From: Olivibacter sitiensis DSM 17696
Lineage (GTDB): Bacteria > Bacteroidota > Bacteroidia > Sphingobacteriales > Sphingobacteriaceae
Assembly: GCF_000427965.1 (NCBI RefSeq)
Contig: NZ_ATZA01000035.1
Span: 1 to 62,848, forward strand
Direction of reading: 5' to 3'
Length of the DNA stretch: 62,848 bases
Numbering within the stretch: the first letter of the stretch is position 1; each line of letters begins with the position of its first letter. Made by a program: the position numbers and the translations under genes. Under the pieces are notes generated by a model. That model worked only from the letters and a program-made list of their open reading frames with translations, was not told where the DNA came from and searched no databases. This document shows, one piece after another, positions 1 through 62,848 of the stretch.

Positions 1-1
1 G

Positions 2-265
2 CACAAGCTCATCGCAAAGAAACTGGAGGCCGATTTCTTCTTCGCCCACCCCTATTCCTCTTGGGAAAGGGGACTCAACGAATACACCAACAAGCTTATC
101 AGGCAGTATATACCGAAAAAGCAGCCCTTTGAACAATTCAATGAACAGGATATCAGAAAGATACAGCACAAAATCAATGCAAGGCCAAGAAAAAAACTAG
201 ATTACCAGAACCCCAAGAACATTTTTTATGCTACCTTAGACAAAAAAGTTGCATTGGTGAGTTGA
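2..265 (+). CDS. IS30-family transposase, C-terminal part (gene cut by window edge)
   Basis: An open frame runs from base 2 to a TGA at 263-265, 87 codons with no start inside the window. The peptide contains PYSSWERGLNE followed by an NxLIRQYxPK-like stretch and a RPRKKLDYQNP segment. This is the usual end of an IS30-type DDE integrase core: the catalytic Glu lies in the WERG-x-NE region, and the 'N-RPRK-L-Y--P' tail is typical of the family. The enzyme would cut and join the ends of its own insertion sequence. Only the last quarter is visible, so intactness cannot be judged, and no terminal inverted repeat was recognised downstream. The gene lies immediately upstream of the tRNA promoter and is independent of it. 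Confidence 0.8.
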   Translation, partial: HKLIAKKLEADFFFAHPYSSWERGLNEYTNKLIRQYIPKKQPFEQFNEQDIRKIQHKINARPRKKLDYQNPKNIFYATLDKKVALVS

Positions 266-426
266 ATCTACCTTGTCTGGTTAATTTTTATTTTTTTTCG
301 ATAGAAATAGAAATAACGCTATATTTGCAGACCCAAAAAGAAAGTGTTCTAAGGCTGATTCGGATGATTGGGGTTTGGACTTTATATAAACGCTAATTGG
401 CGAACGCTTTTCGGTTCTGGGGTATA

Positions 427-434
427 TAAATTTG
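427..434 (+). promoter_or_regulatory. Candidate -7 promoter element for the tRNA gene
   Basis: TAAATTTG matches the Bacteroidota -7 consensus TAnnTTTG exactly and ends 14 bp before the tRNA, which suits a short tRNA leader. A second perfect match, TATATTTG, lies at 320-327 and could give a longer precursor. No convincing TTTG -33 element is seen at the normal spacing for either, so both calls rest on the -7 box and position. Confidence 0.45.
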
Positions 435-448
435 ACATAATAGACAAT

Positions 449-525
449 GGCGGGGTAGCTCAGATGGTTAGAGCGTAGGATTCATAACCCTAAGGTCGGC
501 AGTTCGATCCTGCTCCCCGCTACCA
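449..525 (+). tRNA. tRNA-Met (anticodon CAT), CCA encoded
   Basis: A cloverleaf can be folded by eye: acceptor GGCGGGG pairs with CCCCGCT, the D-arm contains GCTCAGATGGTTAGAGC, the anticodon loop is TTCATAA, the T-arm is GGCAG-TTCGATC-CTGCT, and discriminator A plus CCA closes at 525. The anticodon CAT means Met (or Ile2 if the C is lysidine-modified). The initiator hallmark of an unpaired first acceptor base is absent, so an elongator is more likely. The last pair of the anticodon stem is an A-C mismatch. The 3' half is the probable attachment site of the recombinase encoded antisense next to it. Confidence 0.93.
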
Positions 526-2098
526 AAGTTGCGAAAGAGGCAAAATCCAGTTCTAATTCTGGTATGCCTCTTTTTTTATTACTTATAACTTGTTGAAAAT
601 AAGCTATATACGCAAAGAACTTATTTATTCTTGGGGTTCGACATTTATCTGTTTTCTTGCTGTATGTAATGCCCTCGGGGAAGAGTAAAAACTGTATGCG
701 TTTCTTGGTGTTATAGTCTGCGGAAACCCATTTTAAAGGTAATTCAAAGGCGATTTTGATAGCAAAACCCACACTCTCATCAAGGTTCGACACCTGTTTG
801 GAGAGTTTCATGAGATTTTTCTCGATTTCAGCCTTTTCTTCATTGTACTTGTCACGGTACTTGTGGTACAATTCTCCACCTATTTCTTCTTCGATGTAGC
901 GTTCTTCCAGCCTGTCAATTTTCTTTATTATCTCTGTATGTTGATCCTGTAGGTTCCGATATTCGTCCTGATCTCCTGCTGTCAATTGATTGAATGTAGC
1001 AACAGCCTGCTTGGTGATCGCTTTAACCATATCTTTGGCTCTATCCACCTTAAATGTGTGAAGCAATTTTTCGAATAGACTATTTAGGGCGTTTGCGCTC
1101 TTGTTGTTGTTGCATGCTTTTGTATTGCATTTGTAATAGTATAGATTTTTCTTCTTTACAGTATAGCCCCGCATCGGCTTTCCACAATGATCGCAGGTCA
1201 TGAAGCGTTTCAATGGGATTTCTGAGTTTTCCTCAATAATCCGGTATCCCTGTGCATTTTCTTTTAGCAGTCCGTTTACCTTAAGGAAGACTTCTTTGGA
1301 AATCATCTGCTCTTGGTTGCCCGCTACAACTTTTCCCTCCAGCATGTTGTGTGCCATCATACCACAATAAAAAGGATTGCGGAATATCGAGGATAGATGC
1401 TGATGGCATACTTTTAAACCTTTTTCATTTAGTCTTTTTTTTATCTCTTCAATTGACAAGTTGTCAAAAGCTTTCCAATGGAACGCCTGTCGCAATAACC
1501 TACCTTTAGAATTGATTACAATTTTTCGTTTGCCATTTTGACGGACAGCATTGAAACCCATCGGTGGCTGTGTTGGCCAATCTCCTCGCAAAAGCATTTC
1601 CTTGATACCGGCCATACATTTCTGTCTGCGTAGTTGATTGTCAAATTCGCCAAAAAGAAAAAGCATTTTCTGTTGCATTTGTCCAGAGGCATTAGATGTA
1701 TCGATTGGCTGTGTTACTGATATGATTTCAATTCCAAGTTTCCTAAGCTCATTGGTAAGCCAAATGGAGTTGTCGTTACGCGAAAAACGTTCAAGACTGT
1801 ATACAAGGATATATGAAATCTTCCCTTTGAACCTTTTCACAAAAGAGATCATAGCAGTGAATTGCTTCCGCTCGTCGGTTTCGGCGCTCTCGTAGGTTCC
1901 TCCAAAAGTGGCGGCGATGTTGTATTGCATCCTTTCGGCATAGAGCGTACAGGCTTTTAATTGGGTGGCAAGGCTTAAATTGTCAGCCTGCTGTTGACTG
2001 CTCACCCGTGTATAGATCACGCAGTCCTTGCTGCTTTTCATTGCCTTGGGTTCTTTCTTTCCCTTGGCAAATGTGTCGAAAAATAATGTGTCTGACAT
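482..2098 (-). CDS. Large serine recombinase (site-specific integrase of an integrative element)
   Basis: The 538-residue protein has an N-terminal resolvase domain with catalytic Ser in VIYTRVSS (Ser33 from the ATG chosen here), the LERFSRN arginine motif near residue 106, a 'recombinase' domain with RNPFYCGMM near 240, a zinc ribbon (CDHC then CNTKAC) and a coiled-coil C-terminus. Family members integrate and excise mobile elements through a 5'-phosphoserine intermediate. The frame is open to a TTG at 2131, but the ATG at 2098 gives a normal N-terminus. The last 13 codons are the antisense of the tRNA-Met 3' half and the stop lies in the anticodon loop. This indicates that the element sits in the tRNA gene and that the gene acquired its present end by integration. 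The small gene upstream (2144-2341) is co-oriented. Confidence 0.92.
   Translation of the reverse strand: MSDTLFFDTFAKGKKEPKAMKSSKDCVIYTRVSSQQQADNLSLATQLKACTLYAERMQYNIAATFGGTYESAETDERKQFTAMISFVKRFKGKISYILVYSLERFSRNDNSIWLTNELRKLGIEIISVTQPIDTSNASGQMQQKMLFLFGEFDNQLRRQKCMAGIKEMLLRGDWPTQPPMGFNAVRQNGKRKIVINSKGRLLRQAFHWKAFDNLSIEEIKKRLNEKGLKVCHQHLSSIFRNPFYCGMMAHNMLEGKVVAGNQEQMISKEVFLKVNGLLKENAQGYRIIEENSEIPLKRFMTCDHCGKPMRGYTVKKKNLYYYKCNTKACNNNKSANALNSLFEKLLHTFKVDRAKDMVKAITKQAVATFNQLTAGDQDEYRNLQDQHTEIIKKIDRLEERYIEEEIGGELYHKYRDKYNEEKAEIEKNLMKLSKQVSNLDESVGFAIKIAFELPLKWVSADYNTKKRIQFLLFPEGITYSKKTDKCRTPRINKFFAYIAYFQQVISNKKRGIPELELDFASFATLVAGSRIELPTLGL
534..577 (+). terminator. Rho-independent terminator after tRNA-Met
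   Basis: AAAGAGGCA (534-542) pairs with TGCCTCTTT (565-573), with an inner CCAG/CTGG stem, and is followed by a run of T to 577. It sits 8 bp behind the tRNA CCA end and would end the tRNA transcript. The opposite-strand recombinase gene reads through the same hairpin. Confidence 0.75.
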
Positions 2099-2143
2099 AA
2101 ACTTATTACTTAAAATACCAGCATTAAACAATACTCTAATATA

Positions 2144-2341
2144 CTAAAAATCAGTGGTATTGCCTTGTTTTTCCTTGTCTTTTTTGTAATAATCGAGCGC
2201 TATGTCGACAAATGTTTTTATGGTACTAATAGCTTCTTTAGCTTCGTCGTCCGTAAAATGCGCAAACATCGGGAGCGACTTTAGTTCTTCCACCGTAAGG
2301 TCGTGTTTTCTTGTTATATCTTCTTTGTCAACATATTTCAT
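2144..2341 (-). CDS. Small acidic hypothetical protein upstream of the recombinase
   Basis: A 65-residue protein beginning MKYVDKEDITRKHDL, with a helix-rich acidic/lysine composition and no membrane segment. The open frame continues upstream to 2407, but that extension reads like a leaderless hydrophobic stretch and the ATG at 2341 is the more natural start. It lies about 45 bp upstream of the recombinase in the same direction, so it may be co-transcribed. Small genes in this position could be directionality or accessory factors, but nothing in the peptide proves this. No family is recognised. Confidence 0.5.
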   Translation of the reverse strand: MKYVDKEDITRKHDLTVEELKSLPMFAHFTDDEAKEAISTIKTFVDIALDYYKKDKEKQGNTTDF

Positions 2342-2469
2342 AGGGTAGTTTTTGGTGGGTAAGACTGATGGGCATATCACCACCAGAAAAGAAATTAACA
2401 ACGTCAATTATTTGATATGCAGGTAATTATTCCTTACATTTGAAATGTAGAGAAATTGAATTTGAGGCT

Positions 2470-2700
2470 ATGAGGACTTTTATTTATCTATGCATTACAG
2501 GTTTCATCGGAACAGGTGCCTTTCTTGCGGCACTGTCGATGTCCAATCCTTATCCCGCATATGCGGTTGGGTTCGGAGTATGGATTCTGTTTTTCTGGAG
2601 TTTGTCAAGACGCTCCCGGGAGGCTTCCCGTCGCAAGGAGACTGAACGGATGTTTGACGCGTGGTTACGACAACAACAACGCGGACGAAGGCAATATTGA
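2470..2700 (+). CDS. Small membrane protein with basic C-terminal tail
   Basis: From the ATG at 2470 the product is 76 residues. It has two hydrophobic segments (roughly residues 3-22 and 28-45, the latter containing GFGVWILFFW) followed by a strongly basic tail rich in Arg and Gln that ends in GRRQY. An earlier in-frame start at 2440 exists but adds a polar, unlikely N-terminus. It stands alone on the + strand inside the mobile segment. Function is unknown; the topology suggests a small inner-membrane protein with a cytoplasmic tail. Confidence 0.5.
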   Translation: MRTFIYLCITGFIGTGAFLAALSMSNPYPAYAVGFGVWILFFWSLSRRSREASRRKETERMFDAWLRQQQRGRRQY

Positions 2701-2799
2701 TAGTCGGGTGATGAGGTAGCTTTTACTGCCGCATTGGACCTTCAGACAGTTTTCATGTAATGCCCAAGGAGGGCATTTTTCTTTTTGCCCATAGGATTT

Positions 2800-3291
2800 C
2801 TATCTCCTTTGACCGTATGAATTGTTTAACTGCTCCTTTTTCATCTCCAGCATTATTTCCAAGATCTCTACATCACTGTCATAATAAAGACCTTCAAACA
2901 TATATGCCTGTTCTTCCAGATCATAATTAAAATGTTCAAAATCTTCGATGTCGAGCCGTATATCGGTCAATATTCCTTGTTCGTATTTCGCCTCTCCGAA
3001 AAGCGACTTCTCAAGATCATAATATTCAAGACTAAACCCAGCTTGAAAGCGATCAGCTATTTCTACAAGAACTTCGATATTCGGTTTTGATTTCGTCTGG
3101 TAATAGAAACTCGTGTTGGAAAAATCGATTTCAAACAGATAGCCCTCACCATCATTTTTTATAAATGGAGGGATCTGTCCGAGTCTGTTCTCCTTTTCTA
3201 ATGCAGACATGGCTTGGAATAGCCATTCTATTTCTTTGAGCGCTAGGGGTTCACCATTAAATTGTACGGAATTGTTGCAACAGTTTTCCAT
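2800..3291 (-). CDS. DUF1281/Api92-like accessory protein
   Basis: A 163-residue soluble acidic protein starting MENCCNNSVQFNGEP. The opening 'CxNxVxFNG' pattern followed by an LxxIExLF helix resembles the N-terminus of the DUF1281 (Api92/YubB-like, ferredoxin-like fold) proteins found on plasmids and conjugative elements; the match is by eye. It is a clear paralog of the frameshifted gene just upstream (3364-3848), sharing LFGEAKYEQGILTDIRL-type blocks. Function is unknown. Context (mobile element, tandem paralogs) suggests an accessory role. Confidence 0.6.
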   Translation of the reverse strand: MENCCNNSVQFNGEPLALKEIEWLFQAMSALEKENRLGQIPPFIKNDGEGYLFEIDFSNTSFYYQTKSKPNIEVLVEIADRFQAGFSLEYYDLEKSLFGEAKYEQGILTDIRLDIEDFEHFNYDLEEQAYMFEGLYYDSDVEILEIMLEMKKEQLNNSYGQRR

Positions 3292-3363
3292 AGTTAATTA
3301 AGTTAAAGTGTTGAATTGGATGATTTTGCATCAGATCGTTTCTCTTTAATCCGTAAGACTCGG

Positions 3364-3848
3364 CTATCTGCTATATCCTTTTGAATTGTCCAATTGGTCT
3401 TTTTTTCGCTCCAATATCTCCTCAAGAAGTTCTTCTTCAATCTCGTAAGATGTTCCCATGAATGAGTATAACCCCTGTTCGTCTTTTTCGAATAGCTCGA
3501 AGTCTTCCTCCTCAAGTCGGACGTCTTTCAATACACCTTGCTCATAGTTGGCCTCTCCAAAGATGTCGAATCCGAGTTCCGAATATTGATGTGTAAAGTC
3601 AACCTGATAGTAGTCGGCAATCTGCACAATGATGTCTGTATTAGGTACCCATTTGGTCTCATAATATATTGTTCCGCCTTCAGTATAAATATCATGGCAA
3701 TACCCCTCTTCGGATTGTATGAAAGGAGGTAGCTGACCTTCCCGAGTTTCTTTTTCCCGAAGTGCAATTCGTTGAACAGTTGTTCAATTTTTTCGAGTTT
3801 ATCGGGGTCACAATTGAAAAGCACTGTGTTGACACACCAATTCGCCAT
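3364..3848 (-). pseudogene. Frameshifted paralog of the DUF1281/Api92-like protein
   Basis: The start MANWCVNTVLFNCDPDKLE is a better match to the DUF1281-type N-terminus than the neighbouring copy. The frame breaks after LFNEL. Changing frame near 3765 restores LREKETREGQLPPFIQSEEG and then FDIFGEANYEQGVLKDVRL, which align along the whole paralog at 2800-3291. Loss of one base (GGCA to GCA on the coding strand) explains the break. The second half can be read only from an internal start near 3627. It is either a genuine pseudogene or a one-base sequencing error. Confidence 0.75.
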
Positions 3849-3874
3849 AGTTTGATAAGTTAAAGGGTGATTTT

Positions 3875-4393
3875 TTAACGACCTGACCGTCCAATGGACA
3901 TAGGCCTTTCGATAGATAATATGTTGATCTGGGAAGCACGGAAAACGACATATTCCAGTTCATCATCTCCTAAACTGGAAATAATACCATCGTAGCCTGC
4001 CGCGATCATAAGTTCATGTGCATCTTCACTGTGGAGGCAGTCGTACATCTCGCCAATTTCTCCGAGGCTGATCTCATGGTAGATGTTCTGCAGTGCTGTA
4101 GCACTGTTGAGCTTTTCCCCCGTCAAGATTTCCCAGATGATAGGTGCCTGGTCTTCCTCATCAAAGATCGAATGCAACCTTAGATCGATAGGGTTTTGTA
4201 TAGTAAGATTTACAGTGAAGATGGTATCGCCGAACAGCAGGGCGTTTTCTTTTTTGTCGGCAAAGAAAAAGCCGTGGACAGTATTGTCCCATGCGGTGTT
4301 ACTGCCTCTGTAGGAATCCTCGAACCTGTCGAAGTATGCTTCCGTTCCGTGATAGAATACAGCATCTGGGTCAATTGCTAAGTGCTTATTCAT
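3875..4393 (-). CDS. ADP-ribosyltransferase-like protein (ART-PolyVal type)
   Basis: The 172-residue protein carries the layout of stand-alone ART domains: VFYHGTEAYFDRF near residue 12, a GFFFADKKENALLFG block near 41, a VNLTIQNPIDLR strand near 61, then GYDGIISS near 133 and EYVVFRASQINIL near 147. The YHGT start and closing 'GYDGII...EYVVF...QI' are hallmarks of the ART-PolyVal group, usually embedded in polyvalent proteins of phages and conjugative elements and thought to modify host targets with ADP-ribose from NAD. Here the domain is a separate gene with no export signal. Target and activity are unknown; toxin, anti-defence or host-takeover roles are all possible. Confidence 0.6.
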   Translation of the reverse strand: MNKHLAIDPDAVFYHGTEAYFDRFEDSYRGSNTAWDNTVHGFFFADKKENALLFGDTIFTVNLTIQNPIDLRLHSIFDEEDQAPIIWEILTGEKLNSATALQNIYHEISLGEIGEMYDCLHSEDAHELMIAAGYDGIISSLGDDELEYVVFRASQINILSIERPMSIGRSGR

Positions 4394-4560
4394 AGGTTAA
4401 TAGTTCTGTTAGGTTTTTGGCTGGATATACCAATTAAGTTGACCCCTTTTGGCCAACCGAAAGTGACCCCTCTGAGTTAAGGGTTGAAAAGAGCAAAAAG
4501 TTGTTGTACAGATAGGCTCCTCGGAGCGGATGCTTTTGTCCGGTTTAACAACTATTATTT

Positions 4561-5307
4561 TTACAAAAATACATTTTCTGTTTTAGAGTTTCTTCTCCTT
4601 AGTGATTCTCCGTAGAGTTCAACCCTCAATGAGTGATGGACAATGCGGTCAAGGATGGCATCGGCGATTGTTTTTTCACCGATAATATCATACCATTCCT
4701 TAACTGGTATCTGTGAAGTAACTACCGTAGACCGCTTCTGGTGCCGATCTTCTATGATATCCAATAGGGAGGCCCTGCTTTGCGCATCAAAAGGCTGTAA
4801 TCCGAAGTCGTCCAGGATCAGCAGGTCCGCCCGCTCTATTCTCTTCAGTTCTGCTAGAATGGTACCCTTTGCTTTGGCCAGCTTCAGCTGGCCCATGAGC
4901 TTGGCCGTATTGACGTACATAACCTTATAGCCGTTCTGACAGGCGTGATAACCAAGCGCTGTTGCCAGGTAGCTTTTGCCTGTTCCGGTGGAACCGGTAA
5001 TGAACAGATCCTTGTGTTCCTTGACAAAATCAAGGGCGGCAAGCCTGTGTATCTGGTTCTTTTCCAGGCCACGGTCGATGCCGTAGTCGATCTGTTCAAG
5101 CGAGGCTTTATAGCGGAAGCCTGCTACCCTGATGGCTCGCTCTACGTAACGGTTCCGCCTGTCGTCCCACTCGCTGGCGACCAGCAGGGCGATGAACTGA
5201 TCGGGTGTAAGCGCTTCTTTTACCGAAGTTTCCAGATTGGTTTTAAAGGCATCATACATGCCATAAAGGCGAAGCTGGCGCATCTTGTCTAATGTTTCAT
5301 TGTTCAT
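4561..5307 (-). CDS. istB: IS21-family helper ATPase IstB
   Basis: The 248-residue AAA+ protein has Walker A GSTGTGKS at residues 105-112, Walker B LLILDDFG near 163-170 and a DnaC/IstB-like C-terminus with ILDRIVHHSLRVE. IstB binds DNA and ATP and remodels target DNA for the IstA transposase. Length is normal for the family and no break is seen. It begins 22 bp after istA ends, consistent with one transcript. Confidence 0.95.
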   Translation of the reverse strand: MNNETLDKMRQLRLYGMYDAFKTNLETSVKEALTPDQFIALLVASEWDDRRNRYVERAIRVAGFRYKASLEQIDYGIDRGLEKNQIHRLAALDFVKEHKDLFITGSTGTGKSYLATALGYHACQNGYKVMYVNTAKLMGQLKLAKAKGTILAELKRIERADLLILDDFGLQPFDAQSRASLLDIIEDRHQKRSTVVTSQIPVKEWYDIIGEKTIADAILDRIVHHSLRVELYGESLRRRNSKTENVFL

Positions 5308-5329
5308 TTGTTCTATGTTTTATGGACTA

Positions 5330-6874
5330 TTACTGATAGTATTCTTTTCCTCTGATGTTATTATGGGTGGGGATTGACGCCGGTTCGTCTTCATGTTGCA
5401 ACTGGTCCAGGCGCTTTTTGAGTATCTCTTCGATAACGGGATAGTTGTACTGGCCCAGATTATCGGCCCAGCGGCAGGCATCAGCCAGTCTTCCGGCACC
5501 GACACGGCGCGCGAAGCTTAGAATACCCGAGCATGATTTGTAGGCCTGTTCTGGGTAAACCTTGTGTTCGAGTACTTTGGTAATATAACGGCCCACATCA
5601 TCATGGATGGCTTCTGCCTGTTGGATGAACTTTTCAGGCGACCATTCAGTAAGGAAACGATGCTGCGAGGCCAGGTGGTTCTCGTCTGTGGTGTAACGGT
5701 ATTTGATGCGGACACGGCCGTGGGAAGCGATCAGGGTGTATTGGTAATAGACCTTCACCGCAATGGAGGTATATAAGACCTTCACTTTCTTTCCGATGTA
5801 GTTGTAAGGCACGCTGTAGTAGTGGATATCTTCTCCCAAACGAACATACCCGTTCTTCATCACCGTGACCATTACCTGTTTATTAACCTCGTAACGCAAT
5901 GGGTTGAGCGACCCCAGTGCTTCCCGTTCGATCTCTTCAAACTGTTCCCTGCGGGAGTAAGTCCGCCCGGAGAAAGGTTTGTTGTTATGGATCTCCAAGG
6001 CGGGGCGTATGGCCGAGTTCAGCGATTCCAAATCGCTGAACCTGCGGCCTTCCAGCCTGGCGTATATGCTGCGGTAGATCAGTTTAACAGCGCCTTCCAC
6101 CAAAGACTTGTCACGCGGCTTATAAACACGTGCAGGGACAATTGTAACGGAATAATGCTCGGCAAAAGAAGCGAACTCATCGTTAAGTATAGCCTCGTAT
6201 TTGCTTCCCCTGGTAACCGCCGAGCGGAGGTTATCGGGTACTATGGCACTGGGAACTCCACCGAAATAGTGTAAAGCATTCTCACATGCCTTGATCAGGT
6301 CTTCCTTCCGCTGGCTTTCTACGGCTTCCACGTAAGTAAGCTGGCTGCAGCCCAGGATGGCAACAAACACCTCCACATCATGCGTGGTGTCTTCGGGTGT
6401 GGTAAGTTGTAACTTGGTTCCCGTAAAGTCTATATACATCTTATCGCCAGCCTTATGGTCGATGTGCATAACTGGTCGTGAGAGCTGAAGATAGGTATGG
6501 ACCGCATTGTTGAATCGTGAACGGCCATAGCCGTCAGGATGCTTTTCTATATACTCAGCATGCAGCATATCACGGGTTACACCCTTCTTTTTGAGCCTTT
6601 TACAATACTCTGGAAGTAAAATCTCAAGTTCCTGCATACGGGGACTGTTAACGGTCTTGGCAACCGAGGTGGTAAACAGTACGGCGAGTTCACTGTCTCT
6701 CTTGGCGCCAAACTCTTCGTGGCTTATGCCAAGGGTGTGCCATATACGCACATACTTTTTGATGGTGTTGCGGGAGATGCCTATCATCCCCTGGATCGTT
6801 TTAATCCCTGTACCCTGACAGTACAAACGGATGATCTGTCGTAGTCTATTCATCTTGATCGGTTTATTGGACAT
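5330..6874 (-). CDS. istA: IS21-family transposase IstA
   Basis: The 514-residue protein has an N-terminal helix-turn-helix (residues 5-40, IKTIQGMIGISRNTIKKYV), a DDE integrase core beginning at MYIDFTGTKLQL near 146 with VPDNLRSAV near 217 and an LVEGAVKLIYR glutamate region near 260, and a Mu-type C-terminal beta-barrel region. It would carry out strand transfer together with IstB. It is full length and uninterrupted, so the element may be active. Confidence 0.95.
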   Translation of the reverse strand: MSNKPIKMNRLRQIIRLYCQGTGIKTIQGMIGISRNTIKKYVRIWHTLGISHEEFGAKRDSELAVLFTTSVAKTVNSPRMQELEILLPEYCKRLKKKGVTRDMLHAEYIEKHPDGYGRSRFNNAVHTYLQLSRPVMHIDHKAGDKMYIDFTGTKLQLTTPEDTTHDVEVFVAILGCSQLTYVEAVESQRKEDLIKACENALHYFGGVPSAIVPDNLRSAVTRGSKYEAILNDEFASFAEHYSVTIVPARVYKPRDKSLVEGAVKLIYRSIYARLEGRRFSDLESLNSAIRPALEIHNNKPFSGRTYSRREQFEEIEREALGSLNPLRYEVNKQVMVTVMKNGYVRLGEDIHYYSVPYNYIGKKVKVLYTSIAVKVYYQYTLIASHGRVRIKYRYTTDENHLASQHRFLTEWSPEKFIQQAEAIHDDVGRYITKVLEHKVYPEQAYKSCSGILSFARRVGAGRLADACRWADNLGQYNYPVIEEILKKRLDQLQHEDEPASIPTHNNIRGKEYYQ

Positions 6875-6961
6875 TGTATTCGCTGGTTTTCGTTTATCTA
6901 AAAGCTAAATAAAAACTTTGTCCTCAGAAATCCGTCAATACAACTACTTTAAGCTCTTTCA

Positions 6962-7066
6962 GGGGGTCACTTTCGCCTGGCGCAAAGGGGTCACTTTGCT
7001 TTGGCGGACAGTGGTCACCTTCATGTGGCAAAGGGGGCCTTTTTCATCAGGTCAGGAAGGGTCATT
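6962..7066. repeat. Terminal repeat array of the IS21 element, right side
   Basis: GGGGTCAC-type motifs start near 6962, 6987, 7011, 7033 (degenerate GGGGGCC) and 7059 (GGGTCATT), a period of about 24 bp. They are inverted relative to the GTGACCCC copies at the left end and are the expected IstA binding sites. The following 255 bp up to the nifS-like gene at 7326 are AT-rich; I see no gene in them. Confidence 0.65.
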
Positions 7067-7325
7067 TTCATCTGTTTTATCCATAACATAGGCAACTCTA
7101 CTTTTAATGACAATGGTCAATCCTATGAGGAAATATGGTCGTAAGATTAACATTTAAGGTATTTATTGTGTAATAGACAGACTGTACTCACGGTAAAGGT
7201 CATTATAAAATTTATAAGGAATGTATATATATTACTGATTCTGCAACCATTTTTACAGATTCGGGAGTAATTTCCCCTTATGATTTTTAATTTTATCACT
7301 GAATAGTGCTTTTATTGATTCTTGG

Positions 7326-8465
7326 ATGAGCAAAGACTTTATTTATCTCGACTATAACTCCACCACACCTTTGGATAACAGGGTAATGGAAGCGATGCTT
7401 CCATATTTCAGCAACCTATATGCCAATCCGAACAGTTCCCATTTATTTGGCCTGTCGGTTCATGATGCCGTGGAGGAAGCCCTCGAAGACCTATCCGGTG
7501 CAATAGGTGGAAACCCGCACAACATCCTATTTACTTCAGGAGCAACCGAAGCCGTCAATCTGGCCATCAAGGGACTGCTGCCATCGGATAGAAAGCACAT
7601 TGTTACGGTTTCGACCGAACATAAGGCTGTACTGGACACCTGTTCATTTTTGGAAAGTGTAGGTTACCGTGTGACATATCTACCGGTAGATCGTGAGGGG
7701 ATCATCGACCTTCATCTTCTTGCAGATGCCATTACGGAGGACACATTGCTCGTCAGTATGATGATGGCCAATAATGAAACGGGCGTGATTCACCCCATTC
7801 GTGAAATAAGCCGTATTGCACATCAAAAAGGTGCGTGGATGCTGTGCGATGCTACACAAGCCGTGGGTAAACTACCTATTAATGCTAAAGATATGAATGT
7901 AGATTTTCTGGCATTCTCGGCGCATAAGTTTTATGGCCCCAAAGGGGTTGGTGGACTTTGCATTTCAGACCGTGCGAAAAAAGCCCTCACTCCCCAGATA
8001 CACGGTGGCGGACAACAAGGTAAGCTACGTAGTGGAACCCTGAATGTACCCGGTATCATCGGAATGGCCAAAGCCATAACGATTGCCAATGCTGATATGC
8101 CAAAGGATACCGATCAGATTACAAGGCTTCGGGATAAACTGGAAAAGGAACTGCTCAGTGTCGAAGATACTTTCCGAAACGGGCATCCGCAGCACCGGCT
8201 TTACAATACGACAAACATCTGCTTCAAAGGGATATCAGCAGAACAGTTAATCATGGGGCTGGGCATGGTTTCCGTATCAAGCGGTTCTGCGTGTTCAGCA
8301 ACCATCAACAGGCCTTCGCACGTCCTAACGGCAATGGGGTTAAGCGGTGCAGACGGTCTTTCTGCGCTCCGGTTCAGTTTGGGGAGGTTTACCACTGAAG
8401 AAGAGATCGCCAAAACTATTGACGCCGTCAAGCAGGGCGTAAACAGGCTAAGAGTGCCCCATTAA
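7326..8465 (+). CDS. NifS/IscS-like cysteine desulfurase
   Basis: A 379-residue PLP enzyme of aminotransferase class V. It has LDYNSTTPLD at the start, TSGATEAVN near 70, PLP lysine 201 in SAHKFYGPKG, and catalytic Cys323 in SSGSACSA. These enzymes take sulfur from cysteine as a persulfide. Its place beside a Moco cluster and a xanthine-oxidase-type enzyme suggests two possible jobs: feeding sulfur to MoaD via the rhodanese domain of the MoeB protein, or making the terminal sulfido ligand with the XdhC protein. It ends one base before the end of the convergent moaC-mogA gene. A general IscS role cannot be excluded. Confidence 0.9.
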   Translation: MSKDFIYLDYNSTTPLDNRVMEAMLPYFSNLYANPNSSHLFGLSVHDAVEEALEDLSGAIGGNPHNILFTSGATEAVNLAIKGLLPSDRKHIVTVSTEHKAVLDTCSFLESVGYRVTYLPVDREGIIDLHLLADAITEDTLLVSMMMANNETGVIHPIREISRIAHQKGAWMLCDATQAVGKLPINAKDMNVDFLAFSAHKFYGPKGVGGLCISDRAKKALTPQIHGGGQQGKLRSGTLNVPGIIGMAKAITIANADMPKDTDQITRLRDKLEKELLSVEDTFRNGHPQHRLYNTTNICFKGISAEQLIMGLGMVSVSSGSACSATINRPSHVLTAMGLSGADGLSALRFSLGRFTTEEEIAKTIDAVKQGVNRLRVPH

Positions 8466-8466
8466 T

Positions 8467-9378
8467 TTATTCATGAGGTTTGTTTTCCCTGACCTGGAAT
8501 ACATGAAGTACCTGCGGAAATAACGCTGAAATACTTTCCTTTACACCGTTAGGTGAGCCGGGAAGTGTCAACACGAGCATGTTTTCCGCAAAGCCTGCAA
8601 TTCCCCGCGAAAGCATGGCGGTCTTTACGCGCTGCTGTCCGTATTGTCTCGCTGTTTCCATAATACCGGGAATGGCTTTTGTGATATAGGGTTCAACCGC
8701 TTCGGGCGTTACATCCCGTTCCGAGAGGCCGGTACCTCCGGTAAACACCAACAGGTCTATCCCGTCTGCCTTACATTGCTCCAAACATGCTCGAATAGCC
8801 TTGAGTTCATCGGGAACGACCGAATAGGCAATATCTTTTAGGCCCTGTTCCTGTAAGAGTTCCACAAGTAAGTGCCCGGAAGTATCTTTTTTCTCTTTTC
8901 TCGACACGGTATCACTGCATACCACCACGGCGGCTTTTAAATGCTCCGCTGAAACAACAGGATTGCCGCTTTTTCCCCCTTTTTTCTCCACAAGACGGAT
9001 GTTCTGAATCTCGACACCCTTATCAATGGGCTTTAACATATCATAGATGACCAATGCCGCTACGGAAGCGCCGTGCATGGCTTCTACTTCAACCCCTGTT
9101 TTGTAGATCGTGTGTACTTCGACCTCAATCTTGATCTGTAAATCCATCACTTCATAGCGAATAGCTGCAAATTCTACCGGCAAGGGATGGCAGTCGGGGA
9201 TCATGTCGCTTGTTTTCTTTATCGCCAATAGCGCCGAGGCTCTGGCAAACTCAAATATATCCCCTTTGGGAACTTTCCGCTGTTCCACTATCGCAATGGT
9301 ATCGGGGCTTGAAACCTGAATTGTTGCTGTAGCAATAGCCTTTCGCAACGTATAGCTTTTAAATGTGATGTCAACCAT
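8467..9378 (-). CDS. moaCB: MoaC-MogA/MoaB fusion, bifunctional Moco biosynthesis protein
   Basis: Residues 1 to about 148 are MoaC (DMIPDCHPLP at 58-67, KTGVEVEAMHGASVAAL near 114, IYDMLKPIDKG), which converts the MoaA product to cyclic pyranopterin monophosphate. Residues from about 150 to 303 are a MogA/MoaB domain (VVVCSDTVS, TGGTGLSERDVTPEA, PGSPNGVKES), which adenylylates molybdopterin before metal insertion. The two steps are not consecutive, so the fusion probably ensures co-expression rather than channelling. It is the last gene of the minus-strand operon, one base after moaE. Confidence 0.93.
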   Translation of the reverse strand: MVDITFKSYTLRKAIATATIQVSSPDTIAIVEQRKVPKGDIFEFARASALLAIKKTSDMIPDCHPLPVEFAAIRYEVMDLQIKIEVEVHTIYKTGVEVEAMHGASVAALVIYDMLKPIDKGVEIQNIRLVEKKGGKSGNPVVSAEHLKAAVVVCSDTVSRKEKKDTSGHLLVELLQEQGLKDIAYSVVPDELKAIRACLEQCKADGIDLLVFTGGTGLSERDVTPEAVEPYITKAIPGIMETARQYGQQRVKTAMLSRGIAGFAENMLVLTLPGSPNGVKESISALFPQVLHVFQVRENKPHE

Positions 9379-9379
9379 A

Positions 9380-9820
9380 TTATCTGTTTACTTTCCACTG
9401 GTGGGTGTCGTCCTCAAAAATTTCTTTTCCCCAGATCGGCAGTTCATTCTTTATTCGCTCAACGACTTCTTCACATGCCGCAATGGCAGCCTTTCGGTGG
9501 CCGGAAGAGGTGAACACAAAAAGACAGATTTCACCCGTCAGCACCGTTCCGATACTGTGGTAGATGTGCATGCAGGTCAAGTCATATTTTTCAAAGATAG
9601 CTTCCCGGATTTCGGACATCTTGTTGAGGGCCAGATCATCATAGGATGTGTATTCAATTGCACGTACTGTTTTGCCGTCGATCTGATCGGCCCTGATCTG
9701 TCCGAGGAAAATACTGTGTGCGCCGATATCCGTTTTGGACGCATGCTTGGCAATACTATCGGCAACCAGTATCGGAGGGATGGCGCCCTTCACAAATATG
9801 TTCTTTTTCTTTTTATCCAT
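9380..9820 (-). CDS. moaE: Molybdopterin synthase catalytic subunit MoaE
   Basis: The 146-residue protein has the MoaE sequence pattern: GQIRADQIDGKTVRAIEY near 42, HIYHSIGTVLTGEICLFV near 85-102, SSGHRKAA, and the closing ELPIWGKEIFEDDTHQW with the conserved lysine. With MoaD it transfers two sulfurs to cPMP to form molybdopterin. Its start overlaps the end of the moeB-like gene by 8 bp, a sign of translational coupling. Confidence 0.96.
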   Translation of the reverse strand: MDKKKKNIFVKGAIPPILVADSIAKHASKTDIGAHSIFLGQIRADQIDGKTVRAIEYTSYDDLALNKMSEIREAIFEKYDLTCMHIYHSIGTVLTGEICLFVFTSSGHRKAAIAACEEVVERIKNELPIWGKEIFEDDTHQWKVNR

Positions 9821-10922
9821 TATTATATATTTCCAAGGCCGCTACACCTCCTTCCAAATGGCTGACACGACAATCAGCCCCCAGCTTTTCCCGCAGAAAT
9901 TGTCCTGCGAACTGGCTTCTTTTCCCCGATTGGCAGACCACGATCACGTGGTTCCGATCTATTTTTTCAACATTTTCCGGTAGCTCCTGCAAGGGTATCT
10001 GCACATGCTCAAAGGGAAGCTTCGGCTGTTCATCCACATTTCGCACGTCAACAACCAAGATACCATTCCCCTGGCATATTTCCATAAATTCCTGTGGGCT
10101 AATACGGTGAACCGAAGGTGTCGTTATACCACAATGATCATCATAACCGAACGCTTCAAAATGGGATAACGAGGTCGGGTAAACGGCTACTTTCGATAAG
10201 GTTTCCGGTATATCCAGTACCATCGAACGGTTATCCAACAGGTTAATGGTCATCAGCTTGTTGCAGAGTGGCTGACCGACACCTGTGAGCAACTTGATGG
10301 CTTCGGTTGCCTGCATGGTACCAATAATGCCGGGCAGCACACCCAACACGCCAACTTCGTTACAATCCGGAGCGTCCAGCGGGTCAGGAGGCAAAGGAAA
10401 TAGGTGCCTGTAGGTCGTTTTTACACCGTTGTCATCAGCGACATTGAACACGGCGATCTGACCTTCATATTTATAAATGGCACCAAATACCAGCGGTTTA
10501 CCCAATAAGGCACATAGATCACTTAAAAGGTATCTCGTTGTAAAGTTGTCCGTACAATCCAGAACCACATCGTATCCCTCGACAAGTTCGACGGCATTTT
10601 CCGTGGATAGGCGCAACACATACTCCCGGATGTCAGTTTCCGGATTCAGGAGCCTTAGCTTCGCAGCGGCAATTTCCGCTTTGTCAAGACCGATTTCATT
10701 TGTTCCGAACAAAACCTGCCGTTGCAGGTTGCTCAGTTCGATACGGTCGTGGTCAATAATGCCTATCTTCCCCACGCCTGCCGCAACGAGGTATTGTAGG
10801 GCAGGGCAACCCAATCCGCCCGCACCGACAACGAGTACACGGCCACTTTGGAGCTTGGTCTGTGCAACCTCACCAAATCCGCTCAATCTATAATGTCTCG
10901 AATAACGGTCGTTCCGTTCCAT
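9813..10922 (-). CDS. moeB: MoeB/ThiF-type adenylyltransferase with C-terminal rhodanese domain
   Basis: A 369-residue fusion. Residues 1 to about 245 form an E1-like domain with the ATP-binding GAGGLG at 33-38, the NLQRQVLF motif near 65 and DCTDNFTTRY near 120. The rest is a rhodanese with active-site Cys330 in CQSGKRS. The enzyme would adenylate the MoaD C-terminus, and the rhodanese could bring persulfide sulfur, as in MoeZ/MOCS3. The first Zn CxxC of E. coli MoeB (PCYRCLF) is absent here: the equivalent reads TTYRHLF. The second CxxC is also missing. It stands between moaD and moaE. A role in thiamine sulfur transfer is possible but less likely. Confidence 0.9.
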   Translation of the reverse strand: MERNDRYSRHYRLSGFGEVAQTKLQSGRVLVVGAGGLGCPALQYLVAAGVGKIGIIDHDRIELSNLQRQVLFGTNEIGLDKAEIAAAKLRLLNPETDIREYVLRLSTENAVELVEGYDVVLDCTDNFTTRYLLSDLCALLGKPLVFGAIYKYEGQIAVFNVADDNGVKTTYRHLFPLPPDPLDAPDCNEVGVLGVLPGIIGTMQATEAIKLLTGVGQPLCNKLMTINLLDNRSMVLDIPETLSKVAVYPTSLSHFEAFGYDDHCGITTPSVHRISPQEFMEICQGNGILVVDVRNVDEQPKLPFEHVQIPLQELPENVEKIDRNHVIVVCQSGKRSQFAGQFLREKLGADCRVSHLEGGVAALEIYNNG

Positions 10923-10927
10923 TTTTT

Positions 10928-11155
10928 TTATCCTCCTGAGTATGGTGGCATTAACGCCACCACGTCCTGTTCTTTAAGGGCTGTATTCTCTTTCACGATC
11001 GTATCATTGACGGCGACCAAAAATTTACGACCGTTCAGTCCCGCATGTTTTGCGGTAAGAGAAGCTGTCAAACCATCGGTATCCTGTGCTTCGACAGAAA
11101 ACTCCCTCTGCAATATATCTGTCAACGAACCAAATGTCAATACTTTTACTTTCAT
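10928..11155 (-). CDS. moaD: Molybdopterin synthase sulfur carrier MoaD
   Basis: A 75-residue ubiquitin-like protein ending MPPYSGG. The terminal Gly-Gly is the site that is adenylated and thiocarboxylated. It is located directly before its activator (MoeB-like) and near its partner MoaE. Its ATG shares one base with the stop region of the preceding secreted protein (11155), so translation is probably coupled. Confidence 0.95.
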   Translation of the reverse strand: MKVKVLTFGSLTDILQREFSVEAQDTDGLTASLTAKHAGLNGRKFLVAVNDTIVKENTALKEQDVVALMPPYSGG

Positions 11156-11655
11156 CAGTTGATACGTACTAATTTAATAGTTTGCAATTGTTTTACGTAA
11201 CGCCGTCCCGTAGCGATATCTTGCGGAGAGACCAAGGCAAGTTCATCTTCCTGTACCCCACCGGAAGCCTCTCTGATATTGGTCACGAGCAAGACGCTGT
11301 CCCCGATGGGTGTGTTGAACAGCTCATTCCACGAAAACACCACTTTATACCCATCGGTTGCTATACACACAAGGTAATATTCGCTCAATACCTTTGGTGA
11401 TTCCTCCCCCAAAGTTACGTTCTTCAATACCTCTTTCAGGAGTACCCCTTTTATACCTTTTAAAGTTGAACGGTACGTTCCTGCATGGTTATATATACGA
11501 AGGCTGTCCAGCGACTGTTCAGGAAAAGCTGTTATCTTTTCAAAGGTAAGGGTTCTCGTTTGGTTATCAGGTGTGGTTATAACAAGGTTTTTAGCGTCCT
11601 GCGCATGAAGCAACATACCGGACAAAATCAAAAGGGTTGTAAGAATAGCTTTCAT
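11155..11655 (-). CDS. Small secreted protein resembling a stand-alone SUOX-fold molybdopterin-binding domain
   Basis: The 166-residue product begins with a Sec signal peptide (MKAILTTLLILSGMLLHAQ, cleavage after the Ala-Gln region). The mature part (GIKGVLLKEVLKNV, YYLVCIATDGYKVVFSWNELFN, REASGGVQEDELALVSPQD, ending IKLVRIN) resembles the core of the sulfite-oxidase-type 'oxidoreductase molybdopterin binding' domain, but is much shorter than an enzyme and has no visible cysteine to bind Mo. It lies inside the Moco operon. It could be a cofactor- or molybdate-binding periplasmic protein; this is inference from fold resemblance and context. Confidence 0.6.
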   Translation of the reverse strand: MKAILTTLLILSGMLLHAQDAKNLVITTPDNQTRTLTFEKITAFPEQSLDSLRIYNHAGTYRSTLKGIKGVLLKEVLKNVTLGEESPKVLSEYYLVCIATDGYKVVFSWNELFNTPIGDSVLLVTNIREASGGVQEDELALVSPQDIATGRRYVKQLQTIKLVRIN

Positions 11656-11661
11656 ATCTGT

Positions 11662-12390
11662 TTATGCTGTTGTGAACAATAATTTATAGGCGGCCACCAC
11701 AAGTACGGTTGCCAGCACATATTTAAGGGCATCCTGGTTCAGTTTTTTTGACCCAAGATAAGCGCCCAACAAACCGCCTCCGAATGCCACGCCAATGTAC
11801 AGCCACATATCGGCATTGAAGGTAATTCCCTGCGTGAGCATACCGCCCAATCCCGATAGCGAGTTTACAAAGATAAAGGCGGCGCTTATGGCAGCAGTCT
11901 GTTTCTGATCGGTCCATTTCAACAGGATCAGCAAGGGAGACAGGATGATCCCACCACCAATGCCGATCATGCCGGACAGTAATCCGACAATGGCACCGAT
12001 AGCCACGGCTCCAAAGACATTGTAAGGTTTTAGCTCGTCCTCCCCCGGACTTCTGAAAAAGAAAAACCGGATAATGGGAAACAATAACAGCACGCCGAGC
12101 ACACGTTTGTACAGGCTATCGTCCAGTGTAATCATACCGCCAACAAAAGCCAGCGGAATGGAGGTTAAGGCTACTGTTAAGAAGAGGTTCCTTTTGAAAA
12201 AATGTCCCCTATAGTATTGGATGAACGATGTCATGGAGACAAACAAGTTCAATACCAGTGCCGTTGGCTTCATCTCCTGTGGTGCTATTCCGTAGAGCGC
12301 CATCAATGCCAGATATCCGCTTGCCCCGCCATGCCCCACGGAAGCGTACAGGAACGCGACAAAAAAGAGTATAACGTAAAACCATTCCAT
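11662..12390 (-). CDS. TauE/SafE-family membrane permease
   Basis: A 242-residue integral membrane protein with about seven to eight hydrophobic helices and the family repeats GHGGASGYLAL near residue 19 and GMIGIGGGIILSPLLI near 130. TauE/SafE proteins move sulfite, sulfoacetate, thiosulfate or other anions across the inner membrane. Its place between a TonB-dependent receptor and a SUOX-fold secreted protein in a Moco operon suggests oxyanion traffic (molybdate or a sulfur oxyanion). The sequence does not fix direction or substrate. Confidence 0.88.
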   Translation of the reverse strand: MEWFYVILFFVAFLYASVGHGGASGYLALMALYGIAPQEMKPTALVLNLFVSMTSFIQYYRGHFFKRNLFLTVALTSIPLAFVGGMITLDDSLYKRVLGVLLLFPIIRFFFFRSPGEDELKPYNVFGAVAIGAIVGLLSGMIGIGGGIILSPLLILLKWTDQKQTAAISAAFIFVNSLSGLGGMLTQGITFNADMWLYIGVAFGGGLLGAYLGSKKLNQDALKYVLATVLVVAAYKLLFTTA

Positions 12391-12393
12391 AGC

Positions 12394-14391
12394 TTAGAAA
12401 TTATAAACAAGATTACTGTAAAATACACGTCCCGGTTCATAGAACCCTTCGGTCAGTGTATAGTTTTTATCGAAGATATTATTTACACCGCCTTCGACCG
12501 AGAACCACTTCCAGACCTTCAGGTTTACGCTGGCATTATAGAGCGTAAAACCCGGGGATTCTGTGCCGTATGAAGTACTGTAACGTTTGGAGTTATGCTC
12601 CATATTGGCCTGCACCCGCAGCCTGTCGTTTAGGTCATAACCGGCCATGAACATCAGTTTATGACGTGGCACATCTACGAGATAAATTTCGGGATTGCTG
12701 ATATTGTTCCTTTTGATGAAGGTATAATTTGATCCGATAGTAAAGGCCGGACTGATCAGATAGTTTACCGCAACTTCAAAGCCCATGTACTCGCTGTCAC
12801 CGGTATTCTGCAATTGGGTGAGCCACATGTCAGCACCTTCATCGAACTGCACATTGTTCACCATGAGTATGGTCCTGCTGATCTTACTGTAGAATAGAGA
12901 ACCGTCCAAAAACAGGCGATTGAACAACCTGTTGCTGTAGGTCAGATCATAGTTGACGGACTGCTCTGCCTTAAGATCGGGATTGGGGATTGCTGTACCC
13001 ATGCGGTAGGAATAGCGGTCCTTCGGTGTGGCAAATCTTGTTTTTTTGCCAATAGAAAGGTTTAGCTGTTGATTGGTTGAGAGCCGGTACTGTAGCGCCC
13101 CCTGTATATTAAATGCGTCATTGGAGTTGGAAGGATAATTGCTGATCTCATCCGTATCGGCGTTATAATCTTCCGCTCTAAAGCTTTTTCTGTTGTTATA
13201 GCTTACCCCGGCAGTTAGATCCAATGCTTCTGTTATCTTAAAGCGGTCTTCTATGGCCAGCGTAAAATTTCCATCGTTCATATTTTGTTCCGGTTCTCCC
13301 ACATCGTATTCCCGGTGCACATCCTGTTTATACTGGACGGAGGTTGAAAGAAGATTGCGTTTGCTCGTCTGGTAATCATGCTGCACAATACCACCTATGG
13401 TATAATCGTTGTAGATGCTGGCAAAGGCATAGCCGCGATCCATCGTCGTAAAAGTAGCGTCGTCCCAGGAGTTCAGCAGGTTCTTGAACACATCATAATA
13501 GACCCTTGTCTTGATAGATTGCTTTTCACTGATTGCAGTATTGGAAAGGAAATACACACTCTGTTTGTCCCAATTTGGCCATTCCCAATACCGTGGCCTG
13601 TTTAACTGGTTATTTTCGGTATCGCTTCCTGCGTAGAAAGGATTGCCCTTACTGCCCCGCTGATAGCTGTATGCAAGAGCATATTCGGAATTCTCCGTTG
13701 GGGTGAACGCAAACTTGATATGGTATTTCCGATCATTCTGATAGGAATTGTCCCGCCGTCCGCCATCCTCAAATTGCGTTGGGGTGAATTTCTTTGACAT
13801 CGGGAAGAAGTCACGGTTCAGCTGGGAAAAGGACGCTTGTACGTAAAATCGATCCCATTTGGAGCCGACGTTGAAATTAGTCCGGTATCCGCCGGAAATA
13901 TAGCCTGTTGCTCCCTGGATTTCCAACGCTTTCTGTGGCCTTCTGGTAATGACGTTTATAGCGCCGCCCAAAGCGTTCGGTCCATACAGTACCGAAGCAT
14001 TTCCTTTGGATACCTGAACTTCCGAGACATCAAACGTGGTAAACCTGCCCAGATCGACCATGCCGTCATAGGGAACATATACGGGAATACCGTCGATGAA
14101 TAAAGGTACCTGCCGAAGATCAAATCCCCGGACGTTGACCACACTTTCGTTTCTTGCGCCGATGGAGGTGAGTGTCACCCCCGGCAACAGATTCAATGCG
14201 GAGGCCACATCGTTTTTACCATATTTCTGGATCTGCTCCGCGCTTATGGTATTCACGTTCCTTTGACCGATCACAGAAACTTCTCCAAGTCTGAATACAT
14301 TCTTTATCGTGTCCTTTTCAACCGGAGACTGCGCCCAGGACTGCTGGAAGGAAAAACATAAAAATGCGGGTAAAAGAAATTTTAAATTCAT
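12394..14391 (-). CDS. TonB-dependent outer-membrane receptor inside the Moco operon
   Basis: A 665-residue receptor with a signal peptide (MNLKFLLPAFLCFSFQQSWA), no SusC-type carboxypeptidase-like extension, a plug domain (LGEVSVIGQRNV, LLPGVTLTSIGARNESVVNVRGFD, ASVLYGPNALGGAINVITRRP) and a beta-barrel ending in the aromatic YSNLVYNF. It imports a ligand across the outer membrane with TonB energy. The size resembles siderophore, cobalamin or metal receptors. The operon position suggests molybdate, a chelated oxyanion or a molybdenum-binding chelator, but this is inferred from context only. Confidence 0.9.
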   Translation of the reverse strand: MNLKFLLPAFLCFSFQQSWAQSPVEKDTIKNVFRLGEVSVIGQRNVNTISAEQIQKYGKNDVASALNLLPGVTLTSIGARNESVVNVRGFDLRQVPLFIDGIPVYVPYDGMVDLGRFTTFDVSEVQVSKGNASVLYGPNALGGAINVITRRPQKALEIQGATGYISGGYRTNFNVGSKWDRFYVQASFSQLNRDFFPMSKKFTPTQFEDGGRRDNSYQNDRKYHIKFAFTPTENSEYALAYSYQRGSKGNPFYAGSDTENNQLNRPRYWEWPNWDKQSVYFLSNTAISEKQSIKTRVYYDVFKNLLNSWDDATFTTMDRGYAFASIYNDYTIGGIVQHDYQTSKRNLLSTSVQYKQDVHREYDVGEPEQNMNDGNFTLAIEDRFKITEALDLTAGVSYNNRKSFRAEDYNADTDEISNYPSNSNDAFNIQGALQYRLSTNQQLNLSIGKKTRFATPKDRYSYRMGTAIPNPDLKAEQSVNYDLTYSNRLFNRLFLDGSLFYSKISRTILMVNNVQFDEGADMWLTQLQNTGDSEYMGFEVAVNYLISPAFTIGSNYTFIKRNNISNPEIYLVDVPRHKLMFMAGYDLNDRLRVQANMEHNSKRYSTSYGTESPGFTLYNASVNLKVWKWFSVEGGVNNIFDKNYTLTEGFYEPGRVFYSNLVYNF

Positions 14392-14410
14392 GTATAATAT
14401 TAAAAGGGTT

Positions 14411-16180
14411 TTACAGTAAATAAGCTTCCATATTCGTTCCTGCTGTAATCACTTCATCATCTTCCGGTATAATTATCAGGCAGTTTGCCTGTGCAAATGA
14501 CTGCAACCGATAGGATTCCTGGGCATGCAACGGTATCAATTTTTCTCCGTCATAACTCCCTTTTAAAAAGTGGGTAAGCCCCGCCTTTTTGCGGTAATCA
14601 TGGCTGATCGGCGCCTTGATCTTCTTTATCCGGCGTGGTACCTGCATCAGCTTCTCCAAAGCGGGGGCAACATACAGGTAGAAACAGGTCAATGCCGACG
14701 AAGGATTTCCCGGAAGGCCAAAGACCAGTTTTTCCTGTTTCGTTCCGAAGAACAGCGGTTTTCCCGGTTTCTGACGGATACGGTGAAAACGTTGCTCTAT
14801 GCCACATTCCTTTGCTGCTGTAGTGACAAAATCATATTCACCCACACTCACGCCGCCTACCAATAGCAGGACATCCGCATTTTCCAACGCTCTTTCCATC
14901 GTCACTTTTAGCTGCTGCATATCGTCTGGAACATGGAAAATCTCTTTGGCAATAATGCCTAACTGGGTCAAAGCACCACCTAACTGATAGGAATTGGATT
15001 CGTAGACCTCCCCAAAACCAAGCGGTTCACCCAAAGGTTTCAATTCATCACCCGTAAGGAGAATGGCAACCCGTGGAACGGCGTAAATATCCACATGGGT
15101 ACAACCGATTCCTGCCAGATAACCTATGGCAGCAGGAGTCAGTAAGGTTCCGTTCTGTATGGCCAATGTGTCCTTATCCACTTCCGATCCTTTTGGGCGC
15201 ACGTTATCTCCCTGATGGAGTTCGTTATCTTTTATCCTGATTCCGTTATTATCGGTCACGTCTACCTTTTCCTGCATGACCACGGTGTCTGCTCCTATGG
15301 GTAGCGGGGCACCGGTAAATATCCGCATGGCCTCACCAGGTGACAGTGTTTTCTGGGTGGTTGAACCTGCCGGTATCTTATCTGCTACCCTGAGTTCCTG
15401 CTCACGTTCCTCATAGCGTATGGCATAGCCGTCCATAGACGATTGTGCAAAATTCGGAATCGCATACTTTGCTATGACATTGGAGGCTAAAGTATAGCCC
15501 AACGCATCCTGTATCGGTACACCAGTGCTTTTTTTGGGTTTTGGCAAATAGAAGTCAATGATTTCTTTTGCCTCGTCCACGCTCACCATCGTCTGTTTCA
15601 AGCCATAATAGTCTTCTTTGGTATCGATGTCAAACCGGGCCTGCGCAAAAGGGAAGATTGCCATATCCTCCAGGTATTTTTTGATGATTTTTTTCGCCCC
15701 CTCCTGACCGTCGAGGGAACGCAGTTCAGCGAAATACCGTTTCGAGAACAGAACGGGAACACCCCAGGTTCCGGCAAAGCCTGTCGTTATGATTCCCTTT
15801 TCGGTCTCCTTCGCCAGCACTTTAAGTTCATGAAAGACATTGGCATTTATAAAGGGCTGGTCACAGACGGTTATGATGCACTGTTCCAGATCAGGGTTTG
15901 CCTGCAGCAAAGATTTCAGTCCAGTTTTTATCGATCCGGACATACCATCCTCCCAATCGGGGTTAATGACCATTTCCACTTTTGCTCCTGTCAGTTCATC
16001 TTGGATGGTCTCATGGGAGGCACCCAGCACAACAAGCACCTGATGGTCAGGATTAAGTGACGCTTCATCCGTTATGCGTCTCAGCAAACTCTTGCCTTCA
16101 AAAGCAAGAAGCTGTTTAGGTGCTCCGAGCCGGGAGGAGTTTCCGGCCGCCAGTATGATTATGCCTGTCTTTTTTATCAT
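14411..16180 (-). CDS. MocA-like nucleotidyltransferase fused to MoeA
   Basis: A 589-residue fusion. Residues 1 to about 195 are a molybdenum cofactor nucleotidyltransferase (ILAAGNSSRLGAPKQLL at 9-25, then CDQPFIN); the KQLL ending fits MocA (CTP) better than MobA (GTP). From about 200 to 589 it is MoeA (SSMDGYAIR, FTGAPLPIGADTVVMQE, LLTGDEL, VGGVSVGEYD, GLPGNPSSAL), which inserts molybdate into adenylylated molybdopterin. The fusion joins two consecutive steps, metal insertion and formation of the cytosine dinucleotide. That matches the cofactor needs of the xanthine-oxidase-family enzymes encoded next door. It overlaps moaA by 4 bp. Confidence 0.93.
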   Translation of the reverse strand: MIKKTGIIILAAGNSSRLGAPKQLLAFEGKSLLRRITDEASLNPDHQVLVVLGASHETIQDELTGAKVEMVINPDWEDGMSGSIKTGLKSLLQANPDLEQCIITVCDQPFINANVFHELKVLAKETEKGIITTGFAGTWGVPVLFSKRYFAELRSLDGQEGAKKIIKKYLEDMAIFPFAQARFDIDTKEDYYGLKQTMVSVDEAKEIIDFYLPKPKKSTGVPIQDALGYTLASNVIAKYAIPNFAQSSMDGYAIRYEEREQELRVADKIPAGSTTQKTLSPGEAMRIFTGAPLPIGADTVVMQEKVDVTDNNGIRIKDNELHQGDNVRPKGSEVDKDTLAIQNGTLLTPAAIGYLAGIGCTHVDIYAVPRVAILLTGDELKPLGEPLGFGEVYESNSYQLGGALTQLGIIAKEIFHVPDDMQQLKVTMERALENADVLLLVGGVSVGEYDFVTTAAKECGIEQRFHRIRQKPGKPLFFGTKQEKLVFGLPGNPSSALTCFYLYVAPALEKLMQVPRRIKKIKAPISHDYRKKAGLTHFLKGSYDGEKLIPLHAQESYRLQSFAQANCLIIIPEDDEVITAGTNMEAYLL

Positions 16181-17166
16181 CCGCCAATGGTTATCATGCT
16201 CCGGTTCTTTAAGGAATCGGTTTCTATATCTTTAAAATCTTTTGTTAACTGTCCGCCCAAAGATTCCGCTTTGGAGCGTATGCTCTGCTGTATCAAGGGA
16301 AGGACATCCTCCCCGTTCCGCAATGCCGAGAGCAGATCCGTTTCCTCTTTTGAAAAGAGGCAGTTCTTTAATTTTCCATCTGCCGTTAAGCGCATGCGGT
16401 TACAGCTTTCGCAGAAGGGAGCGGTCATGGTACTGATGACAGCTATTTTACCCATATGGCCAGCTATGGCAAAGGGTTTGGATGTGTCGTTGGGTTTGGG
16501 CGGAATAGGCTCAATGTCATAGGCGGAGCCAATCCGTTCCAATATTTCGTTCAAGGTAAGCACCTGATTACTTGACCATCGGTTCCCGCTAAAGGGCATG
16601 AATTCTATGAAGCGTACTTCAATGGGATATAACCTGGTCAGTTCTACAAAATCCAAGATTTCATCATCGTTCAGCCCTTTCATGACGACCACGTTGAGTT
16701 TAGTCTGCACCTGTTTTTCCAGCAGCAGGTCAATATTCCGGCGCACCCGGTCAAAATAATCCCTGCGCGTGATGCGGAAGAACTTATCCGGTTGAAGGGT
16801 GTCCAAACTGATGTTGATACTGCTAAAGCCCGCATCCACGATCTGGGGCAGCATGTCATCGATGCGTATGCCATTGGTGGTCATGGTCAATTCGACCGGA
16901 AGCCTGGAGAGGGTGCGGATGATTTCGGGGGCATCTTTTCGCACGAGCGGTTCCCCGCCTGTCAGGCGGATCTTCGTGACACCATGGTCCACAAAGAGTT
17001 TTGCCAATGGCCCGATTTCCTCCACCTGCATCAGTTTGGTATGTGGTGTAAAGGCATATTCTTCCTCCGGCATGCAATAAAAGCACCGCAGATTACAGTT
17101 ATCCGTGAGGGATATCCGCAGGTAGTTATGGACGCGTCCGAAGTTATCTATGATCCTTTCCCTCAT
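16177..17166 (-). CDS. moaA: GTP 3',8-cyclase MoaA
   Basis: A 329-residue radical SAM enzyme with the first [4Fe-4S] site CNLRCFYC (Cys24, 28, 31), TGGEPL near residue 69, a second cluster site CESCNRMRLTADGKLKNC near 256, and the C-terminal GG of MoaA. It performs the first step of Moco biosynthesis from GTP. It overlaps xdhC upstream and the mocA-moeA fusion downstream by 4 bp each, so it belongs to a tightly coupled operon. Confidence 0.97.
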   Translation of the reverse strand: MRERIIDNFGRVHNYLRISLTDNCNLRCFYCMPEEEYAFTPHTKLMQVEEIGPLAKLFVDHGVTKIRLTGGEPLVRKDAPEIIRTLSRLPVELTMTTNGIRIDDMLPQIVDAGFSSINISLDTLQPDKFFRITRRDYFDRVRRNIDLLLEKQVQTKLNVVVMKGLNDDEILDFVELTRLYPIEVRFIEFMPFSGNRWSSNQVLTLNEILERIGSAYDIEPIPPKPNDTSKPFAIAGHMGKIAVISTMTAPFCESCNRMRLTADGKLKNCLFSKEETDLLSALRNGEDVLPLIQQSIRSKAESLGGQLTKDFKDIETDSLKNRSMITIGG

Positions 17167-18296
17167 CGTATGGTTGGAATATCGTCGTGTATTTTTGTTG
17201 TCAGCAGTTTAAGGGAACTTCCTTTTCTTCCGCTCAAAATGGCTTTAATTTCCGATACGATCGATATGGCGATCTCTTCGGAAGTTTCTGCGCCGATATC
17301 CAGACCCATCGGCCCGAATATCCTTTCCCGTTGCATTTCATCCACGCGCGCACCCGATCCGTCCAGGTCATTGAACATCCGTTCCATTTTGGTTTTTGGA
17401 CCCAGCACACCGATGTAGGGCGTGGGCGTAGCAATGAGGGTTTTCAACAGCGACAGGTCGTAATGGTAATTGTGCGTCATGAGCACGAAAACGGTTAACG
17501 GGTCGACGTCAATCTGTTCCTGTACCCGCTCGGGTGTAGTTAATATAACCTGATCCGCTTTGGGGAAGCGTTGCGCAGTGGCATGCGTTGCGCGCCCGTC
17601 CACAACAGTCGTTTCCCAACCTACGAGAGCAGCCGCCTCCACCAATGGCTTGGCATCATTTCCTGCACCTGCAATGACGAGATGTACCGAAGGTGGCCTA
17701 TATTCGATCAGGGCTTCCATCGGGATGCCTTGCAAAAAAACCTCTTTTAAGAACGATTGCCTGCTGTTCTTCGCCAAACGGATGTCGGCTGTGAGTGGGG
17801 ACAGGTCAATATTGGAAGGTGCCGTAAAATGGTCATCGGGATTATTTGCCAACAAGACGGTTCCGATCTGTTCATTTCTCTGTTCTGTAGAAAACAACGT
17901 AACAAGGACAGCATCTTGTCTGTTCTGCTGCAATCTTTCCAAAAGTGCTACGGAATTGTTCCGGTTAAGGATATCGATAGGTTCAAAAAGGATATGGACG
18001 ATACCGTTGCACCCTAACTGTACCCCAAATTCAGAACCGTCTTCGCCGGAGGTATCGTATGTGACCAACCTGTTCTTTTGCTGATGGATGGCCAATAGTG
18101 CTTTCCGCAAGGCATCGCCTTCCAGACAGCCACCACTTATCGCCCCCGTCAGCCTACCGTCTTCGGTGACCAGCATTCTCGCTCCGGGTTGCCTGTAGGA
18201 GGAACCTTCCACCTTGACAACTGTGGCAAGAGCCATGCGTTGGTTGTTTGCCAGCGCCGTTTCGTAAGCCCGAATGATGTCGTTTATTTCTTTCAT
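17163..18296 (-). CDS. xdhC: XdhC/CoxI-family Moco insertion protein
   Basis: A 377-residue protein with the XdhC N-terminal domain (ATVVKVEGSSYRQPGARMLV, GAISGGCLEGD, LGCNGIVHILFEP) and a Rossmann C-terminal domain (LVIAGAGNDAKPLVEAAALVGW, THNYHYDLSLL, YIGVLGPKTK). XdhC proteins bind Moco, protect its sulfurated form and insert it into xanthine-dehydrogenase-like enzymes. It is first in the minus-strand Moco operon and divergent from the molybdoenzyme operon at 18623, which would be its client. Confidence 0.93.
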   Translation of the reverse strand: MKEINDIIRAYETALANNQRMALATVVKVEGSSYRQPGARMLVTEDGRLTGAISGGCLEGDALRKALLAIHQQKNRLVTYDTSGEDGSEFGVQLGCNGIVHILFEPIDILNRNNSVALLERLQQNRQDAVLVTLFSTEQRNEQIGTVLLANNPDDHFTAPSNIDLSPLTADIRLAKNSRQSFLKEVFLQGIPMEALIEYRPPSVHLVIAGAGNDAKPLVEAAALVGWETTVVDGRATHATAQRFPKADQVILTTPERVQEQIDVDPLTVFVLMTHNYHYDLSLLKTLIATPTPYIGVLGPKTKMERMFNDLDGSGARVDEMQRERIFGPMGLDIGAETSEEIAISIVSEIKAILSGRKGSSLKLLTTKIHDDIPTIR

Positions 18297-18394
18297 GAAT
18301 GATCTGTCGTTTTCCTAAAAGCAGTTCTTTTTAAAAACTTAAAGATGGTCAAAATTCCTTTATAAAAGGGCCTTAAAAACTTTACCTGAAAATC

Positions 18395-18402
18395 CAAAAT
18401 TA
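18395..18402 (-). promoter_or_regulatory. Candidate -7 element for the Moco operon
   Basis: On the minus strand this reads TAATTTTG, an exact TAnnTTTG match, about 100 bp before the xdhC start. No clear TTTG -33 element is seen. The regulon operator at 18432 begins 29 bp upstream of it, so the divergent Moco and molybdoenzyme promoters share a 326-bp gap that holds the operator. Confidence 0.35.
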
Positions 18403-18431
18403 AGAGATTCACTCGTTATTAATAGCTCCAT

Positions 18432-18497
18432 CAGTAATATTGGTAGTTAAATCAGTAATTTATATACTTGATAATTGTTTTTTTTATGACATTTTTG
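18432..18497 (+). promoter_or_regulatory. Regulon operator-promoter module, site A (molybdoenzyme operon)
   Basis: Half-sites CAGTAAT at 18432 and 18453 start 21 bp apart. The first continues ATTGGTAG and the second leads to TATAC at 18463-18467. A TTTG -7 core follows at 18494-18497 after 26 bp. This is the arrangement found at six other places in the window and fits an activator of the AraC family binding tandem half-sites next to the polymerase. It lies 126 bp before the first molybdoenzyme gene. Confidence 0.8.
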
Positions 18498-18622
18498 TAA
18501 AGTGCACGTTGTGAGAAGAGGACTAACACGGTTATAAATTTCCTGCATTATAGATTCTTGATTTCATACCGATCGATAAGATAAGGAAATTGATGATCCA
18601 TTTTTTGAAATAGAGAAAAGCC

Positions 18623-20881
18623 ATGACACTTGTAAAAACAACACTGAACAGAAGATCCTTTTTGAGAGCCGCTTTGCTGGCGGGTGGAGGAATGGTACTG
18701 AGCTTTAGCTGGATGGCGGGTTGTAAACCTTCCGGAAGAAAAGCTCTTGAAATGCCCGAAGAGTGGTTTGAGCTGAACAGCTACATCAAGATCGGCGAAA
18801 ACGGCGTGATATCCTTGAGCAGCCCCAATCCGGAATTTGGCCAGAACGTGAAGACTTCCATGCCGATGATACTGGCGGAGGAATTGGATGTGGATTGGGA
18901 TAACGTCGTGGTGGAACAGGCGGATTTTCTTCCAGACCGTTTCAAAAACCAGTTTACAGGGGGAAGCCAGGCTATCCGGTCAAACTGGACACCGCTCCGG
19001 ACGGTGGGCGCTACGGCCCGACAGATGTTGATATTGGCGGCGGCCAAACACTGGAATGTTCCGGCTACAGAGATAACGACCGAGCCCGGCATACTGTTGC
19101 ACAAGGCCTCCGGTAAACAGGCATCTTATGGAGAGATGGCATCTGCTGCCTCCCAGATCCCTATCCCGGAAGAAGTGGAGCTGAAAAAAGTTTCCGACTT
19201 CAAGATCATCGGCACATCCAAGAAAAACGTAGATGTCAAGAATATCGTTAACGGTAAACCGCTCTTTAGCCTTGACTACAAGACCGAAGGAATGCTCACC
19301 GCCATGATCGTGCATCCACCTGCATTCGGCATGCAACTGAAATCCATTGATGATAGCGCAGCCATAACCATGCCCGGCATACAATCAATATTTACCATTG
19401 ATACGCTAACAGGTGATATAGACCAGAACTTCTTTGATGCCACCAGTTTTACCAAGATGGCCGTAGTGGTCGGCAATAGCACCTGGGAAGTCATGCAGGC
19501 AAAAAAGGCACTGAAGATAGCGTGGGAGGAAGAACCCGAACGGGTGTTCAGGAGATCCGCCTCCTGGATGCAGGGCTCCGAAATCATTAAAGCAACCTTT
19601 CCCCCCGGACTGGAGAGTACAGATGATCACCTGGCTAAAATGGCGGAATTTACCAAAAAGCCCGGTCAGATCCTCCGCCGCGACGGTGATCCGGAAGGTG
19701 CCTTTAAAAAGGCCTCCAAAATAATAGAGCGCACCTACACGGCACCTTTCCTTGCGCATAATACCATGGAGCCGGTCAACTGCTTTGCACACGTGACGGC
19801 CGAAAAAGCGGAACTCTACGGCCCGCTTCAGGCACCGGAATATATAAATGCTACATTGTCCCAACGCTTGGGCCTTCCAAAGGATAAGATACACATTAAA
19901 CTGGCCCGCATGGGAGGAGGTTTTGGTCTGCGTGCCTATGGGCATCATCTTATCGAAGCCGCTGTTATTTCCCAACAGGTGAAAGCACCGGTTAAGTTGG
20001 TGTATACCCGTGAAGATGAAATGACCGCAGGTTTGTACCGTCCGGCATATAGCGCTACTTATCGCGCGGCCCTTGATGAGAACAATCAATTGATCGCTTT
20101 CCATGTTAAAGGCGGAGGTATTCCCGAAATGCCCGTTGCCCCCCATCGTTTCCCCGCAGGAGCCATCGATAATTATCTGGCCGAAGGATGGAGCATCACG
20201 TCCAATATCACAACCGGGATCTTCCGTGCACCGAGATCGAATTTCATGGCTTGTGCCGAGCAGTCGTTCCTGGACGAGCTTGCCGCCGAGATGGGAAAAG
20301 ATCCGATCGATTTTCGTCTGGAGCTTTTGGAACGGGCAAAGACGGCACCGGTAGGCGAAAACAACGATTACCAGGCGGATCGTTATGCCGGTGTCCTACG
20401 GTTGGCCCGTGATAAATCCAATTGGAACGAAACCAAACAAGGCATCCATAGGGGGGTATCGGCTTATTTTTGCCACAACTCGTATGTGGCAGAGGTGGTT
20501 GATCTGGTGATGAAAAATGGCACGCCAAAGGTAGAAAAGGTTGTGGCCGCTATAGACTGTGGAATTGTGGTCAACAAGGATGCGGCGGTAAATATGGCCG
20601 AAGGGGCCATCGTAGACGGGATTGGGAACGCCCTGTTTGGGGAGATGCCTTTTAAGGATGGTGCACCTCAAAAGAATAACTTTCCAAGTTATCGCATGAT
20701 CCGGGCCAATGAAGCGCCAAAGGAAATAGATGTCCATTTTGTAGGAAGTGAAACAGACCCGACCGGAATGGGCGAACCGCCTTTTGCGCCGGTATTTGCG
20801 GCTGTAGCCAATGCACTTTATAAGGCGACAGGTACGCGGTTTTACAACCAACCCTTTATCAATGGGCTGACAACTGGCTGA
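18623..20881 (+). CDS. Xanthine-oxidase-family molybdenum-binding subunit (IorB-like), Tat lipoprotein
   Basis: A 752-residue large subunit. The leader contains a twin-arginine motif RRSFLRA and a lipobox-like WMAGC, so it is probably exported folded and lipid-anchored. Family marks include the cofactor loop MGGGFGLRAYGHH near residue 430, the FRAPRSNF segment near 535 and the catalytic glutamate region GMGEPPFAPV near 714. The nearest known types are isoquinoline 1-oxidoreductase or aldehyde-oxidase large subunits, which hydroxylate N-heterocycles or oxidise aldehydes using molybdopterin cytosine dinucleotide. The first motif has Leu where its paralog at 22130 has Arg. It shares an operon with an Fe-S subunit and a cytochrome. 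Confidence 0.92.
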   Translation: MTLVKTTLNRRSFLRAALLAGGGMVLSFSWMAGCKPSGRKALEMPEEWFELNSYIKIGENGVISLSSPNPEFGQNVKTSMPMILAEELDVDWDNVVVEQADFLPDRFKNQFTGGSQAIRSNWTPLRTVGATARQMLILAAAKHWNVPATEITTEPGILLHKASGKQASYGEMASAASQIPIPEEVELKKVSDFKIIGTSKKNVDVKNIVNGKPLFSLDYKTEGMLTAMIVHPPAFGMQLKSIDDSAAITMPGIQSIFTIDTLTGDIDQNFFDATSFTKMAVVVGNSTWEVMQAKKALKIAWEEEPERVFRRSASWMQGSEIIKATFPPGLESTDDHLAKMAEFTKKPGQILRRDGDPEGAFKKASKIIERTYTAPFLAHNTMEPVNCFAHVTAEKAELYGPLQAPEYINATLSQRLGLPKDKIHIKLARMGGGFGLRAYGHHLIEAAVISQQVKAPVKLVYTREDEMTAGLYRPAYSATYRAALDENNQLIAFHVKGGGIPEMPVAPHRFPAGAIDNYLAEGWSITSNITTGIFRAPRSNFMACAEQSFLDELAAEMGKDPIDFRLELLERAKTAPVGENNDYQADRYAGVLRLARDKSNWNETKQGIHRGVSAYFCHNSYVAEVVDLVMKNGTPKVEKVVAAIDCGIVVNKDAAVNMAEGAIVDGIGNALFGEMPFKDGAPQKNNFPSYRMIRANEAPKEIDVHFVGSETDPTGMGEPPFAPVFAAVANALYKATGTRFYNQPFINGLTTG

Positions 20882-20942
20882 CGAGATATGAACGGTACTG
20901 ATTAAATAATAATGATTTAACTAAACATTCTAAACAACTATC

Positions 20943-21413
20943 ATGGCAACAACAAAATTGAAAATCAACGGCAAAGAACATGCAGTAGATGTTGACCCAT
21001 CTACCCCCTTGTTATGGGTTTTACGGGATCACTTAAACTTAGTTGGCACCAAATACGGTTGTGGCGTTGCTTCTTGCGGAGCATGCGTCGTTCATCTAGA
21101 AGGAGAAGCGGTACGGTCATGCGTGACGAAAGTAAGTCGTGCCGCTGGAAAGGAAGTCGTTACAATAGAAGGCCTTTCGGAGAATGGAGACCACCCCTTA
21201 CAACAGGCATGGGAACAGGTAGACGTGCCTCAGTGTGGATATTGTCAGTCTGGACAAATTATGTCTGCGGCCGTATTGCTCCGGGAAATCCCAAACCCCA
21301 CGGACGAGGAGATAGATCTTGCCATGACGGGAAATATCTGCAGATGTGGTACTTACTTGAGAATCAGGAAAGCGATTCATTTAGCGGCCGAAATCCAGAA
21401 TGAAATAAAATAA
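20943..21413 (+). CDS. 2Fe-2S subunit of the molybdoenzyme (IorA-like)
   Basis: A 156-residue protein with two [2Fe-2S] sites: a plant-ferredoxin-type site ([15 protein letters not shown], residues 38-52) and a C-terminal site ([10 protein letters not shown] near 98 and [12 protein letters not shown] near 131). It passes electrons from Mo to the next carrier. It has no signal peptide, so it presumably leaves the cell together with a Tat-tagged large subunit. It lies between the two large-subunit paralogs and could serve both. Confidence 0.95.
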
Positions 21414-21439
21414 ACAGCTCACAGATAATAACTTAGGAG

Positions 21440-22096
21440 ATGAAAAGTAAAACTGGACAAAAAGAAATCAGGCATAGCTATAAATTGACAGCGGCGTTAT
21501 CCGTTTTGGCCATCCTGATGACTTTAATGGTTACGATATCTGCACGTTCCGAATCAGCAGCATTTGGTTCAAAAGATAAGGAGGTGTTCGCAGATCAACG
21601 GAAGAGGGATAGTGTTAAATCTGTTGAGGCATTTTCCAAAGTGTATAGCGTATTGATTAGCCCGAGGTGTGTCAACTGTCATCCGGCCGGCGATGTTCCC
21701 CTTCAAGGGGATGATAGCCACTTGCATGCGATGTTGCCACAGCGGGGCAAAGAGGGAAAGGGGATGCTGACCATGAAATGTGCGAATTGCCACCAGAGTG
21801 AAAATACCCGCGGACCGCATACGCCTCCCGGCAATCCAAACTGGCATCTGCCACCTGCCGATATGAAAATGGTCTTCGAGGGAAAAAGCGCTAGCGAGTT
21901 GGCAAAACAGCTCATGGATCCTGCCCAAAACGGACATAAAGATATGAAAGCGCTGATCGCCCACGCAGATGATGCATTAGTGCTTTGGGGCTGGGAACCT
22001 GGCGATGGACGGACGTTGCCTCCCTTGAGCCATAAAGAATTTAAGGAAGCCTGGATTACCTGGCTAAAAAACGGTGCTTATGCGCCCGAAAAATAA
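21440..22096 (+). CDS. Secreted diheme cytochrome c, probable electron acceptor of the molybdoenzyme
   Basis: A 218-residue protein with an N-terminal hydrophobic signal or anchor (about residues 16-35) and two haem-binding motifs, CVNCH near 76 and CANCH near 113, each flanked by His-rich sequence. In comparable operons an exported cytochrome carries electrons from the IorA-type subunit to the respiratory chain. It starts 26 bp after the Fe-S gene. Confidence 0.88.
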   Translation: MKSKTGQKEIRHSYKLTAALSVLAILMTLMVTISARSESAAFGSKDKEVFADQRKRDSVKSVEAFSKVYSVLISPRCVNCHPAGDVPLQGDDSHLHAMLPQRGKEGKGMLTMKCANCHQSENTRGPHTPPGNPNWHLPPADMKMVFEGKSASELAKQLMDPAQNGHKDMKALIAHADDALVLWGWEPGDGRTLPPLSHKEFKEAWITWLKNGAYAPEK

Positions 22097-22129
22097 AGGA
22101 CTGGAAATGCAGAATTTAGAAGGTAAGAT

Positions 22130-24364
22130 ATGACTGAAGTTAAAAATAATACAGGAAGGAGATCCTTCCTGAAAGCTGCCCTGCTCGCTGGAGGAGGGAT
22201 GGTTCTCCATTTCAGTTGGCCTGCTGGCAGCAAAGCTGCCGCAAAGAAAGCACTTGAAACACCCGAGGAGTGGTTCGAGTTGAATAGCTATATCAAGATC
22301 GGTGAAAACGGTATCGTCTCCCTGTTCAACCCAAATCCCGAATTTGGACAGAACGTAAAGACCTCCCTGCCCATGATCCTGGCCGAAGAGCTGGACATCG
22401 ATTGGGAACAAGTGGTTGTAGAACAGGCCGATTTCTATCCCGAACGTTTTGGACGACAATTTACAGGAGGTAGCCAATCGGTTCGCGGAGCTTGGTCTCC
22501 TTTAAGGACAGCAGGTGCTACCGCAAGGCAGATGCTGGTACTGGCCGCGGCCGCCGAGTGGAATGTTCCGGCTTCGGAGATTAGTACAGAATCTGGCACC
22601 TTATTGCATCAGGCTTCGGGAAAGAAAGCCGGTTACGGTGAATTTGCGTCTGCGGCCGCAAAGATACCAGTCCCCAAAGAGGTTAAGCTGAAGGCTGTCA
22701 ATGATTTTAAGATAGTAGGTTCATCCAGGAGCAACGTAGAAGTTAAGAATATACTGACCGGAAAGCCCTTATTTGGACTCGATTATAAGACCGAAGGTAT
22801 GTTGATTGCTATGGTCGTTCACCCGCCCGCCTTCGGATTGTGCTTTAAGTCAATGGATGACAGCGTTGCTAAAACCATGCCCGGCATCAAGTCCATATTT
22901 ACGATAGATTCGTTGACTGAAGATATAGACCAGAACTTCTTTGATGCGACCAGTTTTACCAAATTTGCCGTCGTTGTGGGCAACACAACTTGGGAGGTAC
23001 TACAGGCAAAAAAAGCGTTAAAAGTAGAGTGGGAAGAGGAACCCGAACGCACCTTTACCATGGGTGGCAGAAAGGCGACATTTCCTGCTGGACTGGAAAG
23101 CACCGAATTGCATCGGGCCAAAATGCAGGAATTGACCAAGACGCCGGGGAATATTGCCCGACGGGACGGTGACCCGGAAAGGGCCTTCCAAGCGGCCGCA
23201 AAAATTCTCGAACGTACCTATACCGCACCCTTTTTGGCACATAATGCCATGGAACCCGTCAATTGTTTTGCACATGTGACGGCTGATAGGGCCGAACTAT
23301 ATGGGCCTACACAGGCCCCTGAGTTTATTTCGGGAACACTTTCGGAAAGGCTGGGGATGCCAAAGGAAAAGATACTGATTCGGCTGGCACGCATGGGAGG
23401 CGGATTTGGCCGCCGGGCATACGGGCATCATCTGATAGAAGCCGCCGTGATTTCCCAGTATTTACAGGCTCCCATCAAACTGGTATACACTCGTGAAGAT
23501 GAGATGACGGCTGGGATCTATAGGCCCACGTATAGTGCAACCTATCGGGCAGCGCTGGACGAAAACAATCAGTTATTGGCTTTTCATGTCAAGGCGGGTG
23601 GAATACCTGAATCACCTTTGCATGCAAATCGATTTCCGGCAGGGGCCATAGACAACTACCTTGCCGAGGGGTGGCAGATTCCTTCCAATATCACCGTTGG
23701 CGCTTTTCGCGCACCGCGCTCCAATTTTATGGCGGCAGCAGAGCAGTCCTTTCTGGACGAACTGGCGGCAGAGATGGGCAAAGACCCTATTGATTTTCGT
23801 CTGGAACTGCTGGAGCGGGCAAAGACGAACCCCGTTGGTCAAAGGAATGATTACGATGCTGCCCGATATGCGGGCGTACTGGAACTGGTACGTGATAAAT
23901 CCAATTGGAAAGAAACCCCGCAAGGGGTACACCGTGGCGTATCGGCCTATTTTTGCCATAATTCATACGTGGCCGAGATAGTTGATCTGGTGATGAAAGA
24001 TGACATGCCAAAGGTAGAAAAAGTCGTAGCCGCTATTGACTGCGGCATTGTGGTCAACAAGGATGCGGCGATAAATATGGCAGAAGGGGCTATCGTAGAC
24101 GGTGTAGGAAACGCCCTGTACGGTGAACTTCCGTTTAAGGACGGAGTGCCTCAAAAGAACAATTTTACAACGTACCAATTGATCCGTATGAACGAAGCTC
24201 CCAAAACGATCGATGTTCATTTTGTACAAAATGAAGAAGCTCCAACCGGCATGGGCGAACCTCCATTTGCACCGGTTTTTGCCGCCGTGGCCAATGCGCT
24301 TTATCGCGCTACCGGAAAGCGCTTTTATAACCAACCGTTCATCAATGAACTGAAATCATCATAA
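22130..24364 (+). CDS. Second xanthine-oxidase-family molybdenum-binding subunit (IorB-like), Tat substrate
   Basis: A 744-residue paralog of the 18623 product, very similar along its length. It keeps the twin-arginine RRSFLKA, but the lipobox cysteine is replaced (PAGSKAA), so it is probably not lipidated. It has GGGFGRRAYGHH, the usual form of the cofactor motif, and GMGEPPFAPV near the end. It is 8 residues shorter, mostly at 'RTFTMGG' where the first copy has an insertion. The pair may bind the same Fe-S partner with different substrate ranges or different anchoring. Confidence 0.92.
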   Translation: MTEVKNNTGRRSFLKAALLAGGGMVLHFSWPAGSKAAAKKALETPEEWFELNSYIKIGENGIVSLFNPNPEFGQNVKTSLPMILAEELDIDWEQVVVEQADFYPERFGRQFTGGSQSVRGAWSPLRTAGATARQMLVLAAAAEWNVPASEISTESGTLLHQASGKKAGYGEFASAAAKIPVPKEVKLKAVNDFKIVGSSRSNVEVKNILTGKPLFGLDYKTEGMLIAMVVHPPAFGLCFKSMDDSVAKTMPGIKSIFTIDSLTEDIDQNFFDATSFTKFAVVVGNTTWEVLQAKKALKVEWEEEPERTFTMGGRKATFPAGLESTELHRAKMQELTKTPGNIARRDGDPERAFQAAAKILERTYTAPFLAHNAMEPVNCFAHVTADRAELYGPTQAPEFISGTLSERLGMPKEKILIRLARMGGGFGRRAYGHHLIEAAVISQYLQAPIKLVYTREDEMTAGIYRPTYSATYRAALDENNQLLAFHVKAGGIPESPLHANRFPAGAIDNYLAEGWQIPSNITVGAFRAPRSNFMAAAEQSFLDELAAEMGKDPIDFRLELLERAKTNPVGQRNDYDAARYAGVLELVRDKSNWKETPQGVHRGVSAYFCHNSYVAEIVDLVMKDDMPKVEKVVAAIDCGIVVNKDAAINMAEGAIVDGVGNALYGELPFKDGVPQKNNFTTYQLIRMNEAPKTIDVHFVQNEEAPTGMGEPPFAPVFAAVANALYRATGKRFYNQPFINELKSS

Positions 24365-24435
24365 CTGGTTATAGAATGGTTTAATTTTTTAACGATAGAG
24401 AACTAAGCAAATTTCAATTTAAAACTATTTAAACA

Positions 24436-24888
24436 ATGAAAAAATCAATCATCGCGATATTATTCGTCATAGTGGGTATGCAATTGTCTTTCGCCCAAAG
24501 CTCTTCAACCGAACAGGAGCTTAAAGAGCTCTCCAAAGCCAAATGGCAATGGATGGCGGATAAGAACGTGGACAAACTGGCTTCACTTTTTCACGATAAG
24601 TCGAAATTTGTCCACATGAGCGGAACCTGGAAAAAGGAAGAGGAGCTCGACATTATTAAAACAGGAAGCATCTGGTACAAAAATGCGGATGTGCACGACG
24701 TTGCCGTAGAAGTTGTTGGCGATGTCGCCGTCCTTTGGAACCGCATTACCTTGGATGCCGTGGTTCGGGAAAACGTTGCGGTGACAGAGTTTACCGTGAC
24801 GGAAGTTTATAAAAAGGAAGACGACGGCTGGAAATTGTTGGTCTTCACCTTCAGCAGTGTTCGGGACACGCATAAGATTAAGCATTAA
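24436..24888 (+). CDS. Secreted NTF2-like (DUF4440) protein
   Basis: The 150-residue product has a Sec signal (MKKSIIAILFVIVGMQLSFA) and one NTF2-like domain with KWQWMADKNVDKLASLFHD near residue 35 and FVHMSGTWKKEEELDIIK near 56. It is a paralog of the protein at 38871, which sits in another operon of the same putative regulon. NTF2-like folds bind small hydrophobic ligands or act as simple isomerases or dehydratases. No catalytic dyad can be assigned with confidence. It is the last gene before a terminator. Confidence 0.75.
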   Translation: MKKSIIAILFVIVGMQLSFAQSSSTEQELKELSKAKWQWMADKNVDKLASLFHDKSKFVHMSGTWKKEEELDIIKTGSIWYKNADVHDVAVEVVGDVAVLWNRITLDAVVRENVAVTEFTVTEVYKKEDDGWKLLVFTFSSVRDTHKIKH

Positions 24889-24950
24889 CCGAAATAAAGA
24901 AACCCGTTTTGCGGAGGTTAATCCCTCAGAAGGGACGGTTGATTATGGGA

Positions 24951-24975
24951 ACAGGGCTTTTCAGCCCTGTTTTTT
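24951..24975 (+). terminator. Terminator of the molybdoenzyme operon
   Basis: ACAGGGCT pairs with AGCCCTGT around a TTTC loop (24951-24970), followed by six T. It separates the + strand operon from the convergent araC gene ending at 24977. Confidence 0.85.
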
Positions 24976-24976
24976 A

Positions 24977-25858
24977 TTATTCTATCTTTTTGTCGCTTTC
25001 GTTCCTGCCTAAAGCCCGGAATTCATTAGGGCTCAGTCCGACCATTTTTTTAAAGAACCGGGAAAAATGTTGTGGATATTTAAAGCCCAGCTCAAAAGCG
25101 ATCTCATTAATGGACTTATCCTTATCGCTGATCCTATTTTTGGCTTCCTCGACTATCCTGTTATGAATATATTCCTGCGCGGATATTCCCGTTTCCTTCT
25201 TGATCAGGTCTCCAAAATAATTTGGTGATCGGTGTAGCCGGTCTGCAAAATAAGCTACCATCGGAATTCCGATTTCGTAGATATTTCCCGAGGAAAGGTA
25301 ATCATTGAGCAAAAGATCAAACCGTTTTAAAATACCTTTAGAGCTATCTTCATACGATACCGTTTGGCGGTCATAGCATCGCAGGCAATAATTCAGGAGA
25401 CGTTCTATGTGGGAGACAATGAGCTTTTTACTGTGCTTATCCATAGCGTTTTCCAGTTCCAGTTCAATGCTTCCAAAGCAGTCAGAGATCAGCTGGCATT
25501 CGTCCGGCATCAGGTTTAAGGATGTATGGGTAGCATAACCGTAAGCATTCCATTCCCTGATGGTATCTGCCAATGAGGTTCCCGGTACCAGATCGGGATG
25601 GAAGACCAATGTATGTTTCATGGACATATCCGGTTCGATCGTTTGTTCCGTCGCCTGTCCCGGGAAAATAACCGATAGGGCTCCCTTTTGATTTTCATGG
25701 TACGACAGCGCTATGCAGTATAGGCCCAGATGTAACCTGCAATCAGACTCTAAGGCTAAGGGGGTCCGTTTCACCAGACTGACCAGCGAATGCCTTGTTT
25801 CAATGTTGTAGAAATCGTTGAAGGCGCGGATTGTGTTTACGTTGATCGTGTTTTCCAT
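24977..25858 (-). CDS. AraC-family transcriptional regulator 1
   Basis: A 293-residue protein with an N-terminal sensing half (residues 1-170; LVFHPDLVPGTSLA near 85) and a C-terminal double helix-turn-helix with YFGDLIKKETGISAQEYI and FELGFKYPQHFSRFFKK. It is a full-length paralog of the regulator at 29561. AraC proteins usually bind two direct half-sites near the -35 region, which matches the seven operator modules in this window. This is a prime candidate for binding them, but the sequence does not say which paralog binds which site. The ligand is unknown. Confidence 0.9.
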   Translation of the reverse strand: MENTINVNTIRAFNDFYNIETRHSLVSLVKRTPLALESDCRLHLGLYCIALSYHENQKGALSVIFPGQATEQTIEPDMSMKHTLVFHPDLVPGTSLADTIREWNAYGYATHTSLNLMPDECQLISDCFGSIELELENAMDKHSKKLIVSHIERLLNYCLRCYDRQTVSYEDSSKGILKRFDLLLNDYLSSGNIYEIGIPMVAYFADRLHRSPNYFGDLIKKETGISAQEYIHNRIVEEAKNRISDKDKSINEIAFELGFKYPQHFSRFFKKMVGLSPNEFRALGRNESDKKIE

Positions 25859-26118
25859 AGTGCAGGCCCCACTGTTACATCAAAGAACACCCTTGCATGA
25901 AGAACTGTATCGGATAAATTCCTGTGCACTGAATGCCGCTTGCGAGATGGAACAAGGTCACGCTATTATCACTATGCTGTATGTCTGCTATTCTCATAAA
26001 ATGTTATAATCTTATGAAGCAAACTTCTGAAAATTAGGCCATGCCTATTTATATTGACGGATTAAAACGAAAAACTTAGGTCTAAAGACGAAAAAGCGAA
26101 CGCTGTCGTCGCGGCGAT

Positions 26119-26871
26119 TTAGCCATTGACGATCCATTCCTTAAATTCTGCTGCTCTGTTTTTACTGATGTAGATCCGTTCGGGAGTCTCGGTGTCCAAT
26201 GTAATGAAAAGTCGGTTGTCGAACCAGATCGTTATGTTTTTCACGGCACTGCGGGCAATGATATATTGTTTGTTGGCACGGTAAAAATCCGACGGGTTCA
26301 AGGAGGAAAATATCTGATCCAATGTTCTGGAAAAGGGATGGTTATTCCCGTCCTTTAGATAGATATGCGTGTTCCTATCGGTTGTATAGAAACAGGAAAC
26401 CTGCCCGAGATCGACAGGCAGTAACTGGTCCTTGACCGGAACCAGGATCTTGTCCCTGTAGCGTGCTTCGGGTGTCAGTTTTGCGACCTGCGACAGATAT
26501 GCGGTGATATCGGCCGGCGACCATTTACTGAATTTATGCAGTGCCCGCTCAAGATCACTGTTTTTTATAGGTTTGAGCAGGTAATCGATGCTGTTGACCT
26601 TAAATGCTTCGATAGCATACTCATCGAAAGCCGTTGTGAAAATAATCGGCACCTCGACATCGATCTGGTCAAATATCAAAAATGCCGAACCATCAGAAAG
26701 ATGGATATCCATCAATATCAGATCAGGGACAGGGTTTTTCTTTAACCATTTAACGGTCTGACCGACACTTTCCGTATTACCAAGGACCTGTATCGTGGGG
26801 TCGATCTCCCGCAGAATCTCCAGTAGGCTTTCATAAGCGGCTGTTTCATCTTCTACAATCAGTACCCTCAT
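26119..26871 (-). CDS. LytTR-type response regulator
   Basis: A 250-residue protein: a receiver domain with phospho-acceptor Asp55 (LILMDIHLSD) and YLLKPI near 110, then a LytTR DNA-binding domain from about residue 145 (LLPVDLGQVSCFYT, THIYLKDG, FYRANKQYIIA). It is the partner of the kinase encoded 7 bp upstream. It lies beside the AraC/AKR block, but its targets are not visible here. Confidence 0.93.
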   Translation of the reverse strand: MRVLIVEDETAAYESLLEILREIDPTIQVLGNTESVGQTVKWLKKNPVPDLILMDIHLSDGSAFLIFDQIDVEVPIIFTTAFDEYAIEAFKVNSIDYLLKPIKNSDLERALHKFSKWSPADITAYLSQVAKLTPEARYRDKILVPVKDQLLPVDLGQVSCFYTTDRNTHIYLKDGNNHPFSRTLDQIFSSLNPSDFYRANKQYIIARSAVKNITIWFDNRLFITLDTETPERIYISKNRAAEFKEWIVNG

Positions 26872-26878
26872 AAGATAA

Positions 26879-27883
26879 TCACTTTAACGGTAAATAAACG
26901 GTAAATGTTTCTCCATTATCGGCTACCTGGATAGGTTTGTTCATCAATAGCAAAAAACGGCTTTCCAGATTCTTCAGGCCGGTTCCGTTGGTTACCGGAG
27001 CAACCAGTTTAGGATAGATAGGACTGGTAACAACCAACTCATTTCTATCATTGGAATATATATCGATCGTCATCTTATGATCGCTGTCTATCATGTTATG
27101 CACCACCACGTTTTCCAAAAGTGGAAGAATGGAAAGCACCGGCAGTCTGGCCGTTAGCTTGCTGCTATCTACGTTAACGTTGTAATCCAGTTTATTTGCA
27201 AAACGGACTTCCATCATATAGCGGAAAGCATCCACAAAGGCCAGCTCTTCCTCCAAGGTTACCATTCCTTTTTTGTCGCTCTGCAGTATGTACCGGAAAA
27301 CATCCGAAAGTTTGCCCACGTAGGTCAGCGTCATCCTATCGTCCTTTTTCCGGATGAGCGATGTCAGGCCATTGAGCGAATTGAAGAAGAAGTGCGGATT
27401 GATCTGGTTGGTCAGCGCATCATACCGGCTCTGTAGATTCTTGACTGTCAATTCCTCAATCTGCTTTTCCTTTTTTCTTTTCTCCGTGTAGAGCATAACG
27501 ATATGCCCCAGGAGCGTACTGAGGACAGAGACAACAAGCACCTGAAAAAGTACGAGACTGCCAAAATGCCTTACCTTGGTAAAGACAAAAAATGAAATGG
27601 CTCCGTAAAGAGCATAGGCAACAATCGATATCAGAACGCTGTACCCCAATCTCTTTTTAAAAGGGGCGGTACTTAGATGATTGAGGTTGTACCTGACCAG
27701 GATAAAAATCAGTCCGATAAAAAAAATATAACGGAATAAGAAAAATAGGATATGACCCGTCCTATCTCCGCTGTCAAGCCATTTTAATTCAAAGGGCAGC
27801 CAGGTTATATCAGGGTATATAACAAAAATTGCTGATACGGCACTGATCAGCAGTAGCTGCCACCAATTGTATTTCCTTAACAA
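26879..27883 (-). CDS. LytS/YehU-type sensor histidine kinase
   Basis: A 334-residue protein with about four transmembrane helices in residues 10-135, then a His_kinase domain with the phosphorylated His164 in NQINPHFFFNSL and a degenerate ATPase C-terminus with NGTGLKNLESR. The signal is probably sensed through the membrane part, as no large periplasmic domain exists. It forms a two-gene operon with the response regulator. The upstream gap (27884-28090) shows no gene and no clear promoter. Confidence 0.92.
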   Translation of the reverse strand: MLRKYNWWQLLLISAVSAIFVIYPDITWLPFELKWLDSGDRTGHILFFLFRYIFFIGLIFILVRYNLNHLSTAPFKKRLGYSVLISIVAYALYGAISFFVFTKVRHFGSLVLFQVLVVSVLSTLLGHIVMLYTEKRKKEKQIEELTVKNLQSRYDALTNQINPHFFFNSLNGLTSLIRKKDDRMTLTYVGKLSDVFRYILQSDKKGMVTLEEELAFVDAFRYMMEVRFANKLDYNVNVDSSKLTARLPVLSILPLLENVVVHNMIDSDHKMTIDIYSNDRNELVVTSPIYPKLVAPVTNGTGLKNLESRFLLLMNKPIQVADNGETFTVYLPLK

Positions 27884-28090
27884 ATTACGCCTTCACCTTT
27901 CATATTCAATAAAAACTATTTTGTGTTAAAAGTACGCTATTATATCCCCAAAAAGTACCTGAAGCCGAGCAAAGCGAAAAATGAACGACGAACACGAAAA
28001 TGAGTTCCGATAAGCACATGATTTTTCAGTTAAATATTACCATTCAAATTTACCAATTGTTCCTTAAATGAACACCGCTCCTTCGCAAAT

Positions 28091-28156
28091 CAGTAAAAAT
28101 GGTAGCATTATCCGTAATTTATATACGGATCAGGCCCAACTTGTTTTCGAACTTTG
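28091..28156 (+). promoter_or_regulatory. Regulon operator-promoter module, site F (periplasmic AKR)
   Basis: Half-sites CAGTAAA at 28091 and CCGTAAT at 28112 start 21 bp apart; TGGTAGC follows the first, and TATAC lies at 28122-28126. The -7 core TTTG at 28153-28156 follows after 26 bp, in the form GAACTTTG. The site lies 151 bp before the AKR gene at 28307; the spacer carries no other gene I can support. Confidence 0.8.
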
Positions 28157-28273
28157 TCCTATTGTTAAAAAAAGAAAGGCAGCGCCAGAAATATTTACAA
28201 ATAGGGATTGTTGCAACAGCTCTCGCTTTAGGAACTTCCTGCAACAATCCCCGGAAAAGAAAATAATATTTAA

Positions 28274-29470
<1,197 letters not shown>

Positions 29471-29519
29471 ATAGCATGGCATCCTGATGGATAGTTGATT
29501 AATTAATTCCCTAAAAGAA

Positions 29520-29558
29520 AAAAATGGGGCTGTATCATTTCGGTAAAACCCCATTTTT
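29520..29558. terminator. Bidirectional terminator between AKR and araC 2
   Basis: AAAAATGGGG (29520-29529) pairs with CCCCATTTTT (29549-29558). A-rich sequence on the left and T-rich on the right let it work for both convergent genes. Confidence 0.75.
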
Positions 29559-29560
29559 CA

Positions 29561-30457
29561 TCAATTCAGATTCCTATACTCGTTCGGCGTATAACCGACA
29601 CGTTGCTTAAACAGCCTGCTAAAATGTTGGGGATATTTAAAGCCCAGTTCGTAAGCAATCTCATTGATGGTTTTCTCGCTGTCAAAAATTTTGTTCTTCG
29701 CAATATCAATAATCTTGTTCTGGATATATTCCTGCGCTGTTTTGCCCGTCTCCTTTTTGATCAGGTCACCAAAGTAGTTTGGCGACAAATGGAGTGCATC
29801 GGCAAAGTAAGCCACCGATGGCAATCCGATGCTGTAAGGTTTCTCGGAAGCAAAAAAGCTGTTCAATTCTTCTTCAAATCTTTCCAGTATGCCCTTATTG
29901 ATATGTTCCCGGGTAATGAACTGCCGGTCATAGAACCGTTCGCAATAGTTCAGGAACAGCTCGATATTGGAAGCGATCAGCCGTTTGCTGTGCTTATCAA
30001 CTGCGTGGCTCAGTTCACTTTCGATCTTGGAGAAACAGTCAAACACGATCTTGCGTTCCTTTTTGGATAGGTGGAGTGCCTCATTCGTATTGTAACCGAA
30101 GAAACTGTATTCATCCAATGTCTTGGCCAGAGCGGTGCCCTTGATCAGGTCGGGATGAAATACCAGCGCATGTCCCATCGGTTGATAGATATCCACTTTG
30201 TTCTCTACGTCAATGACCTGTCCCGGAGAAATAAAGACCAGGGTACCTTCCTCGTAGTCATAATAGTTGCATCCGTATTTTAAATCACCGCAGTGTATCT
30301 CTTTCAGGAAAATACAGTATAGCCCGAAAGTCATCCGCGATCCCGTTCTCTTATTTGCTTTTGAGAAATCGATGATACTGACCAGTGGGTGCAGCGTTTC
30401 GTGGTTATTGAAATCGTTGTACTGGCTTACCGTATCAAAATTATATGCCTGTTCCAT
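29561..30457 (-). CDS. AraC-family transcriptional regulator 2
   Basis: A 298-residue paralog of the regulator at 24977, with the same plan: ligand-sensing half (LVFHPDLIKGTALA near 94) and C-terminal HTH pair (LSPNYFGDLIKKETG, ELGFKYPQHFSRLFKQR). It is divergent from the exporter gene at 30620, with operator site B between them, the classic position of a local regulator. Its own promoter may use TATTTTTG (minus strand, 30478-30485), an exact TAnnTTTG match. The inducer is unknown; carbonyl compounds are plausible given the AKR targets, by analogy with YqhC of E. coli. Confidence 0.92.
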   Translation of the reverse strand: MEQAYNFDTVSQYNDFNNHETLHPLVSIIDFSKANKRTGSRMTFGLYCIFLKEIHCGDLKYGCNYYDYEEGTLVFISPGQVIDVENKVDIYQPMGHALVFHPDLIKGTALAKTLDEYSFFGYNTNEALHLSKKERKIVFDCFSKIESELSHAVDKHSKRLIASNIELFLNYCERFYDRQFITREHINKGILERFEEELNSFFASEKPYSIGLPSVAYFADALHLSPNYFGDLIKKETGKTAQEYIQNKIIDIAKNKIFDSEKTINEIAYELGFKYPQHFSRLFKQRVGYTPNEYRNLN

Positions 30458-30524
30458 AGCCGTTATATTTTATCTAACAAAAATAGGCATTCTTACAGAC
30501 TGATAATCAAAACAGAGGTGCAAT

Positions 30525-30590
30525 CAGTAATATTGGTAGCAAAAACCGTAATCCGTATACCATAATACCTCCTGTCAGTTCTGAAATTTG
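30525..30590 (+). promoter_or_regulatory. Regulon operator-promoter module, site B (exporter)
   Basis: CAGTAATATTGGTAGC starts at 30525, CCGTAAT at 30546, TATAC is at 30556-30560, and TTTG at 30587-30590 follows after 26 bp. It lies 30 bp before the exporter ATG and within the divergent gap with araC 2, so it could also affect that regulator. Confidence 0.85.
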
Positions 30591-30619
30591 TACCGATAAA
30601 AAAAATCAGGACGATAATC

Positions 30620-31825
30620 ATGAAGGGAAATACAGTTTCAATGGAAGAAAGTCACAGATCAAATATATTTTTTTTAGCCGCTTTGGGCAGCCTCATGGCT
30701 TTTACATCTCTTTCAACGGATATGTATCTTCCCGCATTGCCCGAAATGCAAAAAGATCTTCACGGGAACATGGAACTGACGATCACCGGCTTTCTTATCG
30801 GGTTCTCGCTGGCACAGATTTTTTGGGGGCCGATCAGCGACAGGTTTGGCAGGAAGCGTCCCCTTATCCTGGGTATGCTTTTATTCATTATCGGTACCAT
30901 TGGCTGTGCGATGTCGTATAATATTTCGCACATGATCTTTTGGCGGGTTGTACAGGCGTTTGGTGGATGCACAGGCCCAATGATCTCCAGGGCAATGGTA
31001 CGTGATATGTTCGGCATTAACAAAGCAGCGCAGATGCTGTCCACTTTGATGATCATCATGGCCGTTGCACCCATTATAGGACCCCTTCTGGGAGGCCAAT
31101 TGCTGAAGATAAGCTCTTGGCGCAGTATCTTCTGGTTCCTTGCGGTTGTCGGCGTACTGATGCTGGTCTGTATTATACGCTTACCCGAGACGTTGCCTCC
31201 CCAAAAACGTCAGGATACTTCGCTGGGCAACACCTTTCTAAAGTATAAACAGCTCCTGTCCAACCGGAAGTTCATGAAATACACGTTGTGTGTCACCTTC
31301 TTTTATGTAGGCGCTTATGCGTTCATTGCCGGTTCCCCATTTGTTTACATTACTTATTTCGGGGTTGAACCCCAATATTTCGGTTTGTTATTCGCATTGA
31401 ATATCCTTGGACTCATGGGGCTCAGCTTTGCCAACAGAAGGCTGATAACCCGTTACAAACTTGACACATTGTTACGCGCAGCATCTTTCATAGCCATGGT
31501 TGCAGGTATCATACTGGCCGTTTTGGTAAAATCGGATATATCGGGCATATACGGTGTGCTGACCGCCGTGTTTTTCTTTTTTTCCATGAACGGGATTATC
31601 GCGGCCACCGCTACCGCCTCAGCACTGGACGGCGTGCCGGAAATGGCCGGCACTGCATCGGCACTGCTGGGTTCTCTCCAATATGGCAGTGGAATACTTT
31701 CTACGGTTTTACTGGCTTTGTTCGGAGACGGAACTCCATGGACAATGAGCTGGATTATCGCCCTGTTTACCATAGCCTGTGCAGCAATGGCATTCCTGAA
31801 GAATGAGGAAATCCCTGCCGGCTAA
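30620..31825 (+). CDS. MFS exporter, Bcr/CflA type
   Basis: A 401-residue transporter with 12 predicted helices. STDMYLPALPEMQ near residue 34 and the loop motif DRFGRKRPL near 74 are typical of the Bcr/CflA drug-resistance group (DHA1), as is RAMVRDMFG in the motif C region. It would expel a small molecule with proton antiport. Under the same operator as the AKRs and hydrolases, it may export the toxic compound or its product. ATG 30620 is used; a second ATG seven codons in is possible. Confidence 0.92.
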   Translation: MKGNTVSMEESHRSNIFFLAALGSLMAFTSLSTDMYLPALPEMQKDLHGNMELTITGFLIGFSLAQIFWGPISDRFGRKRPLILGMLLFIIGTIGCAMSYNISHMIFWRVVQAFGGCTGPMISRAMVRDMFGINKAAQMLSTLMIIMAVAPIIGPLLGGQLLKISSWRSIFWFLAVVGVLMLVCIIRLPETLPPQKRQDTSLGNTFLKYKQLLSNRKFMKYTLCVTFFYVGAYAFIAGSPFVYITYFGVEPQYFGLLFALNILGLMGLSFANRRLITRYKLDTLLRAASFIAMVAGIILAVLVKSDISGIYGVLTAVFFFFSMNGIIAATATASALDGVPEMAGTASALLGSLQYGSGILSTVLLALFGDGTPWTMSWIIALFTIACAAMAFLKNEEIPAG

Positions 31826-31856
31826 AGGCTGAAAGAAAACTTAAACATTGGTCGAC

Positions 31857-31922
31857 CTGTTATTTTGGTAGAAGAAACAGTAATCTGTATACTAATTAAC
31901 AGGTTTTTAATCAGGAACTTTG
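31857..31922 (+). promoter_or_regulatory. Regulon operator-promoter module, site E (three-AKR operon)
   Basis: The weaker first half-site CTGTTAT (31857) with TTTGGTAG is followed after 21 bp by CAGTAAT (31878). TATAC lies at 31888-31892 and TTTG at 31919-31922 after 26 bp. It sits 47 bp before the AKR start at 31969, directly behind the exporter gene; no terminator is seen between them. Confidence 0.75.
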
Positions 31923-31956
31923 TAAAATCGAAATTCTTATTAAATAAAGAGATTAA

Positions 31957-32820
<864 letters not shown>

Positions 32821-32836
32821 CCTTAAAAACACAGCA

Positions 32837-33979
32837 ATGGATCGTCGTACCATCTTAAAAACAGCGGGACTTGCCGTGGCAGGAAGTATCCTGCTACCTC
32901 TTGGTTCTTCTGCGGAACCTTCAAATACAGGTTTGCAGCGCAGTGATAAGTCAAAACAGTTTGCTCCCGGCAGGCGAAAACTTGGAAAAACGCTTGAAGT
33001 TTCCAGCGTTGGCCTCGGGGTGCAGAATATGAGCCGAACGTATCAGACCACCATTCCCTTGCGCTCCGAAATGCATAATATCATCCGCACGGCATTTGAC
33101 AAGGGCGTTACCTTTTTTGATGCTGCCGAAGCCTATGGCCCCTGGGAAGTAGAGCGTATTCTGGGCGAAGGGATCAAGCCCTTTCGGGATAAGGTAAAAG
33201 TTGCCACGAAGTTTGGCTGGAACATTGACCAGCAAACCGGCAGATGGCAACCAGGTCTGAACAGCAAGCCCGAACAAATCAGGAAAGTGGTGGAAAATAT
33301 GCTGAAACGGCTCCAGACAGACCGTATCGATCTGCTCTACCAACACCGTGTTGACCCCAATGTGCCGATCGAGGATGTTGCAGGAACGATCCAGGAACTT
33401 ATCAAAGAAGGGAAAGTATTGCATTACGGCCTTTGCGAACCTGGGCTACAAACGGTCAGACGCGCACACGCTGTTCATCCGGTTACGGCCATTCAGAATG
33501 AATATTCCCTGATCTGGCGCGGGCCGGAAGAAACGATTATCCCGCTTTGTGAGGAATTGGGCATCGGCCTGGTGCCGTGGAGCCCTCTTGGGGTTGGTTT
33601 TCTTACCGGGGCCATAGACGCAGGTACGAGGTTTGCCCAGGGCGATATCCGTGGCAATGAAACCCGCTTCTCACCGGAGAACCTGCCCGGTAACCTTGCA
33701 CTGGTGGAGTTATTGAAAAAATGGGCTGCGCAGAAGCAGGCTACGCCGGGGCAAATCGCCCTGGCCTGGCTTCAGGCACAGAAACCGTGGATCGTCCCTA
33801 TACCCGGTACCACACAAATGGCCCACATGCTGGAAAACAGTGATGCTGACCAAGTGAAGTTTATGGCTGATGAACTTGTAGCATTTAATGATGAGCTGAA
33901 TAAAATTCAGATCAAAGGCGAAAGGCTACCAGCAGGAGTCTTGGCTCTTTCTGGAGTTGAAGCACCGATAAAAAAATAA
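32837..33979 (+). CDS. Exported aldo/keto reductase (Tat leader)
   Basis: A 380-residue AKR with an RR-containing leader (MDRRTILKTAGLAVAG, hydrophobic to about residue 26) and no lipobox. Tetrad: Asp95 and Tyr100 (FDAAEAYGPW), Lys125 (ATKFGW), His170 (YQHRVD). It is closely related to the 28307 and 34013 products. It lies 17 bp after the previous AKR. The leader suggests folding with cofactor in the cytoplasm and Tat export. Confidence 0.9.
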   Translation: MDRRTILKTAGLAVAGSILLPLGSSAEPSNTGLQRSDKSKQFAPGRRKLGKTLEVSSVGLGVQNMSRTYQTTIPLRSEMHNIIRTAFDKGVTFFDAAEAYGPWEVERILGEGIKPFRDKVKVATKFGWNIDQQTGRWQPGLNSKPEQIRKVVENMLKRLQTDRIDLLYQHRVDPNVPIEDVAGTIQELIKEGKVLHYGLCEPGLQTVRRAHAVHPVTAIQNEYSLIWRGPEETIIPLCEELGIGLVPWSPLGVGFLTGAIDAGTRFAQGDIRGNETRFSPENLPGNLALVELLKKWAAQKQATPGQIALAWLQAQKPWIVPIPGTTQMAHMLENSDADQVKFMADELVAFNDELNKIQIKGERLPAGVLALSGVEAPIKK

Positions 33980-33988
33980 TAAGGATAA

Positions 33989-35070
<1,082 letters not shown>

Positions 35071-35091
35071 TTACCAAGAAAATATAGACAC

Positions 35092-36206
35092 ATGGAAAAT
35101 AGACAAAAGAGCAAAAAGGTCTGGGTGGCTCTCGCAATACCTTCGTTATTGCTCGGCGGCGCGCTTTGCTTTTCATCCTGTAATACCATAAACGAAAACA
35201 ACAGTAACAGCATGAATATTAAAGAACAGGGCAGTTTTATGGTAGGCGGTACAAAGACTACCCAGCCAGGCACATTCAATGTGGACAGCGCCTTAAATCC
35301 ACAGGGACAGACCTTTCACAGCGACCACGCCTATGCGTTCTACCAGATTCCGGAAAATGCGAATAAACTTCCGTTGGTTTTCCTGCATGGAGCGGGAGAA
35401 TCCAAAAAACATGGGAAACCACACCCGATGGACGGGAAGGCTTCCAGAATATCTTTCTCCGCAGAAAGTTCCCGGTTTACCTGCTGGATCAGCCCAGACG
35501 TGGCGATGCCGGCAGGAGTTCCGTTGAGGCGACCATAAAACCGACTGCGGACGAACAGTTCTGGTTCACGCAGTTCAGGCTCGGTAACTATCCCGACTAT
35601 TTTTCCAATGTCCAGTTTCCAAAAGATGACGCTTCGCTGGAGCAGTTCTTCCGGCAGATGACCCCGAACACGGGCGATTTTGATGCAAAGGTTATCACGG
35701 ACGCCGTTTCCGCATTGTTCGACAAGATAGGTGAAGGCATACTGGTTACACATTCCCAGGGCGGTGGGCCGGGCTGGATGACAGGCATCAAAAACGATAA
35801 GGTGAAAGCCATTGTAGCTTATGAACCGTACAGTGGTTTTATGTTTCCGGAGGGCGAATTGCCACAACCCATAAACTCAACCGGGCTTTTCGGCGCGCTC
35901 AGCGGTGTGGAAATACCCCTGGAGGACTTCAAAAAACTAACACGGATTCCCATTGTGGTTTATTATGGCGATAACATCGCCAAAGAACCTACCAACGTAT
36001 GGAATATGGACCACTGGCGTTCCGGGCTTGAAATGGCAAGGCTATGGGCCGCGGCTGTCAATAAACACGGTGGAGATGCAAAAGTGGTACATCTGCCGGA
36101 AGTAGGTATTGAAGGCAATACGCACTTTGCGTTTTCTGATTTGAATAATATAGCGGTAGCCGACGAACTATCAAAATGGCTGAAGGAAAAAAGATTGGAT
36201 GAATGA
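35092..36206 (+). pseudogene. Frameshifted alpha/beta hydrolase (esterase 713-like)
   Basis: The first frame (35092-35538) encodes a lipoprotein-type leader and the hydrolase start as far as LPLVFLHGAGESKK. The downstream frame restores WETTPDGREGFQNIFLRR and continues to 36206, aligning with the intact paralog at 48384. The shift lies at a run of six A (35404-35409), where four or seven would keep the frame. The nucleophile region (HSQGGGPGW) is in the second part. It is either a pseudogene, a sequencing error in the homopolymer, or less likely slippage. Confidence 0.8.
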
Positions 36207-36298
36207 TTTCATTTTGGAGAGCCCCTGGCATATTTGCCAGCGTACCTTAAGCCAACGCTTTAAAAAAATATTTCTTTGGAAAAGCTGGAATAGACAAG

Positions 36299-36318
36299 AT
36301 GAACTTAGCTAAGTTCAT
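36299..36318. repeat. Perfect 20-bp palindrome
   Basis: ATGAACTTAGCTAAGTTCAT reads the same on both strands. It lies between the hydrolase pseudogene and the terminator at 36337. It could be a protein-binding site or a remnant; its location inside the transcript tail also allows a hairpin. Confidence 0.6.
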
Positions 36319-36336
36319 AGAGAATTAAAGCTATGT

Positions 36337-36363
36337 AAAGCAGGATATAATTCCTGCTTTTTT
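36337..36363 (+). terminator. Terminator of the three-AKR operon
   Basis: AAAGCAGGA (36337-36345) pairs with TCCTGCTTT (36352-36360), followed by further T. It ends the transcript from site E before the next operator. Confidence 0.85.
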
Positions 36364-36392
36364 ATGTTCCGTTAGTGCGGTGTAAGGCTAAT

Positions 36393-36458
36393 CAGTAATA
36401 TTGGTAGCAATTTCGGTAATCTGTATACCAAAATAATCAGATTGTATTAGGAAATTTG
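36393..36458 (+). promoter_or_regulatory. Regulon operator-promoter module, site C (flavodoxin to esterase operon)
   Basis: CAGTAATATTGGTAGC starts at 36393, CGGTAAT at 36414, TATAC is at 36424-36428, and TTTG at 36455-36458 follows after 26 bp. Initiation just after it would leave a short leader to the ATG at 36477. Confidence 0.85.
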
Positions 36459-36476
36459 TATGTAAAGGTGTTAGAG

Positions 36477-37127
36477 ATGAAAAAGTTAACAACGCATTGG
36501 CTGATGATATGTACGCTCCTGTTTACAATGACATCCTGCTCGCGGGCCGAACAGCCAGGTATAGAAAAAGAAGAACCGTCAACGGAAGAAAGTGATTCGT
36601 TGCAGGGAAAAAAGATATTGATCGTTTACCTCTCACGCACAAAGAATACCAAAGCCGTTGCGGAAATCATCCATAAGAAAGTGGGCGGCGATCTTGTCGC
36701 ATTGGAACTGGTAACACCTTATCCGGAAAATTACCAGCAGATCGTAGCGCAGGTGTCCAAGGAAAATGACCAGGGCTATCTGCCACCGTTAAAAACGCAG
36801 ATCGAGGAGATCAATCAATACGATGTGGTATTTCTTGGTTTTCCAACCTGGGGTATGCAGTTACCTCCACCGATAAAAAGCTTTTTGAACCAATACGATC
36901 TGAACGGAAAAACGGTCGTTCCATTTAATACCAATGCAGGTTACGGGATTGGCAGCAGCTTTGAAACGGTAAAGAAACTGTGTCCGGAGAGTAAAATACT
37001 GGAAGGATTTTCTACCAAAGGCGGTGTGGAAAGAGACGGGATTTTATACGTGATGGAAGGCGAAAAAGAAAAAGAGGTACAGGCAGAGGTACAAAATTGG
37101 CTGAAGAAAATAGGTTTGGTTAATTAA
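36477..37127 (+). CDS. Flavodoxin-fold lipoprotein
   Basis: A 216-residue protein. From the ATG at 36477 it has a lipoprotein leader (LLFTMTSC) and then a flavodoxin domain with the FMN loop LSRTKNTKAVAE near residue 55, LGFPTWGMQLPPPIK near 120 and a final NAGYGIGSSFETVKKL. An earlier TTG at 36456 overlaps the promoter and is unlikely. Flavodoxin-like oxidoreductases shuttle electrons or reduce quinones. An exported one is unusual, since FMN would have to be bound outside the cytoplasm. Confidence 0.85.
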   Translation: MKKLTTHWLMICTLLFTMTSCSRAEQPGIEKEEPSTEESDSLQGKKILIVYLSRTKNTKAVAEIIHKKVGGDLVALELVTPYPENYQQIVAQVSKENDQGYLPPLKTQIEEINQYDVVFLGFPTWGMQLPPPIKSFLNQYDLNGKTVVPFNTNAGYGIGSSFETVKKLCPESKILEGFSTKGGVERDGILYVMEGEKEKEVQAEVQNWLKKIGLVN

Positions 37128-37140
37128 TAAAAGGAGTAAA

Positions 37141-37785
37141 ATGAACATACTGATATTAGGTGCGGCGGGAAGGATCGGAAGATTGCTTACAGCCGACCTT
37201 CTTGCACAGACCCCATATAATCTCGTGCTGTATGCAAAGAATGCAAATGCACGCTTGAAAGAAGAGAAATCCGAAAGGGTAAAATTAGTGGACGGAGACT
37301 TTAAGGATCCGGATGCTTTGAGCAGTGCTATGAACGGGGTTGACATCGTCTACGTCAATGATCTGGGCGATGACCGGTCTACCGCTACCATTATAGCGGC
37401 TATGAATAAAGCCGGAGTCAAACGTGTCATCGGAGCCTCCATCCTCGGTATTTATGACGAGGTTCCCGGAGAATTTGGCCGTTGGAACAAAAGAATGATC
37501 GGTAGTTCCCCTCGGATGCAGATGCAGATAAACTCTGCGCGTGCCATAGAGGATTCGGGGCTCGATTATACCCTGCTCAGGTTAACATGGCTCTATGACC
37601 AGGAAGGTAACCGGGATTATGTGCTGACGGAAAAAGGAGATCCCTTCAGAAGCACTCAGGTTACCCGGGAAGCAGTTTCCCAATTGATCGTTGACATCGT
37701 GATGGCCGGAGACGAACGTTTTGTCGGTAAAAGCCTGGGCGTGGGCGAACCGGACACCGAATGGGATAAACCATCCTTTTATTGA
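37141..37785 (+). CDS. NmrA/atypical SDR-type NAD(P)-binding protein
   Basis: A 214-residue Rossmann protein, MNILILGAAGRIGRLLTADL at the start, with the atypical SDR GxxGxxG motif, GASILGIYDE near 100 and a C-terminus GVGEPDTEWDKPSFY. It is similar to NAD(P)H-binding SDRs that reduce carbonyls or sense redox. A 29-codon deletion derivative of a close paralog occurs at 45688. It starts 13 bp after the flavodoxin gene. Confidence 0.85.
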   Translation: MNILILGAAGRIGRLLTADLLAQTPYNLVLYAKNANARLKEEKSERVKLVDGDFKDPDALSSAMNGVDIVYVNDLGDDRSTATIIAAMNKAGVKRVIGASILGIYDEVPGEFGRWNKRMIGSSPRMQMQINSARAIEDSGLDYTLLRLTWLYDQEGNRDYVLTEKGDPFRSTQVTREAVSQLIVDIVMAGDERFVGKSLGVGEPDTEWDKPSFY

Positions 37786-37801
37786 TGAGGAACGTAAATA
37801 G

Positions 37802-38815
37802 ATGAGAATGATAGGTTATCACATCATATTATTGTTTGCTGTATTTACTGCAAATTGCAGTTCCCCCGATGCATCCGTCTATGATGAGCCGCACAATGGA
37901 AGTGAAACTGAAGCCAATATATCCATGGATACGCATCTAACAATAAATAATCTTGTTCAGGATATTGCAGAGCATCCTGCGTTTAAGGGGTTTGGCGAAC
38001 TGCTGCTGCCGAGCGACAATAATACGCGCTATTACAATACACCGATCAGTAATATCGGTGCGTTGATGCCCTACCACAATGCTGTTCATCCGGAAGAAGA
38101 GGTAGCGGCATTAAATCGTTTGATCAATGATGTGAACGACAACAAATCTGTTTTTTACAGCTTTTATAACGAGCAGCAGATAAAACAGGATCCCCGTAAA
38201 AGCAATACGGGTTTATTTTTCTATCGTGGGGATCCGGATGCGCCCTTTGCCATCGTCTGCCCGGGGGGCGGGTTTTCCTATGTCGGCTCACTGCACGAAG
38301 GGCTTCCACTGGCCTGGGAAATCAGCAAAAAGAAACTGAATGCTTTTGTGATCCGCTACAGGATCGGCAGTGAGCAATGGGCGACGGAAGACCTTGCTCA
38401 GGCAATACGTTTCATTTTTGACAACGCTTCTACATTAAAGGTAGACACAAAGAACTATTCCCTGTGGGGCGGATCGGCAGGTGCAAGAATGGTGGGCAAT
38501 ATAGCCTACTACGGCGTTAATGCCTCTGTCCAGGGGAATTATCCTGAACCCGCAACCGCAGTTATCGCCTATACCGGTCAATCTTTATACAGTGAGAATT
38601 TTCCTCCTACGTTTATAACCGTCAGCGCCAATGATCCGATAGCCAATGTCCGCGTTATGGAGAGACGGGCCGAAAATCTAAAAAATGCAGGTGTTACCGT
38701 TCGGTATGAGCGGTACGAAAGAGCGGGGCATGGGTTTGGCCTTGGAACAGGTACGGATGCAGCTGGCTGGTTGGACAAAGCCGTAGATTTTTGGAAAGAG
38801 CAGATGAAAAGGTAA
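37802..38815 (+). CDS. Secreted alpha/beta hydrolase (lipoprotein)
   Basis: A 337-residue esterase-like enzyme with a lipoprotein leader (FAVFTANCSS). The fold markers are IVCPGGGFSYVG near residue 150 (oxyanion region), nucleophile Ser225 in WGGSAGARM, and a C-terminal RAGHGFGLG that supplies the catalytic His. The GGSAG form fits acetyl-xylan or carbohydrate esterases and related lipases of the BD-FAE group. Substrate unknown. Confidence 0.85.
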   Translation: MRMIGYHIILLFAVFTANCSSPDASVYDEPHNGSETEANISMDTHLTINNLVQDIAEHPAFKGFGELLLPSDNNTRYYNTPISNIGALMPYHNAVHPEEEVAALNRLINDVNDNKSVFYSFYNEQQIKQDPRKSNTGLFFYRGDPDAPFAIVCPGGGFSYVGSLHEGLPLAWEISKKKLNAFVIRYRIGSEQWATEDLAQAIRFIFDNASTLKVDTKNYSLWGGSAGARMVGNIAYYGVNASVQGNYPEPATAVIAYTGQSLYSENFPPTFITVSANDPIANVRVMERRAENLKNAGVTVRYERYERAGHGFGLGTGTDAAGWLDKAVDFWKEQMKR

Positions 38816-38870
38816 ACAGAAAAATGTCACTAATAATTTTTTCCATTATAAAACTATAAACAATATCGTT

Positions 38871-39359
38871 ATGAAAGCATTAACAATCGCATTATTTTTC
38901 ATCATTATGGGTGTACAGACATCATTTGCACAGCAATCTGCTGCCGATCAGGAAATCATCAAGCTCTCCAAAGACAAGTGGCAATGGATGGCCGATAAAA
39001 ATGTGGAAGTACTGGACAATCTCTTTCACGAGAAATCCATGTTTGTGCACATGGGCGGATCATGGGGAAAGCAACAGGAATTGGATGTCATCAAAAGCGG
39101 GGGCATCTGGTACAAGAAAGCGGAAGTCTATTCGGTGACCGTGAACATCATCGGCAATACTGCCATACTTTTAAATGACATCGATCTGGAAGCCGTAGTC
39201 GGCGGCAATACTGTTACTAATCCTTTTATGGTAACCGAAGTATATATTAAAGAAAACGGTGAATGGAAAATGGGATCATTGACGTTCTCCCGTTTGATGC
39301 GTCCGGTAAAAATGAATGGCGATAACAACCAACAGTCAGCACCACAATCAAAGCAATAG
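38871..39359 (+). CDS. Secreted NTF2-like (DUF4440) protein, paralog of 24436
   Basis: A 162-residue product with a Sec leader (MKALTIALFFIIMGVQTSFA) and an NTF2-like domain that repeats the other copy closely: KWQWMADKNVEVLDNLFHE, FVHMGGSWGKQQELDVIK. It differs by a 12-residue Gln/Asn-rich tail. The same protein type in two operons with the same operator suggests a shared auxiliary role. Function unknown. Confidence 0.75.
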   Translation: MKALTIALFFIIMGVQTSFAQQSAADQEIIKLSKDKWQWMADKNVEVLDNLFHEKSMFVHMGGSWGKQQELDVIKSGGIWYKKAEVYSVTVNIIGNTAILLNDIDLEAVVGGNTVTNPFMVTEVYIKENGEWKMGSLTFSRLMRPVKMNGDNNQQSAPQSKQ

Positions 39360-39372
39360 CGGATAAAATTTG

Positions 39373-41556
39373 ATGTGGATGTTAACGAAAATCAAAATGA
39401 ATAGATTACTTTTTAATAGCAGAAGCCTTTTCCTCTGCATCACGGGCATTTCGCTTTGCATTGCCGGTTGTACATCTACCGACAAGCACGATAATACATG
39501 GTCTGACTACAAAGCCGACGCACATAGTTCCAGCTACTCATCGCTGGACCAGATCAATGTGTCTAACGTAAGCCAATTGGAAAATGTATGGACTTTCCAA
39601 ATGGATGATTTACCACAAGGTCAGGATCCGGTCTCGAGTCAAAGCAATCCTATCATAGTTGATGGCGTCATGTATGTAAATTCCGGTAAGCAGACCGTTT
39701 ATGCTATCGATGCGGCTACCGGGAAAGAAATTTGGTCGTGTAAGACGATAGAGGAAGGACAGCCCAGTGCCGCGAGCAGAGGCGTTACCTATTGGGAAAG
39801 TGGCGATGATCGAAGGATATTGTACTCTTCGGGTAATTATTTGATGGCGATTGATGCAAAAACTGGAAAGATCATCCCTTCGTTTGGAACTAATGGGAGA
39901 GTCAATTTGAACGAAGGGGTAAGAGATGATCCCGAAAAAATTTCACTTTCGCTTTCAACCCCGGGAAGGATCTTCAAAGATTTGATCATTGTCGGATTGA
40001 GAACACCGGATGCTTATAATGCTCCTCCCGGATATATCAGAGCTTATAACTGCAAGACGGGAAAATTAGCATGGACCTTTCACACCATTCCCCACCCAGG
40101 TGAACCCGGCTATGAAACCTGGCCGCCCGATGCGTATAAATATGCGGGTGGAGCCAATTGCTGGGCAGGGTTGAGTATTGATAGGACAAGAGGTATGGTT
40201 TTCCTGGCACTCGGATCACCTTCCTATGATTATTATGGTGCAGACAGAAAAGGAGAAAACCTTTTCGGCAACTGTGTCCTCGCCTTAGACGCTGCTACCG
40301 GTCACTACAAATGGCATTTCCAAACTGTGCATCATGATCTTTGGGATTATGATCTGCCCGCGCCGCCGAATTTAGTGACCATAAAAAAAGATGGAAAAGA
40401 TGTTGATGCGGTCGCGCAGGTTACCAAGCACGGTTTTGTGTTTGTTCTTGACCGTGAAACCGGCACGCCACTCTACCCTGTGGAAGAGCGAAAAGTGCCT
40501 GCTTCAAACATGCCGGGTGAAGAAGCATGGCCTACCCAACCATTTCCGCTGAAACCAAAAGCGTTTGTGAAGCAATCTATGACCGAGGATGATCTGAACC
40601 ATTACTCCGATACAGACCACCATGCTATCCTGGAAAAATTCAGGTCGGTAAGGTATGAGGGGCTGTTTACCCCTCCGGATTTAAAAGGTACATTATCATT
40701 GCCTGCCACAAGAGGGGGAGCGAATTGGGGCGGAGCAGCCTATGACCCTAACACATCATACCTGTATATCAGAGGCAATAATTTGCCGGAAATTATTACC
40801 ATGGTTGATCTTGATAAACATTTTGCTGCCCGCGATAATTCCATTTTTGAAACGGGCCGGGCTGTTTACCTGAAAAATTGTTCAGCGTGCCATGGCGCTG
40901 AAATGAAAGGAGTTCCTCCTACATTCCCGGCATTGGCAGATATCAAGGACAAGATGAGTGAAAAAGAAGCGCTTGAAAAAACACGGATGGGAGGTGGTCA
41001 GATGCCTGCCTATAAAGGGGTATTAACCGCAGATGAAGAACAGGCTATCATTGCTTTTTTGTACGACAAGAAAGGTGGCCAGGCTACCGGGGCGACACCG
41101 GCAAAAGAGGGGAAAGCTGACGAAAGGACACCTGTGCGGTACGGAAACATTACGGGTTACCAAACTTGGTCCGACCCGAGTGGAAATCCTGCAATGAAAG
41201 GCCCTTGGAATACGTTGAGCGCACTCAATCTTTCAACAGGAGAATATGCGTGGCAGATTCCCGTGGGAAATGATGAAAAGCTACAGGAAAAGGGCGGCCC
41301 AATTACCGGATTACTGGCCCGGTCGGGTCCAATGGTAACAGCGGGAGGATTGGTATTTATCAGTGGCGCTGCCGACAAAAAACTGTGGGCATTTGACAAG
41401 AATACGGGCAAAATGGTTTGGGAAACATCTTTACCTGCTGCTAACAACGCCAATGTCTGCACATTCTCTATTGGCGGAAAACAGTTTGTTGCGCTGGGAG
41501 TGGGAGGTACAAAAGAACATCCATCGGGCTCCATTATGGCTTTTGCATTGCCGTAA
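39373..41556 (+). CDS. PQQ-dependent dehydrogenase with fused cytochrome c domain (lipoprotein)
   Basis: A 727-residue quinoprotein. The leader ends in a lipobox (SLCIAGC). The beta-propeller follows, with repeated AxDxxTGKxxW blades (YAIDAATGKEIW, LALDAATGHYKWHFQ) and HDLWDYD near 330. A haem motif CSACHGAEMKG lies near residue 500, inserted before the last blades, as in sorbose/glucose-type membrane dehydrogenases. It oxidises alcohols or sugars in the periplasm and passes electrons to haem. No pqq synthesis genes are in the window, so PQQ must come from elsewhere. An internal ATG at 39397 is an alternative start with a neater leader. Confidence 0.9.
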   Translation: MWMLTKIKMNRLLFNSRSLFLCITGISLCIAGCTSTDKHDNTWSDYKADAHSSSYSSLDQINVSNVSQLENVWTFQMDDLPQGQDPVSSQSNPIIVDGVMYVNSGKQTVYAIDAATGKEIWSCKTIEEGQPSAASRGVTYWESGDDRRILYSSGNYLMAIDAKTGKIIPSFGTNGRVNLNEGVRDDPEKISLSLSTPGRIFKDLIIVGLRTPDAYNAPPGYIRAYNCKTGKLAWTFHTIPHPGEPGYETWPPDAYKYAGGANCWAGLSIDRTRGMVFLALGSPSYDYYGADRKGENLFGNCVLALDAATGHYKWHFQTVHHDLWDYDLPAPPNLVTIKKDGKDVDAVAQVTKHGFVFVLDRETGTPLYPVEERKVPASNMPGEEAWPTQPFPLKPKAFVKQSMTEDDLNHYSDTDHHAILEKFRSVRYEGLFTPPDLKGTLSLPATRGGANWGGAAYDPNTSYLYIRGNNLPEIITMVDLDKHFAARDNSIFETGRAVYLKNCSACHGAEMKGVPPTFPALADIKDKMSEKEALEKTRMGGGQMPAYKGVLTADEEQAIIAFLYDKKGGQATGATPAKEGKADERTPVRYGNITGYQTWSDPSGNPAMKGPWNTLSALNLSTGEYAWQIPVGNDEKLQEKGGPITGLLARSGPMVTAGGLVFISGAADKKLWAFDKNTGKMVWETSLPAANNANVCTFSIGGKQFVALGVGGTKEHPSGSIMAFALP

Positions 41557-41641
41557 CTTGTTTTATCACATGAACAAGAGCGCTATCAGTTTATCAAAAT
41601 GAGCGGATAAGAAATACCCGATCAAGAAAAATGAAATCAAT

Positions 41642-43252
41642 ATGAAAAAGATATTAACAGGATTGGCTATCACAATCTGCTTGAATGTGCTGGCACAACA
41701 AAATGCGATGAATCCCGATCCGTCCGGAGGGCCAACTGTTCGCATGGCTTCCGGGGTTGTACAGGGCGTAACTGAAGGAAAAGTCGAAAGCTTCAAGGGG
41801 ATTCCCTATGCCGCTGCCCCGATAGGTGAATACCGCTGGCGGCCGCCGCAACCCGTTTCGGCATGGGAAGGCGTGCGTGACGCAAGCAAATTCTGTGCGG
41901 ACTGTGCCCAGGCGGGCTGGCCCCGGACAGACGGCGCCATTCGGGAAAACACATCGGAAGATTGCCTCTTTCTAAATCTATGGCGTCCCTCTAACGCTAA
42001 ACAGGGAGCAAAGCTGCCCGTTATGGTCTGGATCTACGGTGGCGGATTCGTAGGCGGTGGCAGTTCCTTTCCCGAAACTTCGGGAAATCAGTTTGCCGGA
42101 CAGGGAGTTATTCTGGTAAACTTCAATTACCGCCTCGGAAGACTGGGGCATTTTGCATTTCCGGCCCTCTCCGCCGAGCATCCCGAAGAACCCAAAGGCA
42201 GTTATGCCTACATGGACCAAATTGCGGCGCTCCAATGGGTAAAGCAGAATATAGCGGCATTTGGAGGTGACCCGGACAATGTCACTATTTTTGGCGAATC
42301 TGCCGGTGGTGTTTCCGTACATTCCTTACTGACCATACCGGCGGCTAAAGGGCTGTTCCATAAAGCGATTATCGAATCCGGAGGCGGCCGGGATGGCGTT
42401 CTTACGGGCAGGCCGATAAACAAAGAAAATGCAGATCCTTATTACCCCGTGTCAGCGGAAACCATCGGCATAAACTTTGCCCGTAAGCACGGCATTGAGG
42501 GAACGGATGCGGCGGCGCTGGCAAAGCTCCGTTCGCTGACTGTTGAAGAGATTGTGGACAGCGGGCAGGAAAGTGACGGTCAGGGAGGTCCGCCTATCTA
42601 CCCGGGGCCTATCCTCGATGGTAAACTGGTGGTAGAGACTGCCCAGAGTACATATGAAGCTGGCCGGCAACCAAGTGTTCCCATTATCATCGGCTCCAAC
42701 AGTGCTGAAGTACCGGCAGGGTTTGTCAATGCCCGTTCAAAGGAAGAACTGCTGTCTATTTTCGGAGACCATAAGGAGGAAGCTGTTTCCGCCTATGATC
42801 CGGACGGTACGACGGAATTTGCCGAGATGCTGACCATGGTCAATACGGATAAGGTATGGGCGGAACCGGCACGCTTCACCGCGAGAGCCTTTACGGCCAA
42901 AGGTACTCCTGCATATATCTACCTGTTCTCCTATGTTGCCGATTCCATGAAAAACCGGATGCGTTACGGCGCAGCCCACGCATCCGAGATCCCCTACGTG
43001 TTCGATAACCTGACGGGACGGAACGGCGCCACTGTTTCGTCGAAAGATCAGGATGTCGCCAGGATGATGAATACCTATTGGGCAAACTTTGCAAAAACCG
43101 GAAATCCCAATGGCGATGGTTTGCCCGAATGGCCTGTTTACCATCCTCAAAAGGAGACTTTACTTGAATTTCGTGCAGACGGTACGGCGTTGGGTACTCC
43201 CGACCCTAAGAAAGCACGGTTGGATGTTATGGAGAAGATAGCAGAAAAATAA
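41642..43252 (+). CDS. Secreted type-B carboxylesterase
   Basis: A 536-residue carboxylesterase with a Sec leader ([18 protein letters not shown]). [12 protein letters not shown] near residue 105, the oxyanion loop [11 protein letters not shown] near 130, nucleophile Ser220 in FGESAGGVS, and the His region [11 protein letters not shown] near 442 are all present. It hydrolyses carboxylic esters outside the cytoplasm. It is the last intact gene of the site C operon. Confidence 0.93.
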
Positions 43253-43276
43253 GAATTTAAACACACGATCAGAAAA

Positions 43277-43694
43277 ATGAAAAAAGTCATAGCGGAGGAA
43301 TAGGCTGGAACATCCGGACAAAAAATGAAAATGTGAAAGCCATCTTTTCCTGTGAACCAGGGAGCCTGTTTATATTTCTTCAGTTTGAAATACCGGACCC
43401 TATTGAAGGTTCTGCAGGGCCACTCGAAGCGGCGGGCTGTTCCAATGGCTGATTTTATGAAGGTTACAAAAATGCCGATCTTCATTTACTATGGTGGTTT
43501 CTTTCCGAAAAGCCATCTCCCAACGCCGATGCAGACGGATCGCGGACCCGGTTAGCTATGGTGGGGATGTTACGGTAGTTCATCTGTCCGAAGCCGGTCT
43601 CAAAGGCAATATGCATTTTCGCTTTTCAGATTTAAACAATATAGCTGTAGCGGATCCGATTTCAGAATGGCTTAAGGAAAAAGGATTTGGATAG
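43277..43694 (+). pseudogene. Decayed esterase 713-like hydrolase remnant
   Basis: Only the C-terminal 40% is recognisable, in shifting frames: SHSGGIGW near the start, NENVKAIFSCEPGS, IFIYYGG, then GGDVTVVHLSEAGLKGN and DLNNIAVADPISEWLKEKGF at the end. These align with residues about 210-359 of the intact copy at 48384. A start-like ATGAAAAA at 43277 joins directly to the nucleophile region, so the N-terminal half was deleted. Several indels follow. Confidence 0.8.
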
Positions 43695-43741
43695 ATAAAA
43701 ACTTATTTTTTTCAGTATCCTTCGTCCTCAATGATGTCTAT

Positions 43742-43806
43742 CAGTAATATTGGTAGCAGAATCCGTAATCCATATACCTTCTGCCGTCTTTTAATCTCGA
43801 ACTTTG
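43742..43806 (+). promoter_or_regulatory. Regulon operator-promoter module, site D (CMD to SDR operon)
   Basis: CAGTAATATTGGTAGC starts at 43742, CCGTAAT at 43763, TATAC is at 43773-43777, and TTTG (in GAACTTTG) at 43803-43806 follows after 25 bp. It lies 61 bp before the ATG at 43867. Confidence 0.85.
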
Positions 43807-43866
43807 TACTGTTAATTAAAAGCATAACATATGCGGGCTAGTTGAAGTATATAATAACAAGGAATA

Positions 43867-44598
43867 ATGATAAACAAACTTTTAAAATCAATTTTACTTG
43901 TCATGGCAGTAATTGTAACGGCTACGGTCAATGCCCAGGATGGTGCAGGTATCAATCAATATTTAGTTCCTGAACAGCGAAGTATTGTCAGCATTGCTGC
44001 TTTGACCGCAAAGGGTGATCTACCAAAACTAAAAACGGCACTGAACGCCGGGCTTGATTCCGGACTGACCGTCAATGAGATTAAGGAAGCAATCGTTCAC
44101 CTGTATGCCTATTGTGGGTTTCCGCGGAGTATCCGTGGATTGCAAACATTGATGGCAGTACTTGATGAGCGCAAAGCCAGTGGAAGAAACGATGAACCGG
44201 GACCTGAGTCTGCTCCGATCAATGATGAAGGCAGCAAGTATGAACGGGGAAAAGCCATTTTGGAAGAGTTAAGTGGTGTTCCGGAAACCGGGCCAAAAAC
44301 GGGTTACGCAGCATTTGCACCTATAATAGAAGTCTTCCTGAAAGAACACCTTTTTGCCGATATTTTCGAGCGGGACGTCCTGGGGTATGCCGAAAGGGAG
44401 CTGGTAACCGTATCGGTGCTTAGCAGTATCGGCGGCGTGGAGCCCATGTTACGGTCTCATTTAAATCTATGCCTGAATGTTGGCCTGACACCGAACCAGT
44501 TACAGCAGTTTGTAGGAATTATCAAATCAACTGCTGGAAAAAAGGAGGCGAAAGCAGCACAGGAAGTTTTGGACGAAGTCCTAAAAAGTAAGAAGTAA
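43867..44598 (+). CDS. Secreted carboxymuconolactone decarboxylase-family protein (tandem CMD)
   Basis: A 243-residue protein with a Sec leader (ending VTATVNA) and two CMD/AhpD-like repeats: residues about 30-105 (EIKEAIVHLYAYCGFPRS) and about 145-235 (ERELVTVSVLSSIGGVEPMLRSHL). The first repeat keeps one Cys and no CxxC, so an AhpD peroxidase role is unlikely; the second has no such Cys. Exported CMD proteins are often found with AKRs and SDRs in Bacteroidota. The precise reaction is unknown. Confidence 0.85.
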   Translation: MINKLLKSILLVMAVIVTATVNAQDGAGINQYLVPEQRSIVSIAALTAKGDLPKLKTALNAGLDSGLTVNEIKEAIVHLYAYCGFPRSIRGLQTLMAVLDERKASGRNDEPGPESAPINDEGSKYERGKAILEELSGVPETGPKTGYAAFAPIIEVFLKEHLFADIFERDVLGYAERELVTVSVLSSIGGVEPMLRSHLNLCLNVGLTPNQLQQFVGIIKSTAGKKEAKAAQEVLDEVLKSKK

Positions 44599-44617
44599 AA
44601 TTTAAAATATTCAAAAG

Positions 44618-45685
44618 ATGAAAAAGTTAACATTGATGATTACATTATTAACTTCAACAATAGCAACAGATATGGTAAATGCACAATCTATTCAGAAAAA
44701 GTATGAATCAAATCCTTTTACCCTGGTATATGACGGAGCCATTACCAAAAATGAAAAAGGAAAAGTAAACATCCATCCGGTGAAATATAAGCTGAACGGT
44801 ATTGAAATAGCTGCGAATGTTTATACACCGGCAGATTATGATCCGTCAAAGAGATATCCGGCAGTAGTGGTGGCGCACCCTAATGGGGGTATCAAAGAGC
44901 AGACAGCGGGATTATACGCACAACATTTGGCCGAGGCAGGTTATATCACCATTGCCTTCGATGCAGCCTATCAGGGAGCAAGCGGTGGCGAGCCTCGTCA
45001 TACGGACAAGCCCCAGTACCGGACCGAAGATATACACGGGGCTGCAGATTTTATTACGCAATATCCGGGCGTTGACGCGAACCGTTTAGGTGTTTTGGGT
45101 ATTTGTGGCGGCGGCGGTTATACACTAAAAGCAGCCCAGTCGGACAAACGCTTTAAAGCTGTGGCAACCCTAAGTATGTTCAATTCAGGTGAGGTAAGAC
45201 GTAACGGCTTTCAGAACTCTCAGTTAAATACTATTCCGGAACGCATAAAACAAGCCTCGGATGCCCGTGCGCAGGAAGCCGCAGGCGGTAAAATCCTTTT
45301 TTCAGGTGTGGCAAGTATAACAGACGAAGAAATCGCTAAAACGTCTACCGATCTGTACCGTGAAGGATACGAGTACTATTACAGAACGCATGCACATCCC
45401 AACTCCACCTTTCTGTACACCACAAGTAGCCTGATGGATCTAATGGCCTGGGATGCCACCGACGAGATTGAATTGATCGACCAACCCTTGTTAATGATGG
45501 CAGGAAGCAAGGCAGATACAAAATACATGACAGATGAGGCGTTTCCCAAAGCGGTCAATGCAAAGAACAAGGAGCTGTTCCTGATTGAAGGCGCTACACA
45601 TATACAGACCTACTGGAAGCCGGAGTATGTGGATCAGGCCGTCAGCAAGTTGATTGGATTTTACGGCAAGTATCTTAAACCATAA
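44618..45685 (+). CDS. Secreted alpha/beta hydrolase, dienelactone-hydrolase-like
   Basis: A 355-residue protein with a Sec leader (LLTSTIATDMVNA), VVVAHPNGGIKEQ near residue 88, a Cys nucleophile candidate Cys163 in LGICGGGGY, and IEGATHIQTY near 328 with the catalytic His. A nucleophile of the G-x-C-x-G type is characteristic of dienelactone hydrolases, which open lactones. It follows the CMD gene by 20 bp. Substrate unknown. Confidence 0.85.
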   Translation: MKKLTLMITLLTSTIATDMVNAQSIQKKYESNPFTLVYDGAITKNEKGKVNIHPVKYKLNGIEIAANVYTPADYDPSKRYPAVVVAHPNGGIKEQTAGLYAQHLAEAGYITIAFDAAYQGASGGEPRHTDKPQYRTEDIHGAADFITQYPGVDANRLGVLGICGGGGYTLKAAQSDKRFKAVATLSMFNSGEVRRNGFQNSQLNTIPERIKQASDARAQEAAGGKILFSGVASITDEEIAKTSTDLYREGYEYYYRTHAHPNSTFLYTTSSLMDLMAWDATDEIELIDQPLLMMAGSKADTKYMTDEAFPKAVNAKNKELFLIEGATHIQTYWKPEYVDQAVSKLIGFYGKYLKP

Positions 45686-45687
45686 AA

Positions 45688-45777
45688 ATGAGGGTTCTAA
45701 TATTAGGTGCAGCCGGGCAAATCAGCAAAATGCTGGGCGAACCAAATACTAATTCGGACAGGCCTTCTTTTTACTAA
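45688..45777 (+). pseudogene. In-frame deletion remnant of an NmrA-type SDR (29 codons)
   Basis: ATG to TAA, 29 codons. The N-terminus MRVLILGAAGQISKML matches the start of the SDR at 37141 and the C-terminus GEPNTNSDRPSFY matches its end (GEPDTEWDKPSFY). About 185 codons in between are missing and the frame is preserved. It starts 2 bp after the dienelactone-hydrolase-like gene. It may be a neutral scar or an expressed micropeptide. Confidence 0.85.
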
Positions 45778-45802
45778 GGTAATCGACTGAAAAAATAAGC
45801 AA

Positions 45803-46639
45803 ATGAAAAATCTCAATAAAACGTGGTTGCTAACGGGTTGCTCTACAGGGCTTGGGCGTGCTTTCGCGCAAGAAGTATTAAAAAATGGTTATAATGCTGT
45901 GGTAACTTCCAGAAATGCTGCAGATATTCTGGGCATAGTCGAAAATTATCCCGAAACCGCCCTGGGTCTGGCAATGGATGTAACCGATAAAGAACAGGTG
46001 GCAAAGGTCATTGAACAGGCCAAAACTAAATTCGAAAGCATAGATGTACTGGTAAACAATGCCGGTTATGGGTATCGCGCAGCGGTGGAAGAAGCAGAGG
46101 ACGATGCGGTGCAGCGATTGTTCGATACAAACTTTTTTGGCATGGTAAATACAATAAAGGCAGTACTGCCAGGAATGCGGAAACAGAGATCAGGTACGAT
46201 CATGAACGTCTCTTCCATAGCAGGGCGCTTTGCTGCGCCGGGCTCTGCTTATTATGCCGCTTCAAAGTTTGCCGTGGAAGGTATGTCCGATGCACTCCGC
46301 AAAGAGGTTGCTCCATTGGGCATAAGGGTTATTGTAATCGAGCCGGGCGCTTTCAGGACAGACTTTGCAGGTCGTTCGCTGACGGGCACCCAAAAAGAAA
46401 TTTCAGATTACAGGGAAACAGCAGGGAAAAGAAGAAAAGGGAACGACCACACACATGGCACGCAACCCGGTAATCCCCAAAAAGCGGCACAGGCAATAAT
46501 CAAATTGGCTGAAAGTAAAAATGTTCCATTCCGCTTATTATTGGGTACTGACGCTGTTAATAGCGTTAGGAAAGAACTAGAAGCCCAAAGCAAAGAATTG
46601 GAAGATTGGAAAGAGATTAGCTTAACCACCGATTATTAG
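45803..46639 (+). CDS. Classical short-chain dehydrogenase/reductase
   Basis: A 278-residue SDR with TGCSTGLGRAFA (cofactor loop), NNAGYGYRA near residue 85, a catalytic Ser in IMNVSSIAG, and YYAASKFAVEG with the Tyr-Lys pair near 150. It is cytoplasmic and NAD(P)-dependent, reducing or oxidising an alcohol/carbonyl. It is part of the site D operon. Confidence 0.93.
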   Translation: MKNLNKTWLLTGCSTGLGRAFAQEVLKNGYNAVVTSRNAADILGIVENYPETALGLAMDVTDKEQVAKVIEQAKTKFESIDVLVNNAGYGYRAAVEEAEDDAVQRLFDTNFFGMVNTIKAVLPGMRKQRSGTIMNVSSIAGRFAAPGSAYYAASKFAVEGMSDALRKEVAPLGIRVIVIEPGAFRTDFAGRSLTGTQKEISDYRETAGKRRKGNDHTHGTQPGNPQKAAQAIIKLAESKNVPFRLLLGTDAVNSVRKELEAQSKELEDWKEISLTTDY

Positions 46640-46706
46640 GCATATAGGAAATCGGTAAAATAAATGAAAAGGAGAACCATAATAAAGCAGAGGTGTAAGT
46701 GTTTTT

Positions 46707-47717
46707 ATGAAAGCAATTGTAGTAGAAGAATCATTCGGGCTGGAAAATATAAAAATCCAAGAGCTGTCTAAACCGACTATAAAGGACAATGAAGTTTTGA
46801 TAAAAGTCGAAGCGGGTTCTTTAAATTATCTAGATTTGTTGGTTGTAAAAGGGAAATTTGGAAAACAAAATTTTGATTTTCCTCATATAATAGGAACCAA
46901 TATCGCTGGTAGAGTAGTCGAAGTCGGTACACACGCAGAAAATATCAACGTCGGTGATTTGGTATGTAACCATTATTACCAAACTTGGCAATCAGGCGTC
47001 TTTAAAGAAGGAAATAATGACGCTCGTCCAGGAACCTATCTTAAAGGCGTTTTTTCGGAATATATAGCCTTGCCTGCTTACGCGTGTGTTCCCATTCCGT
47101 CTAATTTATCAACAACGGAAGCGGCAGCATTACCTATCGCAGGTTTAACGGCTTGGGAAGCGTTAGTAACAGAAGGAAAGTTAATAGCAGGGCAAACGAT
47201 TCTTATTAAAGGTACAGGTGGTGTTTCTGTTTTTGCACTTCAGTTTGCAAAGATGCTTGGAGCAAAAGCAATTGTTACTTCAAGTGCTGACGAGAAATTG
47301 GAAAAAGCCACTGCATTGGGAGCTAATGTAACTTTAAATTATAAAACTAATAGCAATTGGAAGCAGGATGTTTTAGCTGAAACCGCAGGACAAGGTGTGG
47401 ATTTGGTTTTGGAAGTTACAGGCGCGGAACTCAACGAATCGCTCGATTATCTGGCGCTTAATGGGAAAATTATTGTGTCCGGTTTTTTGAGCGGCACAAA
47501 AGCCAATCTAGATATTTTAACTTTTATGGAACGGAAAGCGACCATTTTCAGTACTAAAGTCGGCTCTAAAGCTTCATTCATTGATATGAACAGAGCCATA
47601 GAAATAAATAACATAAAACCTTTTATAGGTAAAATTTTTCCGTTAGACAAGTTTAAAGAAGCCTTTGATCATCTGGAATATGGGAAACATTTCGGGAAAG
47701 TAATCATTACCTTTTAA
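46707..47717 (+). CDS. Zinc-independent MDR oxidoreductase (quinone oxidoreductase-like)
   Basis: A 336-residue medium-chain reductase. It has the GroES-like N-terminal half, HIIGTNIAGRVVEVG near residue 70 and the cofactor loop KGTGGVSVFALQFAK near 168. The Cys/His ligands of zinc alcohol dehydrogenases are not seen, so it resembles quinone or enone reductases. Codon use is visibly more AT-rich than its neighbours (many AAA, ATT, TTA), suggesting later acquisition. It starts 67 bp after the SDR. Confidence 0.87.
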   Translation: MKAIVVEESFGLENIKIQELSKPTIKDNEVLIKVEAGSLNYLDLLVVKGKFGKQNFDFPHIIGTNIAGRVVEVGTHAENINVGDLVCNHYYQTWQSGVFKEGNNDARPGTYLKGVFSEYIALPAYACVPIPSNLSTTEAAALPIAGLTAWEALVTEGKLIAGQTILIKGTGGVSVFALQFAKMLGAKAIVTSSADEKLEKATALGANVTLNYKTNSNWKQDVLAETAGQGVDLVLEVTGAELNESLDYLALNGKIIVSGFLSGTKANLDILTFMERKATIFSTKVGSKASFIDMNRAIEINNIKPFIGKIFPLDKFKEAFDHLEYGKHFGKVIITF

Positions 47718-47895
47718 AAAATATTGGGCCAAACTGAGATTGATTTTCATAATCCTTGAGGGACAGTGATGCGGACCGCTTATGGTAAACCTTAAATCGT
47801 TTCGGCGTAGGACAGTGTAAAAGTAATACAGATTATTGATACAGTAAAACAAAGCAGTGAACAGGAAAAAGTGCTAGAATTTAAATAAATAAGAA

Positions 47896-48372
47896 ATGAG
47901 AAAAATAATAGTTCTATTGATAGGAATTGCAGTTACAACAAGTTGTCAGACTAAAAGCGTAAGAGATAAGGACACAGCAGAAATTTTCCCAAATAGCACT
48001 AAAGTGACCAATGACAATTTCACAGGAGACGTTTGGCTTACTATGTTGGCAGAAAGCGATACCACCTACAACGTCAATATCGGCTCGGTAACCTTTGAAC
48101 CGGGAGCAAGAACAAACTGGCATTCCCACAAAGGAGGACAGATCCTTTTGGTAACGGAAGGAGAAGGTTTATACCAGGAAAAAGGTAAGCCGGTCGAGGT
48201 CATAAAAAAGGGAGATGTTATAAAATGCCCACCAAATACCGAACATTGGCACGGTGCTACACCTACCGAGGCAATGACGCATATTGCAGTAGGCACAAAC
48301 ACCAATGTAGGTGGTGCAGTATGGTTTAAACCTGTAACGGATCAGGAATACCGCAGCGGCGAAAGCCAATAA
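47896..48372 (+). CDS. Cupin-domain lipoprotein
   Basis: A 158-residue protein with a lipoprotein leader (LIGIAVTTSC) and a single cupin: PGARTNWHSHKGGQILLV near residue 75 (metal-binding His pair) and CPPNTEHWHGATPTEAMTHIAV near 115. Similar cupins accompany CMD proteins and reductases in other operons. Probably a metal-binding periplasmic protein; no reaction can be assigned. Confidence 0.87.
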   Translation: MRKIIVLLIGIAVTTSCQTKSVRDKDTAEIFPNSTKVTNDNFTGDVWLTMLAESDTTYNVNIGSVTFEPGARTNWHSHKGGQILLVTEGEGLYQEKGKPVEVIKKGDVIKCPPNTEHWHGATPTEAMTHIAVGTNTNVGGAVWFKPVTDQEYRSGESQ

Positions 48373-48383
48373 CCGTTTATTAT

Positions 48384-49463
48384 ATGAATAAATTATCAAT
48401 CTTTTTTGCATTCGTGCTTCCAACGATATTAACTGATAGCGTATTTGCACAGACCCTCGAAAAGAAAGAGTCTATGCTGATCGAAGATCAGGGCAGCTTT
48501 GCCATTGGAGGAACGGTCATTGAAAATCCGGGAAACTATGATCCGGTCAAACGTGCTACTGATGGTCAGACCTATCATGGCGATCATGCCTATCTGTTTT
48601 ATCAGATACCGGCACAGGCCAGACAGCTTCCGCTTGTATTCTGGCATGGGATCGGCCAATTTTCCAAAACCTGGGAAACCACTCCCGATGGACGGGAAGG
48701 TTTCCAGAACATTTTTTTAAGACGGCGCTTTGGCGTTTACCTTCTGGACCAGCCCAGACGTGGAAACGCAGGTCGTGGTACGATAGAAGGTACTGTTACG
48801 CCCACTCCCGATGAACAGGATTGGTTCGGTACATTTCGGGTGGGGATATGGCCGGATTATTTCCCCGGAGTTCAATTCTCCAAAGATCCCGAAACGCTCA
48901 ATCAATATTTCCGTTCCATGACACCTAATATTGGTCCGATCGATATAGGTGTCAATGTAAGCGCTGTTTCGGATCTGTTTTCAAAAATCGGCCCCGCAAT
49001 TCTTGTTACACATTCTCATTCCGGCGGTATGGGATGGCTCACTGCCATCAAAAATCCAAATGTAAAAGGAATAGTATGTTATGAGCCGGGAAGCGGTTTC
49101 GTTTTTCCAGAAGGAGAAGTACCTCCAGCCGTAGAGAGTTCAGCAGGTCCGTTGGAAGCAGTCGGAATCCCAAGGGAAGAATTTTTAAAACTGACAAAGC
49201 TTCCAATCATCATTTACTATGGCGACAATATTCCCAAGAAATTAGATATCAATAATCCCGGGGCGGATGGCTGGCGTGCTAGGCTTGAAATGGCAAGGCT
49301 GTGGCGGGATGCAGTAAATAAACATGGAGGTGATGTGACCGTTGTACATTTACCTGAAATTGGCATTAAAGGGAATACCCATTTCCCGTTTTCTGATCTG
49401 AACAACATTGAAATAGCGGATCTGATGTCGAAATGGTTAAAGGAAAAAGGTCTGGATAGATAA
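48384..49463 (+). CDS. Secreted alpha/beta hydrolase (esterase 713-like), intact copy
   Basis: A 359-residue protein with a Sec leader (ending TDSVFA). It has PLVFWHGIGQFSKTWETTPDG near residue 82, LLDQPRRGNAGR, nucleophile Ser213 in THSHSGGMGW, CYEPGSGFVFPEG, IIYYGDNIP and GIKGNTHFPFSDLNN, which holds the catalytic His. The 'HG...TWETTPDGR' and 'DQ-RGR' pattern recalls esterase 713 of Alcaligenes. It is the undamaged member of a family of three in this window (others at 35092 and 43277). Confidence 0.87.
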   Translation: MNKLSIFFAFVLPTILTDSVFAQTLEKKESMLIEDQGSFAIGGTVIENPGNYDPVKRATDGQTYHGDHAYLFYQIPAQARQLPLVFWHGIGQFSKTWETTPDGREGFQNIFLRRRFGVYLLDQPRRGNAGRGTIEGTVTPTPDEQDWFGTFRVGIWPDYFPGVQFSKDPETLNQYFRSMTPNIGPIDIGVNVSAVSDLFSKIGPAILVTHSHSGGMGWLTAIKNPNVKGIVCYEPGSGFVFPEGEVPPAVESSAGPLEAVGIPREEFLKLTKLPIIIYYGDNIPKKLDINNPGADGWRARLEMARLWRDAVNKHGGDVTVVHLPEIGIKGNTHFPFSDLNNIEIADLMSKWLKEKGLDR

Positions 49464-49572
49464 TATAGAATCCCAATAATAATATTAATGGAGCTGAAGA
49501 AACTCCTACCATGGGGTACGGTATGGTTATAACGCGTACACAATAAATGAGTTAACATAACAAACTAAGAAA

Positions 49573-50325
49573 ATGAGCCAACAAGAGAATATTGCCGGAA
49601 AGGTCGTAGTGATCACGGGCGCAAGTAGCGGACTCGGTGAAGCCTCTGCCCGCCACCTAACGGAGCTGGGCGCAACCGTCGTTTTAGGCGCACGCCGCAA
49701 AGAAAAAATTGATAAGCTGGCGGAGGAAATCAATAACAACGGAGGAAAGGCACTAGCTGTAGAAACAGATGTAACTGATGTTAACCAAGTAAAAAATCTG
49801 GTAGATACCGCAGTAAATGAATACGGAAAGATCGATGTAATTCTTAACAATGCGGGACTGATGCCACTATCGCCCCTGGAATACCTGAAAATCGGCGATT
49901 GGAACCAGGCTATTGATGTAAATATCAAAGGTGTATTATATGGCATTGCAGCCGCATTACCCTATATGAAAGAGCAGAAATCAGGTCAGATCATCAGTGT
50001 TTCATCAGTAGCCGGACATACCATCAGTCCCGGTGGTGCAGTTTATTCCGCCACCAAATATGCGGTAAGGGTAATTTCCGAAGCCTTAAGACAGGAAGTA
50101 AAACCGTATAATATCCGTACTGCGGTAATCTCTCCCGGAGCCGTCGCTACCGAACTGCCGAACAGCGTAACCGCTCCCGATGTAGCAGAAGGCATTCACC
50201 AATATTATGCGCAAAACGCGATCCCTGCCAGTTCATTTGCAAGAGCGCTTGCTTTTATCATCAGCCAACCGGAAGATGTGGATGTGAATGAAATCCTATT
50301 CCGTCCAACTGTACAGCAATTGTAA
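49573..50325 (+). CDS. Classical SDR oxidoreductase
   Basis: A 250-residue SDR with [15 protein letters not shown] (cofactor loop), [12 protein letters not shown] near residue 93, [24 protein letters not shown] with the Ser-Tyr-Lys triad around 138-155, and a C-terminus [14 protein letters not shown] typical of YdfG-like SDRs that reduce small carbonyls or hydroxy acids. Last gene of the site D operon, followed by a terminator. Confidence 0.93.
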
Positions 50326-50364
50326 TTCAAGATGGGAGGAGATCATTAGGAAACTACATTTAAG

Positions 50365-50399
50365 ACGGTTGTCAGTATAATTGCTGACAACCGTTTTTG
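50365..50399 (+). terminator. Terminator of the site D operon
   Basis: ACGGTTGTCAG (50365-50375) pairs with CTGACAACCGT (50384-50394), followed by TTTTT. It ends the 6.5-kb operon that starts at site D. Confidence 0.88.
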
Positions 50400-50463
50400 T
50401 ATTGGTCTGCACACAAAACGAGAACAGATAATATAACCTGCCTCTCTCAATAGTTATACGGCC

Positions 50464-50988
50464 TTAAAGCTCTTTTTCATTTATAACGATCATTTCGTTA
50501 TTGTCGATGATAAGCTCTTTATATTTGTTTCCTTGATGCAGATGTAAAATATAGGTTTTAGACTCACTATCGGAAAAAACAATTTCCTCCGTGCAGGATA
50601 TCGCATAGAGTCTGAATTTGGCACGCACTAACTTAGAGAGAGCCTCGGGCAATACTTCACCATTAAAGCTTCGTAATGTATAGTTCCATTCGCCATCCAG
50701 TTTATAATATACAAAATGGGGAGTTTCATCCTTTGTGAACTTAACAACGATCCCTTCGTTTGCAACTTGCCAAAACGGCCTGTCTATATTGTTGAAATTC
50801 GAATCAAAATGACTTGATAGCTTTAACATTATACGGAGGTCCAGGTTTTTAGCGGCGTCTTGCAAAGTACCGGATGATGAAACTGGTCCAGCCTTTTTCC
50901 GTCTAACGGAACGCTTTATCAAACGCATAATCAACGTGCCGAAAATCAGTATGGCAAGTGTTAACAGTGAAATCCATAAAAAGTTCAT
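50464..50988 (-). CDS. Membrane-anchored protein with PepSY-like domain
   Basis: A 174-residue protein with one N-terminal transmembrane helix (about residues 4-22), a short basic linker, then a domain with FWQVANEGIVVKFTKD near residue 76, a YYKLDGEWNYTLRSF strand pair near 94 and a second half that repeats the pattern (YAISCTEEIVF, TYILHLHQG). This resembles the PepSY-like/BLIP-fold domains common in Bacteroidota, by eye only. It stands alone on the minus strand. Function unknown. Confidence 0.6.
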   Translation of the reverse strand: MNFLWISLLTLAILIFGTLIMRLIKRSVRRKKAGPVSSSGTLQDAAKNLDLRIMLKLSSHFDSNFNNIDRPFWQVANEGIVVKFTKDETPHFVYYKLDGEWNYTLRSFNGEVLPEALSKLVRAKFRLYAISCTEEIVFSDSESKTYILHLHQGNKYKELIIDNNEMIVINEKEL

Positions 50989-51103
50989 CCGGTCATAAGT
51001 TTTGTTGAATTTGTTTTATTCGCTGCCTGAGAAACCGCATTCCTCAACAGACTTCTGCCTACCACCTGGTTCCACATCTCGGGTACAATCCAGTTCTTTC
51101 TAC

Positions 51104-52222
<1,119 letters not shown>

Positions 52223-52281
52223 TCATAATTTTAGTTAAAAGCTGTTCTTTTTCGTGCGTTGGTATTCATAGGCTCATCCTG

Positions 52282-53532
52282 TTATCGAAGGGTAGCTGTC
52301 TTTCTCCTGAAAGGTTGCGCCTTCAGGTAAGTCGCCGAACGCCAGAACCATTCAAGCGGACCGTACAGAAAGTATCTCAACCAATACCTGCTGTATATGA
52401 GCTGTAATATATAGACCGCTATTCCCAGTGCAAAGACTTCGGTGGGACCCCAGTTTCCAAAAACCGGCCCGAATGCCCACATGGAAAACAAGAGGCCGCC
52501 GATAACACTCTGCACTTCATAATTGGTCAGTCCCATACGTCCGTACGGTGACATGACATCTAGGTACCTGCCGAAGTGTCCGGTGTGGTAAAGTAGGATG
52601 AATCCCGTGACCAGGGCCATGGAAAATACGACTGTGTTAATATCATTTAAGGTCATCACGATCAATGATGAGATTGGCAATTCTCCGCCTCTGGGCGTCA
52701 TCATTGCACGTATATCCGGCGGCGGAAATAATCCGATGACACTGTTTATCAGTATGACGGCTATGACAGACCCTCCAAAAAGGATCAGATTTTTTCCTTT
52801 CGGAATCTGTATCTCTTCGAAATAACGCGTGCGGCCGACAACAAGTCCTAGGATAAACAGTGCGAGCGTAATATACCCACGGCTGAACAGGCCAAACTGG
52901 TAGTTCAGCTTTCCCTGCAATCCCCTGGTAAAATTGTGCTTCACCGAATTTGCAAATGAAGGTTTTTCCATCTGACGCGGCGGTCCGGATGGCCGACGGT
53001 CACTGTTCCGGATATTTTCAGGCTGTTCGGTTCTGGTCATCCTATCATAGCTGATTTTCAGGATGCGGGGCGTACCCAATAGCAGAAGGGAAACCAGGAT
53101 CATCAATATCCAGCTTCTGACCTTGTAAAGTAAAACCATTATAATCCCGAACACGGCATAGAGCGAGATTATTTCACCGCTGTAGAAACAGTTGCCTACC
53201 AGTCCGATCACAAACAGGATGACCATTCTCCATATAAAACGTAAACGGAAATCGATTCCTTTACGGGAGGCCCTGTCCATCTGGATAAAAAAGCTCAAAC
53301 CGAACAGAAAGGCAAAAATATTGATGAACCTGCCCGATATCACGTTCTGTCCGATCCAACGTATAGCCTCGTCCCATGCCGGGTATAGTGGCTCCCGTGG
53401 TTCCGAAAACGAGAAAATACTGTAATGTTGTAGCATATGCATAAGTATAACGCCAAGCAATGCGAATCCCCTTAATGCATCCAATACCGTAATCCGGTTT
53501 AATGGGGTTGATAAGGTTTTGTCCTGTTCCAT
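52282..53532 (-). CDS. DUF418-family membrane protein
   Basis: A 416-residue polytopic protein (about eight to ten helices). The N-terminus RITVLDALRGFALLGVILMHML is the RGFALLGI-type DUF418/YeiB signature, and the C-terminus (GRMGLTNYEVQSVIGGLLF, then EWFWRSATY) carries the DUF418 pattern. The family is related to acyltransferase-3 and heparan-acetyltransferase-like proteins; its role is unproven. Confidence 0.88.
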   Translation of the reverse strand: MEQDKTLSTPLNRITVLDALRGFALLGVILMHMLQHYSIFSFSEPREPLYPAWDEAIRWIGQNVISGRFINIFAFLFGLSFFIQMDRASRKGIDFRLRFIWRMVILFVIGLVGNCFYSGEIISLYAVFGIIMVLLYKVRSWILMILVSLLLLGTPRILKISYDRMTRTEQPENIRNSDRRPSGPPRQMEKPSFANSVKHNFTRGLQGKLNYQFGLFSRGYITLALFILGLVVGRTRYFEEIQIPKGKNLILFGGSVIAVILINSVIGLFPPPDIRAMMTPRGGELPISSLIVMTLNDINTVVFSMALVTGFILLYHTGHFGRYLDVMSPYGRMGLTNYEVQSVIGGLLFSMWAFGPVFGNWGPTEVFALGIAVYILQLIYSRYWLRYFLYGPLEWFWRSATYLKAQPFRRKTATLR

Positions 53533-53727
53533 TTTTTTACTTTAATTAAGCCTGTATAGGAAAAGTGAATTGGGGCTGTTCCTTTTGCTCCGGTAGTATT
53601 CTTGTATATATTGTATAATTTTCATCGTATTTCTATCTGATTGTCCCTTGACTTTTGGCATCGGCCCAACCTAAATGATGATCCTCCCGGAAGTGGATAC
53701 CAAATCCAGAGGCAAAAGCTAAGCTTA

Positions 53728-53937
53728 TCACAGGCCATGTCTGGATATATGATTCATAATGCTCTTTAAAATCCTTTTTTCTATCACGCTGACTTCTTTA
53801 TCGAAAAGCTGCGCGTTGCTTCCAGTATCCAGTTTCCGATACCAATCCAATAATTTTCTTTTCTCAGAAATAGTGAGTTCCGTGTTCCCGGATCTTGTGA
53901 TAATCGGCGCTATTTCTTCTGGTATTTTCATGGTCAA
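53728..53937 (-). pseudogene. FecR-like anti-sigma factor, N-terminal fragment
   Basis: A 69-codon frame: IPEEIAPIITRSGNTELTIS then EKRKLLDWYRKLD, the N-terminal DUF4880-like part of Bacteroidota FecR proteins ('LLxWYxxxD'). The membrane helix and FecR domain are missing, so it is a fragment. Immediately downstream another frame reads LAFASGFGIHFREDHHLGWAD to a stop near 53628; I cannot assign it. FecR genes normally precede SusC/SusD pairs, and one lies 1.6 kb away in the opposite orientation. Confidence 0.5.
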
Positions 53938-53984
53938 TTTATTCTACGGTCCGAGACTATTTGTTAATATGTTAATATGACCCC

Positions 53985-54231
53985 TTACTTCTGTTTTTCT
54001 ATATCGATGACGTAACGAAATTTCGCTTTTCCATCCGCGATTTTCTTGCCGCGACCGATAACGGTTGCTACGTCTGTGTCGGTGATTTCCACTTCGGGAT
54101 GAATGTTGTTTGCTGCCGAATAATCCTGCGTTTCCCTGAAGCGACCAATCCGTGAGCCGGATACCTTTCGGTTTAACGCAAAAGTCCAGAATGGGCATTT
54201 TCACGCCATCGTTCAATTCTACTTTTTGCAT
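53985..54231 (-). pseudogene. Chimeric scar: AKR N-terminus joined to zinc alcohol dehydrogenase C-terminus
   Basis: It starts MQKVELNDGVKMPIL, matching the AKR at 31969. After about 17 codons a different frame reads SGSRIGRFRETQDYSAANNI and then ADGKAKFRYVIDIEKQK with TAA at 53985. This second part matches the C-terminus of YahK-like alcohol dehydrogenases ('GSxIGxxxETQ...FRYVID'). Both genes lost their interiors. It is preceded by operator site G, so it once headed another operon of the regulon. Confidence 0.75.
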
Positions 54232-54326
54232 ATTGCTACTTTTATGATGCTTAACCTTTAAAGAACCCTATATCGTCGACTATTCGCTGTCTCACATGTA
54301 AAGGTCTTGACTTTTATGGATCGAAA

Positions 54327-54363
54327 TGTATACCGATTACTGATTATACTACCAATATTACTG
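54327..54363 (-). promoter_or_regulatory. Regulon operator, site G (minus strand, promoter decayed)
   Basis: On the minus strand CAGTAATATTGGTAG starts at 54363, a second CAGTAAT starts 21 bp further on at 54342, and TATAC ends at 54328. The expected TTTG after 26 bp is TTAC, so the promoter has probably decayed. It faces the AKR/ADH scar at 54231. Confidence 0.75.
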
Positions 54364-54884
54364 AATGGTCGCGCGGTATGGCAGTAGTTTATACCGATCG
54401 AAAGATTATCCCTCGGAGCTTTCAAGCCCAAGGAAATTGGACAGAACATTGCTTACCGATTGTCTGATTTTCGATACTAAATAAGATTCTGTGACCCAAA
54501 TTGTTAGAATCAGGTCATTTATAACCGAGCTAATCCCCTAAGTACCGTTTCGTTCATAGCAAGTAATCAAACCGACCCAGCATACGGTTGAGGCATTTGC
54601 GTAACTTTGTTTGATATGTAAATTGGTTAGTGGAAACCTATGATAGCATGACCGAAACAAGAGACAATAAAAGTACCTTTAATATATTATTGTTTACATT
54701 GGCTAATTAACGATAAAATAGGAATAATGTGTTCGACTGTGATCCTGCTCTCTCCAGTGAGCGGGATTTATGTTGATGTTACTACTTCAGCATGTCTTTC
54801 AATGCATGTATTGACTTTAAATCTTCATAAAAGTTCGACATTTCGCGTGTTCCCCCTACTTATAGACATACTTTTCTAAAAGTG

Positions 54885-54924
54885 ACACAAATGGAGTGCT
54901 TACGGCGCTCCATTTGTGTTTTTA
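54885..54924 (+). terminator. Strong orphan terminator
   Basis: ACACAAATGGAG (54885-54896) pairs exactly with CTCCATTTGTGT (54908-54919), extended by inner GC pairs, with a TTTTT tail on the + strand. There is no intact + strand gene upstream for 4.5 kb, so it is probably left over from a lost gene or tRNA. Confidence 0.8.
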
Positions 54925-55053
54925 CAGAACCCTTACATCTTCAGAGATAAAGGGCGGCATACAGTCCCGTTTCCTTTTAAATTGCGGTGAGGATTATTTT
55001 GGATGTATGTGTTTGTATGTCAGTGTGTTTTTATTGTTTCTTAAGTTTTAATA

Positions 55054-55101
55054 TAGTTGTCCGCATCTTACATCGACTAGTTGTCCGCATCTTAAATCGA
55101 C
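55054..55101. repeat. Tandem 24-bp direct repeat
   Basis: TAGTTGTCCGCATCTTACAT-CGAC (55054-55077) is followed without a gap by the same 24-mer with one change (ACAT to AAAT, 55078-55101). The period equals that of the IS21 terminal repeats at 6962-7066 although the sequence differs, so it may be the remaining end of another IS21-type element. A regulatory site is the alternative. Confidence 0.7.
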
Positions 55102-55570
55102 CTAAAAATTTTCTTACATTTTAAAACTATATGTCATCTTGTTTGTAGTACAAACTAGAATAGTTGTGTAACCAAGACAATTAAATCCTAATTGATGATG
55201 AAAAGACTAAAACTCAAAGCAAAGCCATGTAGCTAGCATAGATTATATGCCTAGGATATTAGAAGGCAAGTAATTCCATTCATCTATTAACATCTCTTAA
55301 CAAGGAATAGCCTTCTTTATTTCAACTGGTAATGCTAAGTATAATCTAATTGGTAGTATTCTGAATATCAGAATTTTGCCGTACGTTCCTGTCTAGATGA
55401 GTTGCTCCGTTAGATAGCTATAGCCTGCATCGGACTTTAAGATAAAACCGTTTACCCGATTGTTAAAACCTTTATGAAGGTCAGACATCCCCCTAAAGTG
55501 AAGATTTGATTAACCGTCAATTAAACAAGTATTTAGTAAAAGTCAGCAATTACCAAAAACCAATTAAATT

Positions 55571-58500
55571 ATGATGTATATGTTTAACCAGCAAATCAGG
55601 CGATGTGGTCGTATGACCATTGCTGCGGTCCTTTTCTCCGTAATGGGGTGTTTTGGATTCAGCCTTACATGTCAGTTGCTTTATGCCGCGACACCAAATG
55701 TATTGTTTGTACAGCAACAATTAAATCTAAGTGGCAGGGTATCGGATCAATCAGGAACCCAGGGCCTGGCGGGCGTGAGCGTTCGCGTTAAGGGAACCCA
55801 GACAGGTACTACCACCGATGCCGACGGAAAATTTCAGTTGAACAATGTCCCTCCAAATGCCGTTTTGGTATTTTCTACCATTGGATATCAAACGGTAGAA
55901 GAAAATGTCAACAATCGCGAGGTAATCGGTGTGTCTATGTTTGAAGATGTAGCCAGCCTGTCCGAGGTAGTCATAGTGGGATATGGTACACAGAAAAAAG
56001 AAACCATTACGGGTTCAGTTACTACGGTGCCGACCAAAGAGTTGACAAAAACTCCTGCGGTGAACCTATCGAATGCCATCGCGGGAAGAACTCCGGGCGT
56101 CATTGCTACGCAGTCCAGTGGAGAGCCGGGCGCCGACGGAGCCACTATACGTATTCGAGGGACCAACACGCTAGGCAATAGTGATCCGCTAATAGTAGTG
56201 GATGGTATTCCTGCCAGGGAAGGGGGCTTGGAACGAATAAATCCAGCGGATATAGAAAGCATGTCTGTCTTGAAAGATGCGGCTGCCGCCATTTATGGAG
56301 CAAGGGCGGCCAATGGCGTTATTCTCATTACGACCAAACGAGGTGCGCAAGGCAAGCCGACCATTACCTACAACTTCAATCAAGGCTTTAGCGGTATCGC
56401 CCTAACTCCCGAATTGGCCGATGCCGGTCAGTATGCCGAGATGAGGAACGATCTAGAAGTCTATAAACTCCCGGTTGCAGAATGGCAGGCCGCAACTGGA
56501 GCCTTTCGAACTACGGGAGCATACCTCAGGCCCAATGGTACAACGGTGAATGCGCCTTTTGATCCGGAAGACATACGCATGTTCGGAGACGGTTCCGATC
56601 CCTGGGGTCATCCGAATACCGATTGGTTTGGTGCAACTATGCGGAATTTTGCTCCGCAATCGCGCCATAATCTCCAGATTACAGGAGGCTCGGAAAACTT
56701 CAAGTTTCTAACCTCTTTGGGCTATCAAAATCAAGATGCAGCCTATAAAAATTCAGCTACCAATTATAAGCAATATGACCTGCGGGTCAATCTCGATGCC
56801 AATATAAGTCAATACATCAAGACACAAATAGGAGTCTTAGGTAGGCAGGAGGACAGAAACTATCCCACAAAATCGGCTGGAACGATATTCCGTATGTTGA
56901 TGCGAGGCAATCCCACCCAACCTGCCTACTGGCCCAATGGAATGCCTGGGCCAGATATCGAGAACGGAGAAAATCCAGTGGTAATTACTACTGATCAGAC
57001 TGGTTATGACCGAAATAAACGGTACTACTTTCAATCGAACGGACAAATTGAAATTTCGCAACCTTGGATTGAAGGACTTAAATTTGTCGGTACAGCTGCC
57101 GTAGATAAATTCATTCGCCAGGATAAACGATGGGAAACACCTTGGTACCTCTATACATGGCAAGGAGCGTATGAAGACGATGGTGTAACGCCATTGTTGG
57201 TGAGAGGTAGAAGGGGACCCGCAGATCCAAGATTAAATCAAGGAAACGAAGATCAATTAAATGTCCTCTTGGGAGGTATCCTAAATTTTGAAAGATCCTT
57301 TAATGATCACAATGTAACGGTCATGGCTGGCATCAACCGGGAAACAATCAGAAATGATCAGTTCGGGGCTTATCGCCGTTACTTTATCTCATCTTTGATT
57401 GACCAGATGGATGCGGGCGGAGACTATGAGAAAGACAACTGGGGAGGAGCTTGGGAGCGTGCACGTCTTAATTACTTTGGACGCGCAGGATACAATTATA
57501 AGGGCAAGTATATCGGAGAGCTATTATGGCGTTACGATGGCTCCTATATGTTCCCCGAAAATAGTCGATATGGTTTTTTTCCGGGTGTCAGCGCTGGATG
57601 GCTGATATCGGAAGAGGGTTTTTGGAAAGACAATATCAAAGCTGTTAATTACCTAAAGCTCCGGGCCTCATGGGGGCAGCTGGGGAATGATAATATCTAT
57701 TATGACGGTGAACTTCAGGAATACCAGTATTATTCGACATACGCCTTTAGTTCATATATCGTCAACAACAATATGGCGAAGACGCTCTTTGAATCACGCG
57801 TTCCCAATAATGCCATTACTTGGGAAGTTGCAAACAATTACAATATCGGTCTTGATGCGCAATTGTTTGGCGGAAAGCTTGATGTCACATTGGAAGGCTT
57901 CATAAACAAGCGCTCCAATATTTTGTGGCGACGAAATGCCTCCATACCCACCAGTACGGGTATGACGCTTCCGGCAGAAAATTTAGGCATCGTTCATAAC
58001 AGGGGTGGCGAGTTCAATATAAACTACCACGGCAACATGGGCGAGTTCAATTATTCGATTAACCTCAACGGGGGATATGCCAAAAATAAGATCATATTTT
58101 GGGATGAAGCACCAGGGGCTCCAGAATGGCAGCGTACTACTGGAAGGGTAACTGATGCCGGTTTATACTATGTATATGACGGGGTGTTCCGGGATGAACA
58201 GGATATTGCAAATAACAACTTGGATTATAGTGCCGTCACTAATACCCTACGCCCAGGCGACATGAAATTTGTTGATTATAATGGAGATGGTAGAATCACA
58301 CCAGAAGATCAGGTGCGGAGAGATAAAAATACCAATCCGGTTTTTCAGGGAGGTATGAACTTTAATCTATCTTATAAGAATTTCGACTTGAGTATTTTAT
58401 TTCAGGGCGCAACAGGAGGCGAACTTTTCTTAAGTACTGCCGAATCGGGAGCCATTGGCAACTATCTGCTTCAGTTCTACGAAAATAGGTGGACAGTGGA

Positions 58501-58801
58501 TAATCCAAGTAGTGAACATCCAAGAATTGCCGATAGAAGTGATCAGTATTTCTCGAACGGAAACACGTATTGGCTTCAGAAAACCGATTACTTAAGGCTC
58601 AAGAACTTGGAATTCGGATATACCTTGCCTGCGGGCATTGGACAAAAAATAGGTATTAGCAACTTGAGGTTTTACGTCAATGGATTTAACCTCCTAACCT
58701 TTTCGGGCATGAAAGCTTACGATCCAGAAGCAGTGAACCAGTTGGGTCAATATTACCCGCCATCACGAATATTAAATACGGGTGTTTCTGTAACCTTTTA
58801 A
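55571..58801 (+). CDS. SusC/RagA-family TonB-linked outer-membrane transporter
   Basis: A 1076-residue protein with signal peptide, a carboxypeptidase-like extension (LNLSGRVSDQSGTQGLAGVSV near residue 50, ending GYQTVEEN), a plug (VVIVGYGTQKKETITGSV, AGRTPGVIATQ, IRIRGTNTL, PLIVVDGIP, AAIYGARAANGVILITTKRG) and a large barrel ending in the aromatic TGVSVTF. With the SusD partner it imports oligomeric nutrients, usually glycans or peptides. No glycosidase or sigma/anti-sigma pair is nearby, so the substrate is unknown. Starts at codons 1, 2 or 4 are possible. Confidence 0.96.
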   Translation: MMYMFNQQIRRCGRMTIAAVLFSVMGCFGFSLTCQLLYAATPNVLFVQQQLNLSGRVSDQSGTQGLAGVSVRVKGTQTGTTTDADGKFQLNNVPPNAVLVFSTIGYQTVEENVNNREVIGVSMFEDVASLSEVVIVGYGTQKKETITGSVTTVPTKELTKTPAVNLSNAIAGRTPGVIATQSSGEPGADGATIRIRGTNTLGNSDPLIVVDGIPAREGGLERINPADIESMSVLKDAAAAIYGARAANGVILITTKRGAQGKPTITYNFNQGFSGIALTPELADAGQYAEMRNDLEVYKLPVAEWQAATGAFRTTGAYLRPNGTTVNAPFDPEDIRMFGDGSDPWGHPNTDWFGATMRNFAPQSRHNLQITGGSENFKFLTSLGYQNQDAAYKNSATNYKQYDLRVNLDANISQYIKTQIGVLGRQEDRNYPTKSAGTIFRMLMRGNPTQPAYWPNGMPGPDIENGENPVVITTDQTGYDRNKRYYFQSNGQIEISQPWIEGLKFVGTAAVDKFIRQDKRWETPWYLYTWQGAYEDDGVTPLLVRGRRGPADPRLNQGNEDQLNVLLGGILNFERSFNDHNVTVMAGINRETIRNDQFGAYRRYFISSLIDQMDAGGDYEKDNWGGAWERARLNYFGRAGYNYKGKYIGELLWRYDGSYMFPENSRYGFFPGVSAGWLISEEGFWKDNIKAVNYLKLRASWGQLGNDNIYYDGELQEYQYYSTYAFSSYIVNNNMAKTLFESRVPNNAITWEVANNYNIGLDAQLFGGKLDVTLEGFINKRSNILWRRNASIPTSTGMTLPAENLGIVHNRGGEFNINYHGNMGEFNYSINLNGGYAKNKIIFWDEAPGAPEWQRTTGRVTDAGLYYVYDGVFRDEQDIANNNLDYSAVTNTLRPGDMKFVDYNGDGRITPEDQVRRDKNTNPVFQGGMNFNLSYKNFDLSILFQGATGGELFLSTAESGAIGNYLLQFYENRWTVDNPSSEHPRIADRSDQYFSNGNTYWLQKTDYLRLKNLEFGYTLPAGIGQKIGISNLRFYVNGFNLLTFSGMKAYDPEAVNQLGQYYPPSRILNTGVSVTF

Positions 58802-58811
58802 ATTGATTACC

Positions 58812-60692
58812 ATGAGCAGATTGATAAATAACACATATATTATTGTTGTCTTTATAGTCCTTGCCTTCTTTTATGCATGTAAAGACGACTTTGTAAGCAC
58901 GGAGCCATTGGTAGAAGTGCCGGCAGAATTGGTTTGGTCCGATGCAGGGCTTGCGGAAGGTTTTGTAGTAGAAATCTACAACGGATTTGGACAGGGGGGA
59001 CTTGATGAACAGATGCAGGCTTCGCTGACGGATGAGGCAATGTTTACCCATCCTGGTAGGGGTATCAATACCATTACAGAATCGCGTTCTAATCCGGCCG
59101 ATCAGGGTTGGATAAATGGTACTTATAGTTATGAGGCATTGTATACACGCATTCGAGCAACTAATATTGCCATTTCGGAACTTGCTGAACCTAGATTTGA
59201 CAATACGGATAATATGGTGAACCGTTTAAAAGGGGAAGCTCATTTTCTTAGGGCTTATTATTACCATCAATTGCTGCGTTTTTATGGAGGCATTCCACTG
59301 GTGCAGCACGTATATCAACTGGGGGAAACGGACTATAGCATTGCCAGGAATTCTTTTGAGGAATGTGTAGATTTTATCGTTGCCGATTGTGATACAGCAG
59401 CCCAATTGTTGCAAGGTCTAGCTGTTCAAAGCGGACGTGCCGGTGAAGTCGCGGCACTGGCGCTGAAGGCGAGGGTGCTAACCTATGCGGCAAGCGATCT
59501 ATACGATATCCCTACGGCATCGTCAAAATCTTCCATGATAGCCGGTTTCGGGAATACGGAACTGATCGGGTATACAAGTGGAAGTAGGCCGGAGCGTTGG
59601 CAAAAGGCAAAAGCCGCTGCACAGGCGGTAATCAACCAAGCTGCCTATGCCTACAAGATGGATTTGAGCGAATCTGTTGCTCCAGATGAGGGAACGGAAA
59701 ACTATATTGTCCTGTCTATGGGAGGAGGTAGTACGGCAGTAGCTGCCGATGGTGCGCGGGAGTTGATTTTGGGGCGTTATTTCGTAGATATGAAAGATGA
59801 AGGAGGTACCTATGTGGGACGTAACAATGGACCGAACGGTTATCACAATTGGGCAGGAAATACACCGATACAGAATCTGGTGGACGATTATGAAACGATC
59901 GATGGAGAACGTTTTGATTGGAGCAATCCGGCGCATGCCGCAGCACCCTACCAAAATCGCGATCCACGAATGTACGGAACCATCCTCCACGACGGCTCCG
60001 ATTGGAAGCCGCGTACCGCTGATGTTGCCGGCCGCGACCCCAACAATCAAATTCAAACCGGATCTTATCAGGTAAATAGTGGTGGAAGTATCGTCGTTGT
60101 TCCTGGTTTAGATACGCGCACAAGTCCAATAGAAGATTGGAATGGTTCGCACACGGGCTACTATATGCGAAAATTTATCGACCCAAGTGCGGCAATTGTA
60201 GACCAAAATACACGCCAGAAGGTGCCATGGCCGGTACTGCGTTATACGGAGGCCGTCCTAAACTATGTAGAAGCTTGCATTGAACTGGGAGAGGAAACCG
60301 AAGCTCGAACCTGGTTGAACCGTATCCGTTTTCGTGGAGGTATGCCAGCAGTTACCGACGCTGGCATTGCGCTGAGAAATCGTTACCGAAACGAGCGCCG
60401 TGTGGAGCTTGCTTATGAAGAACATCGATTCTTTGATGCCCGCAGGTGGATGATTGCTGCCGAAACCCTGGGACAGAAAATTCGTGTCATCCGTATATTT
60501 GGTGCACTAAAGCCAGGTAGTTCGGTATCCCAGTACGCCTATAATCCCGACAACTACAATTATACGTATACTGCGCAGGATTTGGATCCGGGAATAGAGA
60601 ATCGTCAGTGGTTGGATAAGATGTACTTTATGTGCTTTCACCGTGACGAGATCAATCGGAATACAAAGTTGATTCAAAATCCGGGGTATTAA
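58812..60692 (+). CDS. SusD/RagB-family surface lipoprotein
   Basis: A 626-residue protein with a lipoprotein leader (LAFFYACKDD, Cys23) and SusD/RagB features: the TPR-rich N-terminal half with KGEAHFLRAYYYHQLLRFYGG near 140, and the C-terminal VLRYTEAVLNYVEACIELGE, NRIRFRGGMPAV and RRVELAYEEHRFFDARRW. It captures ligand for the SusC gate 10 bp upstream. The ATG at 58812 is chosen over a TTG at 58803. Confidence 0.95.
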   Translation: MSRLINNTYIIVVFIVLAFFYACKDDFVSTEPLVEVPAELVWSDAGLAEGFVVEIYNGFGQGGLDEQMQASLTDEAMFTHPGRGINTITESRSNPADQGWINGTYSYEALYTRIRATNIAISELAEPRFDNTDNMVNRLKGEAHFLRAYYYHQLLRFYGGIPLVQHVYQLGETDYSIARNSFEECVDFIVADCDTAAQLLQGLAVQSGRAGEVAALALKARVLTYAASDLYDIPTASSKSSMIAGFGNTELIGYTSGSRPERWQKAKAAAQAVINQAAYAYKMDLSESVAPDEGTENYIVLSMGGGSTAVAADGARELILGRYFVDMKDEGGTYVGRNNGPNGYHNWAGNTPIQNLVDDYETIDGERFDWSNPAHAAAPYQNRDPRMYGTILHDGSDWKPRTADVAGRDPNNQIQTGSYQVNSGGSIVVVPGLDTRTSPIEDWNGSHTGYYMRKFIDPSAAIVDQNTRQKVPWPVLRYTEAVLNYVEACIELGEETEARTWLNRIRFRGGMPAVTDAGIALRNRYRNERRVELAYEEHRFFDARRWMIAAETLGQKIRVIRIFGALKPGSSVSQYAYNPDNYNYTYTAQDLDPGIENRQWLDKMYFMCFHRDEINRNTKLIQNPGY

Positions 60693-60707
60693 TCGCTCCT
60701 GAAAACA

Positions 60708-60752
60708 GAAATAAGTCCTGACAGCAATTCGCTGTCAGGACTTATTTCTTTT
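60708..60752 (+). terminator. Terminator of the susCD operon
   Basis: A perfect 18-bp stem (GAAATAAGTCCTGACAGC, 60708-60725, with its complement 60731-60748) and a five-base loop, followed by TTTT. Its position in the convergent gap to the agmatine deiminase gene allows bidirectional use. Confidence 0.9.
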
Positions 60753-60795
60753 AGCAATTCGAATCACGTTGCTTATGGATGGTTTTACATCCGCG

Positions 60796-61848
60796 TTAAG
60801 TAAGGGGTTCTTGCTGGCTGAGGCAGTGCCAGCTTCCTAGGCCCCAGATAATGTCCGTACTGTCTATGCCCACCACTTTTCTGTCCGGAAAACAGGACTG
60901 AAGTATGTCAAGTGCCTTTTCATCGTTTTTATCTCGATAAGTGGGTACGATAACAGAAGCATTGCTAATATAGAAATTGGCATATGATGCAGGTAGTCTT
61001 TGCTCTTCATAGACAACGGCCGAAGGCATGGGAAGTTCAACGATATTGAGTTGCTTTCCGTTTATCAGCCGCATTTTCTTCAACTCTCGTAAGTTCTCCT
61101 GCAGCAATTGATAGTTGTCATCCTTAACATCTTGCTCTACTACGGTTACCACGGAGTCTTCGTTGACAAAGCGAGTAATGTCGTCAATATGGCCGTCCGT
61201 ATCGTCACCTACTATGCCATCTCCCAGCCATAGGACCTGCTCGACACCATAGTAATTTTGCAGATAACTTTCTATCTGGGCCTGGTTGAGTTGCGGATTG
61301 CGGTTTTTGTTTAGCAGACATGCCTTAGTGGTCAGAACGGTGCCACTGCCATTGAAATCGACTGAGCCGCCCTCCATCACTATCCCCGGGTAGTATACTG
61401 GGAGTTGAAGGCTTTTGCCCACTAGTGTTGGGATGTTGTCGTCCAGATCATAAGGGGGATATTTGTCGCCCCAAGCATTATAGCCCCAGTCTAAAATGAT
61501 TTTTTTCTCTTGGGCATGGGGATTGATGAGGAATGCAGGACCATGGTCACGGCACCAGGCATCGTTTGTGGGGTGAATATAGCATTTGATGTTTTCGAGA
61601 TTTACCCCGATAGCCGATAAGCGGTGAAGCACCTCCTGAGACATCTTTTCGTCTGCGACATTGATGCAGACCTCTTCTCCTTGCGAAACTTCCTTTATGA
61701 ATTGACAGTATGGTGCGTATATGGCCTGTATCTTACCAGGCCAACTGGCTTCTTTATGAGGCCAGCTGAGCCAGGTTGCTCTGTGAGGATGCCACTCGGC
61801 TGGAAAAAAATAGCCCCGCTCTTTTGGGAATGTCATTTGATCGATCAT
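60796..61848 (-). CDS. aguA: Agmatine deiminase
   Basis: A 350-residue member of the agmatine deiminase/peptidylarginine deiminase (PPAD-like) family. PAEWHPHRATWLSWPHKEASW near residue 16, NDAWCRDHGPAFL near 93, VMEGGSVDFNG near 157, GDDTDGHIDDITRF near 213, and the catalytic Cys342 in SWHCLSQQEP. It converts agmatine to N-carbamoylputrescine and ammonia. The next gene in the pathway lies 5 bp upstream in the same operon. Confidence 0.95.
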   Translation of the reverse strand: MIDQMTFPKERGYFFPAEWHPHRATWLSWPHKEASWPGKIQAIYAPYCQFIKEVSQGEEVCINVADEKMSQEVLHRLSAIGVNLENIKCYIHPTNDAWCRDHGPAFLINPHAQEKKIILDWGYNAWGDKYPPYDLDDNIPTLVGKSLQLPVYYPGIVMEGGSVDFNGSGTVLTTKACLLNKNRNPQLNQAQIESYLQNYYGVEQVLWLGDGIVGDDTDGHIDDITRFVNEDSVVTVVEQDVKDDNYQLLQENLRELKKMRLINGKQLNIVELPMPSAVVYEEQRLPASYANFYISNASVIVPTYRDKNDEKALDILQSCFPDRKVVGIDSTDIIWGLGSWHCLSQQEPLT

Positions 61849-61853
61849 TAAGC

Positions 61854-62726
61854 TTATTCGTCTTCGTCAATAAAGCGCTTGGTGATAGGGGCGTAGCTGT
61901 CTATCCTTCTGTCGCGGAGGAATGGCCAATGTGATCGATAGTAATCCGACTGACCTAGATCGACCTCCGTTACCTCGGTTTCTTCTTTATCATGAGATGC
62001 TTTGTAAAGAAGCGATCCAAAAGGATTGGAGATAAATGATCCACCCCAAAAACGGATACCTGCCTCTTGGCCAACGCGGTTGATCGACACAACAGGGATG
62101 CCATTGGCCACGGCATGTGACCGTTGGATGGTTTGCCATGCATTGTATTGCTCCACATTGGTCGTTTCATCCTGTGTGGTTGCCCAGCCTATGGCGGTGG
62201 GATAGAAAAGAATCTCGGCTCCTTTGAGAGCGGTAAGACGAGCTGCTTCGGGATACCATTGATCCCAGCAAATCAGTACGCCAATGGTCGCATACTTTGT
62301 TTTAAAAACCTTATATCCCAAATCACCCGGCGTGAAATAAAATTTCTCATAAAAGCCGGGATCATCGGGGATATGCATTTTGCGATACTTCCCGAGATAG
62401 GACCCATCGGCATCTATCACGGCCGTAGTATTGTGGTAGAGCCCTTGTGCTCTTTTTTCGAACAGGGATGCTATGATAACTACTCCATGCTCTTTGGCTA
62501 CCGCGCAAAGCGTGTCTGTAGAAGGACCGGGAATAGCCTCGGCCAATGCAAAGTTGTCATAATCTTCTTCATCACAAAAATATAAGGAGGTGAAGAGTTC
62601 TTGGAGACATACTATTTGCGCCCCTTTGTTGGCGGCAAGTTTGATTTCTTCTGTGGCCTTACGAAGATTCGTCGCTTTATCAGCCACGCAGCTCATTTGT
62701 ACGGTTCCTATTTTTACTTTAGACAT
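61854..62726 (-). CDS. aguB: N-carbamoylputrescine amidase
   Basis: A 290-residue nitrilase-superfamily enzyme with the Glu-Lys-Cys triad in CLQELFTSLYFCDEED (near residue 40), KYRKMHIPDDPGFYEKFYF (near 112) and VLICWDQWYPEAAR (near 148). It hydrolyses N-carbamoylputrescine to putrescine. The ATG at 62726 is preceded by AAAGGAAAAC, a good ribosome site, so it is preferred to the start seven codons upstream at 62747. With aguA it forms a two-gene agmatine-to-putrescine operon. Confidence 0.95.
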   Translation of the reverse strand: MSKVKIGTVQMSCVADKATNLRKATEEIKLAANKGAQIVCLQELFTSLYFCDEEDYDNFALAEAIPGPSTDTLCAVAKEHGVVIIASLFEKRAQGLYHNTTAVIDADGSYLGKYRKMHIPDDPGFYEKFYFTPGDLGYKVFKTKYATIGVLICWDQWYPEAARLTALKGAEILFYPTAIGWATTQDETTNVEQYNAWQTIQRSHAVANGIPVVSINRVGQEAGIRFWGGSFISNPFGSLLYKASHDKEETEVTEVDLGQSDYYRSHWPFLRDRRIDSYAPITKRFIDEDE

Positions 62727-62807
62727 GTTTTCCTTTCGTTGGTGCAAAGATAAAAAAAATCACTACCAAACGGATAAACTTAAAAACAGGCAATAAACTC
62801 ACTTAAC

Positions 62808-62824
62808 TTACTGATTATCAGTAA
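62808..62824. repeat. 17-bp palindrome upstream of aguB
   Basis: TTACTGATTATCAGTAA is a perfect inverted repeat around a central T, 82 bp upstream of aguB and near the window edge. It has the shape of a dimeric repressor site, but it could belong to a gene beyond the window. Confidence 0.5.
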
Positions 62825-62848
62825 ATATTTTCATTAGATAAAAAAGCC

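Follow-up and report, generated by a model that had tools for sequence, protein, structure and literature searches.

Tandem DNA sites for transcription regulators with AraC-type DNA-binding domains are known from Escherichia coli and Bacteroides. In E. coli, AraC binds at araI1-I2 to tandem half-sites 21 bp apart, the promoter-proximal of which reaches the −35 region, and acts by class II activation. For the hybrid two-component regulators (HTCS) of Bacteroides, which have an AraC-type DNA-binding domain, the predicted operators described in PMC3878776 are direct repeats, the distance between tandem sites averaging 21 bp; in one example given there, two 16-bp sites are separated by a 5-bp spacer, and paralogs can have a common motif. 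E. coli YqhC is described as an activator, and its target is reported to be activated by glyoxal and furfural (PMC5297802).

The window considered here comprises positions 1 to 62,848 of contig NZ_ATZA01000035.1 (62,848 nucleotides) from Olivibacter sitiensis DSM 17696, a member of the Bacteroidota. It contains a series of tandem sites that are very probably the operators through which a Bacteroidota clade of AraC/XylS-type regulators, represented by AraC2 and probably also by AraC1 and AraC3, controls a regulon. Computation reveals the operator, its phasing to the promoter, its synteny, a residue–base covariation and a pattern at position −12.

Operator architecture and associated genes

Seven sites had been listed in the original prediction, and all their coordinates were correct on re-examination. 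The half-site starts are 21 bp apart at 7/7 sites, and each site constitutes a 36-bp tandem operator. The half-site words first proposed (CAGTAAT type, the second half-site followed by TATAC) are the majority form but are not exact at every site; the operator at 28091 reads AAATGGTAG, and that at 31857, the most divergent of the operators, reads CTGTTATTTTGGTAG. The gapless alignment of the seven sites has 37 columns, of which 21 are invariant. With a 21-bp period and two conserved boxes per half-site, the sites have the form of tandem operators for the AraC/XylS superfamily. Their matrix scores are 47–56 bits, or 36–53 bits in leave-one-out scoring, compared with a chance level of 12.4 bits (the best score in 20 first-order Markov sequences of window length). 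As claimed, TTTG follows TATAC at 25 or 26 bp at six sites (26 at 18432, 28091, 30525, 31857 and 36393; 25 at 43742); the seventh site, at 54363, has TTTA instead, at 25.

The genes that follow operators 1, 2 and 4 to 7 were assigned by Pfam. Operator 1 (18432..18467, + strand) precedes Mo-hydroxylase genes (18623-24888), and operator 2 (28091..28126, +) precedes the aldo/keto reductase gene AKRa (28307-29470). Operator 3 (30525..30560, +) lies between araC2 (29561..30457, − strand), which encodes the proposed AraC/XylS-type binder, and an MFS gene on the + strand; it is the araC-adjacent site that relatives keep. Operator 4 (31857..31892, +) stands before three AKR genes (31969-34999). Operator 5 (36393..36428, +) is followed by flavodoxin, NAD-binding, hydrolase, DUF4440, PQQ-dehydrogenase and carboxylesterase genes (36456-43252), whose small intergenic gaps suggest a single operon. 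Operator 6 (43742..43777, +) heads a CMD-DLH-SDR-ADH-cupin-hydrolase-SDR series (43867-50325), and operator 7 (54328..54363, −) precedes an ORF at 53944-54231, a DUF418 gene and AKRe, all on the minus strand.

Extent of the regulon in the genome

A sequence-only Infernal model of the seven sites, run against the whole genome at E≤10, gave 13 matches. Nine of them have E-values no higher than 1.5e-5, and the other four are partial (E 0.17-7.5); the 5.05-Mb genome holds no credible match to this model beyond the nine. Models were used because a pattern search with 2 mismatches is unspecific (19 matches, against 14 with the pattern reversed). The seven predicted places are thus all real, but two more had been missed. 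Operator 8 (7223..7258, −) has TTTA at 25, and its promoter is directed at an IS21-like transposase gene (5330-6874; Pfam). The ninth site (C65:5645-5680, −), on another contig (C65), precedes the gene for a third AraC paralog, AraC3, by about 72 bp. The strong matches are therefore not scattered: eight fall inside one 47-kb island and one beside an AraC paralog. A genome-wide regulon can be rejected on this distribution; the regulon is local.

Conservation in relatives

From 592 AraC2 relatives, the best 80 were selected solely on their protein and searched for the motif at a threshold of at least 16 bits, with a matrix from the window sites only. In 76/80, the motif is on the opposite strand and no more than 160 bp upstream (at 68–70 bp in 52 of these); in the remaining four, a site occurs at another place in the locus. 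No match to the reversed matrix appeared in the 1,393,774 bases searched.

The clustering of nine similar copies in the genome, eight of them in the island, might also be the mark of a mobile or recently duplicated repeat that has spread with no regulatory role. In the seven-site alignment, only the operator and the −7 box are conserved, which excludes a longer repeat, and the copies in the window have no flanking sequence in common beyond the promoter. All eight window sites are intergenic (between ORFs of at least 90 aa taken as genes), and the araC-adjacent position recurs in nearly all of the 80 loci. The repeat reading is scarcely credible and was rejected. Compared with genome G003, the operator has a higher identity than the 100 bp upstream at 6/6 comparable sites; at 43742, operator identity (0.78) is slightly below that of the spacer (0.81) and near that of the downstream stretch (0.75).

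Site and regulator also occur together. Among 100 genomes, sites at E≤1e-3 were found in 14/19 with an AraC match at E≤1e-100 (the organism's own genome being one of the 14) and in 0/81 without; among 296 genomes of the phylum, the counts were 20/23 with AraC and 4/273 without. Both AraC cut-offs, 1e-100 and 1e-90, were chosen after the score gaps had been seen; model R2 was made from public loci that possibly overlap the phylum sample, while model R1 has no such overlap except for the own genome. The five of 19 AraC-bearing genomes below the 1e-3 site threshold include four (G039, G040, G052 and G095) missed even at 0.01, in which weaker sites adjoin araC, with TTTG at 25 or 26. Partial, weak site matches also occur in four of the 100 genomes that lack AraC at the 1e-100 cut-off. 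In the phylum scan, G211 has a site and no AraC match at E≤1e-90; this is probably real, as hydrolase, cupin and DUF4440 relatives are its neighbours and the assembly is split into about 320 contigs. The matches in G345, G294 and G309 are weaker or partial, with no island relative in the 3 kb examined, and are read as chance.

Among AraC genes of at least 50% identity, the operator is missing from its expected position in 26/265 (in four of them a different distance gives 10 bits or more, and one is at a contig end); for AraC-type proteins below 50% identity, an operator was found in 0/18.

In many related bacteria, sites also lie ahead of similar enzyme genes of detoxification type, a check that the original prediction had proposed. 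Of 45 matches, 33 were used, the eight sites of the window and four partial ones being set aside; 30/33 are followed within 450 bp by an ORF on the same strand, and in 24/30 this first ORF encodes a relative of an island protein (46-92% identity), from families such as AKR, CMD, flavodoxin, cupin, carboxylesterase and Mo-enzyme subunit. The other 6/30 have no clear relationship to island proteins.

Regulators and proposed DNA recognition

AraC2 is a protein of 298 aa whose Pfam matches are to HTH domains only. Its C-terminal double HTH matches PF12833 (HTH_18) with 72.6 bits, and that of AraC1 with 80.3 bits (cut-off 33.6). AraC1 (gene at 24977..25858, −) is 51% identical to AraC2; the recognition helices are nearly the same, and the sensor domain of AraC1 is about 12 residues shorter. 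No operator was found upstream of araC1.

Covariation was examined in 239 AraC/operator pairs, whose sites were detected without regard to bases 4 and 25. The HTH1 recognition helix of AraC2 (helix 226-237 of the AlphaFold model) contains residue 227, which together with operator base 4 ranks first of 7200 residue–base pairs. With N at 227, base 4 is T in 216/223 and G in seven; with S or G it is C in 7/7; with K it is G in 7/9 and A in two, and base 25 is then G in 9/9. Because 25/239 pairs come from loci fetched by motif search, the counts without them are also given: 194/201 (N/T), 4/4 (S or G/C) and 7/9 (K/G). In HTH2, residue 276 pairs with base 9: where the residue is P, the base is T or A in 202/213, and where it is Q, the base is G or C in 24/25. 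Residue 227 changes nine times and base 4 changes 16 times on a tree (of the quick LG+G4 kind) built from the N-terminal domains; its well-supported branches hold only 4 independent contrasts (on average 3.8 in the same direction and 0.0 in the opposite one), too few to be significant by themselves.

A different candidate binder is encoded within the island, namely a LytTR response regulator with a histidine kinase (26119-27883; Pfam). LytTR proteins, too, recognise tandem repeats with a spacing of about 21 bp, and the repeats beside −35 resemble LytTR sites. Relatives of the LytTR protein and of the kinase, however, each occur in just 1/80 site-bearing loci, with 25% and 37% identity (tblastn, E≤1e-15, 60% coverage, loci of at most about 10 kb per side); moreover, conservation reaches the GGTAG/TATAC boxes, and the bases covary with AraC recognition-helix residues. 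Binding by the LytTR protein is thus very improbable and was rejected. The link to the AraC proteins, put forward originally as an inference, draws support from synteny, co-occurrence and covariation.

Promoter placement and mode of action

The class II-type placement envisaged at the outset fits: in the −7 numbering of PMC6847099, the operator extends from about −70 to −35 relative to a predicted start site. It thus abuts or overlaps the −33/−35 element in fixed phase: 211/239 araC-linked sites have TTTG at 25 or 26, against 0.9% in shuffled spacers. TTTG near −33 is present in only 8/239. The Flavobacterium johnsoniae promoters described in PMC6847099 have no clear −33 element, and a −7 box with A−11 and TTTG is there that of the primary sigma factor. 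At position −12, the araC-side promoter has T in 182/182, while the operon side has T in 26/211 and mostly G; at 25 sites away from araC (seven window sites plus 18/22 from the 80 loci, at least 25 bits), the base is G in 23 and C in two. The operator also stands in phase with the araC promoter, at 42-44 bp.

AraC-type proteins can repress, and AraC2 might hold down both the operons and its own gene until a signal releases it; an operator reaching about −35 could block the polymerase, and the phased araC promoter would fit this too. A repressor, however, would need neither a degraded −7 box (G−12 at most targets) nor the absence of a −33 TTTG, and the fixed operator–promoter phase fits polymerase contact; repression is accordingly unlikely. 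The systematic change at −12 might alternatively mean that another sigma factor reads GAHHTTTG, with the AraC operator merely adding to its action; the arsenal of ECF sigma factors described for Bacteroidota (PMC7366714) counts for this. Against it, the remaining box (A−11, TTTG) matches the one given for the primary sigma factor in PMC6847099, and T−12 is kept in a minority of operon-side promoters; an alternative sigma factor seems decidedly unlikely.

For activation by the AraC proteins, the following mechanism is proposed. A pair of subunits, arranged head-to-tail with a spacing of 21 bp, would occupy a single face of the DNA. HTH1 of each subunit would contact the CNGTAAT box of its half-site, and HTH2 the GGTAG/TATAC box. 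The subunit nearer the promoter would end at about −35 and touch RNA polymerase where the weak −33 element would lie. Target promoters mostly have a poor −7 box, GAHHTTTG, with G at −12 instead of the usual T, and so would be expected to be nearly silent without bound activator; the −7 box of the araC promoter, which points in the opposite direction at a fixed distance, is a good one (TAHHTTTG), and this promoter would be expected to work unaided. These promoters may, in a call that falls just short of even, exemplify an activator-dependent class in Bacteroidota, in which the −7 box of the primary sigma factor has lost strength through a T-to-G change at −12 and an AraC-type dimer bound between −70 and −35 makes up for the loss, with the divergent regulator promoter keeping T−12 at fixed phase.

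The targets comprise aldo/keto reductases, SDRs, a CMD/AhpD-type protein, flavodoxin, cupin and SnoaL-type proteins, alpha/beta hydrolases and a Mo-hydroxylase. These families, whose NCBIfam scores are below curated cut-offs, tentatively suggest that the signal could be reactive carbonyl or other electrophilic compounds, or that the regulon could serve the breakdown of a particular carbonyl compound.

What is gained is an operator widespread in Bacteroidota, with a likely regulator, its targets and a predicted contact between residue 227 and base 4. With the −12 pattern, one can ask directly how promoters in Bacteroidota come to depend on an activator; if the rule extends to other activators, activated promoters could be recognisable phylum-wide by sequence alone.

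Comparison with known systems

Literature searches found no such regulon among the matches listed and no GTAATATTGGTAG in paper texts, both weak evidence as subscription papers lie mostly outside the search. By title and abstract, the Bacteroidota promoter literature has no −12 rule among the matches listed, and the searches made found no described regulator for these redox and hydrolase genes.

E. coli AraC resembles AraC2 in its DNA-binding domain only; operator and regulon differ. RclR and other NCBIfam AraC/XylS equivalogs likewise match at HTH level: all 22 families listed score far below curated cut-offs, and the reactive chlorine regulator RclR (NF040475) was rejected at 16.8 bits for AraC2 against 400. 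The E. coli YqhC system is similar in that an AraC-type gene is divergent from aldehyde and aldo-keto reductase genes (yqhD-dkgA), and the target enzyme families would fit an aldehyde-responsive function like that of YqhC. Its promoter type differs, orthology was rejected (28% identity over 80 HTH residues only), and the targets named in PMC5297802 are yqhDE.

HTCS, from the same phylum, are alike in their predicted tandem direct-repeat operators with a spacing that averages 21 bp (PMC3878776). In HTCS proteins, however, a sensor kinase and a response regulator are joined in one protein, which is linked to sugar use, whereas AraC2 has no kinase and receiver fused to its AraC-type domain, and its targets differ. 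The regulon, originally predicted as previously unrecognised, is new as such; its tandem 21-bp architecture has already been described for Bacteroides (PMC3878776), and it is therefore a new regulon of a known kind.

Operators in the window and genome

The seven sites, starting at 18432, 28091, 30525, 31857, 36393, 43742 (all +) and 54363 (−), are real and match the original prediction. In each 36-bp unit the half-site starts are 21 bp apart, and the consensus is CAGTAATATTGGTAG-n6-CnGTAATnnrTATAC. Six sites carry a TTTG element 25 or 26 bp past TATAC; the seventh has TTTA at 25 bp. A matrix of the seven sites scores them at 47–56 bits (36–53 bits with each left out in turn), whereas 20 Markov simulations as long as the window reach at most 12.4 bits. 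It also reveals an eighth operator at 7223–7258 (−; 40.6 bits). Because an IS21-like istA/istB pair (window 4561–7258 region) sits directly below, operator 8 now points at a transposase gene; no original target is seen in this region.

Run against the whole genome (G000; 5.05 Mb) with a cut-off of E ≤ 10, R1, a sequence-only Infernal model built on the seven sites, matches at 13 places. Nine have E-values of 1.5e-5 or better, namely the eight window sites and C65:5645–5680 (−) on a second contig (locus L161), about 72 bp upstream of the gene for a third AraC paralog, AraC3, which is 67% identical to the proposed regulator AraC2 (29561–30457, −). The other four are partial (E 0.17–7.5). As far as the model sees, the regulon is therefore restricted to the island, the operator-bearing region of the window, and one second locus. 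The C65 operator faces a second gene set beside AraC3, including flavodoxin and NAD-binding relatives.

Conservation with AraC

At least 592 AraC2 relatives are confirmed in public genomes; the best 80 of these (66–88% identity) were chosen by protein alone, the motif playing no role. Judged by record title, nearly all are from Bacteroidota; one is a MAG labelled KSB1. In 76 of the 80 loci, the 160 bp preceding araC contain the motif, directed away from the gene; in 52 of these its distance from the araC start is 68–70 bp. The remaining four loci have it elsewhere. A reversed-matrix control gave no match in 1,393,774 bases.

Sites also co-occur with AraC. In 100 genomes including G000 (AraC match at E ≤ 1e-100), sites at E ≤ 1e-3 are found in 14/19 genomes with AraC versus 0/81 without, and at E ≤ 0.01 in 15/19 versus 4/81, these four being partial matches of 25–31 bp. 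A phylum scan of 296 genomes with model R2 (68 sites; AraC cut-off E ≤ 1e-90) finds sites in 20/23 AraC genomes versus 4/273 others (Fisher p 3e-24, uncorrected for relatedness).

Target genes

For 30 of 33 model-found sites in related genomes and on C65, an ORF follows on the same strand at no more than 450 bp. This first ORF is related to an island protein in 24/30 (46–92% identity), including AKRs, CMD, flavodoxin, the Mo-enzyme iron-sulphur subunit, DUF4440, cupin and carboxylesterase, and shows no such relationship in 6/30. One of these six sites (G002 C1:3398538–3398573, L178) lies 406 bp before a 739-aa ORF unlike other targets, which by eye looks like a phytochrome.

Besides AraC, the commonest relatives of window proteins in the 80 loci are cupin (51), AKRs (AKRd 48), DUF4440 (48), CMD (47), hydrolase 48384 (41) and DLH (38). 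Mo-hydroxylase subunits have relatives in 13/80, and the histidine kinase/LytTR pair located within the island (26119–27883) in 1/80 each, some loci being short. A Chitinophagaceae MAG (L066) has a protein 90% identical to the PQQ-type dehydrogenase (39370–41556), and none of the other 79 loci contains a relative at E ≤ 1e-15 and 60% coverage; the dehydrogenase gene may therefore have been transferred recently.

Protein–DNA covariation

From 380 loci, 283 distinct AraC-type genes were obtained, 239 with a site 40–130 bp upstream; the scoring matrix ignored bases 4 and 25. Site presence rises with identity to AraC2: 0/18 below 50%, 5/12 at 50–55%, 33/41 at 55–60% and 201/212 above 60%. Residue 227 with operator base 4 is the top of 7200 residue–base pairs (z 11). 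Asn227 goes with T in 216/223 (G in 7), Ser or Gly with C in 7/7, and Lys with G in 7/9 (A in 2); when 25 pairs whose loci had been chosen by motif are dropped, these become 194/201, 4/4 and 7/9 (Lys–G). In an AlphaFold model of AraC2 (38 sequences, mean pLDDT 86), residue 227, which we take to be equivalent to MarA Trp42, lies within helix 226–237.

Residue 242 with base 7 ranks second, and residue 276 (HTH2) with base 9 also ranks high (Gln with G or C in 24/25); both residues are possibly extra DNA contacts, or reflect clade effects. The protein order 227-242-276 parallels the DNA order 4-7-9, so that HTH1 would lie on the 5′ box. Since sensor-domain residues also rank high (residue 159 with base 36 is third), shared descent accounts for part of the signal. 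On a tree of the N-terminal domain, residue 227 changes nine times; well-supported branches leave four independent contrasts, on average 3.8 in the same direction and 0.0 in the opposite. This is consistent with the 227–4 pairing, alone not significantly so.

Promoter architecture

In Flavobacterium, the −7 element is T-12 A-11 H H T-8 T-7 T-6 G-5, six letters being nearly invariant, with transcription starting 4–5 nt below it (PMC6847099). In this numbering, and with predicted starts, the operator spans −70 to −35 when TATAC and TTTG are 26 bp apart. This distance occurs in 191 of the 239 sites and 25 bp in 20, TTTG being absent thereabouts in 28; shuffled spacers have TTTG at 25/26 bp in 0.9%. 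TTTG near −33 occurs in 8/239.

In the 211 operon-side boxes, the −12 base is G in 152, C in 32, T in 26 and A in 1; at 25 sites away from araC it is G in 23 and C in 2. The araC side has TTTG 42–44 bp from the operator's other side in 182/239, with T at −12 in 182/182. Most economically, these bases would describe a weakened operon promoter, dependent on bound activator, opposite a divergent araC promoter that would be good by itself.

Function and comparison with known systems

AraC1 (24977–25858) has a sensor domain about 12 residues shorter than that of AraC2 and keeps the recognition helices; it may be ligand-independent, or a partner or antagonist. AraC2 scores under the cut-off of NCBIfam families. 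Cys56 is kept in 225/239 AraC proteins and Cys172 in 229/239, which, speculatively, would permit thiol sensing.

The enzymes around E. coli yqhC resemble those of the island. Glyoxal and furfural activate the target of YqhC, itself an activator (PMC5297802). AraC2 is rejected as an ortholog of YqhC (28% identity over 80 residues). A carbonyl/electrophile response is the best guess for the island regulon, and a tentative one.

A literature search found no description of the island operator, its regulon or the −12 pattern. Correlating regulator residues with site bases is an established method, for example for GntR and MerR regulators. The operator architecture is already known, because tandem AraC-type operators with a mean distance of 21 bp are published for Bacteroides HTCS regulators (PMC3878776), the same layout as in the island.
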